Shown here: piece by piece, positions 1 to 64,000 of the stretch
Position numbering within the stretch: the first letter of the stretch is position 1
How the letters are laid out: the number at the start of each line of letters is the position of its first letter
From: Lachnospiraceae bacterium
Lineage (GTDB): Bacteria > Bacillota > Clostridia > Lachnospirales > Lachnospiraceae
Length of the DNA stretch: 64,000 nucleotides
Direction of reading: 5' to 3'
Assembly: GCA_017427685.1 (NCBI GenBank)
Contig: JAFRSH010000023.1
Coordinates: 21,213 to 85,212, forward strand
The notes under the pieces: model-generated
Seen by the model: the letters and a program-made list of their open reading frames with translations, nothing else
Databases searched by the model: none
Told to the model about the DNA's origin: nothing
Translations under genes and position numbers: made by a program

Positions 1-485
1 TACGGAGCAACGAGCATCGACAGACCGACACCGGTGCAGATCGTAACGGAAGGCGTTACAAGAATATCAACTTTGGTCGTCTTGGAGACAAGTTTTCCCA
101 TCTCGGTCGCGATGATCGCGATGAAGAATACCGCAAGCGGTCCCCCAGCTCCGCCGAGCGTATTGGCCGCGCTGCCGACAGCTATCATCGAGAAGATGAC
201 GAGCGGCGAGCCCTTGAGCGAGTACGCGATGGCTGCTGCCATTGCAGGTCCCGCAACTGCTTTTGCATAATTACCCGCTTCCGTGAAAAACTCGATACCA
301 AACTGTGTTCCGATAGTGGAAAGTATCGTTCCGATAAGAAGAGAAGCAAACAAGCCGTTCGCCATGGCACTCATAGCGTCAATAAAGTACGCTTTGGCCG
401 AGAACACGATGTTCTGCTTTTTGAGGAAAGCCTTAAAGCCGCCTCCTGAAGTAGTCTTCTGTACTTCGTCCCTATTTTCTTCCAT
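1..485 (-). CDS. PTS IIC / PfoR-like membrane permease, 5' part only
   Basis: The gene runs off the left edge; the first 161 codons are visible. The protein starts MEENRDEVQK and soon reaches a segment (residues about 19-60, with FLKKQNIVFSAKAYFIDAMS) typical of the PTS_EIIC_2 / PfoR family of membrane proteins. Several glycine- and alanine-rich hydrophobic helices follow (about 42-62, 73-105, 107-130). Family members are annotated as sugar PTS IIC-like permeases or regulators such as PfoR; substrate cannot be told. Start ATG at 483-485 chosen because a perfect hairpin lies between it and the only good Shine-Dalgarno (see next entry). No partner gene is visible because the gene is cut. Confidence 0.8.
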   Translation of the reverse strand, partial: MEENRDEVQKTTSGGGFKAFLKKQNIVFSAKAYFIDAMSAMANGLFASLLIGTILSTIGTQFGIEFFTEAGNYAKAVAGPAMAAAIAYSLKGSPLVIFSMIAVGSAANTLGGAGGPLAVFFIAIIATEMGKLVSKTTKVDILVTPSVTICTGVGLSMLVAP

Positions 486-517
486 CTCTTTGTGTCCGCT
501 CTTTAGCGGACTCTCCT
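486..517 (-). promoter_or_regulatory. Shine-Dalgarno separated from the start codon by a hairpin
   Basis: On the minus strand AGGAGA (512-517) is followed directly by a perfect 7-bp hairpin, GTCCGCT-AAAG-AGCGGAC (494-511), then 8 nt, then the ATG of the permease gene. The linear spacing of 26 nt is too long for initiation, but with the hairpin formed the effective spacing is 8 nt. This is seen directly; a role in translation is inferred by analogy with the folded spacers known from some phage T4 genes. Confidence 0.55.
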
Positions 518-632
518 TTCGCCCACTCAGGTGCTATTTTGTAAATCCCCATACAATAGCCCTATCATACCCTTAAGTACCTTCTATCATAAACACGCTC
601 GTCCCCGGCCTCTGACGGCAGGTAGCCTGCGT

Positions 633-1073
633 TTATGACTTTTTCTTAGCGATGGCTTCCTTAAGAAGCGGCTCGCAGATCTCAAAGATCCTCTCCTTCT
701 TCCCCTCAAGAAAGAGGTATCCGATCAGTGCTTCAAATCCGGTCGCAGTGTGATACTCGACCCTTGAAGCCGACTTGGGGATCGATGTGCTGTTCGCGTT
801 CTTGCCGCGACGGTACGCGTCCCTTTCGTCATCCTCGAGTGAATCTTCGATCGTCTTTGCAAAGGCCGCCTGAGCTTTCGCACTGACCATGCGCGTCGCG
901 ATCCTGTTAAGGTCGCTCACGTGATTGAGTCCGCTCTCAACAAGCGTAGACCTGACAACGATCTCAAATACACTGTCTCCGATATATGCCAGAGTCAGAC
1001 CCGGGAGAGCCTTCGGATCACGTTCCTTGATCCCGAGCTTCTCACACAGGTCACAGACCAAAGCTTCTGCCAT
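633..1073 (-). CDS. mrnC: Mini-ribonuclease 3
   Basis: 146 aa, the usual size for MrnC, a dimeric RNase III-type catalytic domain without the double-stranded RNA-binding domain that matures 23S rRNA ends in Bacillota. Hallmarks: LAYIGDSVFE near residues 28-37 with the catalytic acidic residues, and the C-terminal block EYHTATGFEALIGYL (about 105-119). The start ATG has AGGAG six bases upstream. It lies 12 nt downstream of cysS in the same direction, the classic cysS-mrnC arrangement of Bacillota, so cotranscription is likely. Confidence 0.95.
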   Translation of the reverse strand: MAEALVCDLCEKLGIKERDPKALPGLTLAYIGDSVFEIVVRSTLVESGLNHVSDLNRIATRMVSAKAQAAFAKTIEDSLEDDERDAYRRGKNANSTSIPKSASRVEYHTATGFEALIGYLFLEGKKERIFEICEPLLKEAIAKKKS

Positions 1074-1085
1074 TATAGTCTCCTC

Positions 1086-2504
1086 TTATTTCTGTACCGA
1101 CCAAACAACGCCCTCACGGGTGTCCTTGATCACGATACCCTTCGAAGCGAGCTCGTCACGGATGCTGTCGGCGGTAGCGAAATCCTTGGCCTTCTTGGCC
1201 TCGGCACGCTTCGCGATCATCTCTTCAACGTAGGTCTTAAGTTCTTCGTCAACGCCTTCGTCCTCTTTCGCTTCCTCGGGCTTCAAAAGATCGAGTCCGA
1301 GCACGGTGTCAAAGGACTTAAGGAGTTCAACCTTAGTAGCGTTGCTCATATCGGCCTTGATCACTTCGTAAACAACGGTGAGTGCGGACGATGTGTTCAC
1401 GTCACTTGCGAGGGCAGCGATGAACTTGTCCTTATATGCGTTAAAAGCCTCAGTATCAACTGTGCCCTGCTCGCCGGTCGTGCAGCGAAGTGCAGCCTTG
1501 CGGAGCTTGTCATAAGCCGAAACCGCGTTGTCGAGAGCGTCGTACGAGAACTCGAGCGGCTTACGGTAATGTGACTGCAGGCAGAAGAACCTGTAAGCAA
1601 GCGGGTTGTAGCCGGCCTCCTTGAGGACGGTCACAGTGAGGATGTTGCCCTTCGACTTGCTCATCTTGCCCGAGCGGTCGTTGAGGTGATGAACGTGGAA
1701 CCAGTAGTTGCACCACTTGTGACCGATGAACGACTCGCTCTGCGCGATCTCGTTCGTGTGATGAGGGAAGATGTTGTCCACGCCGCCGCAGTGGATGTCC
1801 ATGTACTCGCCGAGATGCTTCATGCTGATGCAGGAGCACTCGATGTGCCAACCGGGGTAACCGACGCCCCAAGGGCTGTCCCACTTGAGCGCCTGATCCT
1901 CGAACTTCGACTTGGTGAACCAGAGCACGAAATCGTTCTTGTTGCGCTTGTTGGTGTCTTCTTCAACGTCATCCCTGACGCCGACCATAAGCTCGTCCTC
2001 GTTCTGATTGCCGAAGACGTAGTAATCCTTGAGCTTCGAAGTATCGAAGTAGATGTTCTCCCCTGCCTTGTAGGCATAGCCCTTCTCGAGAAGGCCTTCG
2101 ATCATGTTGATGAACTCGGGGATGCAGTTCGTAGCGGGCTCGACAACGTCGGGCGTCTTGATGTTGAGGGCTGCGCAGTCGGTAAAGAATGCCTTGGTGT
2201 AGAAGTCGGCGATCTCCATGACCGTCTTGTTCTCGCGCTTGGCGCCCTTGAGCATCTTGTCCTCGCCGGTGTCGGCGTCGCTCGAAAGGTGGCCCACGTC
2301 AGTGATGTTCATGACTCTCTTGACGTCGTAGCCCATGTAGCGCAGCGATTTCTCGAGGATATCCTCGCAGATATAGCTGCGGAGGTTTCCGATATGTGCA
2401 AAGTGGTAAACGGTGGGGCCGCATGTGTACATGCTGACCTTGCCCTCCGTGTTGGGGACAAAGTCCTCCACCTTCTTGGTTAACGTATTGTATATTCTTA
2501 ACAT
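1086..2504 (-). CDS. cysS: Cysteinyl-tRNA synthetase
   Basis: 472-aa class I aminoacyl-tRNA synthetase charging tRNA-Cys in the cytoplasm. The HIGH-type motif FAHIGN is near residues 34-39 just after the zinc-ligand Cys of YTCGPTVYH, the second zinc region is GWHIEC...GGVDNIFPHH, and the KMSKS loop GKMSKSKGN is near residue 280. A helical anticodon-binding C-terminus (DALDNAVSAYDKL onward) is complete. Length is normal. It is followed at 12 nt by mrnC. Confidence 0.97.
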   Translation of the reverse strand: MLRIYNTLTKKVEDFVPNTEGKVSMYTCGPTVYHFAHIGNLRSYICEDILEKSLRYMGYDVKRVMNITDVGHLSSDADTGEDKMLKGAKRENKTVMEIADFYTKAFFTDCAALNIKTPDVVEPATNCIPEFINMIEGLLEKGYAYKAGENIYFDTSKLKDYYVFGNQNEDELMVGVRDDVEEDTNKRNKNDFVLWFTKSKFEDQALKWDSPWGVGYPGWHIECSCISMKHLGEYMDIHCGGVDNIFPHHTNEIAQSESFIGHKWCNYWFHVHHLNDRSGKMSKSKGNILTVTVLKEAGYNPLAYRFFCLQSHYRKPLEFSYDALDNAVSAYDKLRKAALRCTTGEQGTVDTEAFNAYKDKFIAALASDVNTSSALTVVYEVIKADMSNATKVELLKSFDTVLGLDLLKPEEAKEDEGVDEELKTYVEEMIAKRAEAKKAKDFATADSIRDELASKGIVIKDTREGVVWSVQK

Positions 2505-2566
2505 AGCTTTGTTCCTGCCTTACGATTTGATTAATCCTTCAGCGGCATTAACGCTTATGTGACAGA

Positions 2567-4255
2567 TCAGAAGATTCTCCATCCACAGATGAACCTTGAG
2601 CTCCACCACGACGAAAGCGGTCTGTGCATGATCTTCTGACGTGACGACGATGCATCGATAACGGTGCCGTCCTCACCGATGATACCCACGTGACCCGTAA
2701 CGACAATGATATCGCCGGCCTTCAGTGATGAGTATGATGTGATCTTCTTATACTTGCCCACCGTACGCCACTGGTAGGATGTGATATAACTCTGCTTAAC
2801 GCCCACCTGGTTGAGGCACCAGTAAACGAAGCCCGAACAGTCGAACTGGTTGGGTCCCTTCGCTCCGTACTTGTACTTGCAACCAAGCTTCGAAAGCGCA
2901 ACCTGAAGGAGCGACTTAACAGAGCCGCCGCTCGCGCTTCCTGTTTCAACAGCGCCCGACGAAGATCCCGATGAACCCTTGCCCGTGCCGCCCGTGAGGA
3001 GCGTCATGGTCTTGGGTCCGACGTTACCGTCCGCCGAAAGGCCGTTATTCTTCTGGAATTCCTTTACTGCCTTGTCGGTAACCTCACCGAAGTAGCCTGT
3101 TGCACTGCCCTTTGAGAGATAGCCGAGCTTGATGAGCATCTCCTGAACACGCTTGACCGTATCACCTTCGTCTCCGATAACGAGACCGTTGGGGATAGCC
3201 GATGTGCTCATGATCTTGTCTCTTGTTGTAGGTCCGAGGTAGCCGTCAACGACAAGGTCGTTACGCGACTGGAAGAGCTTTACGGCGGCAAGCGTATCGT
3301 TACCGTAGCTTCCGTCGGGCTCTGTTGTCAGATAAGCCAGCTCTTTCAGCCGCTTCTGACACTCGAGTACTATATCGTTCTTGTCACCGAACGAAACAAC
3401 GTTGGCCTTGACATCACCGTAATACAAGAGCTCGGTGGTCGCTGTGCCGACGAGACCGTCAGCCGTGAGGCCGTTCGCGTTCTGGAGTGCGCGCACGGCG
3501 TTCTCCGTCTCGGTTCCGAACGTTCCGTTGATAAGACTCTTCTTCTCGAGGTAACCAAGCTCGTAGAGACGTGTCTGGACAAGCTTGATATCGTCACCCT
3601 CCATGCCTTTCTTGAGGAGGTAGGACTTAGCTGTGGGATCGAGGATCATGGCGATCGTTTCCTGACCCATGATACCGTCCTGTTTGAGGTCGTTCTGCCT
3701 CTGGAAGCGCTTAACGGCCTCCATGGTGATGCTTCCGTAGTAATTGGTGGGCTCGGCGGGCTCCATGAAGCCGAGGTCCATCAGCTTGGACTGGATAACG
3801 GCGACACTCGAATCCCTGGTGCCGCGGTTGTAGATCGGAAGGAACTCGACTTCGTTGATATCGAGAACGACTTCCTCGTCATCGTCACCGTACATCGTGA
3901 CTTCGTAATTCTCAAGAAGTTCTTCCATGATCTGTCCCTGAAGGTCACCCTCGGAGATCACGTACGGATCCTCGTCTTCGGGCTCCGGAACAGGAGTAGG
4001 TGTGGGCTCGGGTGTGATGATCACCGCGATCGCCTCAACTTCGCCGGCGGGATTACCCAGAACTATGGGCGCTTCCGTACCCCAGTCAACATCTCCGGTG
4101 ATCTCGGGTGTCGCGATCTCCGTCTCTTCTGCGGAGCTTTCGGCACCGACCTCGCCGGACGAATCAAACAGTACAGAGCAAATGATCATACAGACCATAA
4201 CCACAAGCATGGAGATGATCCCCACCCTGTACTTTAATATATGAGATTTAAACAT
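2567..4255 (-). CDS. NlpC/P60 peptidoglycan endopeptidase with four peptidoglycan-binding repeats
   Basis: 562 aa, exported. An N-terminal membrane segment (about 10-32) is followed by a Glu/Pro/Thr-rich linker with TPEPTPTPVPEPE, then four PG_binding_1 repeats (about 140-210, 212-280, 284-350, 355-425; each with a pattern like G..Gx.V..lQ..L..lGyl and dG..G..T...i), a Ser/Gly linker and a C-terminal NlpC/P60 domain (about 450-562). The catalytic Cys is in NQFDCSGFVYW (near 472) and the His in GHVGI (near 522). It should cut stem peptides in the wall. Start ATG has GGAAGGAA upstream; it has its own promoter at 4354-4381. Confidence 0.92.
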   Translation of the reverse strand: MFKSHILKYRVGIISMLVVMVCMIICSVLFDSSGEVGAESSAEETEIATPEITGDVDWGTEAPIVLGNPAGEVEAIAVIITPEPTPTPVPEPEDEDPYVISEGDLQGQIMEELLENYEVTMYGDDDEEVVLDINEVEFLPIYNRGTRDSSVAVIQSKLMDLGFMEPAEPTNYYGSITMEAVKRFQRQNDLKQDGIMGQETIAMILDPTAKSYLLKKGMEGDDIKLVQTRLYELGYLEKKSLINGTFGTETENAVRALQNANGLTADGLVGTATTELLYYGDVKANVVSFGDKNDIVLECQKRLKELAYLTTEPDGSYGNDTLAAVKLFQSRNDLVVDGYLGPTTRDKIMSTSAIPNGLVIGDEGDTVKRVQEMLIKLGYLSKGSATGYFGEVTDKAVKEFQKNNGLSADGNVGPKTMTLLTGGTGKGSSGSSSGAVETGSASGGSVKSLLQVALSKLGCKYKYGAKGPNQFDCSGFVYWCLNQVGVKQSYITSYQWRTVGKYKKITSYSSLKAGDIIVVTGHVGIIGEDGTVIDASSSRQKIMHRPLSSWWSSRFICGWRIF

Positions 4256-4353
4256 TACTGAAAGTATTCCTTCCCCGGATCAATTCCGTGATAAGTGCCT
4301 GCCCTTCTCCCGATGCCCGGTTGCATCCTGCAGGCATACAAATTCGCCATAAT

Positions 4354-4381
4354 ATTATAACAGAAAATCCCGAATTTTCAA
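4354..4381 (-). promoter_or_regulatory. Sigma-A-type promoter for the NlpC/P60 gene
   Basis: Minus strand TTGAAA (4376-4381), 16-nt spacer, TATAAT (4354-4359). Predicted transcript start near 4347, leaving a leader of about 90 nt before the ATG at 4255. Confidence 0.6.
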
Positions 4382-4458
4382 GAAAAACCGTACCCGTAAT
4401 CGAGCAGGCCGGCTCCTGCCCGATGTGACGGGTCATCCCGCGTACAAGTCAGCTCGCG

Positions 4459-4488
4459 CAAAAGACCTCCCGCTTCAGGCGGGAGGTC
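4459..4488 (-). terminator. Rho-independent terminator of the YIP1-like gene
   Basis: Perfect 10-bp stem GACCTCCCGC / GCGGGAGGTC (4464-4473 and 4479-4488) with a 5-nt loop, followed on the minus strand by TTTT. It lies 55 nt after the stop of the 292-aa gene and before the promoter of the NlpC gene. Confidence 0.75.
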
Positions 4489-4543
4489 CATGTCTTTATA
4501 AAGTGTGTTTGATCGTCCGAAACCGGATCAGATCGCGAGCCGT

Positions 4544-5422
4544 TTAGAACCAGCTTGCAAGATCCGAGAAGCTCGAGTAAAGATTGCTGAGCGAACGTGA
4601 TGCAGCTGCGTTTGCCATCCAGTAATTGAAACCGTACATAGCACATGTGCCGATCGCAAGAGCGCCCACAACGATGAAGCTGAAGAGGATCGACTTGTTC
4701 TTGTCCTTGATGTAGGTATCAATAATAGCAGCGTAATATATGAATGCGAAAATGATTGCGGCTACAAAGAAGAATTCCTTAAGAGCTCCGCCCAAAAGGC
4801 CGAGAGTTCCGTAAAGGAACCAGCACATAGTGCAGGGGATCGTTGCAACGAGGCATGCGTTAAGTGACTTCGCAAAGGTCAGGCCTGCCTTTCCGCAAAG
4901 GCCGCTGATAAGCGCTGCGATACCTACTCTGAATCCACCGAGAACGATCGCTGCGATCAATGACCAAAGGATCGAGATAGGTCCGACACCCATCACGAAG
5001 CAAACGATCATGATCATGATCCATGCAACAAGTACATAAAGTCCGCCGAGAACGAATCCCGAAGCGTTAGGGATCTTGCCCGAAACTGCATCGGTAACAA
5101 GTGTGAGCGGTTTTGTAAAGAATGCACCGAACTGCTTGAACGCCTCTCCGAAAGCGCTGGGGCCTGCGGGTACTGCAGCGGGATAAGGCTGATAGCCCTG
5201 AGGTGCCTGCTGAGGGTAACCCTGGGGTGCCTGCTGGTACTGGGGAGCCTGCTGATACTGAGGTGCGGGCTGAGGTGCTGCCTGAGGAACAGGCTGGGGA
5301 GCGGGTGCAGGTGCGGGAGCGGGTGCAGGCTGAGAAGCAGCCGCTGCAGCTGCCTGAGCACCGGGGCAACTACAAACGCCGCCGTCCGGGATCTGTGAAC
5401 CGCAATACTTACAAAAAGCCAT
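4544..5422 (-). CDS. Zinc-ribbon plus Pro/Gln-rich linker plus YIP1-like membrane domain
   Basis: 292 aa. The N-terminus carries a small zinc-ribbon-like knuckle (CKYC at 4-7 and CSC at 17-19). Residues about 25-90 are a low-complexity Pro/Ala/Gln/Tyr linker with repeated PQYQQAPQ units. The C-terminal part from about 120 is five or so hydrophobic helices resembling the YIP1 family. Function unknown; such proteins are common single genes in Clostridia. Start ATG has AAGGAGG seven bases upstream. It ends in its own terminator, so it is probably monocistronic. Confidence 0.75.
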   Translation of the reverse strand: MAFCKYCGSQIPDGGVCSCPGAQAAAAAASQPAPAPAPAPAPQPVPQAAPQPAPQYQQAPQYQQAPQGYPQQAPQGYQPYPAAVPAGPSAFGEAFKQFGAFFTKPLTLVTDAVSGKIPNASGFVLGGLYVLVAWIMIMIVCFVMGVGPISILWSLIAAIVLGGFRVGIAALISGLCGKAGLTFAKSLNACLVATIPCTMCWFLYGTLGLLGGALKEFFFVAAIIFAFIYYAAIIDTYIKDKNKSILFSFIVVGALAIGTCAMYGFNYWMANAAASRSLSNLYSSFSDLASWF

Positions 5423-5557
5423 GATAATACCTCCTTATTACGCTAAAAGATCTATCTATAATTCTATATCATTACAAGCGTTTTGTGTATAGAAATATAT
5501 AAAACCGACATGATTTTTTTTTAAAACTCGCTCTGCTTCATTCGAGGAAAAATCTGC

Positions 5558-5587
5558 TTGACAAGAGAATAATGGGGATTGTATAAT
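5558..5587 (+). promoter_or_regulatory. Consensus promoter reading toward the tRNA pair
   Basis: TTGACA (5558-5563), 18-nt spacer, TATAAT (5582-5587). Both hexamers are perfect. The only plus-strand genes downstream are tRNA-Val and tRNA-Met, about 280 nt away across the duplicated repeat, so this is the likely promoter of that transcript. Confidence 0.65.
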
Positions 5588-5642
5588 TACTGCGTTGCGC
5601 GCAGGGATGTAAACTCTGCGACATAAGCGAAACGTAGCGACT

Positions 5643-5699
5643 CGCTCCGTTTCACTTCGCGACCCTACCGAAAAAAAATGCGGTGGAGCATCGCACATT
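5643..5699. repeat. Short dispersed repeat, copy 1
   Basis: A unit beginning CGCTCCG, then CTTCGCGACCCTACCG, an A-run, and GCGGTGGAGCATCGCAC. The core 5655-5699 matches copy 2 (5781-5825) at all but two positions. Not coding. The repeat lies in the 450-base stretch between the YIP1-like gene and the tRNAs, which otherwise holds only the promoter and small hairpins (for example CAAAATCCGC-GAA-GCGGATTTTG at 5841-5863). Confidence 0.7.
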
Positions 5700-5769
5700 A
5701 TGTGTAGCGGTTGGAAATACGTTTTTTTTCATCGTCACAGGTATGTGACTCGAAAAAAAACTCATGATT

Positions 5770-5825
5770 CGCTCCGCAGGCTTCGCGACCCTACCGAAAA
5801 AATATGCGGTGGGGCATCGCACATT
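5770..5825. repeat. Short dispersed repeat, copy 2
   Basis: Same orientation as copy 1. The spacer between CGCTCCG and CTTCGCG is one base shorter and differs in sequence; the 45-base core has two mismatches. Origin unknown: it could be a REP-like intergenic family or a remnant of a mobile element next to tRNA genes. Confidence 0.7.
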
Positions 5826-5873
5826 TTTTCGTCGGGCTCTCAAAATCCGCGAAGCGGATTTTGGAGATCATAG

Positions 5874-5946
5874 GGGATCTTAGCTCAGCTGGGAGAGCAT
5901 CTGCCTTACAAGCAGAGGGTCATAGGTTCGAGCCCTATAGGTCCCA
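5874..5946 (+). tRNA. tRNA-Val (anticodon TAC)
   Basis: 73 nt. The acceptor arms GGGATCT and AGGTCCC pair with one G-T. The D arm has TAGCTCAGCTGGGAGAGC, the anticodon stem TCTGC/GCAGA holds loop CTTACAA with anticodon TAC, and the T arm has GGTTCGAGCC. Discriminator A; CCA is not encoded. Confidence 0.96.
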
Positions 5947-5993
5947 TCGGAAGGAAACTTCCTTTAAATGTGGAAACGAGTTTTCCACTATAT

Positions 5994-6067
5994 GGCGAAG
6001 TAGCTCAGTTGGCCAGAGCACGCGGTTCATACCCGCGGTGTCGAGGGTTCGAATCCCCCCTTCGCTA
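5994..6067 (+). tRNA. tRNA-Met (anticodon CAT)
   Basis: 74 nt. Acceptor GGCGAAG/CTTCGCT with G1-T72, anticodon stem CGCGG/CCGCG, loop TTCATAC, T arm GGGTTCGAATCCC. An elongator-type tRNA-Met rather than an initiator, which would carry an unpaired C1. CCA is not encoded. The 47-nt spacer from tRNA-Val carries two small hairpins (GGAAG-GAAA-CTTCC and TGGAAA...TTTTCCA), possibly processing sites. Confidence 0.95.
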
Positions 6068-6076
6068 TATTTATAA

Positions 6077-6107
6077 ACGGCTCACGGATCTGTGAGCCGT
6101 TTTTTTA
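6077..6107 (+). terminator. Rho-independent terminator after the tRNAs
   Basis: Stem ACGGCTCAC / GTGAGCCGT (6077-6085, 6092-6100) with a 6-nt loop and a run of Ts. It ends the tRNA transcript. The minus-strand EAL gene ends at 6119 and may also use this hairpin, though its T-run on that side is short. Confidence 0.9.
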
Positions 6108-6118
6108 TCAAATACATG

Positions 6119-8335
6119 TCACACCTCTCCCCCGACGGTTCCAACCTCTTCAAACCCTGCTGTACTCCCAAGGTCTGCCGTACCTTCACCGGCTGCGTCG
6201 AGACCTCTTTCGAACAATCCGTACTCCGCAGCCTCGACACTCTCGGCTGCTCTTCTGAGGTTCGCCTCGTTGTCCTTCATGCGGGTCTCGTAGTCGGGCC
6301 CGGGCATGGGCTTGGCGTAGTAGTAACCCTGGATCATATCGCAACCCTGCGAAGCAAGGAAGTCAACCTGTTCCTTGACCTCAACACCCTCCGCAACGGT
6401 ACGCATGTTAAGACTCTTGGCAAGACGGATCGCCTCACTGACGACGATCTCACCCCTGACACCGCTGCCCTCGCCGCGGAAGAACTCCGCATCAAGCTTG
6501 AGGACATCCAGAGGCATGTCTTTGAGCGAATTGAGTGACGAGTAACCCGAACCGAAGTCGTCCATCGAAACCACGAAACCGTAGCCCTTGAGTCTGGTGA
6601 TAGTCTCGAGGAGCGCCTTCTTGTCATCGAAGAATGCGCTCTCCGTAAGCTCTATCTCGATATACTCATGAGGAGTACCCACCTCGTCGACCATATCTCT
6701 GATCTGCTCGGCAAGATCCGCCTCGATAAAGTGTGCTCTCGAAACATTGACAGACACGGGCACGCACTTGAAGCCGAGGTCAAGCCAGCGCTTCTGGTCG
6801 CGGGCAACGTGTGTGATCATATAGTGGTCGATCTCCGTGATGAAGCCGTTCTTCTCGAAGATCGGGATTATCTTTCCGGGAGGAACAAATCCGAAATCGG
6901 GCGATACCCAACGGATGAGTGCCTCTGCGCCCTTGAGCTCGTCGGTCTGAGGATCGTACTTGGGCTGGTAGTAAACCTGGAACTCCTCGTTCTCGATAGC
7001 CTGACGCTGCTTCTCCTGAACACTGTCGATCCACTTCCTGTCTGCAACCATGCTCTCGTCGAAGAACGCAACTCCCGACTCCTCGGATCCGTCCATGGTA
7101 CTGCGTGTCGTGCAGGCGTTGTTGTACGCGATCTCCATGTCGAAGTAACGCCTCTTGACGATCTTGCCGCCCGGGTTGCGTGCGATACCGATCAGATCGG
7201 CACCTGCCTGGAAGTGGAATATATGCTCGTTGTCGATGTGCTGCAGTCCTCTGACGAGATCGTTCAGTCTGTTCTCGAGTTCTTTCTTGTCATTAAACCT
7301 GAGAAGAAGGGCAAACTCCGCGCCCGTGACTCTCGCGCACATCTCCTTTCTCCGGAGATTCTTGTTGAGATAGATGTCGATACGTCTTAACAGCTCGTCG
7401 CCGTCGGCGATCGAATGACAGATACAGAAATTCCTGTAGTTTACGAACACCAGATTAACAACCGCAAAGGTGTCTCTCTTGGCGACAGAACTCCTCATGT
7501 AATGCTCACCGCGCAGCAGGAACCACATCCAGTTCTTGCCGTGTGTTGAAAGATCGGTAAAGAAGATCTTAGCAGCGTTCCTACGTCTGACAAGCTCCTT
7601 GATGAGATTGACAAGGATCACGATAAAGAGTACCAGCACGAGGATCGCAAGCAGAGCGAACAGGAGGATAAGCCAAGATGCATCCGTCATGTTGAGCTTG
7701 ATGAATACCTTGCCGCACAGCACATTGCCCGTGTCTCCGAGAGGCATGTCGATCCACATGGGGATCTTGACAACCGCGCCCGAGATATTGAAGATCTCAC
7801 CGGCCCAGCCTCCGGCCGACGCCGTTCCGACCTCAGAGGTATACTCCATCAGGTCGTCCACGCGTGAGATCACCTCAAAAATGTTGTAATCGATGTGTCC
7901 CGTCTCATCGACACTCAAAAGAGGGATCTTTGTGTCCGTGCGGACCATGATCCTGTTCGTGTTGTCGTCTTCCTCGTCGTCCGTGTACAGAAGGAATGCG
8001 TTCTGTGCAGTCAGCGACGAAGTGTTTTCTCCGTGTTCGTAAAGGATATCACCGTTCAGATCAAAGATATAATAGTCGCGGCCTTCGGCATCGAGGAGTC
8101 TGTAAACATCCTCTCCGTCCACCGCATCGATTGCTTCTTCATAGACACGACCCATGTACTGAAGGTCGTTATACTCTGCTCCGAGCTTGGAATCAACGAT
8201 ATAATTAACAATAAGTGAAGCAAGCCCCCAAACGATCATGCTCATCATAACGCACATGACGATGAAGCTTGCGATAGAAAGGAACGGATGGCCCGTACGA
8301 AGGGCCTTGAACTGTTTTCTTCTGCGCTTGTCCAT
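6119..8335 (-). CDS. Membrane cyclic-di-GMP phosphodiesterase (degenerate GGDEF + EAL)
   Basis: 738 aa. Two membrane helices (about 19-46 and 223-248) flank an extracytoplasmic sensor region. The GGDEF-like domain (about 290-440) has TGAEFALLL in place of GGDEF and should not make c-di-GMP. The EAL domain (about 460-710) keeps the catalytic set: GAEALIRW, SVNVSRAHF, IEIELTES, MDDFGSGYSSLNSL with both Asp, LKLDAEF and VAEGVE, so hydrolysis of c-di-GMP to pGpG is expected. A low-complexity acidic tail follows. Start ATG has GGAG eight bases upstream. Confidence 0.92.
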   Translation of the reverse strand: MDKRRRKQFKALRTGHPFLSIASFIVMCVMMSMIVWGLASLIVNYIVDSKLGAEYNDLQYMGRVYEEAIDAVDGEDVYRLLDAEGRDYYIFDLNGDILYEHGENTSSLTAQNAFLLYTDDEEDDNTNRIMVRTDTKIPLLSVDETGHIDYNIFEVISRVDDLMEYTSEVGTASAGGWAGEIFNISGAVVKIPMWIDMPLGDTGNVLCGKVFIKLNMTDASWLILLFALLAILVLVLFIVILVNLIKELVRRRNAAKIFFTDLSTHGKNWMWFLLRGEHYMRSSVAKRDTFAVVNLVFVNYRNFCICHSIADGDELLRRIDIYLNKNLRRKEMCARVTGAEFALLLRFNDKKELENRLNDLVRGLQHIDNEHIFHFQAGADLIGIARNPGGKIVKRRYFDMEIAYNNACTTRSTMDGSEESGVAFFDESMVADRKWIDSVQEKQRQAIENEEFQVYYQPKYDPQTDELKGAEALIRWVSPDFGFVPPGKIIPIFEKNGFITEIDHYMITHVARDQKRWLDLGFKCVPVSVNVSRAHFIEADLAEQIRDMVDEVGTPHEYIEIELTESAFFDDKKALLETITRLKGYGFVVSMDDFGSGYSSLNSLKDMPLDVLKLDAEFFRGEGSGVRGEIVVSEAIRLAKSLNMRTVAEGVEVKEQVDFLASQGCDMIQGYYYAKPMPGPDYETRMKDNEANLRRAAESVEAAEYGLFERGLDAAGEGTADLGSTAGFEEVGTVGGEV

Positions 8336-8542
8336 ACTGAATGCTCCAATTACCGGTATTCACCCCAGAAGATATCCTCTCCGTACCCACACTCGTATAT
8401 ACGCGTCATTCCCGGAACCCCAACCGGGATCAAGTCCTAAATATGTTATATCACGAAAATCCACGATTTGCCACAATTTTATGCGTGAACTTGTGTAAAT
8501 GAAGAATTTCAGGCATAAGCGTTGTCGCTGTTCGCGGCGCTA

Positions 8543-9547
8543 TCACTGCACTTTGACCGTTACAGAAGTCGAGAACTCGTCAGCCCCCAGGCCTCTCTCC
8601 TCAAACTCGACCTCGCCGAAAAGGTTGTACTTCTCGTCCGAACGCTTATAGTCCCTCGCGGGGTACAGCCCCGCCCCGATCTTCGATGCCGTGGGGATCC
8701 TGAGTGCGTCGATCCCGCCGAAGTAAAACTCTGCAAGCTCGCGGTTGCCGGCCTCAAATGCCTCGTGCGCAGCCTCCGCATCCATGTAGATCCAGCCGTA
8801 GGGAGCCACGTTCACTATCGCCCAGTCCGCGGGAGCGGCGGTGCCTTCCTTGATCCTGAAACCGCCCTGCCAGCGCGCAGGTACCCCGAGCGCCCTCATA
8901 AGCATTACAAGGAGTATGTTCCTGCTCTCAGGAGCGCCGTCCGACACCTCAGCCACGGATCCGGCGGTGTGATTGGCGCAGAACCTGAAGACGAGGTTTA
9001 TGAGATCTCCCGTATTCTCCGCTCTGTCGCCGAAGAACTTCGCAACCTCTTCATGGGTGAGCCCGAGGATCCGGGCCGCTTCCTCCCTGCTCGGAACCTT
9101 GATCGCCGTCTCCGACGCGAGATCCATGACGGTGACCTTGTCCGCGAGGGGGCCTGTGTATGACGAGCAGTCGCAGTGGTTCTTCTCCTCGTACTGTCTT
9201 ATGAGCGCAGGTCCGATCGCTCTTCCGGGCTGCGAGGTCCTGTTGATCTCCCCGATGTCCGGCACGATGGCCTCGGGTGCGCTCTCGAACGCATATGTGA
9301 CAGAAAACGGACGATTCTCCTCAAGGACCTCATCAAACCACGTCGAACGCTGCGGATGATCCTCGATGCTGATCATGCGGAACGCGGGCGCGGAAGTGAG
9401 AACCTGACCCATGTAGAGCCACTCCGCATTGACGGGTGCGGGCAGATGTACTCTCACACGGCCGGGCTTGAAACTCGACTCGTTGATCATAAGCGTAAAT
9501 GTGCACTCGATGTCCGCTTCACGGACGATTCCGTTTTCTTCTTTCAT
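8543..9547 (-). CDS. Transglutaminase-fold protein lacking the catalytic Cys and His
   Basis: 334 aa from the ATG at 9545-9547, chosen because AAAGGAAC precedes it; an ATG 24 nt upstream has no ribosome site. The core (about 180-260) aligns with transglutaminase-like proteins through LLVMLMRALGVPAR and APYGWIYMDAEA. The Cys of the usual G-x-C is Pro206 in DGAPESRN, and the His of HAW is replaced (ADW at 240-242); only the Asp (256) remains. The N-terminal half is a beta-rich domain typical of this family. Likely a non-catalytic binding protein; no signal peptide, so cytoplasmic. Divergent from the HD gene. Confidence 0.75.
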   Translation of the reverse strand: MKEENGIVREADIECTFTLMINESSFKPGRVRVHLPAPVNAEWLYMGQVLTSAPAFRMISIEDHPQRSTWFDEVLEENRPFSVTYAFESAPEAIVPDIGEINRTSQPGRAIGPALIRQYEEKNHCDCSSYTGPLADKVTVMDLASETAIKVPSREEAARILGLTHEEVAKFFGDRAENTGDLINLVFRFCANHTAGSVAEVSDGAPESRNILLVMLMRALGVPARWQGGFRIKEGTAAPADWAIVNVAPYGWIYMDAEAAHEAFEAGNRELAEFYFGGIDALRIPTASKIGAGLYPARDYKRSDEKYNLFGEVEFEERGLGADEFSTSVTVKVQ

Positions 9548-9642
9548 ATCGGTCTGTTCCTTTATTTGCATTTTAGTGTTTTCGGTGGTAAAACTATTAT
9601 ATCCGGTTAGGGATCAATTATCATTAAGAAAGGATCGTGCCC

Positions 9643-10230
9643 ATGAACGAAACATCTCTGTTTGACCATGCGGTAAGCTTTGCGGCGCAGGCCCATTCGG
9701 GCATTCTTCGTCGCGGTAAGACGATCCCTTATATCATACATCCCCTCGAAGCCTCGGTTATTGTTTCATCTGTCAGCGAAGACCGCGATCTGCTTGCGGC
9801 TGCGGTTCTGCATGACGTTGTCGAGGACACGCCCGTAACGCTCGAGGATATCCGTGAAAGGTTCGGTGACCGTGTCGCTTCGATCGTCGACGTACTCACC
9901 GACCGCTACGATTCCGCTCAGGAGGGTCTTGCGCCCCGCGACGCATGGCGTCTGCGCAAGGAGGATTCTCTCGCAAGGATCTCCGCCGCTTCCCGCGATG
10001 CCAAGATCGTCGTGCTCGGAGACAAGCTCGCGAACATGCGTGCCATCGCACGCGACGCAGCCAAAACGGGCGACTCCCTCTGGTCAACCTTCAAGGCCGG
10101 AAGCCGTGAAGCCCTCGGATGGTACTACCTCGGTCTCGCAGAAGCCCTTAAGGAGCTCTCCGATCTCGAACCTTGGAAGGAGTTCGATAAGCTGACATCT
10201 TACTGGTTCTCAGAGACCTCAAAGGCCTGA
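9643..10230 (+). CDS. HD-domain (p)ppGpp hydrolase-like protein (Mesh1 type)
   Basis: 195 aa. HD metal-site residues appear as IIHP (His33), LHDVVEDT (His57-Asp58, Glu61-Asp62) and KIVVLGDKLANMRAI. This is the pattern of the RelA/SpoT hydrolase domain and of the stand-alone Mesh1 family, which removes pyrophosphate from ppGpp. No synthetase, TGS or ACT domain is present. The ATG start is preceded by AAAGGA at 8 nt; a GTG two codons earlier is less well placed. Converges with the dlt-like operon. Confidence 0.82.
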   Translation: MNETSLFDHAVSFAAQAHSGILRRGKTIPYIIHPLEASVIVSSVSEDRDLLAAAVLHDVVEDTPVTLEDIRERFGDRVASIVDVLTDRYDSAQEGLAPRDAWRLRKEDSLARISAASRDAKIVVLGDKLANMRAIARDAAKTGDSLWSTFKAGSREALGWYYLGLAEALKELSDLEPWKEFDKLTSYWFSETSKA

Positions 10231-10300
10231 GAAGGCAGATGACGGCCCGGGTCGGAAATGTTTCTCTTCGTCAATTCAGGCAGATCTTCGTCAGATAATC

Positions 10301-11821
10301 TTATTCATCTGAAAGTCCGTAACAGATACTCACTACAGTTTCATTCTTCAGCACGAACTTTAACTCTGCCCCGCCCTTATTATATGAGAGGCTGTTCTCT
10401 TCGGGTCCGAAATGATCTCCGTAAAGCTTCTCTACAAGACTCTTGCTGCATCCGATGTACGCACCTTCGGGTGTCGTGACCGAATCATCCAGCAGGTAAA
10501 CCGTCGTCACAGCCTCCACGCCCGTGCCGTCGGGACTCGTATCGATCTCGAATCCGGGGTAGGTGTACATCCTGTCGATACCCTCGAACACACAGCTCTT
10601 CGCTTCGAAGTAGCTGATGGGCTCGCCAAGCTGTGCGGCAACCGTCTCATCCCACTTCATGCCGGGGTATAAGTTAAGAGTTTTATATGTAAAGCTGAAC
10701 CCGTCATATGCGCCGGTGTCTGTCTGTGATCCGTTCCCGGGTTCTTTATCACTCGTGCTTTCGGGGCTTTCTGTCATTTCGTCCGCTGCGTCAGATTTAG
10801 ATTCCGGCCCCTCAGTGGGCGCTCCGTCACTTTCGACATGACCGCCTAGTTTGTCAATGATCCCGGCGGTTTCGTCATCAACAAGTTCCTTCAAGATCGG
10901 AGCGAAATAAGCACTCAGCTTCTCGGCTCCCGTTTTGTTGAGGTGGAGGCCTCCGTCGTAGGTATCGGTGTCAAAGGACAGCCCCGACGCTTTAAGACGC
11001 GAGAGGAAGTTGATATACGAGAGTCCGTGGCTTTCCGCGTAATCGGAAACGATACTGTTCCACTCGTCGTACCAGTAAGGGTAGGTGGCCGGTGCCTTGA
11101 TAAGGATCAGTCTGATGCCCTTTTCCTCGCAAAGCAGGCGCATCTTCTCCATGTACTCCCATGCCGTATCACCGAACTCGTAGGATTCGAGAGGTTTACC
11201 GATCGGGATGTTGTGCGCAGGCACGACTCCTTCTCTCAGATACGAGCCGTCCGTTGTTAACTCCGGGGACGAGAAGAAGTACTCGAAGTCCTTCGTGTTA
11301 AGATCCCTAATGCGGTCGTGATAGCGCAACAGGGGGAACATATACGTTATGAACGATTCATCCTCGGTCATGGAAGCGTTGATCGAAGCGATCTTCGCGG
11401 TCGACCACTCCATGCCCTCGAGGGTCATCCTGTTGTAGGCCTCGTTCTGGGGCTCGTTGTACTTCATTGAAAGGACGTTGAAGACGACCGCCTTCGGAGT
11501 CTCGTAGCGGAGCGTGTCTTCGAGCAGGTAGTAGGACTGCCAGATGAGCTGCTGGGCGCTTCCGCGGATGTAGCACTTGAGGCCCGTTTCACGCTCGATC
11601 ACCTCGGGGGAGAAGTTCTCGTAGACTTCGCAGTCGCCGAGGAAGATCACGTCGTGGGATTTTTCGCTGTCGTAGTATGATGCGATAAGGCCGCCTTCGG
11701 CCATGTTGCCGTCTGCATACTTCGGGGTTACAAGGCGCTGCAGGCACGCGAGCACAAGGGTAGCGACAAGTAGTGTGCAACCCACGGTCAAGATTCTTAG
11801 TGCAAGCCCTTTCTTTTCCAC
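10301..11821 (-). CDS. DltD-like SGNH-fold membrane protein with extra C-terminal domain, GDS changed to GDC
   Basis: 506 aa from GTG 11819-11821 (AAGAAAGG upstream; an earlier TTG at 11857 lacks a ribosome site). A membrane helix (about 6-28) leads to an SGNH-type domain (about 55-320). The nucleophile block reads FLGDCEVYENF, with Cys64 where hydrolases have Ser, and the Asp/His block reads YDGGLHLN (289-295). After an acidic Ser/Glu linker, the C-terminal 110 residues form a domain seen in clostridial lipoproteins (AQLGEPISYFEA, TVYLLDDSVTTPEGAYIG). Last gene of the dlt-like operon, in the position of DltD, so it probably takes part in acyl or aminoacyl transfer outside the membrane. Confidence 0.75.
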   Translation of the reverse strand: MEKKGLALRILTVGCTLLVATLVLACLQRLVTPKYADGNMAEGGLIASYYDSEKSHDVIFLGDCEVYENFSPEVIERETGLKCYIRGSAQQLIWQSYYLLEDTLRYETPKAVVFNVLSMKYNEPQNEAYNRMTLEGMEWSTAKIASINASMTEDESFITYMFPLLRYHDRIRDLNTKDFEYFFSSPELTTDGSYLREGVVPAHNIPIGKPLESYEFGDTAWEYMEKMRLLCEEKGIRLILIKAPATYPYWYDEWNSIVSDYAESHGLSYINFLSRLKASGLSFDTDTYDGGLHLNKTGAEKLSAYFAPILKELVDDETAGIIDKLGGHVESDGAPTEGPESKSDAADEMTESPESTSDKEPGNGSQTDTGAYDGFSFTYKTLNLYPGMKWDETVAAQLGEPISYFEAKSCVFEGIDRMYTYPGFEIDTSPDGTGVEAVTTVYLLDDSVTTPEGAYIGCSKSLVEKLYGDHFGPEENSLSYNKGGAELKFVLKNETVVSICYGLSDE

Positions 11822-11922
11822 GTTCCGATCAACCTTTCTTAATGTTTTGTTTTCCAAATATTTATTTATCTTGATGTATTATTCACTAAATAAATGATTC
11901 TCAAAATATAGTATTTTAAAAG

Positions 11923-13518
11923 CTAAAAACGGTTGTAAATGAACTGTCCTACGTCATAGCCCGGACCGTATGCGCCAAACAACAAAATTGCAGTAAATAA
12001 TGCTATGAGCAGGCATGCGCGCAGTGCAAAGGGCGCGGAAAGCAATCGGGTACGGACGCTTCCCTTACGCTGCAGCATGCTGACAGCGAAAAGCGTGAGC
12101 ATTCCGAGCAGTAGGATCACGTAATCAAAAAGTGTTAGTCCGAGGGCTGACATGGAGCCGTCGAATAATACCGCGGGGCTTCCCGTGAAGATCGAGCCGA
12201 AGGCTCCGAACGTGGTTCCGACACTGCCGTAGCAATCGAGCATTCGCAGACAGCTGAGGATCACGATCGTCCTTGTGGCTGCGAAAGCTTTGTAAGGCAC
12301 TGCGTTCGTGCTGAAGCGAAACTTCTTATGGAACTTGTCGTACAAGGGCTCAAGTTCCTGCGAGATCATGATGACAGCAAAATTGAGCATACCCCAGAGG
12401 ATGAAGTTCCAGCTTGCGCCGTGCCAGAGACCCGTCGCGAACCAGACAACCGCTGAAGTGATATAGACAGGGATCCTCTGTGCCGCACGGCGGGGCAGGC
12501 GGGATTTCCTGAGTGCACCCGAGATATTTCTGATAAGCTTGCAGGATGACATCGGGTAGAACACATAATCGGCGAACCATGTGCCCATCGTGATATGCCA
12601 TCTGCGCCAATACTCGGCAACACTCTTCGAGAAGTAGGGACGGATGAAGTTCTCCTTAACGCCTATCCCGAACATCTGAGCCGTACCGATCGTGATATCG
12701 ATCCCGCCCGTGAAGTCGGCATAGAGTTCGAGCGCGTAAAGCGCCATGCCCGCAACCACAAAAGCTCCCGAGTATTTTTCCGGATCACCGGTTATCGCCT
12801 TGACTGCAATAAGCGCTCTGTCAGCGATGATAAGCTTCTTCGCGAATCCCCAGAGCACGCGCATTGCACCAAGCTTCAGTGAGTCTGCCTTAAGCGGCTT
12901 CGGATTTAAAAGATCTTCTTTTATATCGCCGTAACGACTGATCGGGCCCTGTACGAGCTGCGGGAAGAACGAGATAAAAAGCGCGGTATGGAAAGGATTA
13001 TGAGTCGGAGTAACGGCTTCCCTATAAACGTCGACCATGTAACCAACGGTGCTGAAGATGTAGAACGAGATGCCCATGGGCATTAAAATGCCCGCAAGCG
13101 GGATCCTGCTTTCACTTCCCACGAGGTCGAGCAGGGAGTTGATGTTTGTGATCGTGAAATCGGTGTACTTGACTACCGCGAGGAGCCCGAGCGTGAGGAC
13201 GAGGCCGACGATCAGGACTCTTCGGCGCGAACGCTTATCCCTTGCTTTGTACTCTCTCGCTTCTTCGCGCGAAATGACGTCTTTCATCTCGGCGAGGTAC
13301 CGCTTGCGCGCGATCGCCTGTTTGTCCATTTTTACGGTCACAATGTATGCCACTATGCTTGTTGAAACGATGAAGACAACGCACCAAACACCGGCGTGCG
13401 CATAGAAATAATAGCTCAGAGCCAGAAGGATGTAAGGGCGTGCTTTAACAGGCGCGAGCCTGTAGATGATCAGACCCACGCACAGAAATCCTATGAAAGC
13501 ATAAGATGTAAAAAGCAT
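11923..13518 (-). CDS. MBOAT-family membrane O-acyltransferase (DltB/AlgI/PatB type)
   Basis: 531 aa with about a dozen membrane helices. Family landmarks: the central block VAEYWRRWHITMGTWFADYV and the catalytic His region TGLWHGASWNF. MBOAT proteins of this type move an acyl group from a carrier protein across the membrane to an extracytoplasmic acceptor. Between the carrier protein gene (18 nt upstream) and the SGNH gene it takes the place of DltB. It is a little longer than typical DltB. Confidence 0.9.
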   Translation of the reverse strand: MLFTSYAFIGFLCVGLIIYRLAPVKARPYILLALSYYFYAHAGVWCVVFIVSTSIVAYIVTVKMDKQAIARKRYLAEMKDVISREEAREYKARDKRSRRRVLIVGLVLTLGLLAVVKYTDFTITNINSLLDLVGSESRIPLAGILMPMGISFYIFSTVGYMVDVYREAVTPTHNPFHTALFISFFPQLVQGPISRYGDIKEDLLNPKPLKADSLKLGAMRVLWGFAKKLIIADRALIAVKAITGDPEKYSGAFVVAGMALYALELYADFTGGIDITIGTAQMFGIGVKENFIRPYFSKSVAEYWRRWHITMGTWFADYVFYPMSSCKLIRNISGALRKSRLPRRAAQRIPVYITSAVVWFATGLWHGASWNFILWGMLNFAVIMISQELEPLYDKFHKKFRFSTNAVPYKAFAATRTIVILSCLRMLDCYGSVGTTFGAFGSIFTGSPAVLFDGSMSALGLTLFDYVILLLGMLTLFAVSMLQRKGSVRTRLLSAPFALRACLLIALFTAILLFGAYGPGYDVGQFIYNRF

Positions 13519-13536
13519 GTCCTAACAATTCCCCTC

Positions 13537-13776
13537 TCAATCATTAAGGATCTCATCAACAAGCTCCGCAATGGCACGTGCACTGTCAAAGTTCTCAGGC
13601 GTGATCTTGTCTGCTGTGATCACCGCATCAAACTCGTCAGCGAGCTGTGTGATGATGGTGATTATGTCGTACGAATCAAGGATCCCGTCTGCGACAAGTC
13701 CCTCGCGATCCTCATCATCAAGCTCCGGGTGAAGATCCGCTATGATCTGCTTTATTGTGTCAAGATATTCTTCCAT
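13537..13776 (-). CDS. D-alanyl carrier-like protein (acyl carrier)
   Basis: 79 aa from the ATG at 13774-13776, which has AAGGAG seven bases upstream. The phosphopantetheine attachment Ser35 is in DGILDSYDII, matching the DltC/ACP signature. It would carry the residue activated by the upstream ligase to the MBOAT. Confidence 0.88.
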   Translation of the reverse strand: MEEYLDTIKQIIADLHPELDDEDREGLVADGILDSYDIITIITQLADEFDAVITADKITPENFDSARAIAELVDEILND

Positions 13777-13836
13777 GATATTGCTCCTTATGTACATTCA
13801 ATTTTTAATGGTCCACCAATCCCCGTCCCCCATGGG

Positions 13837-15354
13837 TCATTTGGTATATGTCTCCGCGAGTCCTTTTCTGTCGATCTTACCGCCGGGGGTAAAGGGCATC
13901 CTGACGACTTTCACGATGCGACCCGGGAGCATGTAGCGCGGGAGCGTCTCCTTGAGATGATCGCCGACCGCCGACTCTTCAGCCTCGCCTTTATAGACCA
14001 TGATTATCTTGTCCGCATTGCTGTCATAAACACATGCAACGATCTCAACACCGCTTATGCCGCCCGCGACGCTCTCTATCTCTCCGAGCTCGATGCGGTG
14101 GCCCATATGCTTTATCTGGTAGTCCTTACGTGAAACGAACACGAGCTCTCCCCGCTCATTCCTGCGTGCGAGGTCGCCTGTTTTGTAAAGGATTTCGGGA
14201 TATGCGTTATTTAAGGGATTCTGCACGAACGACTCTCCGGTTTTCTCGGGGTTGTTGAAGTACCCAAGTGTCACGCATGTTCCCCTCACATAGATCTCGC
14301 CTGTCTCACCGTCTGCGACCTCCCTGCCGTCATCCGAGAGCAGCAGGATCTCGCTGTTCGGGAATGGACGACCTATCGGGATTGCCTCACCATCCTCAAA
14401 TTCCCTGTCGACGCGGTAGAAGCAGCACATGCCTGTGCCTTCAGTGGGTCCGTAGAGGTTAATATATTTCGTGCCTTCGGGTGTCGCTTCCTTCCACGCG
14501 CGAAGCTCCTTAGGCGGGAAGACCTCGCTTCCGAAAGCAACCGTACGCAGGTACTGAGGCCTGACTGTTTTAAACGTCCCAAGCGCCGAAACCATGCGGA
14601 GTGCAGAGCCGACCCAGCATATCGTGTTGATTTTATGCTCATTGAGGAACTCCACGAGCTTCACGGTAAACATGAAGTACTCGCGCGGCACTATCCACGC
14701 CGATGCGCCGAACTTGAGGGTCGGGTAGATCTCCTTGAGACATGCGTCAAAGTAGAAAGGCGACTGGTTTCCGAACACCGTGCTCTCATCGACCTCAAGG
14801 ATCTCCGACAGATGCTCGATGTAATCGATCACGCTTCTGTGGCATGCGACCACACCCTTCGGTGTACCTGTCGACCCCGAAGTGAAGACTATGTACGCGG
14901 GATCCGTATCGATCTGCGCATCAAAGATGCGTGCGAGTGCGGCGTCGTCAACAGGGCAACTCTCATCGATCAGGTCCTCGTACACGAGCACACGGCCCTT
15001 AAAGTCCAGCTCCTCCGCTTTCTTCAGATTGTCGCGTCCGCAGATCATAACGCGCAGGGCGGCGGTCTCGATCACGGCCTTGACGCGGCCTGCGGGGGCA
15101 GTGCTGTCAAGAGGAACGTAGAAACAACCTCCGGCAAGCACTCCGAGGAATGCGGCGATCATGGCGGGGCGGCGGTCCATATATATCGCGACGGGTTCGC
15201 GATAGAAAGACGCGCGCGCGAGCTCTGTGCCGATCCTGCGGCTGATATCGTACAAATCTGCAAACGTAAGGCTCTCGTTTTCATCCGAGAAAGCGGTTTT
15301 GTCGCGCTTCAGGTCTATATCATCATATAAATATTCAAGAAGATTCTTTATCAT
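13837..15354 (-). CDS. DltA-like amino-acid adenylating ligase
   Basis: 505 aa from the ATG at 15352-15354 (AGAGGA upstream). ANL-superfamily motifs: FTSGSTGTPKG (157-167), NLYGPTEGT, ILYKTGDLARR and the C-terminal catalytic Lys in GGKIDRKGL. Activates an amino acid with ATP and loads it on the carrier protein downstream. Closest family is D-alanine-carrier ligase or a stand-alone NRPS adenylation domain. The aspartate racemase gene lies 20 nt upstream, so the substrate may not be D-Ala. Confidence 0.85.
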   Translation of the reverse strand: MIKNLLEYLYDDIDLKRDKTAFSDENESLTFADLYDISRRIGTELARASFYREPVAIYMDRRPAMIAAFLGVLAGGCFYVPLDSTAPAGRVKAVIETAALRVMICGRDNLKKAEELDFKGRVLVYEDLIDESCPVDDAALARIFDAQIDTDPAYIVFTSGSTGTPKGVVACHRSVIDYIEHLSEILEVDESTVFGNQSPFYFDACLKEIYPTLKFGASAWIVPREYFMFTVKLVEFLNEHKINTICWVGSALRMVSALGTFKTVRPQYLRTVAFGSEVFPPKELRAWKEATPEGTKYINLYGPTEGTGMCCFYRVDREFEDGEAIPIGRPFPNSEILLLSDDGREVADGETGEIYVRGTCVTLGYFNNPEKTGESFVQNPLNNAYPEILYKTGDLARRNERGELVFVSRKDYQIKHMGHRIELGEIESVAGGISGVEIVACVYDSNADKIIMVYKGEAEESAVGDHLKETLPRYMLPGRIVKVVRMPFTPGGKIDRKGLAETYTK

Positions 15355-15374
15355 TGTTTTCCTCTTACGGTGTC

Positions 15375-16130
15375 TCAAGTCTTTTCCGCTTCGCGTATAC
15401 CGACTTTGGCAAGGACTTCTATACTATCAATAAAAATGAGTTCAGATAAGCGTTCCCATATTCCCGCAGTTTTCATCGCAATAGGGATTTCTGTGCAGCC
15501 GAGTACGAGCGCTTGTGCGTTCATATTTTTACAAACACAGCAGAACTTTTCTGCGAGATCCGGATCAACTTCGCGCCCTGCTTTTACCGCATCATAGATA
15601 AGAGCGTTCACTACCTTCTGGCCTTCGGGGTCGGGGTAGACGCACTCGATCCCCATGGGAGTGAGGTACTTATCGAAGACTCTGCCTTCCACAGCGCCGC
15701 GTGTAGCAAGCACTCCGACACGGGTCATTCCTTTTTCAAGCACTGTCTTCCCTGTCTCTTCTATGAGGTTTATGAGTTTTACCTTATGAACAGTTTCCCC
15801 GGCACTCTTCCCAGCGTCTCCCGTTCCGACTGTTTCCTCGCGCAGAGCGTTCTCTATCTCTTCGAAGTAGTAGTGCGAAGTATTGCATGCCAGGAGCAGT
15901 ACCTCTGCCCCCTGCGTTATAAGTCCCTTCGCCGTCTTTACGATCTCGGGCACGGGGCTCTCGCCACCGTCGAGGATAGCGCGTGTCCGATCGGGGATGC
16001 CCGGATTGCAGTCTATAAGCGTTCTGATGTGCCCTGCGTCGCTGTCGCTCTTCGTCATTTCAACGATCTGCTCAAATAAACGCGCGGTTGCAAGCGGCCC
16101 CATGCCGCCAATAATTCCTAGTTTCTTCAT
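15375..16130 (-). CDS. Aspartate/glutamate racemase family protein
   Basis: 251 aa from the ATG at 16128-16130 with AGAGGA upstream. PLP-independent Asp/Glu racemase fold: N-terminal KKLGIIGGMGPLAT and the two catalytic Cys in LLACNTSHYY (Cys82) and LVLGCTEIPIAM (Cys212). An insertion of about 15 residues (about 100-115) lies between them. It is the first gene of the dlt-like operon, only 20 nt before the ligase. Expected to interconvert L- and D-aspartate; its place suggests it supplies the D-amino acid used by the operon. Confidence 0.88.
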   Translation of the reverse strand: MKKLGIIGGMGPLATARLFEQIVEMTKSDSDAGHIRTLIDCNPGIPDRTRAILDGGESPVPEIVKTAKGLITQGAEVLLLACNTSHYYFEEIENALREETVGTGDAGKSAGETVHKVKLINLIEETGKTVLEKGMTRVGVLATRGAVEGRVFDKYLTPMGIECVYPDPEGQKVVNALIYDAVKAGREVDPDLAEKFCCVCKNMNAQALVLGCTEIPIAMKTAGIWERLSELIFIDSIEVLAKVGIREAEKT

Positions 16131-16137
16131 GTTTCCT

Positions 16138-16167
16138 CTAAAAAATTGGGTCAGCAAAGCTGACCCA
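16138..16167 (-). terminator. Terminator/attenuator between glmM and the racemase operon
   Basis: Stem TGGGTCAGC / GCTGACCCA (16147-16155, 16159-16167), loop of 3, then a minus-strand AATTTTTT run. It starts 13 nt after the glmM stop, and its U-run runs into the ribosome site of the racemase gene, leaving no room for a promoter after it. So racemase expression likely depends on read-through. Confidence 0.8.
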
Positions 16168-16179
16168 CATTTTTAACAG

Positions 16180-17577
16180 TTACGCTTCGTAGCCTTTCTG
16201 CTTGATCACCTTGATGATCGATTCAACTTCTCTTGCGCAGATCTCTTCGGTTCCGGCTTCTGCCATGACACGAACGAGCGGCTCGGTTCCGGATTCACGG
16301 ACGAGCACACGTCCGTCACCGCCGAGGCGTTCTTCCGCAGCCGCGATAGCGGCTTTGACATCCGCATCGCCCATGGCGAGCTTCTTGTCCGTAACTCTCA
16401 CGTTCTTAAGAACCTGAGGGTAGATCTTCATGCCCGATGCGATCTCGGACACCTTCTTACCGCGCGCAAGGATAACGGAGATTATCTTGATGCTTGTGAG
16501 GATTCCGTCACCCGTTACGGCATGTCTCGAGAAGATGATGTGACCGGAATTCTCGCCACCGATCGCAAAGCCGTTCTTCTGCATATTCTCACTGACGTAC
16601 TTATCGCCGACCGAGGTCTTCTCGTAGCCGATCTCAAGCTCGTCGAGAGCCTTGTAAAGTCCGATATTGGACATAACCGTTGTAACAACCTTATTGCCCG
16701 AAAGCTCGCCGCGCTCTTTCATCAGCGCGCCGCACATGTACATGATCTCGTCGCCCGTAACCTCGCGGCCCAGCTCGTCGATGCAAAGGCACCTGTCAGC
16801 GTCGCCGTCATAAGCGAATCCGACATCGAGTCTCTTCTCCTTAACGAGATCCTTGAGCTTCTCGAGATGTGTGGAACCGCACGCAGTGTTGATGTTGGTT
16901 CCGTCGGGGGTGTCGCTGATAACGGTTATATTGGCGCCCAGCGTTTCAAAAACACTCTTCGCTACAGCAGTTGCCGATCCGTTCGCAAGGTCGAGACCGA
17001 TCTTAAGGCCCGCAAGATCTGCCTGCTTACCCGAGCTGCTCATGCCGAGTGCCGTAGCACCGAAGGACTCAAGGGCAACAGCCACAAGGTACTCGATGTA
17101 GCGCTGTCTGCCTCTGGAGTAGTCAACCGTCCTGCCGATCTTATCATCAACCGCGAGAGGAAGCTCTCCTCTTTCACCGTCGATATACTTCTCAACAAGC
17201 TCCTCGATCTCGGCATCCATCTTGTAGCCTTCGCCGTTGATGAGCTTGATACCGTTGTCGTTGTAGGGGTTGTGGCTTGCGGAGATCATAACGCCGCAAT
17301 CGAACGACTCGCTTCTTACAACGTACGAAACGCAAGGTGTGGTCGTGACGTGCATGAGGTACGCGTCAGCACCGCTGGCCGTGAGGCCCGCAACGATGGC
17401 GTACTCGAACATGTAGCTCGAACGTCTCGTATCCTTGCCGATGACAACCTTAGCTTTCTTCCCCTCTCTGGCACCGAAGTACCAGCCGATGTAGCGGCCT
17501 ATCTGGAAGGCATGCTCAACGCGAAGATTCTCGTTTGCATGACCTCTGAAGCCGTCTGTGCCAAAATATTTGCCCAT
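16180..17577 (-). CDS. glmM: Phosphoglucosamine mutase
   Basis: 465 aa. Converts glucosamine-6-phosphate to glucosamine-1-phosphate for UDP-GlcNAc and wall synthesis. The phosphorylated Ser is in ISASHNPYNDNG (Ser101), the metal loop is DGDADR, the sugar-binding loop is GGENSGH and the phosphate-binding motif is RESGTEP. The ATG has GGGAGG eight bases upstream. The leader contains a large structured RNA (17601-17831). It is not next to cdaA/cdaR as in many Bacillota. Confidence 0.96.
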   Translation of the reverse strand: MGKYFGTDGFRGHANENLRVEHAFQIGRYIGWYFGAREGKKAKVVIGKDTRRSSYMFEYAIVAGLTASGADAYLMHVTTTPCVSYVVRSESFDCGVMISASHNPYNDNGIKLINGEGYKMDAEIEELVEKYIDGERGELPLAVDDKIGRTVDYSRGRQRYIEYLVAVALESFGATALGMSSSGKQADLAGLKIGLDLANGSATAVAKSVFETLGANITVISDTPDGTNINTACGSTHLEKLKDLVKEKRLDVGFAYDGDADRCLCIDELGREVTGDEIMYMCGALMKERGELSGNKVVTTVMSNIGLYKALDELEIGYEKTSVGDKYVSENMQKNGFAIGGENSGHIIFSRHAVTGDGILTSIKIISVILARGKKVSEIASGMKIYPQVLKNVRVTDKKLAMGDADVKAAIAAAEERLGGDGRVLVRESGTEPLVRVMAEAGTEEICAREVESIIKVIKQKGYEA

Positions 17578-17600
17578 TAAATTTCCTCCCTATATTATAA

Positions 17601-17831
17601 GCAGCTCATCCATCACAGTTTACACTGAGACCGCGGACTCCGTCGCCGACGGTTCTATCGAAGCTGCTCAAATTACCTTCATGGCTTTCGAACCGCGCTA
17701 TATTCACCATCCATGGTTCATATATCGCTCTCTCGGCATCCATGCCTCGAGCCCGATGATGTATAGCAGCTTCGTGAACCGACACGGCTCCTCCGAATGC
17801 GGCTCAGTATAAACTGTGTTGCACGAGCTGC
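17601..17831 (-). ncRNA. Structured RNA in the glmM leader, candidate TwoAYGGAY motif
   Basis: About 231 nt, minus strand, closed by GCAGCTC/GAGCTGC. An internal loop is followed by a 16-bp helix CACAGTTTATACTGAG / CTCAGTGTAAACTGTG whose only non-Watson-Crick pair is G-U on the minus strand and a C-A mismatch on the plus strand, which sets the orientation. A 10-bp inner helix CGAAGCTGCT/AGCAGCTTCG encloses two hairpins of the same build: GGCA-TGGA-TGCC (17735-17746) and ACCA-TGGA-TGGT (17706-17717), each sitting on a GA/GA internal loop. The two AUGGAU loops match the name-giving feature of the orphan TwoAYGGAY RNA known from Clostridiales and gut metagenomes. The rest of this 325-base gap holds only the glgP 3' end and the glmM ribosome site. 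Confidence 0.7.
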
Positions 17832-17902
17832 TATTTAGATTAATGAAATACTTAGTCTCCGCGCCTCTCAGAAAATGGTTCGTGCAGGAGACATCATTTG
17901 TA

Positions 17903-20347
17903 TTATTTGGTCACACTCGTAAGGTGCCAGATATCGGCTACATACTCTTCGATAGTGCGGTCAGACGAGAACTTTCCGCAATGTGCGGTGTTAAGGATTG
18001 CGGACTTAGCCCAGCGCTCTTCGTCGTTGTACATCTCCTCGATGCGCTTCTGAGCCGCTGCGTAGGAGCGGAAGTCTTTAAGGATGAAGTACTGGTCAGC
18101 GCGCTCGTGTCCGTTGCTGTCAAGGAGCGAGTTGTAGATCTCCCTGAACTGCTCGGTGTTCTGAGGGCTGTAGAAGCCGTTGATCATCTGAGTCATGACA
18201 TTGCGGATCTCTGTGTCCGTGTTGTAGATCTCGCGAGGATTGTAACCGCCGTTGTTCTCGTAGTTTATGACCTCCTGAGCGGAGAGTCCGAAGATCACTG
18301 CGTTCTCTGCGCCGACCTCCTCAACGATCTCAACGTTTGCACCGTCCATCGTTCCGATGGTGATAGCGCCGTTGAGCATGAACTTCATGTTGCCGGTACC
18401 CGAAGCCTCTTTGGAAGCCGTCGAGATCTGCTCGGAAACATCCGATGCGGCGAAGATCATCTCGGCATTCGAAACGCGGTAGTTCTCGATAAAGACTACC
18501 TTGAGCTTGCCGCCAATGGTCGGATCGTTGTTGACGACATCAGCGACACTGTTGATGAGCTTGATGATCGCCTTCGCGCGTCTGTAGCCGGCCGATGCCT
18601 TCGCACCAAAGATGAATGTTCTGGGCGTGAAAGCCATGTCGGGATGGCTCTTGAGCTCATTATAGAGGTACATGACGTGCATGATATTGAGGAGCTGACG
18701 CTTATATTCATGAAGTCGCTTAACCTGAACATCGAAGATCGAGTGAGGATCAACGACTACATCATTATGCTCCTTAATATATGCAGCAAGACGCTCCTTG
18801 TTGCGGAACTTGATGTTCATGAACTCATGCTGAGCCTTCTTGTCATCGGCATACATAGCGAGCTTCTCAATCTTGGAGAGGTCGGTGATCCAGTCGGGAC
18901 CAACCTTCTCTGTAACCCACTCTGCGAGGAGGGGATTGCCGTGAAGAAGGAAACGACGCTGTGTGATACCGTTCGTCTTGTTGTTGAACTTGCCCGGGAA
19001 GTATGTTGCGAACTCCTTAAGACTCTCAGTCTTGAGGATCTCGGTGTGAAGACGTGCAACACCGTTGACCGAGAAACCGCCGACGATCGCAAGGTTAGCC
19101 ATTCTGACCTGACCGTCGTAAACGATTGCCATCTTCTCGATCATCTTGTAATCGCCCGGGTACTTAGCCTGGATGTCGTTGATGAATCTGTGGTTGATCT
19201 CCTCGACGATCTGGTAGATACGGGGAAGGAGACGCGAGAAGAGCTCAAGCGGCCACTTCTCGAGAGCTTCGGACATGATGGTGTGGTTGGTGTACGCACA
19301 CGCATGTGTCGTGATCTCCCATGCATCGTCCCATGAAAGGAAGTAATCGTCCATGAGGACCCTCATGAGCTCGGCAACCGTTACCGAGGGATGAGTATCG
19401 TTCATCTGGAATACAACGTGGTCGGGGAGCTTCCTGATGTCGTCATGAGTAGCCATGTACTGCGAAACAGCAAGCTGTACGCTCGCCGAAACGAAGAAGT
19501 ACTGCTGCTTGAGACGAAGCTCCTTGCCTGCGTAGTGGTTATCGTTGGGATAAAGGACCTCACAGATGGTCTTTGCAAGGTTCTCCTGCTCGACTGCCTT
19601 GTGGTAGTCGCCCTTATCAAAGGAATCAAGCTGGAAGTCGTTCACAGCGCTCGCATCCCAGATACGGAGCGTGTTAACGAAGTGGTTGTCGTAACCTACA
19701 ACGGGCAGATCGTACGGAACTGCGAGAACAGTGTTGCAGCCCTCCTGCACGAAGCACTCACGACCCTGCTCGTTCTTGACCATGCGCACATAGCCGCCGA
19801 ACTTGACGATCTTGGCGTTCTCGGCATCACGCATCTCGAAGGGGTTGCCGTCCTTAAGCCAGTTATCGGGAACCTCGACCTGGTAGCCGTTCTCGATCTT
19901 CTGCTTGAACATACCGTATTTGTAACGGATACCGCAGCCTATAGCGGGATATCCGAGTGTAGCGAGTGAATCAAGGAAGCAAGCGGCGAGACGTCCGAGA
20001 CCGCCGTTACCGAGTGCGGGATCGGGCTCTTCGTCCTCGATCGCGTTGAGATCGAAACCGAGCTCGTCAAGAACCTCGCTGACAACCTTGTCAGCCTTCA
20101 TGTTAATGAGGATATTTCCGAGCGCCCTGCCCATAAGGAACTCCATGGACATGTAGTAAACGGTCTTGGCATCCTTCTTCTCTACAAGCTTATGTGACGC
20201 AACCCAGTCATCCACGATGTGCTCCTTGATGGCGTAGCACACGCTCTGGAAGATCTGCTGACGTGAAGCGTCCTTGACTTCCTTCCTGTAAAGGGTCATG
20301 AGGTAGTTTTCAACACTCTCGCGGAATTCTCTTTTTTTGATCTCCAT
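17903..20347 (-). CDS. glgP: Glycogen/alpha-glucan phosphorylase
   Basis: 814 aa from the ATG at 20345-20347 (AAGGA upstream). GT35 phosphorylase releasing glucose-1-phosphate from glycogen or maltodextrin in the cytoplasm. Signature EASGTGNMKFMLNGA with the PLP-binding Lys, plus NPALGNGGLGRLAACFLDS and PNDNHYAGKELRLKQQYF. Complete and of normal length. It lies 39 nt after ileS in the same direction. Confidence 0.96.
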   Translation of the reverse strand: MEIKKREFRESVENYLMTLYRKEVKDASRQQIFQSVCYAIKEHIVDDWVASHKLVEKKDAKTVYYMSMEFLMGRALGNILINMKADKVVSEVLDELGFDLNAIEDEEPDPALGNGGLGRLAACFLDSLATLGYPAIGCGIRYKYGMFKQKIENGYQVEVPDNWLKDGNPFEMRDAENAKIVKFGGYVRMVKNEQGRECFVQEGCNTVLAVPYDLPVVGYDNHFVNTLRIWDASAVNDFQLDSFDKGDYHKAVEQENLAKTICEVLYPNDNHYAGKELRLKQQYFFVSASVQLAVSQYMATHDDIRKLPDHVVFQMNDTHPSVTVAELMRVLMDDYFLSWDDAWEITTHACAYTNHTIMSEALEKWPLELFSRLLPRIYQIVEEINHRFINDIQAKYPGDYKMIEKMAIVYDGQVRMANLAIVGGFSVNGVARLHTEILKTESLKEFATYFPGKFNNKTNGITQRRFLLHGNPLLAEWVTEKVGPDWITDLSKIEKLAMYADDKKAQHEFMNIKFRNKERLAAYIKEHNDVVVDPHSIFDVQVKRLHEYKRQLLNIMHVMYLYNELKSHPDMAFTPRTFIFGAKASAGYRRAKAIIKLINSVADVVNNDPTIGGKLKVVFIENYRVSNAEMIFAASDVSEQISTASKEASGTGNMKFMLNGAITIGTMDGANVEIVEEVGAENAVIFGLSAQEVINYENNGGYNPREIYNTDTEIRNVMTQMINGFYSPQNTEQFREIYNSLLDSNGHERADQYFILKDFRSYAAAQKRIEEMYNDEERWAKSAILNTAHCGKFSSDRTIEEYVADIWHLTSVTK

Positions 20348-20386
20348 ATTAGGTATCCTTTCTTTCACATCCTGTCATGTGATCTG

Positions 20387-23300
20387 TCAGATCTTCTCAA
20401 CTCCGAGACTTGCGTCTTCTCCGTTGAGGTTCCAGTCCTTGGTGTAACCGGCTGTGCTTCCGGTGATGATCTCGTCTACGAGGCAGACACTTCCGATCAT
20501 GTCCTTGTTGGCGGTCGCGATGCGCTCGAGCTCTGCGCTGCCCTTAAGGTAAACCTTGATGCGGTCCATAACCTCGAAGCCTGCTTCCTTACGCTGGGTT
20601 TGTACCTTGCTGATGATCTCGCGCACGAAGCCTTCCTCGATGAGTGCCTCGTCAAGATTGGTATCGAGCACGACGCAGAGTCCGTTGTCCTCGCATGTCA
20701 CGAAGCCTTCCTTCTTGACTGTCTCGACTACGAGGTCGTCTGCATCAAGAACTTCGTCTGCACCGTCGAACGCAACGGTCACCTTGCCGTCCTTCTGAAG
20801 CTCTGCATATGCGGCAGCTGCATCGGGAAGGTTGGCAAGCGTCTCTTTAAGTGCATTGATCCTGCTTCCGAAGCGTTTCCCGAGTGTTTTAAAGTTGGGC
20901 TTGAATACGTATCCCGCGAATGAGGATGTATCATCCGTGAAGACGATCTCCTTGACATTGAGCTCGTCCTTGATGATATCCTGATAAAGTTCCGAAACGT
21001 GCTGAGCGCCCTTAACGTACATAACCCTGAGGGGCTGACGCTGCTTAACCGCTGCGTCGTTACGTCCGGCACGACCGAGTACAACTACGTCCTGTGCTGT
21101 CTCCATATCCTTCTCGAGCTTCTTGTCGATGAAGGACTCGTCTGCCTCGGGATACTTGCAGAGGTGGATACTCTCGGGTGCGCTTGCGTCCACACCTGCA
21201 ACGAGGTTGCGGTAGATCTCCTCTGTCATGAAGGGGATCATGGGAGCAGCAGCCTTCGAGATGGTCACAAGTGCTGCGTAAAGAGTCATGTACGCAGCGA
21301 TCTTGTCCTCCTCCATGCCCTTAGCCCAGAAACGCTCACGGCAGCGTCTTACGTACCAGTTACTCATCTCGTCGACGAACTGGAGTAAGCTCTTGGCTGC
21401 CTCGGGGATGCGGTAGTTTGCGAGGTTCTCATCGGTTTCCTTAACAGTGGTGTTGAGGCGAGAAAGCAGCCACTTGTCCATAACCGTTAAGGTCTCTTTC
21501 TTTAATGCATATTTGGTCGGATCGAATCCGTCGATGTTCGCATACAATACGAAGAAGGCGTACGTGTTCCAGAGCGTGCCCATGAACTTGCGCTGTCCTT
21601 CGACAACCGCCTTGTCGTGGAAGCGGTTGGGCAGCCAGGGTGCGCTGTTGATGTAGAAGTACCATCTGATAGCGTCGGCGCCGAAACGCTCGAGTGCCTC
21701 GAAGGGATCGACTGCGTTGCCCTTGCTCTTGCTCATCTTCTGACCGTTCTCGTCCTGAACGTGTCCGAGGACGATGACGTTGCGGTAAGGTGCCCGGTCG
21801 AAGAGGATGGTCGACTCGGCCATGAGTGAGTGGAACCAGCCACGTGTCTGGTCAACGGCCTCGGAAATGAAGTCAGCGGGGAACTGCTTCTCGAAGAGGT
21901 CCTTGTTCTCGAAAGGATAGTGGTGCTGTGCGAAAGGCATCGCGCCGCTGTCGAACCAGCAGTCGATAACCTCGGGTACACGGTGCATCTCCTTGCCGCA
22001 GTCGGGGCACTTGATGGTGACACCGTCGATATAAGGACGGTGAAGCTCGATGCCGGATGCGTCAGGATTGCCCGACTTCTCAGCGAGCTCCGCACGGCTG
22101 CCGATGCACTCTCTGTGACCGCACTCGCACTCCCAGATGTTGAGAGGAGTACCCCAGTAACGGTTACGAGAGATAGCCCAATCCTGGATATTCTCAAGCC
22201 AGTTGCCGAATCTGCCCTTGCCGATAGACTCGGGGATCCAGTTGACTGTGTTGTTGTTCTTGATGAGGTTGTCCCTGACAGCTGTCTCCTTGATGTACCA
22301 CGAATCACGTGCGTAGTAGATAAGAGGAGTGTCGCAGCGCCAGCAGTGAGGGTACTCGTGCTCGAACTTGGGAGCCGAGAAAAGCTTGCCCTCTTTGTCG
22401 AGGTCTTTGAGTACCTCGGGGTCAGCGGCCTTAACGAAGAGTCCCTTGTAGGGAGTCTCAGCGGTCATTTCGCCTTTGCCGTCCACGAGCTGAACGAAGG
22501 GCAGGTCGTAGGTACGTCCGACACGTGCGTCGTCCTCACCGAAGGCAGGAGCGATATGTACGATTCCGGTACCGTCAGACATTGTGACATAACCGTCGCA
22601 GGTCACGAAGAAGCCCTTCTTGTTCTGCTTCTGCGCTACTTCGAAGGAGCAGTTAAAGAGCGGTTCGTATTCTTTGTACTCAAGATCCTTGCCGACATAG
22701 GTCTCGAGGATCTCGTAGGTCTTAGCACCGTCGGCGAGCTCGCTTCCGTCAGCGGGCTTGATTCCCGAGAGGACTGTGTCTGCGAGGTCCTTGGCGAGGA
22801 TGTATGTAAAGCCGTCAACAGCCTTGACCTTGATATAAGTATCGTCGGGGTTCACGCAGAGAGCGACGTTTGAAGGAAGTGTCCAGGGCGTGGTTGTCCA
22901 AACGAGGAAGAACACGTCCTCGCCCTTAACCTTGAAGCGTGCGATCGCAGAGCGCTCCTTGACTGTCTTGTAACCCTGCGAAACCTCAGCCGATGAAAGA
23001 GGCGTTCCGCAGCGGGGGCAGTAAGGCACGATCTTAAAGCCCTTGTAGAGAAGGCCCTTGTCCCAGATTTGCTTGAGGGCCCACCATTCGGACTCGATAA
23101 AGTTGTCATGATATGTAACGTAGGGGTCGTCCATGTCTGCCCAGAAGCCGACACTGCCGGAGAAATCCTCCCACATCCCCTTGTACTTCCAAACGGATTC
23201 CTTACACTTTTTGATGAAAGGCTCCATACCGTAGGACTCGATCTGATCTTTACCGTTGATGCCGAGAAGCTTCTCAACCTCGAGCTCGACAGGAAGACCG

Positions 23301-23563
23301 TGAGTGTCCCATCCGGCCTTACGGGGAACATAGTAGCCCTTCATTGTTTTATAGCGGGGGATCATGTCCTTGATAACACGTGTCAGAACATGCCCGATGT
23401 GAGGCTTACCGTTAGCGGTGGGCGGTCCGTCGTAGAATGTGTATGTGGGAGCTCCCTCGGTTGCCTTCATACTCTTTTCAAAAATGTCGCGATCCTTCCA
23501 GAAAGAGAGCGTCTCTTTCTCACGTGCGACAAAGTCCATGTTGGTATCTACTTTCTTAAACAT
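20387..23563 (-). CDS. ileS: Isoleucyl-tRNA synthetase (long form)
   Basis: 1058 aa. The HIGH motif is in NGKPHIGHVL (His55-His58), KMSKS in GQKMSKSKGN near 605, and the editing domain includes FFLVWTTTPWTLPSNVA. The length and C-terminus are those of the long, eukaryote-like IleRS type found in many Clostridia, which as a group tends to be mupirocin-tolerant (family knowledge, not shown here). The ATG has AGAGGA upstream. The leader is only about 30 nt, with no T-box. Cotranscription with glgP is likely. Confidence 0.96.
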   Translation of the reverse strand: MFKKVDTNMDFVAREKETLSFWKDRDIFEKSMKATEGAPTYTFYDGPPTANGKPHIGHVLTRVIKDMIPRYKTMKGYYVPRKAGWDTHGLPVELEVEKLLGINGKDQIESYGMEPFIKKCKESVWKYKGMWEDFSGSVGFWADMDDPYVTYHDNFIESEWWALKQIWDKGLLYKGFKIVPYCPRCGTPLSSAEVSQGYKTVKERSAIARFKVKGEDVFFLVWTTTPWTLPSNVALCVNPDDTYIKVKAVDGFTYILAKDLADTVLSGIKPADGSELADGAKTYEILETYVGKDLEYKEYEPLFNCSFEVAQKQNKKGFFVTCDGYVTMSDGTGIVHIAPAFGEDDARVGRTYDLPFVQLVDGKGEMTAETPYKGLFVKAADPEVLKDLDKEGKLFSAPKFEHEYPHCWRCDTPLIYYARDSWYIKETAVRDNLIKNNNTVNWIPESIGKGRFGNWLENIQDWAISRNRYWGTPLNIWECECGHRECIGSRAELAEKSGNPDASGIELHRPYIDGVTIKCPDCGKEMHRVPEVIDCWFDSGAMPFAQHHYPFENKDLFEKQFPADFISEAVDQTRGWFHSLMAESTILFDRAPYRNVIVLGHVQDENGQKMSKSKGNAVDPFEALERFGADAIRWYFYINSAPWLPNRFHDKAVVEGQRKFMGTLWNTYAFFVLYANIDGFDPTKYALKKETLTVMDKWLLSRLNTTVKETDENLANYRIPEAAKSLLQFVDEMSNWYVRRCRERFWAKGMEEDKIAAYMTLYAALVTISKAAAPMIPFMTEEIYRNLVAGVDASAPESIHLCKYPEADESFIDKKLEKDMETAQDVVVLGRAGRNDAAVKQRQPLRVMYVKGAQHVSELYQDIIKDELNVKEIVFTDDTSSFAGYVFKPNFKTLGKRFGSRINALKETLANLPDAAAAYAELQKDGKVTVAFDGADEVLDADDLVVETVKKEGFVTCEDNGLCVVLDTNLDEALIEEGFVREIISKVQTQRKEAGFEVMDRIKVYLKGSAELERIATANKDMIGSVCLVDEIITGSTAGYTKDWNLNGEDASLGVEKI

Positions 23564-23598
23564 AAGCTTGTCCTCTTAAATCTCTGCATTTGAAGTTT

Positions 23599-23627
23599 AT
23601 CTTAGAATAAGTTGGGTTTGTTGTCAA
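23599..23627 (-). promoter_or_regulatory. Promoter of ileS
   Basis: Minus strand TTGACA (23622-23627), 17-nt spacer, TAAGAT (23599-23604). It lies between the terminator of the long operon and ileS. Confidence 0.7.
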
Positions 23628-23648
23628 GATTGTGAGCTCTTTTGCACG

Positions 23649-23675
23649 ATAAAAGCCGCAGCGGACTGCGGCTTT
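23649..23675 (-). terminator. Terminator of the F1-like/surface-protein operon
   Basis: Stem GCCGCAG / CTGCGGC (23655-23661, 23666-23672) extended by A-T pairs, followed on the minus strand by TTTT, 25 nt after the stop of the GGDEF-EAL gene. It is the first clear terminator downstream of the promoter at 55268-55296. Confidence 0.8.
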
Positions 23676-23697
23676 ATCTGTACATTTATGTGTTTTA

Positions 23698-25971
23698 TTA
23701 CCAAACCGAATTGTCTCTTGCACGAGGTCCGTACGCGTACTCTTCGTACTCGTGCTCGGGAAGCGGCTCCGAGAAAGCGAAGCCCTGGATCATATCACAA
23801 CCCATCTCACGGAGGAGGATAGCCTGCTGCTTGTTCTCAACACCCTCGGATACAACGTCGATCTTAAGACGCTTGGCCATCTCGATAACGGACTGGATAA
23901 CGTTCTGTCCACGGTCCGTCTTCTCGGCATTGAGGAGGAACTTACGGTCGATCTTAAGCTCGTCGACGGGCACGTTGTAGAGCGTGTTCATCGAGGTGCT
24001 GCCCGTTCCGAAGTTATCCATCGAAACGACGAATCCGTGATCCTTCATCTGCTCCATGATCTTGTTAAGGATGCTCATGTTATCCACAACCACTTTCTCC
24101 GACATCTCGAAGATGATGAGGTTCGGGGATACGCCGTACTTCTCGGTGATGGCGATAGCGTCGTTAACGAACTCGGGATTCAGAAGGTTCTGCTGCGAGA
24201 TGTTGAGCGACAGAGGCATGGGTCTGTAGCCCTTACCTGTCCAAACCTTGATACGGCGGCAAAGCTCTTCGAGCATGTACATGTCGAGCCTTGTTACGAA
24301 ACCGTTCTTCTCGAACGTCTCAATGAAACGTCCGGGATACATAAGACCCTTAACGGGATGCATCCATCTGATGAGTGCCTCGGCACCGGCCTGAAGACCT
24401 GTGTTGAGGTTGAACTTAGGCTGCAGGTATACGAGGAATTCCTTGTTCTCGAGAGCGTCGTACATGTCGCGCTCGATCTCTTTCTCGTCCACGATACGGG
24501 ACTGCATCTTCTCTGTGTAGAACTCTACCGCGCCTGCGCCCTTGCCCTTTGCTTCCATGTGAGCCATGTTCGCACGGGACATGAGTGTATCGAAATCGTG
24601 TGCGTCCTTTCCGCCGAAGGCAACGCCGTAACGGAATGTGAGCGCGTACTTGTCGGAACTTCCTTCACTCTTGTTGACAGCCTCGAGAGAGCTCTCGAGG
24701 AACTTGAGTCTTGCCACAAGCTCATCCCTGTTGTGGTAGGAAAGGAGAAGGTCGTACTCTTCACCGAAGTTGTGGCAGAAGTACTCGTCGCGCTTGACAT
24801 TACTCTTGAGGATCGAGGAGATATCCTTAAGGATCCTGGAGATCTCGTCCTCACCGAAGAAGTCGCGCAGGTACTCATACTTCGCGATACCCATAAGCAC
24901 GAATGCGTACTGTCCGGAGTTACTCTTTGTAAGGGTCTGGTTAACACCCTTACGGAAGTAGTTGATATTCATGGTTCCCGCAAACTCATCGTAGTAAGCG
25001 AGGTTGTACATCTTGTTACGTGACAGTGTCTCGAAGAATCCGTAGACACCGAGTCCGAGCGCACCCACAAGGGCGATGATGAACAGGATGATCGCTGTGG
25101 AACCGTTCGAGTCAACATCATCATTGCCGTAGAACTCGAAGAGCTTGTCCTCGTTCATGACCATCATGACGCCCCACTCACCGGTTCCGGAAACGCCCTG
25201 GTAAGCCACGTAGTAAGGTCCGTCGCCGAAGAGGTCGACCGTGAGGTTCTCGTCAACCCTCAGGAACAGGCCTCTGCCCTGACGGATGACCGACTCAAAC
25301 TGAGCACGGCTGTCGGAGTTCTTCTCGAACATATCGAGGACCGTTCTGAGCTTCGAAACGTCAGTTCCGGCCGTAACGCTTATAATACCACCGCTACGAT
25401 CCAGCAAAAGTATCACTTCGCGTCCACGGTAGTTGCTGATGGTGAGGTTACCCTCAACAACGTTGTCCGAAAGACGGGCACGGAGTGCTCCGACGATACC
25501 CGTAGCGTTCATAACGGGTACTGTTGCCATGTAGGCATCATCGTCTTCGCTCTTGAAGCCCGAACGTGTGATGGTGCTGTCACCGATCAATGCACGTGTG
25601 TAGTAAGGATCAAAGTTAACGTCGTAGGTCGAGCCGTCCGCACCGGTTGCTTTACCTGTGCCGTCAACGTAGGCGATGTCATCGTAGCCACCCTTTTCGA
25701 TGAGCTGCGCGAGCGCCGCCTTAAGGCTCTCCTTGTCTGCCCCCACATTGCCGGAGCTGATCGCACCGGCCGCACCCTCAAGGTTCTTTAAGACACCCTG
25801 GGTATACACCTGCATCTTGGAGGCGAGTGTCTGATCGAGGATCTCAAACTCTCTCCCCGCCTCCTCGACGCGCATAATGCTTTCGTTGCTGCTTAAGAAG
25901 GAATACCCTACGGCCACGCCCGCCAACATGAGCAAAGTCACCGCCGCAAGGATCAGGTATCTCCTTTTCAT
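23698..25971 (-). CDS. Membrane sensor with degenerate GGDEF and altered EAL domain, last gene of the long operon
   Basis: 757 aa. Membrane helices at about 5-25 and 291-315 flank a Cache-like extracytoplasmic domain (35-285). The GGDEF-like domain (about 325-485) has NFGEEYDLLL instead of GGDEF. In the EAL domain (495-740) AEALIRW, SLNISQQN, IIFEMSEK, LKIDRKF and VSEGVEN are kept, but the metal-binding Asp pair is Asp652-Asn653 in SMDNFGTGSTSM. The neighbouring EAL protein at 6119 keeps both Asp. Activity may be weak or lost, making it a possible c-di-GMP receptor. Its ATG overlaps the stop of the 4340-aa gene by 4 nt, so it is translationally coupled and probably controls or reads out that machine. 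Confidence 0.88.
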   Translation of the reverse strand: MKRRYLILAAVTLLMLAGVAVGYSFLSSNESIMRVEEAGREFEILDQTLASKMQVYTQGVLKNLEGAAGAISSGNVGADKESLKAALAQLIEKGGYDDIAYVDGTGKATGADGSTYDVNFDPYYTRALIGDSTITRSGFKSEDDDAYMATVPVMNATGIVGALRARLSDNVVEGNLTISNYRGREVILLLDRSGGIISVTAGTDVSKLRTVLDMFEKNSDSRAQFESVIRQGRGLFLRVDENLTVDLFGDGPYYVAYQGVSGTGEWGVMMVMNEDKLFEFYGNDDVDSNGSTAIILFIIALVGALGLGVYGFFETLSRNKMYNLAYYDEFAGTMNINYFRKGVNQTLTKSNSGQYAFVLMGIAKYEYLRDFFGEDEISRILKDISSILKSNVKRDEYFCHNFGEEYDLLLSYHNRDELVARLKFLESSLEAVNKSEGSSDKYALTFRYGVAFGGKDAHDFDTLMSRANMAHMEAKGKGAGAVEFYTEKMQSRIVDEKEIERDMYDALENKEFLVYLQPKFNLNTGLQAGAEALIRWMHPVKGLMYPGRFIETFEKNGFVTRLDMYMLEELCRRIKVWTGKGYRPMPLSLNISQQNLLNPEFVNDAIAITEKYGVSPNLIIFEMSEKVVVDNMSILNKIMEQMKDHGFVVSMDNFGTGSTSMNTLYNVPVDELKIDRKFLLNAEKTDRGQNVIQSVIEMAKRLKIDVVSEGVENKQQAILLREMGCDMIQGFAFSEPLPEHEYEEYAYGPRARDNSVW

Positions 25972-28900
25972 CTGCTTCCTTCCTTTCTCTTTTTATAGAT
26001 CAGGGCCCACGTAAGTCCTCCCGCAAGAACGACCGCTATAAGTACCGCGATGAATCCCCTGTAATCACGTGATGCCTTTGATTCTTCGGAACCGGATCTG
26101 AAGCTGTTGGCGGTGTTGATGAACTTGCCGCTTTCCGCAAGTCTTTCTTCGATAGACTTGACTGCTTCGTCCTGACCGGTCAGGAGCTCTTCCATCTCAA
26201 AGAGTTCGTACTCACCCGTCTCGGGATTGAATACAGGAACAAAGTTGAGGGTTGAAGGATCGATCGTGTTTCCGCTCTTAAGCGAATTCCTGATGATCTC
26301 CATGTCTCGTGCAAACGCTGATTCCTTCTCTGTGAGGCCGAACGTTGCATGCTCGATCACGGGCTCCTCTATGTAATCCGCAGGATTGAGAACGATATCC
26401 TTAAATGCTGCCGCAATGGCGTCTCTTACGGAGAGACCGTCCTCATCCGCGATCTTGGCCGCTGCTCCGAAGAGCTTGATCCTTGCTTCGCTCTCAGAAG
26501 TACCGAGTATCTCGGTGATCGTATCGAGTGAGAGGCTTCCGTCCTCGATGAGTGATGTTGCCTCTGACTCAACCGAAGCGAGAAGTGCAGGATCCACAGA
26601 TGTGTTCGAAGTCTGTGCCGCTTCGGATCCGAGAGTGCTGTTCGCACCGCCGGTCTGAGCTACGGAGACTTCTCCGTCCGTGTTGCCGTTTTCACCGTTT
26701 ATGGTGTTGGTTCCGTTAATGGTGTTGCCACCCACGTTGCCCGCAGGTGCCTCGCCGGTCTGAGGAACTTCGCCCTCTGTGCCGTCAGGCGTACCTGTCT
26801 CGGCAGGAATAAGTGCTCTGCCTGAAGGACCGTCGCCCACATCACCGCCACCGGCTCCGTTGTCTTCGGGCTGGGTACCAGTTGTAAGCTCTTCCTTCTC
26901 GCCTTCGCCGCCACCGGCCGAGCGATCTTCGGATCCGACTACGTCTTCTGTATTAGGCTCGGGCTGACCGTCAACCGATTCTTCTCCAACTTCCGTGCCT
27001 GTTCCGTTCACGGCATCTCTCTCGCCGATTCCGGAATCGATTCCGTCAGTTGCATTACCTGAGCCGTCAAGGTAAGGACCTTCGACAACATCGGTCGATG
27101 TGATCTCTTCACCGGATACAGGTGATCTGCGAACGATTCCGTCAACATTCACCGCACCGCTCCTCAAAGCATCGGAGAGTTCCATTGCATGAGCGAAGCT
27201 TACCGCACGACTTCCGCTCGATGCGTCTCCGCCACCCGATGCAACGCCTCTGCTTGCAGCCTGCTCGTAGAGGATCTCTCCCGTTACGAAGTTGAATGCG
27301 CAGAGTCCGCCGTTTGCGTAGCGAACGATACAGTAAGGTGCTCTGATCTCACGCGAGCTGCTCATCTCGTAGATTCCTTCGGTACTGATGCCTTCGGGAA
27401 CCTTGAACGCTTCATCAAGGAGAACCTGAAGCTTTCTGTCCGAACCGAGAGCTGCGAAATATGTGTTTTCAAGGTCGCTGTAGAGGATCACGCTGTCAGG
27501 TCTTACCTTCTGACTTGTGCGGATACTCTGCAGACTCTTTCCGTCTGTGTAGAAGAGGAAGCCGTCTCTTACAGTGCTCTCTCCCGTACTCAGATCGGTT
27601 GTTACCGAGTAGGTAGCGTATGTTTCGATCCTGTAGCCGCCGTACTCTCCTGTTGCCAGAGGCGCAGGTGTACGTTCATCCAAAGTCACGGTTCCGCGAC
27701 TTGTCGCGTCGGTCACAACACCGGTCTCAAGCTCGATGATGCTTCCGTCACGTTCAAGTGCCTTGCCGTCGTAGAGGTTGACGAACTCACCGTACCTTGT
27801 GGGCAGTGTGCTCGATCCCGATCCTCTCATGATTCCTTCGGCTGCAAGTATGTTGTACGAACCGCCGGCTGCCGATACGTAGTGAGCAAGCTCAGCTCCC
27901 GTGGAAGCAACCACCGTCTCGCCCTCTGCGCCGGTAACAACAACCGTCACATCGGATACGAAGTCGTACGTGAAGCTGATTGTCTTCCTGTCCACAACAC
28001 CCGAAACGATCTGTCCGCCGATCGATACCGTCCATGTGTATGCAGGATCGATACGACTGAAGTCTATCGAGATCGTGTCAACACCCGAGGAGTAAAGCGT
28101 AGCCTGAGGCATACCCGAAAGGTCGATCAGACCGCCACCCTGGCTGTTACCACCGCTGCCTGAACCGTACGATACACCGGGAAGAGCAAGCTTAACCCTA
28201 TCCCAATCATACAGATCCTTCATACCCCACGTAGCATTGTTCTGTGTTGAACCACCCATTGTGAGGGTCGGCATGAATCCGCTTGCCACATCTTCGTACT
28301 TGAAGCGATTCGTGGTGTAATTACTTGTTGTCATTCCGGTCTGCGTAGGCCATTCAAGGCTTGTATAAGCAGTACCTCCGGTCGCCTTAAGACGATCGTT
28401 ATCATATTTCTGTATCCTGTTTTTGACCTTACTGTCCACATGGGTGTTGACATAATCATCACCGCTCTGCGTGTAATAAGTCTCGCTTTGAGGAACATTC
28501 CTAAGCTTGATCCCTCGATCGGCATCCGAAGTGTCTACAGGATTCTTTTTAACCTGGAGCAATGCATCTTTATAGATTGCACCTGTCTTAACATAGTTGA
28601 CGCTACCCGCAAGTCTGTTCATGATCAGATCGCCCTTGGTCCTGTCAGAACTCTGGGTACCCTTTATGATCACATTACCGAGTGCAAGCCATCCTACATC
28701 GGACGAATCAGTGTAGAAGTCCTGTTCATACGCACCCATCAGTCCACCGACATTTGATTCACCAATAACCGTTGCGGCACTGACAATATACTTGAACTGA
28801 GGGTGTTCGGATACTGATGAAGATCCCATATAAACACGACCCGCAATACCTCCGACCTTGGATCCGGTCCTGCTGGTTGCATCATACCTCCTTGCTTCAA

Positions 28901-31900
28901 CAACAGTCTGACTGTCAACAAATATCGCCTGAGCATTGTAACGGAAGATCTCTCCGATCGCACCGCCGACATTATCACCGCCCACGATATCACAGTTCTT
29001 TACTACGAAGCTGTAGTTACCGCCGAACGATGTATAATTGCTGTCGTATGCCGAAACACGTCCTCCGATACCGCCGACATAAAGTGATCTAGGTGCGAAG
29101 ACGTATGTATCTTCAGCTACCAGCGTACGTGCGCCTGTAGCATATCCTACAACACCGCCGATATAGTCATATCTGGTAGTTACCTTAGGATTGTACATCG
29201 ACTCGTTGTAGTTAAACTTGATCTGACGATCCGTGTTATGAAGCCCCTGAATAGTTGTACCTGCAGCACTATACTCAGTTGTGCCGGAAAGCGCAACACC
29301 AAGTGCTTCACGAACCTTACCCTGACGACCGTACTGCCATTCCTGTGTACCGAAGGTATCACCCCCCCTGTACGATGTCATACCCCATGTAGCTTCATCC
29401 CAGAAAGACTTCCTCAAAGCCTTCAACTCAGCATCAGATTCATTATCAACCTTTCCGAGGATAGCATTCTTCCATTCGAAGTACTTTCCTTCACCCTTTT
29501 GCTGCTCATCATCATGACTCGTGATACTCGAGTTCTCTTTACCGACATATGACTTCTTCGTTACGGGATTTGTTCCATCCGTATCGTTGACATATATGCC
29601 CGTCGCACTGAATACACTGTCTATCTCGTTCTTATAATTGCTTCCGGGTCTGAAGAACATTGAAGGCCAAGTATCGTCCGTACGTTTCAGCGATTCGCCG
29701 CCAACCTTCTCATGAATACGCGAAACGTAGACATTCTTCGATCGGCAATCGATTGCTGCATATCGTCCGACAACACCACCGGTATACGATCCACCGAGGA
29801 CAACGCTGTCTTCGACATCCATCTTCCAAGCTCCACCGAGACCGACACCACCGCCGATTGATTCACCGGCGTATGACATCATGAGTCCGTTCTTTACCCA
29901 TGAACGAATAGATTCGTCCGTTGTTCCGTTGTCAAGAGGATACAAGCTTATGTTTCCGTCAACGCCGGTTCCCGTCGTTCTGCGGTAACCGTCACTGTTC
30001 CATCCTCCGATGTAAGCACGTCCTGCGATACCTCCAACATAACTGTGTCCCGATACAAAGACGTTTTCAATATGGAGTTTTCCTGCACGCTGGTATGTAC
30101 CTCTGTCTTTTGCGTTTCCAATGATACCGCCTATAAAGCTCGAAGGAACATTGCTCGAATTCAGTCTTGAGAACGAAACGATATCTTCCGCGTCTACATC
30201 CCAGATGTACGTACCACCAACCTGAGTACCGGCTACACCGCCCATACACTGTCCGGCTGCGTCAAGGTATACTCTGCGTGCCTTCAGTCCATCGATACCC
30301 GCGAACTTGCCCATGAACGCGACATAACCGCCACGGTTAGCGTATGTGCTGAGATAATAGATTCCTCTCTTAAACTGGATAACATTGATATCTTCAACTT
30401 CAATGTTCCTACTTATGTTGTAGATAAATCCTATAGGCGCCATATTCGCCGAAGCAAAGGCTGTAAGCGTAATATCCTTGAACTTCAGATTCTGAATCCT
30501 GCCGTTGACGATTCCGATAACAGCCGTCTTGTTTGACGCCTTACTCTTTGTAACACCGGCGTCATAAGTCTGAGCGATATTACACTTCTCAAAGGTAATT
30601 CCGGCAACTCTTCCTGTCGCTTGTTCGATGAACGCCGAGGTGTTACCGTCTGTGTCACATTCATAAAGACTGATACCCTTGATCTTTACCGCACGTGAAG
30701 TATCATATGTCCCGTCGTCATTAAACGGACTACCGTTTCCACCCTTGTTACCGATGAAATGATTTACGATGACGTTATGCTGCAATCCATTGATCTCATT
30801 ATCAAAATTAAGATCGGCTGTAATGTAAATATTGTAGCCTCTCGTTCCAAATCGGGAGGAACTCATAAGCGCGTTCCATTCCGCTTCGGAGCCGATACTG
30901 ATCCAACCTTCATTAAACCCAAGGTTAAGGTAAACATTCTTCTTCTTGTCTACCGTTTTTCCGGCAGTGTTTGCCTCGATCGCCGGCATAGTGGCAATAG
31001 TAGACTTCTTGTAGTTTACCGCTGTCAGGAAGTATTTATCCTTCGCCTGTACTACCTTTTGCTCTTGTCCTCCCAACGTAGCAGTGTTGTAAAGCCTAAG
31101 CGTACCAAAAATACTTGTTCCCACAACCTTACCGTTCTCGGTAATGGTTGTTACGGTGGGTGTAGCATTCCACTCCGCTCCGTCAAACTCTATACCCGAG
31201 CCGTCACTTTCGATCATGATCGAGTCATCATGAGAAAGTGTAAGGGCAAGCTGCGGATACTCGTTAAACGCATCGTTACACTCTGAAACAGTGAACTCCT
31301 TAACCTCCAGTTCGCTTGGCTGAAGTGAGAAATCCTGCTGTCCGGGAAGGAGCATCAGATTGCCGCTCTCATCTGTATAACTGTAGTAGAGCTTAGGCAT
31401 GATCCCGTTCGAGATATCAGTCTCGTTAATCTCAAACTTGTCCTTCCATGCAAGTCTCGGACGAAGAAGTGCATCTTCCCAACCGTAAGTTACCTTACCT
31501 GCATAGGAACCGGTTGTAGTAAGCGCATCGTACGAAATAGTATTAAAGTATGCCAAACGTGATGTCTCTGTCTCTTCCTTGTCATGCGATACAAACGGCT
31601 TTCCGTCCATATTGTACTGATCGTATACATACTGATGCTTTCCGAGACGAATACCCTTCTTGTCAGCGTTTGATGTGCCTGTGTAGAAACCTACAACAGG
31701 ACCGAGCGTTGCGGGATCAACCGACGAGCTCTTCGATACGATCCTTCCAAAGACAACTCCGTAGTTCCAATCCCAACCTGAAAGCTTCGAGGTATAACCT
31801 ACAACACCGCCCACGTTGTCAGCCATGGTAACGATATCAACATCAGTGTAGTAGTTCCTGATGAAGTATTCTTCTGTGTAGTAGTTACTCTTACTCGATG

Positions 31901-34900
31901 TCGATACATCGTTCATGCTCATGACAGATCCGATAAGTCCGCCGGCATTCGAATAGTTTGTATTGATCTGTCCTCTGACAGCATACACATTCTCAAGTTC
32001 AATACCGTTAACGGTGTAACCAACCATACCACCGATACCGTAGATATCGCCCGCCTGATCGGCATGGATCTCAAAGTTGTCAATATAGCAGTTATGGATG
32101 ATAAGACCGAGGTCGTTGTGTCCTACAAGACCTCCGACCGATGCTGCCGTCGAGTTATCAACCGGCATACCTGTCGAAAGGTAAACATCATGTACCGAGC
32201 AGTTTGTTATCTGGTTCTCAAAGTAATTTCTTGCGAGCAGTACGCCGCAGAACTGAGTGATGTTTTCAAAGCGCGCTCCGTAGACATGAACATTGTCAAG
32301 GCTTCCTCCGCTACGGAAGGTTGCTACAAGGCCCATGTACTTAGCTGTTGATTTGGTTGCTCCGAAGATACTCTGATCCATGGTATGGATGTTTCTTACC
32401 ACAAGATTTCTAATGGGTCCGGCTACTTTACCGAACACAAATCCGACATCGCCAACGTCGATATTGCTTATCTCATGATTATCACCGTCAAACTTACCGG
32501 TGAAACAATAATTGTTGTCGTCGGTGTTGTAATCTGCCTGAATAACTCCGCTGCTGTTTCTTCTGCTTACAGCGAATACCTTGGCATCGTAGCCTGCAAA
32601 GTCGATATCATTAGCAAGTTTATAGTTCTCATCAAGACCGTACGAGATTGAGGCAAAGTCTTCAACGCCCCTTATCGGCTTATAGAACGATGCATAAACC
32701 GCTACATACTCTCTCGCATCCAGTGTTTTGTCATAAACACTGGAGCTTCCTCTTGTCGAGAATCTGAAGGACCTAAGGTTATAAACATCGTAGTACTTCA
32801 AAGGATTGTAAAGCCTTACGTTAACGTAATAGAACTTTCCTTCCTCCCACTGCTGAAGGATCCTTGTTGAAAGGTTTTCAACTTCGATGCTGTTGACTAC
32901 GTAGCTGTTGGGGTTATAGAAAGTGACCGTAGCAAAAGCTTCCGCATCATTCTGTTCAGTAACTATCGCTGCAAGGGGAACGATCTCATTTACGGTCTGA
33001 GTGATAGCGGGCAGTGCTATCATAGGTTGCGCCGGCATACACTCATCCATACGGACATGAGGATAACATCCTCTGTCGATATTATCGTATTCCCACTGAC
33101 CGGGCTTTGTTATATCGTCGCTGTCAAAGAGGGACTCATACCAATGATAATCGTAAAGAAGCTCTTTACGTATCTCGTTTGAATCATATGCAAGTCCTCG
33201 GTAGTCGATACACTTACCGTAATCAAGTCCGCAACTGTAGTGGTATACATTTGACGAGTGTCCGTAAACGTTGTTACCTTCAACGAAGTTGAGGTTAGCC
33301 GGTGAAATACCATACTGAGCCACGTAGCGGTGTTGCCCGTCGTTCTCCTTATAGGTAAGCACCTTGGCCGCAGAGAAGCTGTTACGAACATAACCCTCAT
33401 TCAAGCCGCAGACAATAGCGCCCTTCTTGTAGATGGAGTTGGTATCGTTGTTACGAAGCTCCATATCAACAAGGCCGTAGACACTTTCTATTATACCGTT
33501 GACGTTCCTTCGAACGATACCGCCGGTATAGTAGCTACTTGTATAATAGTTTTTCGCTGTGGTTTCGTTTGAATGAACCTTCTTATACTCTTCCCACTCG
33601 GCGAGCTGCCTGATCTTAGCTCCTGTGGTGGTACAGGTATAACCGTTTCTGACAATACCGTAATTGGTGTAAACTGCAAGAGCGACACCATCGGCATACC
33701 AGAAGTGCATATCCTCCTGAAGGTCGATGCTGAAATTTTCAACAACGCCCGTCGGATAATTGTTTTCGCAAAGCATTCCTCTGATCCACTGGGATTCTCT
33801 GAAGTTGCTTACATTTCGTCCTTCATTCCATTGCCATACACCGGCATTGTCATAATAACCGAGCGGTTCGATCTTGTTCTTGTAAACAACCATGATACCG
33901 TTCAGGTGTCCGCGGTTATCATAAACAACTCCACGAAGGTTCTTGTAATTATTTAAACCGTCACCCTTCTGGAAAACAAGATTTCTGATCTCACCGTAAG
34001 GTCCGAGTGTATGTATAAGGTATTCTGCCGTCTTGTGAACAAGCGTATGTCCGTCAAAGTCGATAACACCGTTAAACAGCTTGGTGTTGAAGATGTTGGC
34101 ACGGTCGATCACAAGATCGTTAGTAACGATATAACTTTCCGAAGGATGACAGTACGCATCATACAGATCGTTTTCATCGTTGATAGCGTGTATGATACGG
34201 TCGGATGTAAATACTACCGTTCCGACACGGACACTGTAGTTGTTGATCTTAACCCAGAGCTCAAGTCTGTAGTACTTACCGGTACTAACTCTGACACCGA
34301 AGTTGGTATCGATCTGGTTAGATCCTCCGACAAAGGTCTTTTGACCGAGCGGCGTCCCGTGACCATCAGGATCATAAGGATCGTATTCATACATATCAAG
34401 CAGACAATTGTCACTTGCATGCTCTCTGTCCTCGCTCTGAAGGAGTTCTCTCCACTCATGCACACGTTCACTGATAAGGTGATATCCGCTCGAACCTGCA
34501 GACTCCTCACCTTCTTTTTCGTATACTCTCACGTAATACTTGGAAACAGAACCCGAACCAAGCTGTCCGAAGTCATCCTTAAGAATAGCATTAATGTTAG
34601 CTGTGTATGCCTTGTCTCCGAACTTGTGGAACGAAAGACCCGAGAACATGTAAACACCGCTGTTGTCAGTACTCTTCCCACCAAGGGGATTATCAAGGTT
34701 CAAAGGCGTAGCCTTAAGGTAAACCGTTACATCATTTCCTGTAAGATAGGTGTTGAGTCTGATGTAGTTACTGGTCCAGTAATTTCTTGAAAGTGCCGCA
34801 TTGGTACTTGCGTCATGTGCATCGACCCTGACAAAAGCATTGGGATCATCATAATCCGAAAGCGGCTGTGTGCATGCTTCATCTGCGAAGAGCTGATAAT

Positions 34901-37900
34901 GCGTGTATCTGTTCCTGGTCGGGTAGATACCGGGCTCTATGATGTTATAACTCTCGTCTCCGAGATCTACCTTGATCTTGTAAACCGCCTGCTGCAGATA
35001 AACCTTTGCGCCGTTTATCTTCTGGGCTGCGCCGGCTATATAGTAATTCTTGTCAATGCTGAGCTGTCCTTTGGTCAGCCAGTAGTTGCAGGTTCCGGTA
35101 GTTTGATTGGAGAATTTACCGGTAATGTTTCCGCTCTGCTGGCCGCTGCTTCCGACCATTACCCTTACTTCGGGAGCCAGATCGTAGGCATCATTTATAC
35201 TCATGAGCGAAATATCGGCTTTAATGGATTCATGCGTAACGATCTTCAGACTTTCATCCCTGTCATTTACGAAGATCTCTTTACTGATCTCTCCCGATGC
35301 CTTGGTCCATCCCTTGTTGTAGCCTTTGGCAATAAAACGAACCGTATATTCCTCTTCACGGGCAAGGTTGTTAAAGCGTAACTCCTCAAACGTATCGGAG
35401 ACGCTGTTAAACTTTCTCGATCCCATAACATCACCTGCACGGTTAGTTACGATCAGATCGATCGGATATTCACTGATAGCTCCGTCAGGGTCATTAACCG
35501 AGAGTCCGAAGAGCGTAAAGAAGCTCGACGATGCATAGTATGCCTGAAGGTTAATTGTTGCGCGCTTACGGTAAGTTCTGAACGTACTTCTGGAAAGTAC
35601 CGTACGCACATCACTGTGATGACCGCTTGTTCCGACAGAAGCGTGTGCTGTGGCCTTCATCTGATACTGCGTGTTTGTATCAAGACCCGTTACAGCGATT
35701 CTGAGCTCCTTACTGTACTTAAGACCGATAGCGCTTCCGGTGGCCGTTGCGGGATCCGTTTCCGTCATAAGCTGGTCGATGATTCTCTTCTGATCTCCGC
35801 CATATTCGCTTCCGAAGGTAAACTGACCATTTACAATGTAGACATCGGTGCTCTGACCGCCTGAGAGCTCGGCAAACTTTCGATCATACTCAAGTTTCTT
35901 CTCTTTCTCGGCTTCAGCACGTGCCACTTCAAGAGCCTGTGATTCGAGCATGCCATCAAGGATTGCAAAATCATCGATTATTGCAACCAGCTTATTATAC
36001 TCTTCACTTCCGATACCGACTTCACCGTTATCGAGCTTCCTCTGTGCTTCGTCAGCTTCGGCCTTACGATCGGCATATTTGATCGGAATATTCTCTCCCG
36101 TTGTTTCGTCAAAAACGTCAGACATCTCGGTATATGCATTTCGAGTGTCATTAAGGGCTGTAGGATAGTAATCCGTGAGAACAGAATCATACTTAGCCTG
36201 AGCAGCTATGTTCGAGAGTCTGATCCATTCGCCGAGTTCAGGCGGACGTGTTCCTTCAATGACAGAGGCAACATCGGTGTAATCGGTGTCTTCCGTAACA
36301 TCACAGATTACAAAGGATATCTGCGCATTAGGATCCGGTGTGTCTTCGAATGTTCCGGTATCGTTTCCGCTTTCATCCTTTATCCCCTTATAGAAACCTA
36401 CGGTAATATTCTCGATCAGATCAAGTAACTGCTCGTTGGTTCTCTCCCCGATCCTGAGGGTCATATAAAGCTGTCCCTCTGAAAGATTCTCTTCCGTCGC
36501 AGGGATATCGTTGTCAAGGAAGAGGTTTCCGAGTGATGCGATCGATGCAGTCGTGAACTTTGACTGTCCGAGCTGTTCTTCTCTCCACTTAATATCATCA
36601 GGGATAATTCCGTTTTCAAAATCACTTGCATCGAACTTGTAAATATCACAGTCCGCAATCACCTCAAGTATGTAGACACACTGATCCGTGAGGTTGGTAA
36701 ACTTGACAGCTATCTCCTTGTACCTGTTCGAGTCAACACCGGCTGCTCCGGCCGACTCGTCCCAAATTCCATCAAGAAGCGCTGCAGGGAAGTAGTGCTC
36801 GTAATCATCTTCCTTAATCGCGAAACTAATAGCACCGCTTGTGGGAACCGTAAGGTACTCGACCTCCGTCTTCACCACCTGACCCGTTGTATCAACGATA
36901 CGGAATCTGGTGTGCTGGATACCTGCGTTTCCGCTGTTGCTCAGTCTGATAGCTACCGTGTAGTCTTTGATCTTGTTATTCTGCACACGGAAAGTAGCAC
37001 GGGGTCTTTCGGTACATGTCTTAAAGGAACCCGAGATTTCATCTGTTCCGTTGGCAAAGAGGAGTCGTACGCCTCCACGGTCATATGCATGGATTACATA
37101 ATTGTATTCGGAGTTGGCTCTGAAGATCCTGGAGCTCTCATACTTAAGGAATTCACCCTTTCTGAGTTTGTTCAGATCCGAGGATGTGAGCGTTACTTCA
37201 CGAGTATCTCTGCTGTCAGCAGCATTGGTGACAACAAATTCAAGGCGGCTAAGATACTCAACCGACTCTATAAAACGATTGCCCGGATTGTCACGCACTA
37301 TTCCGAAGTACATATCGTCGAGTATGAACGAGTTAGACTCCTTCTCACCTTTTGTATAGGTAAGGTCAAGCTTGTCAAGGTAGTCTCTGCTCTTAGTTGT
37401 AAATGTTGCTTTACCGTAGTCCATGATGTCTTCTGTCATCACATCGCCATATGCATTGATGTAATTAAGGACAACCTTCATGGTGTATGTAGTCTCAGGC
37501 TTGAAGGGTTGTGCGAGGCGAAGAGCGCCGCTTCCGAGAACTGTCTTTGAGTAAACAAGCTTGCCCGAATCATCGGTTCCTTCTTTGACAAAGAACTGAA
37601 CTCCGTAACGCTTGTAAAGGAACTGTGCGTTCTCGATATTGAAGTTATCAAGGAAGATAGTAAATGTTCCTGTTGTAATATCACCAAGGTGAACTTCAGG
37701 CTTCTTCCACTCTTCATAATATACCGGACGTCCCGGCTTGTCCTTATACTCCCTGGGTATCGGAACAGGTGCTGCCGCTGCAGGCGCAGGTGCAGCAGGC
37801 GCAGCCTCTGCAGCAGGTGCGGGAACCATGGGATCCTCACCTGTCGAAGTGGCTTCAATAAAAGGTATCAATGTAGGAGTAGGCAAAGGTGTCGCGGTAG

Positions 37901-38990
37901 GTCTCGGTGTGGGCGTAATACGCTCACCTACATCTTCTGCCGGAAGGGGATCGTCAGCCGGTGCCGGAGGCTCAGGAACCTTTGTAGGACGGGGAGCACG
38001 TGTAGGTCTCTCCTGAGGATCAGGTGTGATCAACTCGCGATCTTCGTCTTCTTCCCTCTCTCCCTCACCGGGAACATCGTTATTTGTCTCCTCGTCAGAC
38101 TTGCCACCGTCTGTAGAAGTTGAAGTACGTATCAACCCTTCATCTGTATCGTCGCCTTCTGAATCCCCGGCAACATAATTAGGGTCACTGAAATTGTATT
38201 CGGGTCTTTCTTTGCTGTCTTCCTCTTCACCCTCCTCTTCAGGTGCCTTTGTGGGAGTAGGTGAAATCTGTTCCTTTACCTTTCTCTCGGTGTAAAGACC
38301 GAGCTTCTCAAGGAACTCAATATATGTGTAATTAAAGCCTCCCAGAGAGATGTTCGCCACCTTGGAAACGGGAGCGATCCTGTTGAAAAGGAGCGCGTCG
38401 CCCGAGTAATAGTAGTAATCGATCTCGTCTTCCATAAAACGGATAAACGAATGAACCGGAATCTCTCCGGCAGTTGTGAGTGAACCTCCGACAGTAAGGG
38501 CATCCGCATTCATGTACAGACCGTTACCGGCATCTACAAGGATAAAGTCCTCTCGATATGCACGCTCCATATCGGTGTTGTATGTAACACCACCGCTCAT
38601 GTAGAGGTTTTCATAAGAATCAACATATTCGAAAGATCCGGTGATCAGCTTGTCAACACCGCTGGTGAACATGACTGCCGAACCGTTATTGATCACGTAA
38701 GGATAGTTGGGCGAAATGGGAGTGTAGTCGTTGCCCACATAGAACTTGCCCGACTTTTCGTAGACAATGTCGGACTGAGATGCAGTGATCGCAGGGATTG
38801 AAGTAACAACAGCGCTTTCGTCGGTCGCATACAAACAATCATGTACCTGTTCTCCGACAAAAAAGCCGTCGTTAACAAGTACAAGCTTTGCATTGTAGCC
38901 GCCTGATACGATAAAAAATATCGATGCGATAATAAGTACAAGAGCGATACCGCCCATGGCTATAAACAGTCCCATGCCGCGTTTCTTCAT
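25968..38990 (-). CDS. Giant surface protein, 4340 aa, membrane helix at both ends
   Basis: N-terminal helix 8-29 after MKKRGMG; membrane-proximal domain 35-236 (shared with four other proteins of the operon; ends GDALLFNR...FLEKLGLYTER); acidic and Pro/Thr-rich linker 241-425; immunoglobulin/Fn3-like beta domains about 430-1590 with a charged helical insert about 940-1045; then a very long beta-helix region about 1600-3400 with many GLUG-type repeats (for example VGGLVGHNDLGLIIHNCYI, GIGGMVGYTVNGIELENVY). A low-complexity Gly/Asp/Glu/Thr segment spans about 3870-4150, then helices, and a C-terminal membrane helix (4311-4333) ending in YKKRKEGSR. Both ends should therefore be in or at the membrane with about 4280 residues outside. 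ATG preceded by GGAGGG. Function unknown; adhesion or a moving surface loop is inferred. Confidence 0.93.
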   Translation of the reverse strand: MKKRGMGLFIAMGGIALVLIIASIFFIVSGGYNAKLVLVNDGFFVGEQVHDCLYATDESAVVTSIPAITASQSDIVYEKSGKFYVGNDYTPISPNYPYVINNGSAVMFTSGVDKLITGSFEYVDSYENLYMSGGVTYNTDMERAYREDFILVDAGNGLYMNADALTVGGSLTTAGEIPVHSFIRFMEDEIDYYYYSGDALLFNRIAPVSKVANISLGGFNYTYIEFLEKLGLYTERKVKEQISPTPTKAPEEEGEEEDSKERPEYNFSDPNYVAGDSEGDDTDEGLIRTSTSTDGGKSDEETNNDVPGEGEREEDEDRELITPDPQERPTRAPRPTKVPEPPAPADDPLPAEDVGERITPTPRPTATPLPTPTLIPFIEATSTGEDPMVPAPAAEAAPAAPAPAAAAPVPIPREYKDKPGRPVYYEEWKKPEVHLGDITTGTFTIFLDNFNIENAQFLYKRYGVQFFVKEGTDDSGKLVYSKTVLGSGALRLAQPFKPETTYTMKVVLNYINAYGDVMTEDIMDYGKATFTTKSRDYLDKLDLTYTKGEKESNSFILDDMYFGIVRDNPGNRFIESVEYLSRLEFVVTNAADSRDTREVTLTSSDLNKLRKGEFLKYESSRIFRANSEYNYVIHAYDRGGVRLLFANGTDEISGSFKTCTERPRATFRVQNNKIKDYTVAIRLSNSGNAGIQHTRFRIVDTTGQVVKTEVEYLTVPTSGAISFAIKEDDYEHYFPAALLDGIWDESAGAAGVDSNRYKEIAVKFTNLTDQCVYILEVIADCDIYKFDASDFENGIIPDDIKWREEQLGQSKFTTASIASLGNLFLDNDIPATEENLSEGQLYMTLRIGERTNEQLLDLIENITVGFYKGIKDESGNDTGTFEDTPDPNAQISFVICDVTEDTDYTDVASVIEGTRPPELGEWIRLSNIAAQAKYDSVLTDYYPTALNDTRNAYTEMSDVFDETTGENIPIKYADRKAEADEAQRKLDNGEVGIGSEEYNKLVAIIDDFAILDGMLESQALEVARAEAEKEKKLEYDRKFAELSGGQSTDVYIVNGQFTFGSEYGGDQKRIIDQLMTETDPATATGSAIGLKYSKELRIAVTGLDTNTQYQMKATAHASVGTSGHHSDVRTVLSRSTFRTYRKRATINLQAYYASSSFFTLFGLSVNDPDGAISEYPIDLIVTNRAGDVMGSRKFNSVSDTFEELRFNNLAREEEYTVRFIAKGYNKGWTKASGEISKEIFVNDRDESLKIVTHESIKADISLMSINDAYDLAPEVRVMVGSSGQQSGNITGKFSNQTTGTCNYWLTKGQLSIDKNYYIAGAAQKINGAKVYLQQAVYKIKVDLGDESYNIIEPGIYPTRNRYTHYQLFADEACTQPLSDYDDPNAFVRVDAHDASTNAALSRNYWTSNYIRLNTYLTGNDVTVYLKATPLNLDNPLGGKSTDNSGVYMFSGLSFHKFGDKAYTANINAILKDDFGQLGSGSVSKYYVRVYEKEGEESAGSSGYHLISERVHEWRELLQSEDREHASDNCLLDMYEYDPYDPDGHGTPLGQKTFVGGSNQIDTNFGVRVSTGKYYRLELWVKINNYSVRVGTVVFTSDRIIHAINDENDLYDAYCHPSESYIVTNDLVIDRANIFNTKLFNGVIDFDGHTLVHKTAEYLIHTLGPYGEIRNLVFQKGDGLNNYKNLRGVVYDNRGHLNGIMVVYKNKIEPLGYYDNAGVWQWNEGRNVSNFRESQWIRGMLCENNYPTGVVENFSIDLQEDMHFWYADGVALAVYTNYGIVRNGYTCTTTGAKIRQLAEWEEYKKVHSNETTAKNYYTSSYYTGGIVRRNVNGIIESVYGLVDMELRNNDTNSIYKKGAIVCGLNEGYVRNSFSAAKVLTYKENDGQHRYVAQYGISPANLNFVEGNNVYGHSSNVYHYSCGLDYGKCIDYRGLAYDSNEIRKELLYDYHWYESLFDSDDITKPGQWEYDNIDRGCYPHVRMDECMPAQPMIALPAITQTVNEIVPLAAIVTEQNDAEAFATVTFYNPNSYVVNSIEVENLSTRILQQWEEGKFYYVNVRLYNPLKYYDVYNLRSFRFSTRGSSSVYDKTLDAREYVAVYASFYKPIRGVEDFASISYGLDENYKLANDIDFAGYDAKVFAVSRRNSSGVIQADYNTDDNNYCFTGKFDGDNHEISNIDVGDVGFVFGKVAGPIRNLVVRNIHTMDQSIFGATKSTAKYMGLVATFRSGGSLDNVHVYGARFENITQFCGVLLARNYFENQITNCSVHDVYLSTGMPVDNSTAASVGGLVGHNDLGLIIHNCYIDNFEIHADQAGDIYGIGGMVGYTVNGIELENVYAVRGQINTNYSNAGGLIGSVMSMNDVSTSSKSNYYTEEYFIRNYYTDVDIVTMADNVGGVVGYTSKLSGWDWNYGVVFGRIVSKSSSVDPATLGPVVGFYTGTSNADKKGIRLGKHQYVYDQYNMDGKPFVSHDKEETETSRLAYFNTISYDALTTTGSYAGKVTYGWEDALLRPRLAWKDKFEINETDISNGIMPKLYYSYTDESGNLMLLPGQQDFSLQPSELEVKEFTVSECNDAFNEYPQLALTLSHDDSIMIESDGSGIEFDGAEWNATPTVTTITENGKVVGTSIFGTLRLYNTATLGGQEQKVVQAKDKYFLTAVNYKKSTIATMPAIEANTAGKTVDKKKNVYLNLGFNEGWISIGSEAEWNALMSSSRFGTRGYNIYITADLNFDNEINGLQHNVIVNHFIGNKGGNGSPFNDDGTYDTSRAVKIKGISLYECDTDGNTSAFIEQATGRVAGITFEKCNIAQTYDAGVTKSKASNKTAVIGIVNGRIQNLKFKDITLTAFASANMAPIGFIYNISRNIEVEDINVIQFKRGIYYLSTYANRGGYVAFMGKFAGIDGLKARRVYLDAAGQCMGGVAGTQVGGTYIWDVDAEDIVSFSRLNSSNVPSSFIGGIIGNAKDRGTYQRAGKLHIENVFVSGHSYVGGIAGRAYIGGWNSDGYRRTTGTGVDGNISLYPLDNGTTDESIRSWVKNGLMMSYAGESIGGGVGLGGAWKMDVEDSVVLGGSYTGGVVGRYAAIDCRSKNVYVSRIHEKVGGESLKRTDDTWPSMFFRPGSNYKNEIDSVFSATGIYVNDTDGTNPVTKKSYVGKENSSITSHDDEQQKGEGKYFEWKNAILGKVDNESDAELKALRKSFWDEATWGMTSYRGGDTFGTQEWQYGRQGKVREALGVALSGTTEYSAAGTTIQGLHNTDRQIKFNYNESMYNPKVTTRYDYIGGVVGYATGARTLVAEDTYVFAPRSLYVGGIGGRVSAYDSNYTSFGGNYSFVVKNCDIVGGDNVGGAIGEIFRYNAQAIFVDSQTVVEARRYDATSRTGSKVGGIAGRVYMGSSSVSEHPQFKYIVSAATVIGESNVGGLMGAYEQDFYTDSSDVGWLALGNVIIKGTQSSDRTKGDLIMNRLAGSVNYVKTGAIYKDALLQVKKNPVDTSDADRGIKLRNVPQSETYYTQSGDDYVNTHVDSKVKNRIQKYDNDRLKATGGTAYTSLEWPTQTGMTTSNYTTNRFKYEDVASGFMPTLTMGGSTQNNATWGMKDLYDWDRVKLALPGVSYGSGSGGNSQGGGLIDLSGMPQATLYSSGVDTISIDFSRIDPAYTWTVSIGGQIVSGVVDRKTISFTYDFVSDVTVVVTGAEGETVVASTGAELAHYVSAAGGSYNILAAEGIMRGSGSSTLPTRYGEFVNLYDGKALERDGSIIELETGVVTDATSRGTVTLDERTPAPLATGEYGGYRIETYATYSVTTDLSTGESTVRDGFLFYTDGKSLQSIRTSQKVRPDSVILYSDLENTYFAALGSDRKLQVLLDEAFKVPEGISTEGIYEMSSSREIRAPYCIVRYANGGLCAFNFVTGEILYEQAASRGVASGGGDASSGSRAVSFAHAMELSDALRSGAVNVDGIVRRSPVSGEEITSTDVVEGPYLDGSGNATDGIDSGIGERDAVNGTGTEVGEESVDGQPEPNTEDVVGSEDRSAGGGEGEKEELTTGTQPEDNGAGGGDVGDGPSGRALIPAETGTPDGTEGEVPQTGEAPAGNVGGNTINGTNTINGENGNTDGEVSVAQTGGANSTLGSEAAQTSNTSVDPALLASVESEATSLIEDGSLSLDTITEILGTSESEARIKLFGAAAKIADEDGLSVRDAIAAAFKDIVLNPADYIEEPVIEHATFGLTEKESAFARDMEIIRNSLKSGNTIDPSTLNFVPVFNPETGEYELFEMEELLTGQDEAVKSIEERLAESGKFINTANSFRSGSEESKASRDYRGFIAVLIAVVLAGGLTWALIYKKRKEGSR

Positions 38991-39019
38991 CCTGTAACCC
39001 TCCGTTTTCTTTCTCTGTC

Positions 39020-40444
39020 TCAGTCAAAAAATGATCTATACAAACCGGGCTGTGATGCAACAAGCAACTCTTCTCCATCAGCAGTCAGGATATCCCGCTT
39101 GATGACATCAACGCCTCCACCGTCCTCAAAGGTGACTCTGACGGAACCGGTCTGCAAAATATACGAGTAAGATTTGTCCTCTCCCGTATCGTAGAAGTCA
39201 AGTCTGTCAAATCCGTCGTAAGTGACGCACGAAAACGGCGCCAGTTCAAACGACATATCAGCCCACGAAAGTGTAACAGCTTCCGTAAAAAGGAAGTTCT
39301 CCAAGCCGTCAAATAAAACACCGCGCGGGAGGAGCTTTTTTACGCTCTCATCCGAAGTAACCGCGTAGATCTCACCGTTTTCCCCGATCTCTTTCGTAAT
39401 CCTCGAGAAAGCGGGGAGCGAATACTGCTTCTTGCCTTCCGTATCTACAAAACCGTAGTCGGCCGGAAGGTAAACATATTCTCCTCCGTAAAGCGGACCG
39501 CTTTGGATCTGCGTAGCGAGTTCTTCTCTCTTCTGATACCATGCTCCGTTCAGGCTGTACACTTCCAGATTTTCAGGAAGGTCATAACGGTTTCCGAGGA
39601 AGTACTGGTAAGTTGCCTCAGGAACTATAAGGCTGGTGTCTTCAATGGGTTTTGGTGCCTCCGCCGACTCCTCGATGTCATCGAGATCTATATTCTCAAG
39701 TCCGCTCACGGCACTGTCTCTTTCAACAGTGAGTCCGAGTACCGCAAGGAAATCATTCATAACGTAGCTCTGACCGTCAACACTTACAAGGCTGTCTTTC
39801 GTGATACCGTGAGACGAACGTATCGCCTCTGTATCGGAAATGCTTGCCGTCTTCATGCTGTAACTGTCAAAAAGCACAAGCTCCATCGGAGATATCGTAA
39901 AGCTCTCACCGGGTGAAGTGACGGTAAACTCGTTAAGCGCAAGGAAAAGATTCTTTGTGCACGAAAGAAGCAACAGCCCTTTGCCTGAATCTCTCCTTGT
40001 ATAATCATCCCCAAAAAATGCTTCTTTTATGAGAAATGCATTCCCTTCTACCTTACGTAACTTGAGGTTTTTTTCAAGGAAAACAGCGTCTTCCCAAGGA
40101 ATATAGATATAACTGTTATTATCAAAGAACAACGGAAGCTGCGATGAAAGCTTCTCACCGTTGTACTCGATCGACCCGTCCCCGATCACGGCCTTTCCGT
40201 CCGAAGACAGTACACATACGATCTCGCTTATATCGGTTTCGGCTCCGGGAACCTTCATTATACTCAAAAGCCTGTTCGTGTTGACAAAAGCGTAACCGTA
40301 ATCCTTAAAAACAACTTCTCTCTCGGATCCCGAGAAAAAAATAATTCCCAGAAGCACCACAAGGGCGAGCACAAGAGGTAAAACCACAAATGCCGCTCTT
40401 TTTGATATAAGGCTCTTAGCCCCGGATGTTTTTTTCATGCTCAA
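39020..40444 (-). CDS. Membrane-anchored ectodomain protein with two copies of the operon's shared domain
   Basis: 474 aa (TTG start overlapping the upstream stop; an ATG at 40438 is also possible). Cytoplasmic tail rich in Lys, one membrane helix (about 17-38), then two related extracytoplasmic domains. Copy 1 (45-240) ends SLVSVDGQSYVMNDFLAVLG, like residues 215-236 of the giant protein. Copy 2 (275-470) contains FELAPFSCVTYDGFDRLDF and ILTADGEELLV, like the C-terminus of the five-TM protein upstream. No known family recognised. It has no fibre-like extension, so it could be a structural ring or adaptor component at the membrane. Confidence 0.88.
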   Translation of the reverse strand: MSMKKTSGAKSLISKRAAFVVLPLVLALVVLLGIIFFSGSEREVVFKDYGYAFVNTNRLLSIMKVPGAETDISEIVCVLSSDGKAVIGDGSIEYNGEKLSSQLPLFFDNNSYIYIPWEDAVFLEKNLKLRKVEGNAFLIKEAFFGDDYTRRDSGKGLLLLSCTKNLFLALNEFTVTSPGESFTISPMELVLFDSYSMKTASISDTEAIRSSHGITKDSLVSVDGQSYVMNDFLAVLGLTVERDSAVSGLENIDLDDIEESAEAPKPIEDTSLIVPEATYQYFLGNRYDLPENLEVYSLNGAWYQKREELATQIQSGPLYGGEYVYLPADYGFVDTEGKKQYSLPAFSRITKEIGENGEIYAVTSDESVKKLLPRGVLFDGLENFLFTEAVTLSWADMSFELAPFSCVTYDGFDRLDFYDTGEDKSYSYILQTGSVRVTFEDGGGVDVIKRDILTADGEELLVASQPGLYRSFFD

Positions 40445-41649
40445 TTTACATACTCACTAAGATTTGACGGATTGACAAACAGCATCTGTTCCGTTCCGTC
40501 GGTTTTTATTAAAATATTGGTTCCCAGATCCACCTTCGTGCCGTCTCTCATGAGAGCGTACGCTTCTTTCCCTATCAGACTGTATACGGCGCATGCATCG
40601 GATATCGGATCAAAAAGCATTAGCGAACCGTTGTTTACAGCTGTCAGATACGAGAAGGGAGATATAGTAACAGTCACATCACCGATGGTTAGCGTAGTAT
40701 CCTCAAAGAAGATGTAAGTATCACGTCCGTCATAGAGGAAGAAATCACTTGCATCACGTTCTCTGGACTCACTGCTGATATTGTACGCACCGTCCTCGTA
40801 GGTTATAAGACTCAGGTTGTCGACTCTCTTCGTTGAAGAAATAGCCGGCTGTATGATCGCATACGTACGGGGAAGAAGGATCTTTGAAGTGCTTCTTCCG
40901 TCCCCAAAATAAAGGGGTGTTTCAGCAAGTGTTACCTCTGCTCCGTTCTTGTCTGTAAGAATACAGCCGGACCCCTGCTTACGGATCGTGGTAGGGTAGT
41001 CGTAATACACAAAATCAGACTTGACTACCTGATAGATCTTTGTATCAACCTCAACGCTGTCAAGCCCCGACACTATACTTCCCGCCAATCCAGCCGGAAG
41101 AACCAGTATTACGAAGCAAAGGAGTGTTGTTATCAAGTGAGTCATTGGACGAACCCTTGTACTGAACTCACGCGTGACACTCTTCCTGTGCCTCGAAGTG
41201 GATGCGCCGAGCAGAACATCTATTGAAAGCAATGTTCTCGCAGCCGCCACAACAACCAAAAGGATGTTGAAGATCACAAGAAGAACGATAACGCTTTCTC
41301 TCTTCTGAACTTCGTTCAAATAATCGGAGATTATCCCGTTGACATAGACAGCTCCGACACCTGCTGCGGTGAGCATGACGTCACCGATGAGTCTTAAAAC
41401 ACATCCAACGAAGATATCCCGTTTAAAGGTAACTACAAACGTCAGACCCATGGTCACCGCTTCCGTGAAGATCACTGCGATCACTGTCTTCTCTCCGTAG
41501 TCGTGAACAAGAGCAGCAGCCACCAGGTAAACAAAGAAACGCAGGATGATAACAGCCATAGTTAAAGAATCAAGCTGGTCAAAGCCTGCCGCAGCAACCT
41601 TAAGGCGACTTGTGCGGTTGTTAAGGTCAAATCTGTTAGCCAACCTCAC
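40441..41649 (-). CDS. Five-TM membrane protein with shared ectodomain, candidate replacement for ATPase subunit a
   Basis: 402 aa. Membrane helices at about 28-48, 53-76, 78-106, 118-147 and 169-195, then the shared extracytoplasmic domain (200-400, with YIFFEDTTL, VTISPFSYLTAVNNGSLMLF). It sits directly after the epsilon gene (14-nt overlap) and is the only multi-helix protein in the operon apart from the c subunit. It does not show the conserved Arg helix of subunit a. GTG at 41647-41649 overlaps the epsilon stop; GGAGG is 3 nt before it and 9 nt before an in-frame TTG at 41641-41643, which may be the real start. No family recognised. Confidence 0.85.
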   Translation of the reverse strand: MRLANRFDLNNRTSRLKVAAAGFDQLDSLTMAVIILRFFVYLVAAALVHDYGEKTVIAVIFTEAVTMGLTFVVTFKRDIFVGCVLRLIGDVMLTAAGVGAVYVNGIISDYLNEVQKRESVIVLLVIFNILLVVVAAARTLLSIDVLLGASTSRHRKSVTREFSTRVRPMTHLITTLLCFVILVLPAGLAGSIVSGLDSVEVDTKIYQVVKSDFVYYDYPTTIRKQGSGCILTDKNGAEVTLAETPLYFGDGRSTSKILLPRTYAIIQPAISSTKRVDNLSLITYEDGAYNISSESRERDASDFFLYDGRDTYIFFEDTTLTIGDVTVTISPFSYLTAVNNGSLMLFDPISDACAVYSLIGKEAYALMRDGTKVDLGTNILIKTDGTEQMLFVNPSNLSEYVN

Positions 41650-41914
41650 TGTCCTCCTTTAAGAGTATCTTAAACACATTATTCTTGATGCAGTAGAAGC
41701 CCTTTACACCCTCCAGCTTCCTGACGTCGTTATCGGTCACGATCTCAAGCTCTCCGTCCATCTCACCGAGCGTGGGCATGTAATCAACCATGATCAGGAG
41801 GTTCGACTTCTTGTCCCTCAGTCTCACCATGTGCACATCATGAAAGACCTCGTAACCTGTTGCGAAGCTGATGAGGATCACTTCTATGTACTTTTTCTGA
41901 AGCTGTTTCTTCAT
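41636..41914 (-). CDS. F-type ATPase epsilon-like subunit, short form
   Basis: 92 aa. Position directly after beta (8-nt gap) and the predicted beta-sandwich with YMPTLGEMDGELEIV (compare the N-terminal epsilon domain, where a similar turn precedes the strand that contacts gamma and the c-ring) support epsilon. The C-terminal helical hairpin that inhibits ATP hydrolysis in normal epsilon subunits (about 130-140 aa) is missing. It would couple gamma to the c-ring without the usual brake. Ribosome site TGAGGT. Confidence 0.75.
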   Translation of the reverse strand: MKKQLQKKYIEVILISFATGYEVFHDVHMVRLRDKKSNLLIMVDYMPTLGEMDGELEIVTDNDVRKLEGVKGFYCIKNNVFKILLKEDSEVG

Positions 41915-41922
41915 AAATTACC

Positions 41923-43308
<1,386 letters not shown>

Positions 43309-43322
43309 TCATCTATCCTAAA

Positions 43323-44108
43323 CTAATTAGCGGATTTCTTTGCCATCTTTTTGGTGAAGTTATCAATAACCTTCTCAAACTCTTTCGCAACCCTCTCCTT
43401 ACGGATCTGTACAAGCTGTTCTGCCTCGATCTCTTCGATCTTCTTGAGCGACTCCGAAGTGGAGTTCTGGCGGTAGATGTTCTCCGAAGCGTAACTGTTA
43501 ACCTCGGCGATCTTTACCTCGTAGTTGACGTAGCTTGTAAGCAGGTTGTAAAGGATGCGGTTCGCATCACCTTCCACAAAGAAGTCTTCCGTGTAGACCT
43601 TTGTTCCTACTTCTATGTCGAAGGGGAAGATCTTCTTCTTCGTGATCTCGATCCTCGACGTGTTGTAGAAGTGGTTGTAGATCAGGTTGATCTGCGAATG
43701 TTCCTTGCCCATGATGGTTCCCACAAGGAGTTCATGGACTTTATCATAGCTTGAGTAGAACTCTTCACGAGGAAGTGAAAGGACAACTCCCTGCGCGCTC
43801 TGCCGCAGCTTTCTTCCGATCAGTATCTTGTCAGCATCCGAATCTTGTTCGACGTACTGATTGACCGTAAAATTGATGTTGCCGCAGAATCCGAAATCGC
43901 TTCCGATGTAGATATTGAGCGGCGGTTTTGTTTCGTCTATGCTCCACAGCTTTTTGTCAAGCTGGAAGTTACGATTGTTAGCGATCAGGTCGATGATATC
44001 CGATGCTTCTCTTTCGAGCTTGAGGTACTTCTCGGCTTTCTTTCGTGCCTTGTCAACACGGATGAGGGCGTGGAAGTTCATGACCTTCACTATCGGTTTA
44101 ATCCTCAT
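43323..44108 (-). CDS. F-type ATPase gamma-like rotor subunit
   Basis: 261 aa (normal gamma about 285). The N-terminal helix is present but diverged. The globular-domain landmark reads IGSDFGFCGNINF (compare SDRGLCGGYN in gamma). The C-terminal helix retains the gamma pattern of ASENIYRQNSTSESLKKI followed by charged residues IRKERVAKEFEKVIDNF. It is the central shaft between the alpha/beta hexamer and the c-ring. Order alpha-gamma-beta-epsilon matches standard atp operons. Ribosome site AGGGGG. Confidence 0.88.
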   Translation of the reverse strand: MRIKPIVKVMNFHALIRVDKARKKAEKYLKLEREASDIIDLIANNRNFQLDKKLWSIDETKPPLNIYIGSDFGFCGNINFTVNQYVEQDSDADKILIGRKLRQSAQGVVLSLPREEFYSSYDKVHELLVGTIMGKEHSQINLIYNHFYNTSRIEITKKKIFPFDIEVGTKVYTEDFFVEGDANRILYNLLTSYVNYEVKIAEVNSYASENIYRQNSTSESLKKIEEIEAEQLVQIRKERVAKEFEKVIDNFTKKMAKKSAN

Positions 44109-44120
44109 AAAAACCCCCTA

Positions 44121-45443
44121 TTATCCGAGATCAACAAGTCCGTCAAACATGTGCTGCATTTCTTCGGGCGGGATGGGTGAGAACTTGTACTGACGAAGCT
44201 TGTTACGGATAGCCTTGCCGTTACGCATGCTCTTTAAGAGCTCGGGGCTCATCTCGTCTTCGTTTGCAAGCTCGTAGACGTCACACTTCTCGAGATATGC
44301 AAGAAGCTCACGTCTTACAACCGCACCTACTGCCTTCATCTCTCTGGTCTGAACGGCACCGCCGAGACGGGATACCGAAAGACCGTACTCGATAGCGGGC
44401 TTGTTACCCTTCTCGAAGTTCTTGGTCGAGAGCACGATCTGACCGTCCGTAATGGAGATGATATTTGATGAAATGTAGTCTGTGATGTCGCCGCCCTTTG
44501 TCTCGCAGATAGGAAGGATGGTAACCGAACCTCCGTCCTTATGCTGACATCCTCTCTCGAGAAGACGGGCATGTGTATAGAAAATATCCGAGGGATATGC
44601 GTCACGTCCGGGAACGGTTCCTGTAAGAAGACCGATCTCACGGCAAACATCCGCATGACGCTTAAGGTCATCGATACAAACAAGTACGTCCTTGCCCTCG
44701 AGCATGTACTTCTCTGCTACTGCAAGACCCATGAAAGGAGTGGTCTTGATAACGGGAGGAAACTCGTCATTGAACGCACTGATGATGATCGTGTACTCCA
44801 TCGCACCACGCTTTAAGAGCTCATAAAATACGTTCTTGATCTCTTTCTTTGTCTTACCGATAGCGATATAGATACAGATCATGTCGCGACCCTTCTGGTT
44901 AACGATCGCATCGAGACAGAGCTGAGTCTTGCCTGTACGCTTGTCGCCGATGATGAGCTGACGCTGACCCTTACCAACGGGGTAGATCATGTCGATACCC
45001 GTAACACCGGTCTGCATGGGACGCTTAACGTTTCCTCTGTCCATGATGGGGATGGGAGGAGTCTCGATGGCAAGCTCAATAGTGTTGTCAAACTTCTGAT
45101 CGTTCATACGATCAACACCGAACATATCTACGATATGTCCGATCGAATCGGGTGAGAAAACTCCCTTAAACTCAACACCGGTTGCGTGAACAGCGTCACC
45201 GACGTAGATCTCCTCAGTCTTACGGATGAGCGCCACATAGATACGGTTACGTCCGATCGTGCTGACATAGCCCTCTGCCTTTCCGTCGATAACGATTTTT
45301 TCGAAGTATGCGGCTCCGTCAAGACCCTCAACCTCGATGATGTAGTTCTTGATACCCGCAACGCGGCCTACTTCGTGGATGTTCTTTCTGTCCACGATCT
45401 CACGGCACTTACGATCCACGAGTTCCTCAACATGCTTGCTCAT
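44121..45443 (-). CDS. F-type ATPase alpha-like subunit
   Basis: 440 aa from the ATG at 45441-45443, chosen because GGGGG precedes it; an ATG six codons earlier has no ribosome site. Walker A GDKRTGKT (166-173), Walker B DVLVCIDDL (252-260), the alpha-specific GRDAYPSDIFYTHARLLER (279-297) and the arginine finger Arg359 in SVSRLGGAVQ. The family norm is 500 or more residues; the C-terminal helical domain is shortened. As in normal alpha, it is the non-catalytic partner that supplies the Arg to the beta site. Confidence 0.9.
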   Translation of the reverse strand: MSKHVEELVDRKCREIVDRKNIHEVGRVAGIKNYIIEVEGLDGAAYFEKIVIDGKAEGYVSTIGRNRIYVALIRKTEEIYVGDAVHATGVEFKGVFSPDSIGHIVDMFGVDRMNDQKFDNTIELAIETPPIPIMDRGNVKRPMQTGVTGIDMIYPVGKGQRQLIIGDKRTGKTQLCLDAIVNQKGRDMICIYIAIGKTKKEIKNVFYELLKRGAMEYTIIISAFNDEFPPVIKTTPFMGLAVAEKYMLEGKDVLVCIDDLKRHADVCREIGLLTGTVPGRDAYPSDIFYTHARLLERGCQHKDGGSVTILPICETKGGDITDYISSNIISITDGQIVLSTKNFEKGNKPAIEYGLSVSRLGGAVQTREMKAVGAVVRRELLAYLEKCDVYELANEDEMSPELLKSMRNGKAIRNKLRQYKFSPIPPEEMQHMFDGLVDLG

Positions 45444-45506
45444 AAAAAGTATTACCCCCATTTATAATCTGTTACAATTTACTGTTACCAATCTGTCGGT
45501 CGATAC

Positions 45507-46277
45507 TCAACCGAGTTCCGACCTGTGAATGCCGAAGTCATAGAGCTGTCTTCCTGCGATTATCTGGATGCCTTCACAAAGACCCTGATCGTAGACAGTC
45601 TTTACGAGAGGTGAGATATCCGAGAAGTCATCATCCTTTTCGGCGGTACGAACAACGACCGTGGGATCGAGCCTGTCCTTACGACATGCGAGCCAGTAGA
45701 CAAAGCGGTCCGTGGTATCGAACTCACCCTTCTCCTGCACGTATGCCTCAAGAAGCTTCTTGCCGTCCTCATCAAGAGAATCATTGAGAGCCTCGTACTG
45801 CTCAGCGCTCTCAAATGCGAGCAGCCTGTAGCAGAGATCTCCTGAAAGAGTGTTGCAGAGGTCGTCGATCACTTCATACTCATGCTTAGTGTCGGGCACT
45901 TCGTACGAAGCAAGGAAATCCTTCACAAGTCCTCGCCTGTCGAAAGAAAAATGCTCACGCATGTCGCGGTAGTCTCTCTTAAGATCGGGGCTGCAGTAAC
46001 CTGTCGTCCTTGTGAAGAACATCTGACCCGTGGGTACGGTACGAAGTTCTTCGCTTTCCTCAAGCTCCCTGAGTCTCTTCTCAAGGCTGTCGACACGGTT
46101 CTGCACCGCTTCGAGTCTCGCCTGTTTCTCTTCGATCAGGTCGTCATAGATCATGATCCTGTCGCTGACGTTTGATTTTAAGTTTTTCTCGGCTTCTCTC
46201 GAGTACATCGACATGATCATAAAAACCACGGCGATAGCGATCACAAGAAGCGCGATAACAAGAACAATCTCGCTCAT
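45507..46277 (-). CDS. b-delta fusion-like peripheral stalk protein
   Basis: 256 aa from the ATG at 46275-46277 with GAAGGG ten bases upstream (a TTG six codons earlier is possible). One membrane helix at the N-terminus (SEIVLVIALLVIAIAVVFMI) is followed by a strongly charged coiled coil (about 25-80), as in subunit b. The C-terminal 50 residues (PTVVVRTAEKDDDF and LCEGIQIIAGRQLYDFG) resemble the end of delta, where a GGVVVRIGDKVIDGS-like strand pair occurs. Read as a b-delta fusion, similar in principle to that of mycobacteria. It sits between c and alpha, the normal place of b and delta. Confidence 0.72.
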   Translation of the reverse strand: MSEIVLVIALLVIAIAVVFMIMSMYSREAEKNLKSNVSDRIMIYDDLIEEKQARLEAVQNRVDSLEKRLRELEESEELRTVPTGQMFFTRTTGYCSPDLKRDYRDMREHFSFDRRGLVKDFLASYEVPDTKHEYEVIDDLCNTLSGDLCYRLLAFESAEQYEALNDSLDEDGKKLLEAYVQEKGEFDTTDRFVYWLACRKDRLDPTVVVRTAEKDDDFSDISPLVKTVYDQGLCEGIQIIAGRQLYDFGIHRSELG

Positions 46278-46338
46278 TATCCCTAATCCCTTCAATGCTT
46301 ATCAACAAGATAATTCGGTTCACAAACGGCACAACCAC

Positions 46339-46352
46339 CCGAAGACCTTCGG
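46339..46352 (-). promoter_or_regulatory. Hairpin between the c and b-delta genes
   Basis: Self-complementary CCGAAG-GT-CTTCGG in the 95-nt gap after the c gene, with a weaker TGCC...GGCA hairpin just before it. No U-run, so not a terminator. It may protect the 3' end of the c message, since many c subunits are needed per complex; that is an inference. Confidence 0.35.
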
Positions 46353-46372
46353 AGCTATGCCTGTTAAGGGCA

Positions 46373-46636
<264 letters not shown>

Positions 46637-46675
46637 TTATTCTTTATTATTTGGGTCGTATCTCAAACCTAGTTA

Positions 46676-48511
46676 TCAATACGAATAAAGCTTGTTGATC
46701 AGTAGTTCGCTCTTGAGATCGTATGATACCGAACCGTACTTAACATCAACGATCCTTACCAAAAGATCCTCGTTGTTATTTTCGTAGTCGAATACGATAG
46801 TTTGTCCAAGCTGAGTTGCCGACTGCATGTCAACTTTCCACTTTGCAGTCCCTGCCGTTTCAGGTGCAGGTGAAGCAGTTCCCTGAAGAGTAAGAGGTGT
46901 GTTCGTACCGCTCTTTACAACTTCCACATATGCTTCGTCGATCAAAGGATCTAGTTCGACCGTAAATCTGATCTGTATTCCACCTCCCGTTACCACCGGT
47001 CCTGTGGGAGTAATGCTCTTAAGTGTCAGGTTGTTATAGAGCTGAGGAGTACGTACTACTATGTACTGATCCCATTCAACTTCTGTCGATTCCTGAAGCT
47101 TCTTGTAATCAAGGAAACCGAGCGCAACGATATAAGTTTGACCGGGCGCTATCTTTTCAACAAGTCCGCTGGACTTGCTAATACCACCGTCGTAAGTAAT
47201 CGCGTTTACCAAAGCACGGTCAACCGGGAATACCGACCTATTATAGTTTGTCTCATCGGGCTTTCCGTCTTTATCGGCAGGAATGACCGAGATGTAGATC
47301 TGTCCGTATGAAAGCTCGGGATCGTCAACACCGTAATCGATCGAGATCCTGTTGGCAAAAGCCGTTGCTCCACGAAGTTTCAGGTACTTATAAAGTGTCT
47401 TTTCTCCCTGGACCATTCCGCCGTTACCACCCTGGCCGCCATCACCGCCGTCGCCGCCTTGGCCACCGGCTCCACCCGAGCCACCGGTTCCACCGGTTCC
47501 GCCTGTACCACCGGTTCCACCGGTTCCGCCGTTACCGCCCTGGCCACCCTGGCCGCCCTGGCCGCCGTTTCCGCCGGCTCCGCCTGATCCACCGGATCCA
47601 CCGTTACCGCCGTTACCACCGGTTCCGCCGATTCCGCCCTGGCCGCCAACGCCGCCCATGCCGCCGTCTCCGCCGTCACCACCGGTTCCGCCGATTCCGC
47701 CGGCTCCACCTGTTCCGCCGTTTCCGCCGGCTCCTCCGTTACCACCGGCTCCTCCGGCTCCGCCTGATCCGCCGCGAACGGTAATATTATAGATCGGTGC
47801 TCTTTCTTCTTCGGTTTTTTCGGAGTTCTCGAGTTCTCTGTAATCCGACTCGTTGTACATACTGGATGTACCCATGATGCTGGCCGTATTAACACGTCTC
47901 TCGCCGAGTGTCAGGATTTCTTTGGCAATATCAAACTCGTACTCTCCGATAAGTATCTTCGAAGGAGTTGTGGTCTTAACACTGACATCATCATTGAACA
48001 GAAGCGCATTTCCTGCTGTGTCAAGGTAGACAAAAAGGAACTTGGTCGTATCAATGATCTTGTCTTCCGTCGCAATGGAAGGTCCTACCAGCAGATACTT
48101 TCTGTCGCCGAGCTTGTAGAAGCCGGGAGTCGAAAAATCAGTGATATCGGTAACTCCCTCGAGAGTCTTAACACCCTCATCCTTGGTTACTTCGTAACCT
48201 CCTCCGAACGTTCTTACCGATCCGGAATCTCCCTCGTAAGTAACCACCGACTCACCCAGATTATAGCTGTTCCCTTCGGGAGTGGTAAGGTAGTACTTAC
48301 CGTCCCACTTTTTCTCGATAACGGATTCCTCCGTCACCTGGATCGCGTTATTCTGGGCATCGTAGACCACGGTTGACGAATTGATCACATAAGGATCGTT
48401 CTTCTTGTTCATCGCGATTGTCATCATCACGACAACCAACGCTCCGATGGCTACGATAGCCACCGCAAAAGCGTAGAAGGAGAACATGCTTTTCTTGTCG
48501 AGCTTTCTCAT
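46676..48511 (-). CDS. Surface protein with Gly-Gly-X stalk, 611 aa
   Basis: Membrane helix 11-33; shared membrane-proximal domain about 40-210 (FVYLDTAGNALLFNDD, ILIGEYEFDIAKEIL); charged linker; then 40 uninterrupted Gly-Gly-X triplets (residues 247-366); then about 245 residues that look like two Fn3-type beta domains. Gly-Gly-X runs of this length form polyglycine-II helix bundles in known proteins such as some phage adhesins. No C-terminal anchor. It starts 21 nt after the 2207-aa gene. ATG has AAGGAAG upstream. Confidence 0.9.
   Translation of the reverse strand: MRKLDKKSMFSFYAFAVAIVAIGALVVVMMTIAMNKKNDPYVINSSTVVYDAQNNAIQVTEESVIEKKWDGKYYLTTPEGNSYNLGESVVTYEGDSGSVRTFGGGYEVTKDEGVKTLEGVTDITDFSTPGFYKLGDRKYLLVGPSIATEDKIIDTTKFLFVYLDTAGNALLFNDDVSVKTTTPSKILIGEYEFDIAKEILTLGERRVNTASIMGTSSMYNESDYRELENSEKTEEERAPIYNITVRGGSGGAGGAGGNGGAGGNGGTGGAGGIGGTGGDGGDGGMGGVGGQGGIGGTGGNGGNGGSGGSGGAGGNGGQGGQGGQGGNGGTGGTGGTGGTGGTGGSGGAGGQGGDGGDGGQGGNGGMVQGEKTLYKYLKLRGATAFANRISIDYGVDDPELSYGQIYISVIPADKDGKPDETNYNRSVFPVDRALVNAITYDGGISKSSGLVEKIAPGQTYIVALGFLDYKKLQESTEVEWDQYIVVRTPQLYNNLTLKSITPTGPVVTGGGIQIRFTVELDPLIDEAYVEVVKSGTNTPLTLQGTASPAPETAGTAKWKVDMQSATQLGQTIVFDYENNNEDLLVRIVDVKYGSVSYDLKSELLINKLYSY
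47414..47773 (-). repeat. Gly-Gly-X coding repeat (40 triplets)
   Basis: Encodes residues 247-366 of the 611-aa protein. X is mostly Ala, Asn, Thr, Gln, Asp or Ser, with single Val, Ile and Met. The codons vary, so this is a protein-level repeat rather than recent DNA slippage. Confidence 0.95.
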
Positions 48512-48532
48512 GATAATCTCTTCCTTTCCCCG

Positions 48533-51500
48533 TCAGGCAATTGTGTATGTAACCATTGCATCATCATACCGGATAAATTGCCCGGCAATCTCAACTCTAA
48601 TACGTATCGCGATCGTGTAGGTTCCCGATTCGTTGAAGATGCCTTCGGCTAGTTTTGTGAATCGGTATGTCTTATCACCGGATTGTGATGTTATAACGTC
48701 ACACATATGAGTGTCTTCGGCGAACGGATTAATGAACTCATCAAATCGTCTTGTAACATTGGACGGAGAAGTCATATCAATACGCATCGACACTCCAAGA
48801 GTTTCACTTGACATATTGATAAAGTCGATATACGCATCACCGGCCACAGCACCTCTGATTACTTCGATATAACCGTGCGAGAAACCGTCCGCAGGTGTCG
48901 ATTTTTCGGATGACTCCTTAACCGTGTACAATCCAGCAAGAACATTCGCGCTGACCGTTGCCGAATTATTGAAGTTTCCTTTGTAATAGTCTATTTCGTG
49001 GAGGTCAGCACGCGTTTTACTCTTCTCATCTTCAACGGCGAAGACCTTAAGCACTACTTCCTGTTCGTCTTGCAATCCATCGACAACAATCTGTTGAGCA
49101 TATCTGGTGTTCAACACACCATTATAATAGTAATCTCCCTCAATGGTGCAAGCTACTAAACTCGTTCCTTCACGCTTAAAGGCACGGATCATGTAATTGT
49201 CATTTACAATTACACCGTCGGCATCGACGATACTTACTCGGAAGGTAACCTTCTCATGTCCCGCATATGCTCTGATGTTATAGAATGGCGAAGCCAAAGC
49301 GTGAAGACTACCGAAACTTGCGTAAACTCCCTTACTTGCATCTCCTCTTTCTATACCGATCGAGTGTCCGGCAAGCCATGTGTTGTAGTTATTTGTATAA
49401 GTAGTAGTGTGACTCGAATAATCACCGTCGTCGTACGACGAATCCTCAGTAACACTGAAGGACGAGAGATCCTGCGTTCTAATCGGAATGATCCTGAGTT
49501 TGTAGTTGTTTACATATCCAACCGCTTGTGTACTGTCAAAATGCATATACACATTTTTACCGCCTTCTCTTCCGACAAGTGTTTCATTCGGAGAAACGTC
49601 AAGTGAAATATTTCGGCTCGAAGTCTCATTCAAATACTGCATAATCTCACGATGATCAAGAACGAGATCTGTGCCTTTATAAAGCGCATAGATATACTGC
49701 TCTCCGGGTCGCAGGCTCGGGCTTCCCTGTGAAAGGCTGAACGAGACATTTATCTTCTTGTTGTTGTATCCGGTCGAACTATAGGTAACTACAGGAACAT
49801 GTACCTGAGTATCGATGTTGACAGTAGTGGTCGTACTGAATGTATAGTAAATCGAAGATGCTGTATTACCGGGATACAAAGCATCTCTTAAGTAAACTCG
49901 ATGAGATATTGCATTACCCTCTTGATCATACTCAAGATCTGCATCAAACTCGGTGCTGTCCGCATAATATACAAGCTGTATAGCATACGAGGTATTCGGT
50001 TCAAGACCCGTAATTGCCTTGCTGTACGTTCCGTCACCCTCCGCGCCCGGATTCGCACCGTTCTGATCAAGATCTACAGCTATTCTCCTTATCTTGTGAG
50101 GATTGTACCCGTCTGTATTATCGATAACCGGGGTATACCTTCCCTGGTCGGCATAATAAAGTAACATGTATACTCTGCCGTAAGGGCTGGCACTGTTTGC
50201 ACGGCCGTACATGGACTGAGCACCCTGAACACCGGTAATAGTGAATTCAACAGTAGCCTGGTCCTGTCCGGGTGATATACTATAGCCTGTCTTTGTGTGA
50301 AGATTTACCATAGGGATAACATCACCGATAGTGAAGGTCTCGGTAGTCGTATTCGAAACCTCGCCTTTTGCTGTTGTGTCAGTCTTCACAAGGCATACAG
50401 TATAGTTCAACTGGCTCTTGGTTATTCTTGCATCATACATACCGCCAAGTCTTGCTCTTGAGTTTGCCGATGTCTCATACTGGAATCCTCCACCGGTCCA
50501 GCTGCTGAAAACAACGCCAACCATACCGGGTTTGTTCGAAAGCGTAGCGGCAATATTCGCATTCTGTGCTCCGGCGCCATCGATCCTGTTCATTTTGAAG
50601 AGCGATCCTTCAGCAACGATATCGTTTGTATTTAAGTTCCTATTCTCAAACTCTGAACCGCCTGCCTCGTTCATAGGAAGGATGTATTGTCCTTCGTTGT
50701 TCTCTCCGGCTTCACGAATAGATACAAATCTCTCTGTGGTATACGGAGCAATTGTCTGTAAGAATCCCTCGTGTCCTGTATCGTAATAGATCGTCAGCGA
50801 TACGCTTATTTCTCCGCTTGGAACCCTGATGGAAGCCAGATCGGAGTACTGAACATAAGCTACCATGTTAGAGCCGGATACAGACGAAATAGAAAGTCTG
50901 ACATCAGTACTTCCTCTGCTCGTGGTAAATCTACCGACAACTGCCGCAACGCTCTTTGCCTGAGCACTTGTTCCGAACTTGAGTTTAAACTGAGCTCTCG
51001 AAGCGCCGTCGTCTCTCTCAATAGAGAAAGTGGTATCAGGTGCATCGTTTACTCCGGTAAAGAATCTCGTAAATGCAGTTACAGTCTTGCCTCTGTTGTA
51101 GGGAGCGATATAACGGTTTTCAACAAACCTTACAGAAACCTGACTTCTCTTTGCAAGACCGGCCACACGGACCTGCGCATCACAATTACGCTGAACAAGG
51201 CTGTCAGCGACCGATCCCCATTCGGTTCCCACTCCTGTTCCGCTTGTTACTGCACGCGTCTTGATCGAATTACCCGCTGTCTTTTCCATGCTGACATTTG
51301 CAAAGATGATGTCTGCATCCTTCGACTGAATGTAATAACCGTAAGTAAGGTAATCACTACCGCTGTCAGCAGGGTAGAAGTAGTACGTGGGCTCCTCATA
51401 AGGAGCAGCATAGGACGTTGTTGATTTAAGGATGCAAGCCTTATCCTCGCCAAGTACTTCGGGGTACATATTATTAGCTGCCTGAGGCATTTCGCCCGCA

Positions 51501-54500
51501 TCTACATGAAGTCGGAATGTGAATTCGTAATCTCTTCCTCTGAAGAAATTGCCATTCTCATAGGTAGCATTAAAGTCAGCATCTACAGCAAATCCGGCTC
51601 CGTGGAATAACCTTGTTCGATTTTTAAGGTTGTCTATACATGTGCTCTTATCTCCCGTAAAATCACTGAAAAGGAACACAGCTCTCGGGTTATTGCCGAT
51701 AAGGTTACCGCCGTCCTTCAGACTCAAAGAAAGCTTCGCCATATAGTGATTATCGGTATAAGGGTAGAAATATGTTTTACCCGTTTCGTCAGGCTGTCCC
51801 TGGTTCGAAACTTCAGTAACAGGCAGACCATCTGTCGCGTGTGCGGACTTAAGGTGATCGCTTATGGGTTTCATTGTAGTTGCGTAATACTCAGCATCGT
51901 AAGCATAAAATTCGATACGATCAAAGAGCTTGAGGTTTGCACCGAGCCCATTCGGTTCAACACAATAACCAAATACCGTTTCGGGTCTGTAACCATCAAG
52001 GGCTGATGCTATCGGTGTTCCGGGAATGCTCGTGTTAACGTAATCTGTATAGTTGGCCGTTGTAATAGGTGTAACAATAAGAGATAACGATCTTGTATCA
52101 GGATATGTCTTTCCGATCTCAGTTCTGTTATCAGGGTCAGTTTGTTTTACAGGTATGGTATTCTTGTGAGAGGTATAATCGTAAGCCTCAGTGATCTTAA
52201 CTCTGTAATATCCTCCAAATGATGTAATGTTTGGATTTCCGGGGAAATCATCAAGCGAAAGGTATTTGTCATCAGTATCAGGAACTGCGATATTCTTGCC
52301 GCCTAACGTATCTGACTTAAGAGGGATATCTGCCTGTGCCACCTTCGTCGTTCCGTCAGCATCCCAGAGTTCTACGTGAGCCTTGCCCTGTACCTTGCCC
52401 TCATCCTCATCCCATGTTTTCGAGCCGTAAGACTGATCTACAGAGTACTGGGAATCAGCCTGCTGTGTTAACGGTAACTGGTCATCTAACTTCAAAGAGA
52501 ATGTAAAGTAAATAGGACTAACGCCATTATTACCTGACTGAGTGTTTCCGGATGTAGTTGTATACTTGGGAGTCTTCAGTGTAACCGTACCGATAGCTTT
52601 CCTCTTATATACGTTGTCTCCGGTCAGGTCTACCATACCGAATGCCGTGAACCTGTAGATGGTCGACGATTTCAGATTTCTGATGACTGAAGTGATAGGA
52701 ACAACTTTAACTCCGTTACTGTCTGTAGTGATGTTGTCTTTAAATCTATCATAGCCATAAGTTTCCACACCACTGTCATAAAGATCAGCCACATACTCAA
52801 TGGTGATAGGGCTGTTCTCCTGGAGTTTTGCTGTTCCGGGGATATGTACTTTAAACTGAGCCTCCTGTCCGCCGCCCGCAACGCCGAGTGCGTTGGGCTT
52901 GAGAGAAGTCTCTTTATTGTCAAGTGTAAGCCAGGTATACTGCGAGACACCGTTCATCGAGAAAGTCTCAGGGAAAACGATCTCAATCTCAAGATTCTTG
53001 TGGTTATCGTATACTTCGGCTATGGCATGAACAGTGTATGTTTCCTGCGCATTAAGACCGCCACCGTCAAAATCAAGGTAGCAGTGAACAACATCATTAT
53101 TGGGTGCATGGACACTCTTTACAAGTTCGTTCCTGTCGTTGTAAACATCATACCTAAAGCCCGTGATCGCATGATCAAGGTCAGTTACGGTGTTAACCGA
53201 GAAGTCAAAGCTCGAATTGAGGATGTTCTGGGTCACCATAACATTGTCGATAGTAGGGATCCTCTTAAGAGTCTTTACAGGGATCAACTTATAACGATCG
53301 GGGATCTGTGTTGATCTGGTCGAATTAAACTTCGAATCCGAAATTGCATTAACAGTAAAGTAGTAAAGCGTATCGGTTGAAAGTCCCGACCCATCCTTGT
53401 CGATCTTCAAAAAGTCAGATGTTGTACGATCCTTATTTACAAAAGTGGTCCTGCCAAGATTCTGTGAGATAGCATAAGAATCACCTTCCTGTATTATGGT
53501 GCCGGCCGCGTCGGTAAGAACCCAGTCAATAGAGAAAGTACGAGTAACATTAGTAGCATTTTCATCAGCATCGGCATCGCGGTTGATAAGTTCCATCGTG
53601 ATGCTTGTAGTCTCAACGCCGTACACATTCACACTCAGAGGGAAGTCGTCGGTAATGATCGTACGATCCTCGAATGTAGTTTCAACCTTCTTGTCGAGAT
53701 GGTCATACTTACCGACAATTCTGAGTCTGTAGGCAGTTGCGGGATTAAGTCCGTCGATAGTGAGTTCCTGTGTACCTCCGCCGGCATTCATGTCCTGAAG
53801 ACTGATCCTCTTTGCAATTTTACCGGTAGACATCTCAATAAGATCGGCATAAAGATCAACAACACCGATCGTTGCATTTACATCGCCGATACTGGGAACA
53901 ATCTTGAAGTAGCCGCTTATCTGCGAATAATCTATTGAAAGACTCTCCCATCTAACCACGGGAACATCTTTAAGCACTTCATCAGGGCTGTTGACCGTAG
54001 GGTTATCACCGTCTTTACCGTCATCACCACGATTACCCTGAAGTCCGGTAGCGCCTGCAGAACCGGCTGCTCCTGCACCACCTGCGGAGCCGGCACTTCC
54101 GGCTGCACCCTGGCTACCCTGAGGGCCCGCCGAACCGGCTGCGCCCTGAGCTCCGTCAACACCTTCAGCACCTTCTACACCGTTAACGCCGCTACGACCG
54201 GAGGTACCTGCCTGACCGGCATCACCGTCGTCACCGTCATAGCCCATAAGACCGGTACGTCCGCTCTCTCCTCCGAGTCCATCTGCTCCGGCATCACCGT
54301 CGGCACCGTTGGAGCCGTTGATTCCGTTAGGGCCGTCCTCGCCGTTCTTGCCATCGATAACCTCAAAGTTGAACTCAGGTATGACGATCTTGAGTTCAGG
54401 AACGTCGGCAGGGAGAACACTGACTACCTGATCGGAGTCGGTGGTCATCTGGCCGAGTGTCATGGCGATATTGTCATTATCAAGGACAACCTGTGTTGCA

Positions 54501-55156
54501 AGGTTGATCTTGATGCCTGTGTCTGTTGAAACGTAGGTGTTCTTGGATGCGTCGCGGAGCATGGTGTCACCGTTGATGATGGATACCATGCCGCCTTCCT
54601 GGTAGATGAGCTCGACGTAATCGTCGAATGAGTAGGATTCACCGTCTGTAAACGAGACTGTTATAACGTCGGAAACCATCATGTAACGGTTGTTGCCGAC
54701 CTTCCAGAGATAATTAGTGAGATCAACGGATGAGCTGTCGCTCGTATCGATACTGTAAGAAGAACCGCTGCGGTTAACGGAAGTGTCGGCGTTAAGTCCG
54801 TAGTAGTTTACTGCAGAAGAACCAACCTCGTCGAGGTTGACAAGAACGCTCTTAGACAGTGATGCTGAAGCGCCGCTGTCGTAGTGAACGAAGGAGTTGG
54901 CATCAGCCGTGACGGTGTTGCCTTCGGTATCACGGAACTGGATACTTCCCTCATAAGAACGTTTAAAAGCCGTGCCTTCCGTAAAATGATACGTTTTGGC
55001 CGGCTGTTCGGTGTTGGATTCGTCGTAGACGATGATGTAGCCGTCTTCGGCGAAGACCTCCTTCCCCGACTGAGTACTGTAGATAGCATAAACCATCGCC
55101 CCTGCTGCCAAAACAAGAATGACGCCCAGCACTATCATGACAAGTTTGTTCTTCAT
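48533..55156 (-). CDS. Surface protein with collagen-like stalk, 2207 aa, first gene of the long operon
   Basis: Membrane helix 5-26; shared membrane-proximal domain about 35-240 (YVELIYQEGGMVSIING, TDTGIKINLATQVVL); 39 uninterrupted Gly-X-Y triplets (269-385) rich in Asp and Ala; then about 1800 residues of immunoglobulin/Fn3-like beta domains, with recurring patterns such as GLNPATAYRLRIVGKYD and GLEPNTSYAIQLVYYAD. No LPxTG or C-terminal helix. The collagen-like part should form a homotrimeric triple helix about 33 nm long. ATG has AAGGGG upstream. The protein is predicted to stand off the cell on a rigid rod. Confidence 0.92.
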   Translation of the reverse strand: MKNKLVMIVLGVILVLAAGAMVYAIYSTQSGKEVFAEDGYIIVYDESNTEQPAKTYHFTEGTAFKRSYEGSIQFRDTEGNTVTADANSFVHYDSGASASLSKSVLVNLDEVGSSAVNYYGLNADTSVNRSGSSYSIDTSDSSSVDLTNYLWKVGNNRYMMVSDVITVSFTDGESYSFDDYVELIYQEGGMVSIINGDTMLRDASKNTYVSTDTGIKINLATQVVLDNDNIAMTLGQMTTDSDQVVSVLPADVPELKIVIPEFNFEVIDGKNGEDGPNGINGSNGADGDAGADGLGGESGRTGLMGYDGDDGDAGQAGTSGRSGVNGVEGAEGVDGAQGAAGSAGPQGSQGAAGSAGSAGGAGAAGSAGATGLQGNRGDDGKDGDNPTVNSPDEVLKDVPVVRWESLSIDYSQISGYFKIVPSIGDVNATIGVVDLYADLIEMSTGKIAKRISLQDMNAGGGTQELTIDGLNPATAYRLRIVGKYDHLDKKVETTFEDRTIITDDFPLSVNVYGVETTSITMELINRDADADENATNVTRTFSIDWVLTDAAGTIIQEGDSYAISQNLGRTTFVNKDRTTSDFLKIDKDGSGLSTDTLYYFTVNAISDSKFNSTRSTQIPDRYKLIPVKTLKRIPTIDNVMVTQNILNSSFDFSVNTVTDLDHAITGFRYDVYNDRNELVKSVHAPNNDVVHCYLDFDGGGLNAQETYTVHAIAEVYDNHKNLEIEIVFPETFSMNGVSQYTWLTLDNKETSLKPNALGVAGGGQEAQFKVHIPGTAKLQENSPITIEYVADLYDSGVETYGYDRFKDNITTDSNGVKVVPITSVIRNLKSSTIYRFTAFGMVDLTGDNVYKRKAIGTVTLKTPKYTTTSGNTQSGNNGVSPIYFTFSLKLDDQLPLTQQADSQYSVDQSYGSKTWDEDEGKVQGKAHVELWDADGTTKVAQADIPLKSDTLGGKNIAVPDTDDKYLSLDDFPGNPNITSFGGYYRVKITEAYDYTSHKNTIPVKQTDPDNRTEIGKTYPDTRSLSLIVTPITTANYTDYVNTSIPGTPIASALDGYRPETVFGYCVEPNGLGANLKLFDRIEFYAYDAEYYATTMKPISDHLKSAHATDGLPVTEVSNQGQPDETGKTYFYPYTDNHYMAKLSLSLKDGGNLIGNNPRAVFLFSDFTGDKSTCIDNLKNRTRLFHGAGFAVDADFNATYENGNFFRGRDYEFTFRLHVDAGEMPQAANNMYPEVLGEDKACILKSTTSYAAPYEEPTYYFYPADSGSDYLTYGYYIQSKDADIIFANVSMEKTAGNSIKTRAVTSGTGVGTEWGSVADSLVQRNCDAQVRVAGLAKRSQVSVRFVENRYIAPYNRGKTVTAFTRFFTGVNDAPDTTFSIERDDGASRAQFKLKFGTSAQAKSVAAVVGRFTTSRGSTDVRLSISSVSGSNMVAYVQYSDLASIRVPSGEISVSLTIYYDTGHEGFLQTIAPYTTERFVSIREAGENNEGQYILPMNEAGGSEFENRNLNTNDIVAEGSLFKMNRIDGAGAQNANIAATLSNKPGMVGVVFSSWTGGGFQYETSANSRARLGGMYDARITKSQLNYTVCLVKTDTTAKGEVSNTTTETFTIGDVIPMVNLHTKTGYSISPGQDQATVEFTITGVQGAQSMYGRANSASPYGRVYMLLYYADQGRYTPVIDNTDGYNPHKIRRIAVDLDQNGANPGAEGDGTYSKAITGLEPNTSYAIQLVYYADSTEFDADLEYDQEGNAISHRVYLRDALYPGNTASSIYYTFSTTTTVNIDTQVHVPVVTYSSTGYNNKKINVSFSLSQGSPSLRPGEQYIYALYKGTDLVLDHREIMQYLNETSSRNISLDVSPNETLVGREGGKNVYMHFDSTQAVGYVNNYKLRIIPIRTQDLSSFSVTEDSSYDDGDYSSHTTTYTNNYNTWLAGHSIGIERGDASKGVYASFGSLHALASPFYNIRAYAGHEKVTFRVSIVDADGVIVNDNYMIRAFKREGTSLVACTIEGDYYYNGVLNTRYAQQIVVDGLQDEQEVVLKVFAVEDEKSKTRADLHEIDYYKGNFNNSATVSANVLAGLYTVKESSEKSTPADGFSHGYIEVIRGAVAGDAYIDFINMSSETLGVSMRIDMTSPSNVTRRFDEFINPFAEDTHMCDVITSQSGDKTYRFTKLAEGIFNESGTYTIAIRIRVEIAGQFIRYDDAMVTYTIA
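54002..54352 (-). repeat. Collagen-like Gly-X-Y coding repeat (39 triplets)
   Basis: Encodes residues 269-385 of the 2207-aa protein with no break in the Gly register. Proline is rare, and the first half is rich in Asp and Asn, the second in Ala and Ser, as in many bacterial collagens. Confidence 0.95.
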
Positions 55157-55267
55157 GTTTGTTCCCCTTGATCTCTCTGAAAATCTGAATTTCTTAACTA
55201 TTATTGGGAATTAAGCAGCATTACGATAAACGTATTAAATTCAGGCTGCCCAGATACCCCAATCCTC

Positions 55268-55296
55268 ATTTTAACTCTTTTTATTTGTTTTGTAAA
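55268..55296 (-). promoter_or_regulatory. Promoter of the 12-gene operon
   Basis: Minus strand TTTACA (55291-55296), 17-nt spacer, TAAAAT (55268-55273); one mismatch to consensus in each box. Predicted start near 55261, giving a leader of about 105 nt that contains an 8-bp inverted repeat CTGAATTT/AAATTCAG (arms at 55185-55192 and 55237-55244). The remaining AT-rich part of this 390-base gap (55300-55498) shows no gene or clear motif; it may hold upstream control sites. Confidence 0.65.
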
Positions 55297-55498
55297 CGTA
55301 TTTCTTATTTTATTCGTGAATTTTTTTCGTTAGATTTCTTTTTTTGTGTTGTTTTTGTGGAATGACGTTTGTTCACTATCGTATTTGCACGTCTTGCTTT
55401 TCACGTATCGCAATCTTGCGCATATCAAATTGTTTTTTGTTATCAGTTGTTCATGTTTTTAAAAAAGTTACATTTTGAAATGTATTATCAAAACGTCA

Positions 55499-55540
55499 TT
55501 AAAAAACGAGGTCTCAGATGCTGATGTTCTGTAGACCTCG
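55499..55540 (-). terminator. Terminator of higBA
   Basis: Stem CGAGGTCT / AGACCTCG (arms 55533-55540 and 55507-55514) with an 18-nt loop, then a minus-strand TTTTTT. Begins 7 nt after the higA stop, so higBA does not read into the large operon. Confidence 0.8.
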
Positions 55541-55546
55541 TGGGTG

Positions 55547-55849
55547 TCACATAACCGCAAATTTGTAAGGCTTGATTGCCTTCAGTTCTCCTTCTTCTTT
55601 ACCGATCAATTCGCGAACATCAATATCGTTCTGCATATCGAGAAAATACCTGTCCGTTAAGCCAAAGAACCTTCCAAGTCGAATCGAGGTATCCGCGGTT
55701 ATCCTACGCCTCCCGTGGATGAGATCTTGAATTCTCGAGGTCGGAACATGAATCTCTTGCGCAAGCCTGTATGCTGAGATTCCCATAGGGCTCATAAATT
55801 CCTCTGTTAGGATCTCCCCTATTGAAGGTGTGGGGATTCTGTTATTCAT
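55547..55849 (-). CDS. higA: HigA-type antitoxin
   Basis: 100 aa. XRE-type helix-turn-helix of the HigA/VapI family: PSIGEILTEEFMSPMGISAYRLAQEI followed by PTSRIQDLIHGRRRITADTS. Binds the toxin and represses the operon. It follows the toxin gene by 23 nt, the toxin-first order typical of higBA. Confidence 0.93.
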   Translation of the reverse strand: MNNRIPTPSIGEILTEEFMSPMGISAYRLAQEIHVPTSRIQDLIHGRRRITADTSIRLGRFFGLTDRYFLDMQNDIDVRELIGKEEGELKAIKPYKFAVM

Positions 55850-55872
55850 AGCGAACTCCTTTCTGTGCTTTC

Positions 55873-56154
55873 TTAATGATAATCCACAATTTCAACCCGG
55901 TAGAAATTGTTTTTCTCAACGCAAAAGCAAATTCTGTACTGATCATTAATCCTAATGCTATATTGTCCCTTCCGATCTCCCTTGAGTTTTTCAAGACGAT
56001 TTGATGGAGGGACTTTCAGATCCTCCAAACATCCTGCATTATCAATCATAATCAATTTTCTGAGTGCAACCTGTTGAATCGACATCGGAAACTTAGTGGA
56101 GACTTCCTGATCATAAATCTTCCTGGTTTCCTTGTCCGCAAAACTTCTTATCAT
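55873..56154 (-). CDS. higB: HigB-type toxin (RelE/ParE superfamily)
   Basis: 93 aa starting [14 protein letters not shown] at the ATG 56152-56154. The frame stays open further upstream, but that part overlaps a perfect promoter, so it is not coding. Family landmarks: [29 protein letters not shown] and VEIVDYH at the C-terminus. HigB toxins cut mRNA on the ribosome. The predicted transcript start is at or within a few bases of the ATG, so the message is probably leaderless. Confidence 0.93.
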
Positions 56155-56160
56155 GATTAA

Positions 56161-56189
56161 ATTATACACGAATTGCGTGTACATGTCAA
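56161..56189 (-). promoter_or_regulatory. higBA promoter with internal operator
   Basis: Minus strand TTGACA (56184-56189), 17-nt spacer, TATAAT (56161-56166), both perfect. The palindrome TACACG-N5-CGTGTA (56165-56181) fills the spacer and overlaps the -10 box, an ideal place for HigA autorepression. Confidence 0.82.
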
Positions 56190-56255
56190 TCATTTACGAT
56201 TCCGTTTCAACCTACCGAAATTCCATACGGGTATATTTGTACTTTCCGATTTTTC

Positions 56256-56284
56256 TTGACAGTCCCGCAATTAAGCATTATATT
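56256..56284 (+). promoter_or_regulatory. Promoter of the AEC transporter gene
   Basis: TTGACA (56256-56261), 17-nt spacer, TATATT (56279-56284). Start expected near 56291, 25 nt before the ATG. Divergent from higBA. Confidence 0.72.
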
Positions 56285-56315
56285 GCACTTATTTGATAGA
56301 ATCCGAGGTCGAAAA

Positions 56316-57269
56316 ATGTTTGAAAATATGCAGCTTGTGACTTTAAAAGTCCTGATGCTTTTTATACTGCTCGCGATAGGTGCAGTGACCCGATTGACAG
56401 GGATCGTTAAGGAAGAGGGTGCCCGGTCGATCTGTTCGCTTATTATATATGTAGTTACTCCCGCAAACATCATCAGTGCGTTCAGCACTCCTTTCAGGGA
56501 AGACCTGCTGCACGGGCTTCTTATCTCTTTCCTGCTCGCATTCATCGTTTTCTTCCTGATGTCGGTGATATCGCGTTTCCTTATCAGAGAGAAGGATCCT
56601 GACAAGAGTCCTGTTCTGCGATTCGCCGCTGCCTACCCGAACGCGGGATACATGGGGATCCCTCTGCAGAGGGCCGTGCTCGGGGATATAGGCGTTTTCT
56701 ACTGCGCCGCTTATATCGCCGTTTTTCACATGTTCGTGTGGAGCTACGGAGTTGCGATACTGTCACATAAGCAGAAGTCCGGCGCTTCGTCACGCGCAGA
56801 GATCCTTCGTATCTTAAAGAAGTGCCTGCTCTCACCTCCACTGATCGCAGTGGTCGTGGGACTGGTGATCTTCTTATTCAATATCGAGCTTCCGGAGATC
56901 GTTGCATCACCGCTCAGTGAGTTGGCCACGATGGCGACGCCTCTTCCCATGCTCATCACAGGTTACTACCTCGCGGGCGGCAAGCTTGCGCTCATCCTGA
57001 AGAACAAGTGGATACTTGTGGCCGCAGCACTCAAGATGATCGTTTCACCCGCACTCGCTATCGGGGCATGCCTTGTTTTCGCTGTTTCGCACGACGCTTC
57101 GATCTCATGTCTGATCGCTTGCGCCGCATCAAGCGCGTCCATGACCACCATGCTCGCAGCCGAGTATCACCGTGATTCCGAGCTTGCGGCCAGTGTAGTC
57201 ACCTTCACCACGCTTCTCGCAATACTCACGATGCCGTTCTTCGTGGCGCTTGTGGGGAGTATCACCTAA
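56316..57269 (+). CDS. AEC (auxin efflux carrier) family transporter
   Basis: 317 aa from the ATG at 56316-56318 (GAGG seven bases upstream; the open frame before it contains the promoter). About ten hydrophobic helices in two halves; conserved features include VVTPANIISAF and AAYPNAGYMGIPL in the first half and ACAASSASMTTMLAAEY in the second. Bacterial members export or import small organic acids such as malate; substrate not determinable. Its 3' end overlaps the convergent DUF2442 gene by 8 nt. Confidence 0.88.
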   Translation: MFENMQLVTLKVLMLFILLAIGAVTRLTGIVKEEGARSICSLIIYVVTPANIISAFSTPFREDLLHGLLISFLLAFIVFFLMSVISRFLIREKDPDKSPVLRFAAAYPNAGYMGIPLQRAVLGDIGVFYCAAYIAVFHMFVWSYGVAILSHKQKSGASSRAEILRILKKCLLSPPLIAVVVGLVIFLFNIELPEIVASPLSELATMATPLPMLITGYYLAGGKLALILKNKWILVAAALKMIVSPALAIGACLVFAVSHDASISCLIACAASSASMTTMLAAEYHRDSELAASVVTFTTLLAILTMPFFVALVGSIT

Positions 57270-57522
57270 CAGGAATCGACTTTAAATATAACGTCTCGGG
57301 GCTGATATCAACATCCCCCGGCCACACGACTGTTCCATACTCTACACGAGCCAATGAGAAATGCTCGGCCGCCTGCTTATAAACAGGTAATTTCATCAGT
57401 TCAGAGGCATCAAACAACCTTTTTTCTCCGTTTCGAAAGCTAAGCATCAAGAAATAATCACGGCGTACTTCCACACTCGAAACACGTGGAAGAAGAGCTT
57501 CCGCTCCCTGAATATATTCCAT
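57262..57522 (-). CDS. DUF2442 protein
   Basis: 86 aa. Matches the small DUF2442 family: YFLMLSFRNGEKRLFDASEL, VVWPGDVDISPETLY. The function is not established; these proteins often sit beside DUF4160, as here (55 nt downstream of it), and the pair has been suspected to act as a toxin-antitoxin-like unit. Ribosome site GGAGG. Confidence 0.85.
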   Translation of the reverse strand: MEYIQGAEALLPRVSSVEVRRDYFLMLSFRNGEKRLFDASELMKLPVYKQAAEHFSLARVEYGTVVWPGDVDISPETLYLKSIPVR

Positions 57523-57577
57523 ACCGCACCTCCTTCGCTTTTCGTAGTCCTAAATCTCTTCTGTAAGTCTTAACCTC

Positions 57578-57844
57578 TCAACGTAAAGGATCGATCTTAT
57601 ATACCTCTTCTCCGTTTAGCGCCAATTTCCAATCAGCAAGCAGCTCGTCCTCATGTAATAAACACCATGCCTTAACATACGCTGTTTGTTTTTTAGGAAA
57701 ACTACCGGACAGTATTTCTCCATTAAGGTCAAAAACCGCTTCCTCGTCTCCATAGAAGACATGAATATGCGGCATTTTATGCTTGTCGGTGTCCAAAAAA
57801 TACATGCGAATAATGATTCCGTAAAAAGCAGATATTGACGGCAT
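57578..57844 (-). CDS. DUF4160 protein
   Basis: 88 aa from the ATG at 57842-57844, which has AAAGGAGG upstream; the frame remains open for a further 465 nt upstream but without family similarity and antisense to thyX. Landmarks: PSISAFYGIIIRMYF, HKMPHIHVFYGDEEAVFDL, KAWCLLHEDELLADW. Function unknown; first gene of a pair with DUF2442. Confidence 0.88.
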   Translation of the reverse strand: MPSISAFYGIIIRMYFLDTDKHKMPHIHVFYGDEEAVFDLNGEILSGSFPKKQTAYVKAWCLLHEDELLADWKLALNGEEVYKIDPLR

Positions 57845-57922
57845 AAAAACAACCTCCTTTACGAAAATTGGTATTTTTAGTATAGCACATATTACATCCT
57901 TATTCCACTTAATGAAATCATA

Positions 57923-57931
57923 TGGTATAAT
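57923..57931 (+). promoter_or_regulatory. Extended -10 promoter for thyX-like gene
   Basis: TGGTATAAT, an extended -10 element (TGn-TATAAT), 31 nt before the ATG. No good -35 box, which extended -10 promoters do not need. Confidence 0.5.
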
Positions 57932-57961
57932 GATCCTCAATATAAACGTAGGAGCAAAATC

Positions 57962-58651
57962 ATGGGCACGATCACAATTCAGGAGCAGACAACAAAGGAT
58001 CCCATCACCCTGATGGGGATGGAGTCGGGCATCTGCTATAACAGCAACACCTCCGACCCGGAGAAGAACTACAAACGCGGGCTTGAGTGCGTGAAGACCA
58101 ATCACGGACGCGTTCTCGAGTATCCGCAGGTATATATCGTGATCGACGGCTACAGTGCCAAGGTGATCCGCGAGCTTTACACTCACATCGGCGGTGCACC
58201 CACACGTCTTCAGGCATCGACCCGTTACATCGATTACGAGCATGGGTTTGACTTCGTCACCCCTGCCAAGGTCAAGGCGAACGCTGAAGCGCTCGAAGTC
58301 TACAACCACACTATCGACACCATCAAAGACGCGCTTCTTAAGCTCGACACTCTCGGAATTCCGAGAGAGGACTCGTCGATGGTTCTCCCCCTTTGTATGA
58401 CAACCAAGGTAGTACTCCGTACGAACCTTAGGAACCTGAGCGACATGAGCCGCCAGCGCATGTGCTCCCGCGCATGGTGGGAGTTCAGGCAGCTCTTCGG
58501 CGACATCAAAGATGCTCTTGCGAATTACTCGGATGAATGGAAGACACTCATCACAGACACGTCACTCAACGTGTTCTCACCAAAATGCGAACTCCTCGGC
58601 TATTGCCCCGAGAAGAATTCCTGCGGACGCAAGCCCAAGAAGGAGATCTGA
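57962..58651 (+). CDS. ThyX-like FAD-dependent thymidylate synthase
   Basis: 229 aa with AGGAG upstream. Overall pattern of flavin-dependent thymidylate synthase: MGMESGICYNS, HGRVLEYPQVYIVIDGYS, the motif region YTHIGGAPTRLQASTRYIDY and LCMTTKVVLRTNLRNL..., which carries substrate-binding Arg residues. Canonical ThyX has RHRxxSxNExSxRY; here RHR is THI and two residues are inserted before STRY, though a subgroup of clostridial ThyX shares this form. It would methylate dUMP using methylene-THF and FADH2. The C-terminus has CGRKPKK. Monocistronic. Confidence 0.8.
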   Translation: MGTITIQEQTTKDPITLMGMESGICYNSNTSDPEKNYKRGLECVKTNHGRVLEYPQVYIVIDGYSAKVIRELYTHIGGAPTRLQASTRYIDYEHGFDFVTPAKVKANAEALEVYNHTIDTIKDALLKLDTLGIPREDSSMVLPLCMTTKVVLRTNLRNLSDMSRQRMCSRAWWEFRQLFGDIKDALANYSDEWKTLITDTSLNVFSPKCELLGYCPEKNSCGRKPKKEI

Positions 58652-58704
58652 AAGTTTCTGCCGGGGTGAGCAAAAAAGTACAGACTTTTGCATATTTAAT
58701 CTTC

Positions 58705-58734
58705 TTTACACGTAGACAACTGCTGTTGTATAAT
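58705..58734 (+). promoter_or_regulatory. Promoter of the STAS gene
   Basis: TTTACA (58705-58710), 18-nt spacer, TATAAT (58729-58734). The leader of about 150 nt contains GC-rich repeats (CTCCCGGGG and CTCCCGGAG) that could form a hairpin before the ribosome site. Confidence 0.6.
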
Positions 58735-58890
58735 AACCGAAGATAATCTGTAAAACCTGTATATATATTTAAACCGCCGGTTGAACCGCTCCCGGGGTAC
58801 GCTCCCGGAGTGAGCCGTATAATTCAGGCGAACAGCATAAGCGTAAAGGAATCAGAGAATCACGAAAAAAAGAAAGGGATGGTAAGTACC

Positions 58891-59190
58891 ATGAACATCA
58901 CCGAGAAAATCGAAGGCGCTTCCGGTACACTGCTTATTGAAGGAAGACTCGACACGACCACGGCTCCCGCTCTTGAATCGAAGATCAAGAGCATGGAAGG
59001 CAGCATACAAAACCTTATCCTCGATTTCACTTCTCTTGAATACGTTTCATCGGCAGGACTCAGGGTTCTGCTCGGCGCACAGAAGTACCTCAACTCTATC
59101 AAGGGTTCGATGGTCATCCGCAACGTCAACAAGGACATCATGGAGGTGCTCGAGCTCACGGGCTTCGTGGATATCCTCACTATCGAATGA
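58891..59190 (+). CDS. STAS-domain anti-sigma factor antagonist-like protein
   Basis: 99 aa from the ATG at 58891-58893. STAS fold: GTLLIEGRLDTTTAPALE, then the regulatory loop LDFTSLEYVSSAGLRVLLG with Ser53/Ser54 at the site phosphorylated in SpoIIAA/RsbV. Such proteins release a sigma factor or act on a partner kinase/phosphatase. No kinase is adjacent. Upstream ATGs exist in frame; this one gives the full domain and has GGGATGG at 8 nt. Confidence 0.85.
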   Translation: MNITEKIEGASGTLLIEGRLDTTTAPALESKIKSMEGSIQNLILDFTSLEYVSSAGLRVLLGAQKYLNSIKGSMVIRNVNKDIMEVLELTGFVDILTIE

Positions 59191-59213
59191 TCACATAGCT
59201 GATAAGAAAAGTA

Positions 59214-59241
59214 ATGCCTCGGAGAAATCCGAGGCATTTTG
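59214..59241 (+). terminator. Terminator after the STAS gene
   Basis: Stem ATGCCTCGGA / TCCGAGGCAT with a GAAA loop (59214-59237), then TTTT. Lies between the convergent STAS and flavodiiron genes and could serve both. Confidence 0.82.
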
Positions 59242-59270
59242 TATTTATAATGTGGTGTACCGAAGATCGA

Positions 59271-60443
59271 TCAGATCTCGTATCCTTCGCAAAGCTCACG
59301 CGCGAGTGCGTCTATCTGCTCCTCGTTCACTTCGTTCATGGCTGAGAGGATCGACACGTTGTTCTCGGTGAAGGTTATGTTCTTGCTTCCTTCGAACATC
59401 TTCTTGATGATCTTGGTCGCCATGGGTGCCCAGGATCCGTTCTCGATCGTACCGATGGTCTTGTTCTTATAGCCGCGCTCGGTAAGGTGGTTGATAAACT
59501 CCCTCATGAAGGGGAAGATCTCGCCGTTGTAGGTTGTGGTGGCAAGTACCATCTTGCCGTAACGGAACGCATCCTCGACACACTCGGCCATATCGGAACG
59601 GGCCAGGTCGTTCACAACAACCTTGGGTGCGCCGTAATCAAGGAGCTTGTCCGCAAGGAGGTTGACTGCCTTCAGGGTGTTGCCGTACACGGAAGTGAAG
59701 TTGATGAGGATGCCGTCGGTCTCAACTCCGTAGGAAGACCATGTATTGTAGAGGTCGAGGTAGTAATTAAGATCCTTATCAAGCACGGGTCCGTGGAGCG
59801 GACAGATCACTGCGATATCAAGTGTCTTTGCCTTCTCGAGGAGCTTCTGTACCTGTGCGCCGTACTTGCCGACGATACCGAAGTAGTAACGGCGTGCCTC
59901 GCATGCCCAGTCCTCGTCCTCGCTGTCAAGCGCTCCGAACTTTCCGAAAGCGTCAGCAGAGAAGAAGATCTTGTCCTCAGGATCGTAGGTCATGATAACC
60001 TCAGGCCAGTGAACCATGGGAGCTGCCACAAACGTGAGCTTCCTGCCCAAAAGGTCGAGCTCACCGCCGTCACCGACAACTACTCTTCTGTCCTCATATC
60101 CGGTGCCAAAGAAATTCTTCATCATCTCGAACGCCTTGGCTGATGAAACGATCTGTGTGGCCGGAAAAGCCTTCATAAATGCTGTGATGCTTCCGCTGTG
60201 GTCGGGCTCCATGTGCTGAACCACCAGGTAGTCGGGAGCTCCCCCACCGAGTGCTTCCTTAACGTTCTCGATCCATTCCTGCGTAAAACCCTTGTCAACA
60301 GAATCCATGACTGCGGACTTCCCGGCACGGATCACATATGAATTATAGGCCATCCCCTCGGGGACAATGTACTGACCCTCGAAGAGGTCAAGCTTGTGGT
60401 CGTTAACGCCCACGTAGAAGACGGTGTCTGTAATGTTGTTCAT
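59271..60443 (-). CDS. fprA: A-type flavoprotein / flavodiiron protein
   Basis: 390 aa from the ATG at 60441-60443 (AAAGGAC upstream). The metallo-beta-lactamase domain carries the diiron ligands His77-x-Glu79-x-Asp81-His82 (HMEPDHSGS), His145 (APMVHWPE), Asp164 (FSADAFGKFG) and His near 224 (CPLHGPV). The flavodoxin domain starts near 250 with NFTSVYGNTLKAV. Reduces oxygen to water (or nitric oxide to N2O), protecting anaerobes. No fused rubredoxin. Own promoter upstream. Confidence 0.93.
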   Translation of the reverse strand: MNNITDTVFYVGVNDHKLDLFEGQYIVPEGMAYNSYVIRAGKSAVMDSVDKGFTQEWIENVKEALGGGAPDYLVVQHMEPDHSGSITAFMKAFPATQIVSSAKAFEMMKNFFGTGYEDRRVVVGDGGELDLLGRKLTFVAAPMVHWPEVIMTYDPEDKIFFSADAFGKFGALDSEDEDWACEARRYYFGIVGKYGAQVQKLLEKAKTLDIAVICPLHGPVLDKDLNYYLDLYNTWSSYGVETDGILINFTSVYGNTLKAVNLLADKLLDYGAPKVVVNDLARSDMAECVEDAFRYGKMVLATTTYNGEIFPFMREFINHLTERGYKNKTIGTIENGSWAPMATKIIKKMFEGSKNITFTENNVSILSAMNEVNEEQIDALARELCEGYEI

Positions 60444-60565
60444 TTCGATGTCCTTTCGTGCCCGACCGCTGCGGGCCGGACGGTTTTTATACAAATCAGT
60501 CAACGTCTCCCCGAAATCTTCTTCAGCATTTTCGAGGTAATAAAACGATGCTCCGCATCTGTCTT

Positions 60566-60594
60566 ATTATAAACGCAAAGCAGATTCGGAGCAA
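60566..60594 (-). promoter_or_regulatory. Possible promoter of fprA
   Basis: Minus strand TTGCTC (60589-60594), 17-nt spacer, TATAAT (60566-60571). The -10 is perfect, the -35 is poor. Leader of about 115 nt. Confidence 0.4.
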
Positions 60595-60632
60595 TCAAAT
60601 TCAACTCTTTAAGCCCTGGGATTCTTCCTCTT

Positions 60633-62054
60633 CTACCTCATAAACAAGCTGTCCGGACCAATATCGTTTTGAATCACATCCGAATACTCGTTGCGCTTAT
60701 AACCGTTCGACGTTACAAGTGTAATATGCACCGATTTTTTAGGATCAACCTCTTCGGTAAAGGAGTTTAACTTATTTATCAGGTTTTCTCTATAGTCTGC
60801 AGTCATCTCAAAAGCATTATCGGTGCATTTCATTTCACATAGATTAATAACATCATCACGTCTGTCAATTAAAAGATCTATTTGTGCTCCGCCTTTTTTC
60901 TTTTTACTCTTCCAAGAGTACTCCGAACTTTCAACTCCTGATATCCCAAGTGCCGCTTTGATCTGAGGAATATGTTCGAGACATACTGTCTCAAAAGCGT
61001 AGCCTCTCCATGTGTAGTATTCGGGCGACTTAATAAATGATTGCCATGATTTTATCTTTCCTCCACGGAAATACAGACAAAAGAGTGTGAAGGGGTCTAT
61101 CACCTGATAAAAACTGCCTTTTTTGGAAGAAGCAATACTTTTGTATTGCCTTATAAAGCCACACTGCTCCAGCTCACGAAGTGCCTTGGTGAGTCCTTCA
61201 CCATCCGGAACACCCGATTTTTCTGCAATTTCAACTCGTTGAAGTCCTCTTTTCTGACCCGCAATCGTTTCAATGACCTTGACATGGTTGTCCGCTTTTT
61301 TAAACAAAGATTTAAAGAGCCTGTCATATTCAAAATGCAGATCTCCTCTTTCATTGAAGATCAAGTTGTCTACATTTTGAGCCGGGCTCAGTCTGTTATC
61401 AAGCAGATTCAGATAATACGGTATCCCCCCAAATATCATATAGCTCTCTATCATTTGATCCCGATTAATGCTAAACTCATTTTCGTTATAAAACTGCTTG
61501 CATTCACCCAACGTAAATGGATTTATATGAATCTGTCTGGTAATTCTGTTATGAAATCCGCCTTTATCATTAAGAATATTACTTATAATCCATGAAGTAG
61601 CCGATCCGCAAACAATCAGAAGAAGGTCTTCCTGCGATGATCCCCAGCTGTTCCAAAAATAATCAAATGCCGACTTGAAATCAGACCTTGCTGTATCCAT
61701 CCATGGAACCTCATCAATAAAAACTACCTTTTTCCCACCGGATGCATCACGATATACATCTTCTGATTCCAATATTTTACGAAGCCGCCTGAATGCCTCA
61801 AACCAATCCTTTGGAATCACCTTGGTTTCATCACCGTAATAGGTCAGGGATTCGCCAAAAGCTTTCAGTTGGTTTCTTGTTTTCGCATCCGGAATCCCTG
61901 TGGTATAAAAAGAAAATCTTTCATGAAAATACTCCCTTATCAGATATGTTTTTCCCACACGTCTGCGACCGTATACGATCAAAAATTCCGGTCTTTTTGA
62001 TTCCAGACATTTTGTTATAATTTCTTTTTCTCTTTCTCTCCCGATAATGTTCAT
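60633..62054 (-). CDS. AAA ATPase with DUF234-type C-terminus
   Basis: 473 aa from the ATG at 62052-62054 (AGAAGGAC upstream). Archaeal-type P-loop ATPase: FIGREREKEII-like start, Walker A YGRRRVGKTYLI, Walker B VVFIDEVPWMD, sensor region LLIVCGSATSW, then a winged-helix segment (GLQRVEIAEKSGVPDGEGL...ELEQCGFI) and a DUF234/nuclease-like C-terminal part with QIDLLIDRRDDVINLCEMK (PD-(D/E)xK-like D...ExK). Often called ATP-binding protein; role unknown, possibly genome maintenance or defence. Preceded by three operator-like repeats. Confidence 0.88.
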   Translation of the reverse strand: MNIIGREREKEIITKCLESKRPEFLIVYGRRRVGKTYLIREYFHERFSFYTTGIPDAKTRNQLKAFGESLTYYGDETKVIPKDWFEAFRRLRKILESEDVYRDASGGKKVVFIDEVPWMDTARSDFKSAFDYFWNSWGSSQEDLLLIVCGSATSWIISNILNDKGGFHNRITRQIHINPFTLGECKQFYNENEFSINRDQMIESYMIFGGIPYYLNLLDNRLSPAQNVDNLIFNERGDLHFEYDRLFKSLFKKADNHVKVIETIAGQKRGLQRVEIAEKSGVPDGEGLTKALRELEQCGFIRQYKSIASSKKGSFYQVIDPFTLFCLYFRGGKIKSWQSFIKSPEYYTWRGYAFETVCLEHIPQIKAALGISGVESSEYSWKSKKKKGGAQIDLLIDRRDDVINLCEMKCTDNAFEMTADYRENLINKLNSFTEEVDPKKSVHITLVTSNGYKRNEYSDVIQNDIGPDSLFMR

Positions 62055-62105
62055 AAAGTCTTTGTCCTTCTTTCCCAATGTATCGGTTATGTGCCAAATT
62101 CCTTT

Positions 62106-62181
62106 ATAATCTGCTGAAAGTATCATTTCAAAGTATGTTTCAGCAGATTATATGCAATTATTGTGTTATATTCTGCTGAAA
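62106..62181. promoter_or_regulatory. Three operator-like 14-bp elements in the AAA ATPase leader
   Basis: ATAATCTGCTGAAA at 62106-62119, its exact inverse at 62138-62151, and ATATTCTGCTGAAA (one mismatch) at 62168-62181. Alternating orientation and centre spacing of about 30-32 bp, near three helical turns. They lie between the promoter (62190-62218) and the start codon, so they suit repression, perhaps by the ATPase itself through its winged helix. Confidence 0.65.
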
Positions 62182-62189
62182 CTAATTAA

Positions 62190-62218
62190 ACTATACTGTC
62201 ATAAAACTCTGAAGTCAA
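62190..62218 (-). promoter_or_regulatory. Promoter of the AAA ATPase gene
   Basis: Minus strand TTGACT (62213-62218), 17-nt spacer, TATAGT (62190-62195). Start near 62183, directly beside the third operator-like repeat; leader about 130 nt. Confidence 0.6.
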
Positions 62219-62229
62219 GTTTTATTTTA

Positions 62230-62337
62230 TTATTTTACCCGGAAACAACCGTTGCTCAACGCCTCTGCGCTGCTTGAGCAACCGACGATCGCAAGTACCA
62301 TAGCTAAAATGAGCAGGAATGAGATAATCTTTTTCAT
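62230..62337 (-). CDS. Putative 35-aa mini-lipoprotein
   Basis: ATG preceded by AAGGAA. MKKIISFLLI then LAMVLAIVGC|SSS is a full lipoprotein signal with lipobox IVGC (Cys20), followed by only 15 residues before the stop. Either a genuine small lipoprotein or the 5' remnant of a larger one. It overlaps no other gene; the flanks to 62439 hold nothing else recognisable. Confidence 0.45.
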   Translation of the reverse strand: MKKIISFLLILAMVLAIVGCSSSAEALSNGCFRVK

Positions 62338-62439
62338 AAGAATTTCCTTTCCAAAAAAAAAGCCACCGCCAAATGATCTTCGTTGCTTTCTGATTAATTA
62401 GATGATGACCGGTCGGATTCGGTTCCGTTATACAATCTC

Positions 62440-62787
62440 CTATAGTATTTCCCTCGCTTCACCGCCCTTATGCTCACCGGCGATATATCTTCTGCAGCCA
62501 TCCAGCCATTTATCATAATCCGGTTTTTCAAAAGCTTCTGTAACATCAACATAATCTATAGTTTTTATAAAACCTTTGGCAAGTTCAAAGCCATTGTCAA
62601 TAGTAATGGTTTTGTCTTTGATATAATGGCAAAATTCAGCATAATACGCCGGATCTGCCGAGCCTATGTCTTCCCACAAAAAAGGATTCATTTCACCGAT
62701 CAAATTATTAATCCTGTCATCTGTGGTATCAGAATAATAATTGTCTATCCAAAAATACATCATTGTAAATAATTCAAATTCATTCAT
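62440..62787 (-). CDS. Hypothetical protein, 115 aa
   Basis: Acidic, cytoplasmic, no membrane segment. Aromatic-rich start FELFTMMYFWIDNYYSD and a C-terminal half KPDYDKWLDGCRRYIAGEHKGGEA. Not recognised. Its place in a run of small accessory genes suggests an immunity- or antitoxin-like role, but nothing in the sequence proves it. The ribosome site is weak (GGG three bases before ATG). Confidence 0.55.
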   Translation of the reverse strand: MNEFELFTMMYFWIDNYYSDTTDDRINNLIGEMNPFLWEDIGSADPAYYAEFCHYIKDKTITIDNGFELAKGFIKTIDYVDVTEAFEKPDYDKWLDGCRRYIAGEHKGGEAREIL

Positions 62788-62837
62788 TAGCCCGACTACG
62801 ATATATGTTTGTTATTTGAAGTGCAACAACGGCTGAT

Positions 62838-63080
62838 CTATACCTCCAACAACCTGCAAGGATTACCGGCCAATTCCTCTCTTAACATATCCAATACTCC
62901 TTCTCTCGACTCTAAATAGAGTTCCGTTTCCTCATCCATCAAAGCTGCATATACTGTTGTTTTAATTAAATACTCAACCGCCTCATCTCTGGAACAGTTT
63001 TTATCGATCATAATGTTTTCCACAAGAAATGATGCTATCCTTCTCATAGCTTTTTTCTGATCTGCACCCGAAATCATCAT
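62838..63080 (-). CDS. Small conserved protein of the DUF3791/DUF3990 module
   Basis: 80 aa, mostly helical: KKAMRRIASFLVENIMIDKN, SRDEAVEYLIKTTVYAALMD, ETELYLESREGVLDMLREEL. Its ATG overlaps the stop of the broken DUF3990 gene by 4 nt. Small proteins of this kind usually follow DUF3990 in clostridial genomes. Function unknown. Confidence 0.7.
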   Translation of the reverse strand: MMISGADQKKAMRRIASFLVENIMIDKNCSRDEAVEYLIKTTVYAALMDEETELYLESREGVLDMLREELAGNPCRLLEV

Positions 63081-63631
63081 CCAATCACCTGCCTTTTTAC
63101 CTTATCAAAGCTCAATGTGTTTAGCGCCTCTCTTGTTCCGAAGAAGTACTGTTTAGGTAAATTCTCGGGCTTTAATTCTGCAATAATCTTATCACATACT
63201 TCATCTGAGTATCCTGATTCTTCCAATTCCTCATAATACTCATTAATTATTGTGGTTGTTTCTGCGTCAGCAGTAGGACCTATCACTATATCATAATCGT
63301 GGGCACATCCAGCACACCTTCGATTACCGAGGACAAACCTCAATCATTCTTTATCGGCTTTTTCAAATATCTTAACTTTTAATCCGCACATCTCTTCACT
63401 AAACAGAAGATTGTATCTGTATGCTACTATCGGAAGTGTCTTTATTCCGTTTTTTATTTCAAGAAACCTCTGTCGTTTTTCTGCAATGTTCTTATTTCTG
63501 ATGGCAAGTCTCTCTGCATGTGGAAGAATTGCTGTGGCATAGAATCCTTTCCCGAAATCCTTATAACCTTTCCCGACCGAGACATCTATCTCGTCAAATT
63601 CATATATTGTTCCATGATACAAAGGTTTCAA
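63077..63631 (-). pseudogene. DUF3990 protein interrupted by an in-frame TGA
   Basis: The first 95 codons (TTG start 63629-63631, GGGAGG upstream) give the DUF3990 N-terminus: KPLYHGTIYEF, GKGYKDFGKGFYATAI. They end KADKE followed by TGA (63344-63346). The same frame continues LRFVLGNRRCAGCAHDYDIVIGPTAD through the rest of the domain to 63077. TGG to TGA (Trp to stop) at one base explains it. DUF3990 looks related to the ADP-ribosyltransferase fold, so the protein may have been a toxin or effector. The downstream part could restart at the TTG directly after the stop. Confidence 0.8.
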
Positions 63632-63852
63632 CCAACTCTACCTCCCTGCATTTCAATATAATCTCGTAAATCATCTATAATGCCCTGATTGCCGGTAGAA
63701 TTATAGTTTTCATAGCAAACATCAATATAGTTCAGCACATCATACTCTTTAAACATATCTGACAGCTCAGAATATGTTTTCTTCCAGGCCTTGGCTAACA
63801 GCGGTATCAAAACCAGTTGCATATTAAGCACTTCTTTATCTCTTGTACTCAT
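63628..63852 (-). CDS. DUF3791 protein
   Basis: 74 aa from the ATG at 63850-63852 with AGGAGG nine bases upstream. Pattern MQLVLIPLLAKAWKKTYSEL, EYDVLNYIDVCYENYNSTG, IIDDLRDYIE fits DUF3791. It overlaps the start of the DUF3990 gene by 4 nt; the pair is often found together. Function unknown, toxin-antitoxin-like role suspected. The last 148 bases of the window upstream of it show no gene. Confidence 0.78.
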   Translation of the reverse strand: MSTRDKEVLNMQLVLIPLLAKAWKKTYSELSDMFKEYDVLNYIDVCYENYNSTGNQGIIDDLRDYIEMQGGRVG

Positions 63853-64000
63853 TACAGAAGTCCTCCTCATATAATCAAGTGTTTTTTATTGAAAAATCAA
63901 GGTTTTTAAGCCTTTTATATCTCAGCGAATGAGTCACGATCATGGATATTTCTGGGTATCCGGTACCGAAATAGCGGTTGTTGGGTATACTAAATAGAAC

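Follow-up and report, generated by a model that had tools for sequence, protein, structure and literature searches.

Rotary ATPases are known for the coupling of ATP turnover to ion flow. The principle that an F1 engine can act on surface proteins has a precedent in mycoplasmas, where the sections of the two reports cited here link F1-like ATPases of types 2 and 3 to gliding or to the MIB-MIP system (PMC11864180, PMC12994834). The type 2 G1-ATPase is described there as a dimeric twin motor with bound PGK, whose beta chain carries an N-terminal extension (PMC11864180). The type 3 F1-like X0 ATPase is described as seven proteins that include a membrane protein with 12 transmembrane (TM) segments, without c and without a b homologue, and is thought to act across the membrane (PMC12994834).

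We examined a 64,000-nt window, the whole stretch of DNA that was analysed, from Lachnospiraceae bacterium (assembly GCA_017427685.1, contig JAFRSH010000023.1, 21,213 to 85,212); all positions given below are those of the window. Twelve ORFs form a single tightly packed unit on the minus strand, from 55156 to 23698, and are transcribed in the order of a 2207-aa surface protein, a 611-aa surface protein, c, b-delta, alpha, gamma, beta, epsilon, a 402-aa membrane protein, surface proteins of 474 and 4340 aa, and an EAL/GGDEF protein. By their coordinates, intergenic gaps are short (12 bases between alpha and gamma, 8 between beta and epsilon) or replaced by overlaps of 4 bases (402/474 and 4340/EAL). 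The first-pass annotation had described a twelve-gene minus-strand unit, and all of its ORFs were found in their places and conserved. As the parts for ion movement have been lost and giant surface proteins are present, ATP is likely burned to turn rods on the outside; on balance we favour an F-type rotary ATPase without ion coupling which, together with giant membrane-anchored proteins, turns surface rods through ATP hydrolysis. This would amount to the ATP-driven movement of extracellular fibres that had been proposed at first pass. The literature searched, in which subscription journals were little covered, held no description of such a system in clostridia, and the combination of an ion-free c subunit, a stalk and matched repeats is new in that no precedent for it was found there.

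The cluster is known from 20 loci, which represent 17 genomes (G000, G018, G015, G002, G011, G014, G042, G377, G356, G390, G701, G767, G1016, G1110, G1278, G1358 and G1325, with G011 contributing three loci) and one named record, L013. Pfam assigned c, alpha, gamma, beta and the EAL/GGDEF protein, as well as collagen repeats in the 2207-aa protein, and so identified four of the six subunits that had been called F-type; b-delta and epsilon were not detected by Pfam, and the remaining proteins of the unit gave no family above cut-off in Pfam or NCBIfam. The catalytic beta subunit (41923..43293, 456 aa) has intact GGAGVGKT, GVGERSREG and DVLLFVDN motifs, and its alignment to the housekeeping paralogue shows Walker A, GERxREG and the Walker B region all kept. 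The alpha subunit (44121..45461, 446 aa) keeps the Arg finger in SVSRLGG, ends about 65 residues earlier than its housekeeping paralogue at the C-terminus, and aligns to it without gaps over the N-terminal helix, which is the stalk binding place in known enzymes. Walker A, the GER motif with its catalytic Glu and the Arg finger were intact in 15/15 loci checked, these being the first 15 of the 20; the earlier claim of intact catalytic motifs in beta and alpha was confirmed. The gamma subunit (43323..44108, 261 aa) was recognised by Pfam. The epsilon-like protein (41636..41914, 92 aa), whose place is conserved in relatives, retains the N-terminal part alone of housekeeping epsilon, and its name has its basis in position, length and this alignment.

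The stalk of the engine appears to be encoded by a single gene. The b-delta protein (45507..46277, 262 aa; alternative start at 46295, and 256 aa from the first ATG) has a TM segment, a long helix and a predicted delta/OSCP-like head, and the best 39 Foldseek rows for its predicted model were all F-type ATP synthases. Because the model matches the F-ATPase delta/OSCP, the protein is likely a peripheral stator stalk with b and delta in one chain, and the name first given to it is backed by the predicted structure. Mycobacterial fused b-delta (7nkq and 7njk among the Foldseek matches) likewise unites a long stalk helix and a delta head in one chain, although identity is about 20% and the cluster here has no subunit a. 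Sequence comparison of b-delta with solved structures gave only weak matches, to unrelated coiled coils, and a match to PspC (19 bits against a cut-off of 104) was disregarded. Overall the cluster resembles the F1Fo ATP synthase in its alpha, beta, gamma, c and b-delta subunits and in the order c-b-delta-alpha-gamma-beta-epsilon, but differs from it in the absence of a, the absence of the c carboxylate, the shortened alpha and epsilon, and the added surface genes.

The engine was also compared with protein family models. Among the matches listed (25 of 35 for each protein), the window alpha and beta fall under the cut-off of every NCBIfam model. Alpha scores 359.9 bits with atpA (cut-off 484.45) and beta 448 bits with atpD, narrowly under its cut-off of 462.85; the N-ATPase models TIGR03324 and TIGR03305 give 329.4 against 750.5 and 405.1 against 752 bits, and among the FliI/SctN models the best-scoring FliI model gives 221.8 bits for beta against 587.45. 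The window genome has its own FliI among flagellar genes, as judged by eye from gene order and sequence. The type 2 models give 358.5 bits for alpha (MMOB1660, cut-off 600) and 378.6 bits for beta (MMOB1670, cut-off 850), and the type 3 models 283.4 (MSC_0619, cut-off 520) and 398 bits (MSC_0618, cut-off 570). The MMOB1660 and atpA scores of the window alpha are near equal, and this subunit may, to judge from its sequence, share a common origin with mycoplasma type 2.

The gene content of these systems can be compared as well. Mycoplasma mobile type 2 (G1) is similar in that an F1-derived motor is linked to giant surface proteins, and its GliD, regarded as a derivative of a b-delta fusion (PMC11864180), recalls the fused b-delta of the clostridial cluster. 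In the cited sections of that account, however, neither c nor a membrane-anchored stalk is described for type 2 (PMC11864180), whereas the clostridial cluster has c and a likely stalk with a TM segment. The G1 beta chain is 784 aa long and its alignment begins at residue 317, while the window beta is without the motor-joining extension. The type 3 MIB-MIP system shares the clustering of an F1-like motor with surface proteins, as far as the cited sections describe it (PMC12994834), but has a 12-TM protein where the clostridial unit reaches at most 5 TM segments, and no MIB- or MIP-like match was found in the unit with Pfam and NCBIfam.

The two genes upstream of c encode surface proteins with matching repeats. 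The 2207-aa protein (48533..55156) consists of an N-terminal TM segment, an N-domain directly followed by a collagen-like (GXX)39 repeat at residues 269-385, and a long ectodomain in which fibronectin-III-like motifs number 6 against 0.5 in shuffles, an excess that is not raised in every relative. The 611-aa protein (46676..48511) has an N-terminal TM segment, a beta-rich N-domain directly followed by (GGX)40 at residues 247-366, and two predicted fibronectin-III-like domains at 375-611, which took up the VIA-align rows of its structure comparison. The collagen-like adhesins Scl1, Scl2 and Lcl are likewise surface proteins with a (GXX)n repeat; the 2207-aa protein falls under the cut-offs of these families (72.8 bits with the Scl2 model, cut-off 325) and, in contrast to LPXTG adhesins, has an N-terminal membrane anchor, no C-terminal LPXTG, and a repeat that is matched by a poly-GGX partner.

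The lengths of the two repeats vary together. Triplets of GXX and GGX number 39/40 in G000, G002, G015 and G018, 40/41 in G011, 68/69 in G014, 31/35 in G042, 23/25 in G356, 31/31 in G390 and 17/19 in G1016 and G1110, and neither repeat is present in L013, G701, G1278, G1325 or G1358. Both genes are carried by 18 loci, two of them unreadable at the repeat, and the 16 readable ones all have both repeats or neither. Repeat lengths correlate with a Pearson r of 0.998 across 13 loci, which are not independent and include two at 0/0, and of 0.997 across the six repeat-bearing lineages; among 720 lineage pairings, 2, the true pairing included, are as close as that observed. Since the lengths match, the two repeats are most simply read as neighbours within a single rod, and the sequences suggest a composite rod formed by the GXX and GGX repeats. 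At a rise of 0.286 nm per residue, 39 triplets correspond to about 33 nm, which is of the order of the Gram-positive wall thickness; between lineages the predicted rod would range from about 15 to 58 nm.

Downstream of epsilon, the 402-aa protein (40441..41649) combines four TM segments with a fused fifth TM segment and ectodomain, and is represented by two separate genes in distant relatives. Its five segments are the maximum in the unit, although another setting gave six overlapping segments. The 474-aa protein (39020..40444), found in close relatives only, has an N-terminal TM segment; its N-terminal half resembles the 4340-aa protein and its C-terminal half the ectodomain of the 402-aa protein. 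The 4340-aa protein (25968..38990) has one TM segment at either end and 12 GGxxG-type repeats suggestive of a beta-helix. Hydropathy thus gives single N-terminal TM segments in the 2207-, 611- and 474-aa proteins and TM segments in the 402- and 4340-aa proteins, in line with the membrane anchoring that had been claimed for all five. The EAL/GGDEF protein (23698..25971, 757 aa) has two TM segments and a GGDEF motif that is degenerate by eye, and it matches dCache weakly (30.1 bits against a cut-off of 45). The c-di-GMP-related gene does close the unit in the window, as annotated, but its relatives adjoin the giant in only 5 of the 11 readable loci, all within the window's family, and we regard it as accessory. 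No Rfam match to a c-di-GMP riboswitch was obtained 5' of the operon.

We infer rotation, torque transfer, rod contact, export and use from these components. In the proposed mechanism, gamma-epsilon would turn a c-ring that has neither an ion site nor a subunit a to push against, and the 4-TM protein with its partners (the 402-, 474- and 4340-aa proteins) would hold the stalk in the stead of subunit a as a fixed frame; the substitution of the 4-TM protein for a is suggested by its place and topology. The 611- and 2207-aa proteins, which are encoded beside c, would be carried round by the c-ring. Their Gly-triplet repeats, matched in length, would be twined into a single rod, of about 33 nm in the window's case, and this rod would pass torque across the cell wall to the fibronectin-III-like and larger outer domains. 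The use, which is the least certain part, would likely be to move, grip or release insoluble substrate or neighbouring cells. In its fullest form, which we put forward tentatively, the cluster would represent a further bacterial rotary motor in which an ion-free F1/c-ring spins giant adhesive arms via a collagen/polyglycine shaft across the wall, against a membrane-anchored frame. If this is true, the matched repeats of the two upstream proteins are the two halves of a drive shaft, and an engine with c and stalk kept, the ion path gone and surface proteins on the output side shows a route from an ATP synthase to a mechanical machine. Walled bacteria may have in it a new means of acting on their surroundings, and the retention of the c subunit would allow the exit of torque from an F-type motor to be tested cleanly.

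The same components could instead pull or flex the surface proteins with no spinning shaft, in the manner proposed for Mycoplasma mobile gliding, where rotary steps become linear pulls on leg proteins. We consider this unlikely, though a serious contender, as the cited sections describe F1-like ATPases of types 2 and 3 that work with large surface proteins (PMC11864180, PMC12994834), the derivation of GliD from a b-delta fusion (PMC11864180) is paralleled by the single b and delta protein here, and the second giant, with a TM segment at both ends in 10/10 complete orthologues, is handle-like. The mycoplasma clusters, however, list no c and no membrane-anchored stalk in the same sections (PMC11864180, PMC12994834). 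The retention here of c and of a TM-bearing b-delta favours true ring rotation over pulling, and the matched repeats look shaft-like.

Within a genus the engine is nearly frozen and the ectodomains change rapidly. From G000 to G018, identity is 99% for alpha and beta and 48-67% for the surface proteins, with a weaker contrast between G1016 and G1110 (alpha 83%, giants 63-67%, b-delta 52%). This pattern fits a binder under selection, and the ATPase might accordingly process surface-bound matter through the capture, release or reset of such a binder, with no movement of cell or fibre, for which type 3 with the antibody-cleaving MIB-MIP offers a precedent in the cited sections (PMC12994834). We hold this to be improbable, since searches of the surface proteins with Pfam and NCBIfam at E 0.01 gave neither an enzyme domain nor one that binds antibodies.

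The state of the ion path was examined through the c subunit and subunit a. The window c (46373..46618, 81 aa) retains the helix-1 glycines and the RNPE loop, which is the grip of gamma/epsilon in known F-ATPases, but its ion-binding carboxylate in helix 2 is replaced by Thr at a position where the housekeeping c of the same genome has Glu. None of the best 120 of 1443 c homologues, a selection that favours close relatives, has a carboxylate at this site (T 96, A 12, V 8, and one each of K, S, M and I). Subunit a was sought with PF00119 in 17 cluster-bearing genomes (sets of 12 and 9, with four in common). It was found on no cluster contig, was present on other contigs in 10 genomes, and was absent altogether from seven that are 85-99% complete (G377, G390, G701, G767, G1278, G1325 and G1358), among them G701, G767 and G1358 at 96-99% (G701 99%, G767 98%). 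In the loci fetched, blastp gave no match to the housekeeping a. In G701 and G767, which are alike at the cluster locus, the PF00006 matches over cut-off are the cluster alpha and beta and one 98-bit match each, which is probably Rho.

The window genome (2.8 Mb, 98.6% complete) contains a single subunit a, on another contig than the cluster, within a separate atp operon that also encodes c, b, delta, alpha, gamma, beta and epsilon (the members other than a named by order and sequence). The housekeeping operon that the first-pass annotation had asked for is therefore present, and the adverse case it had raised, in which the cluster is the organism's only ATP synthase with subunit a encoded elsewhere, fails on this operon and on the absence of PF00119 from 7/17 cluster genomes. 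An ATP synthase or pump of a variant kind that is still coupled to ions, its subunit a missing or unrecognised, would agree with the F-type character of the F1 part, of c and, by predicted structure, of b-delta. It is nevertheless very improbable in view of the lost carboxylate, the distribution of a, the separate synthase, and a 402-aa protein that matches no Pfam or NCBIfam family.

The order of core and surface genes is shared by the 20 loci, some of which belong to one genus and others to different families. In 18/18 readable loci (G377 and one G011 copy unreadable), c is preceded by relatives of the 2207- and 611-aa proteins, the first giant being split in G1358. Epsilon is followed by the 4-TM and TM-plus-ectodomain proteins, fused or split, in 18/18 readable loci (G390 and G1325 unreadable); in G356 the 4-TM place is occupied by an unmatched 181-aa ORF. 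The second giant is present in 15/17 readable loci (one G011 copy, G390 and G1325 unreadable), although it is cut by the stretch end in four loci and in pieces in G1278, and at its place in G701 and G767 no more than the truncated beginning of an unmatched ORF is visible. Loci of the window's family were the only ones in which the 474-aa gene was seen. As far as the contigs reach, the same surface genes accompany the alpha and beta of this clade, and clusters without surface genes, which had been named as evidence against the proposal, were not encountered among the 20 loci within contig reach, with the second giant unconfirmed in two of 17.

In the alpha tree, 19 loci and 14 protein matches form one clade (33/33 tips, support 0.997) that stands apart from 84 other F-type alphas; the tree was built without mycoplasma F1-like sequences, and the Ureaplasma record L060 is a housekeeping operon in the stretch read. 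The cluster occurs in 7/116 relatives, 6/397 genomes of the family, 3/391 of the class and 3/398 of the phylum, each count including the window's own genome, and in 2/145, 2/150 and 4/112 genomes around three other centres. These sets overlap, and the family, class and phylum scans scored at most four first-look candidates per genome. This patchy occurrence would suit a decaying duplicate of an atp operon lying beside adhesin genes by chance, a notion that is hardly credible given the single alpha clade, the intact motifs, core subunits that are 91-99% identical between G000 and G018, and an identical gene order across different families.

Members of the clade were well separated in the scan of 116 relatives, with scores of at least 565 bits and a next match of 312, and the organisms named by the protein matches include Lachnospiraceae, Mobilitalea, Herbinix and Oscillospiraceae. 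Some relatives have second alphas of 590-675 aa, at about 40% identity and with their extra length at the N-terminus, which were rejected as a wider family because the five loci read are ordinary operons with a, in which no separate delta gene was found. A contig scan with generic patterns gave one clear clade member among 80 loci (L013, 58%), and the rest, at 35-44%, were mostly housekeeping-like. In the window itself, the operon is followed on its 3' side by genes for a class I tRNA synthetase and glycogen phosphorylase, and on its 5' side lies a small pair that resembles a toxin-antitoxin system by eye.

Two near-complete genomes that carry the cluster, G701 and G767, contain no match to PF00119, the Pfam family of ATP synthase subunit a, and beyond the cluster itself neither encodes an F- or V-type alpha or beta subunit above the cut-off of PF00006, the family matched by these subunits. 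The one other PF00006 match above that cut-off in each genome is probably Rho. Given the lack of such matches, these organisms are possibly bacteria that lack an ATP synthase yet carry this motor. An ordinary F-type ATPase that includes subunit a is present in five relatives, G065, G031, G067, G006 and G025 (loci L137, L139, L141, L142 and L144), and in these loci alpha bears a long N-terminal extension where delta would stand. In the genome assembly of the window, a short contig (G000:C7, L010; 3985 bases) carries a second c-b-delta-alpha fragment, which belongs to an F-type ATPase of the ordinary kind and has a broken reading frame in alpha; this contig may be an assembly contaminant.

Genome G011 contains three copies of the cluster, on contigs C196, C140 and C65 (loci L134-L136), with alphas that are 96-98% like that of the window but surface proteins that have diverged. 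Upstream of the operon in the window, two small minus-strand ORFs of 100 and 106 aa (55547-56193) look, when their sequences are judged by eye, like a HigA/HigB-type toxin-antitoxin pair, and a relative of the 100-aa ORF (89% identity) likewise lies upstream of the cluster in one G011 copy.

Elsewhere in the window, a TwoAYGGAY RNA, a cis-regulatory motif, was detected on the minus strand at 17635-17798 (66 bits against a gathering score of 43). It lies immediately beyond the point where the glycogen phosphorylase gene ends, and a 465-aa ORF follows downstream of it.
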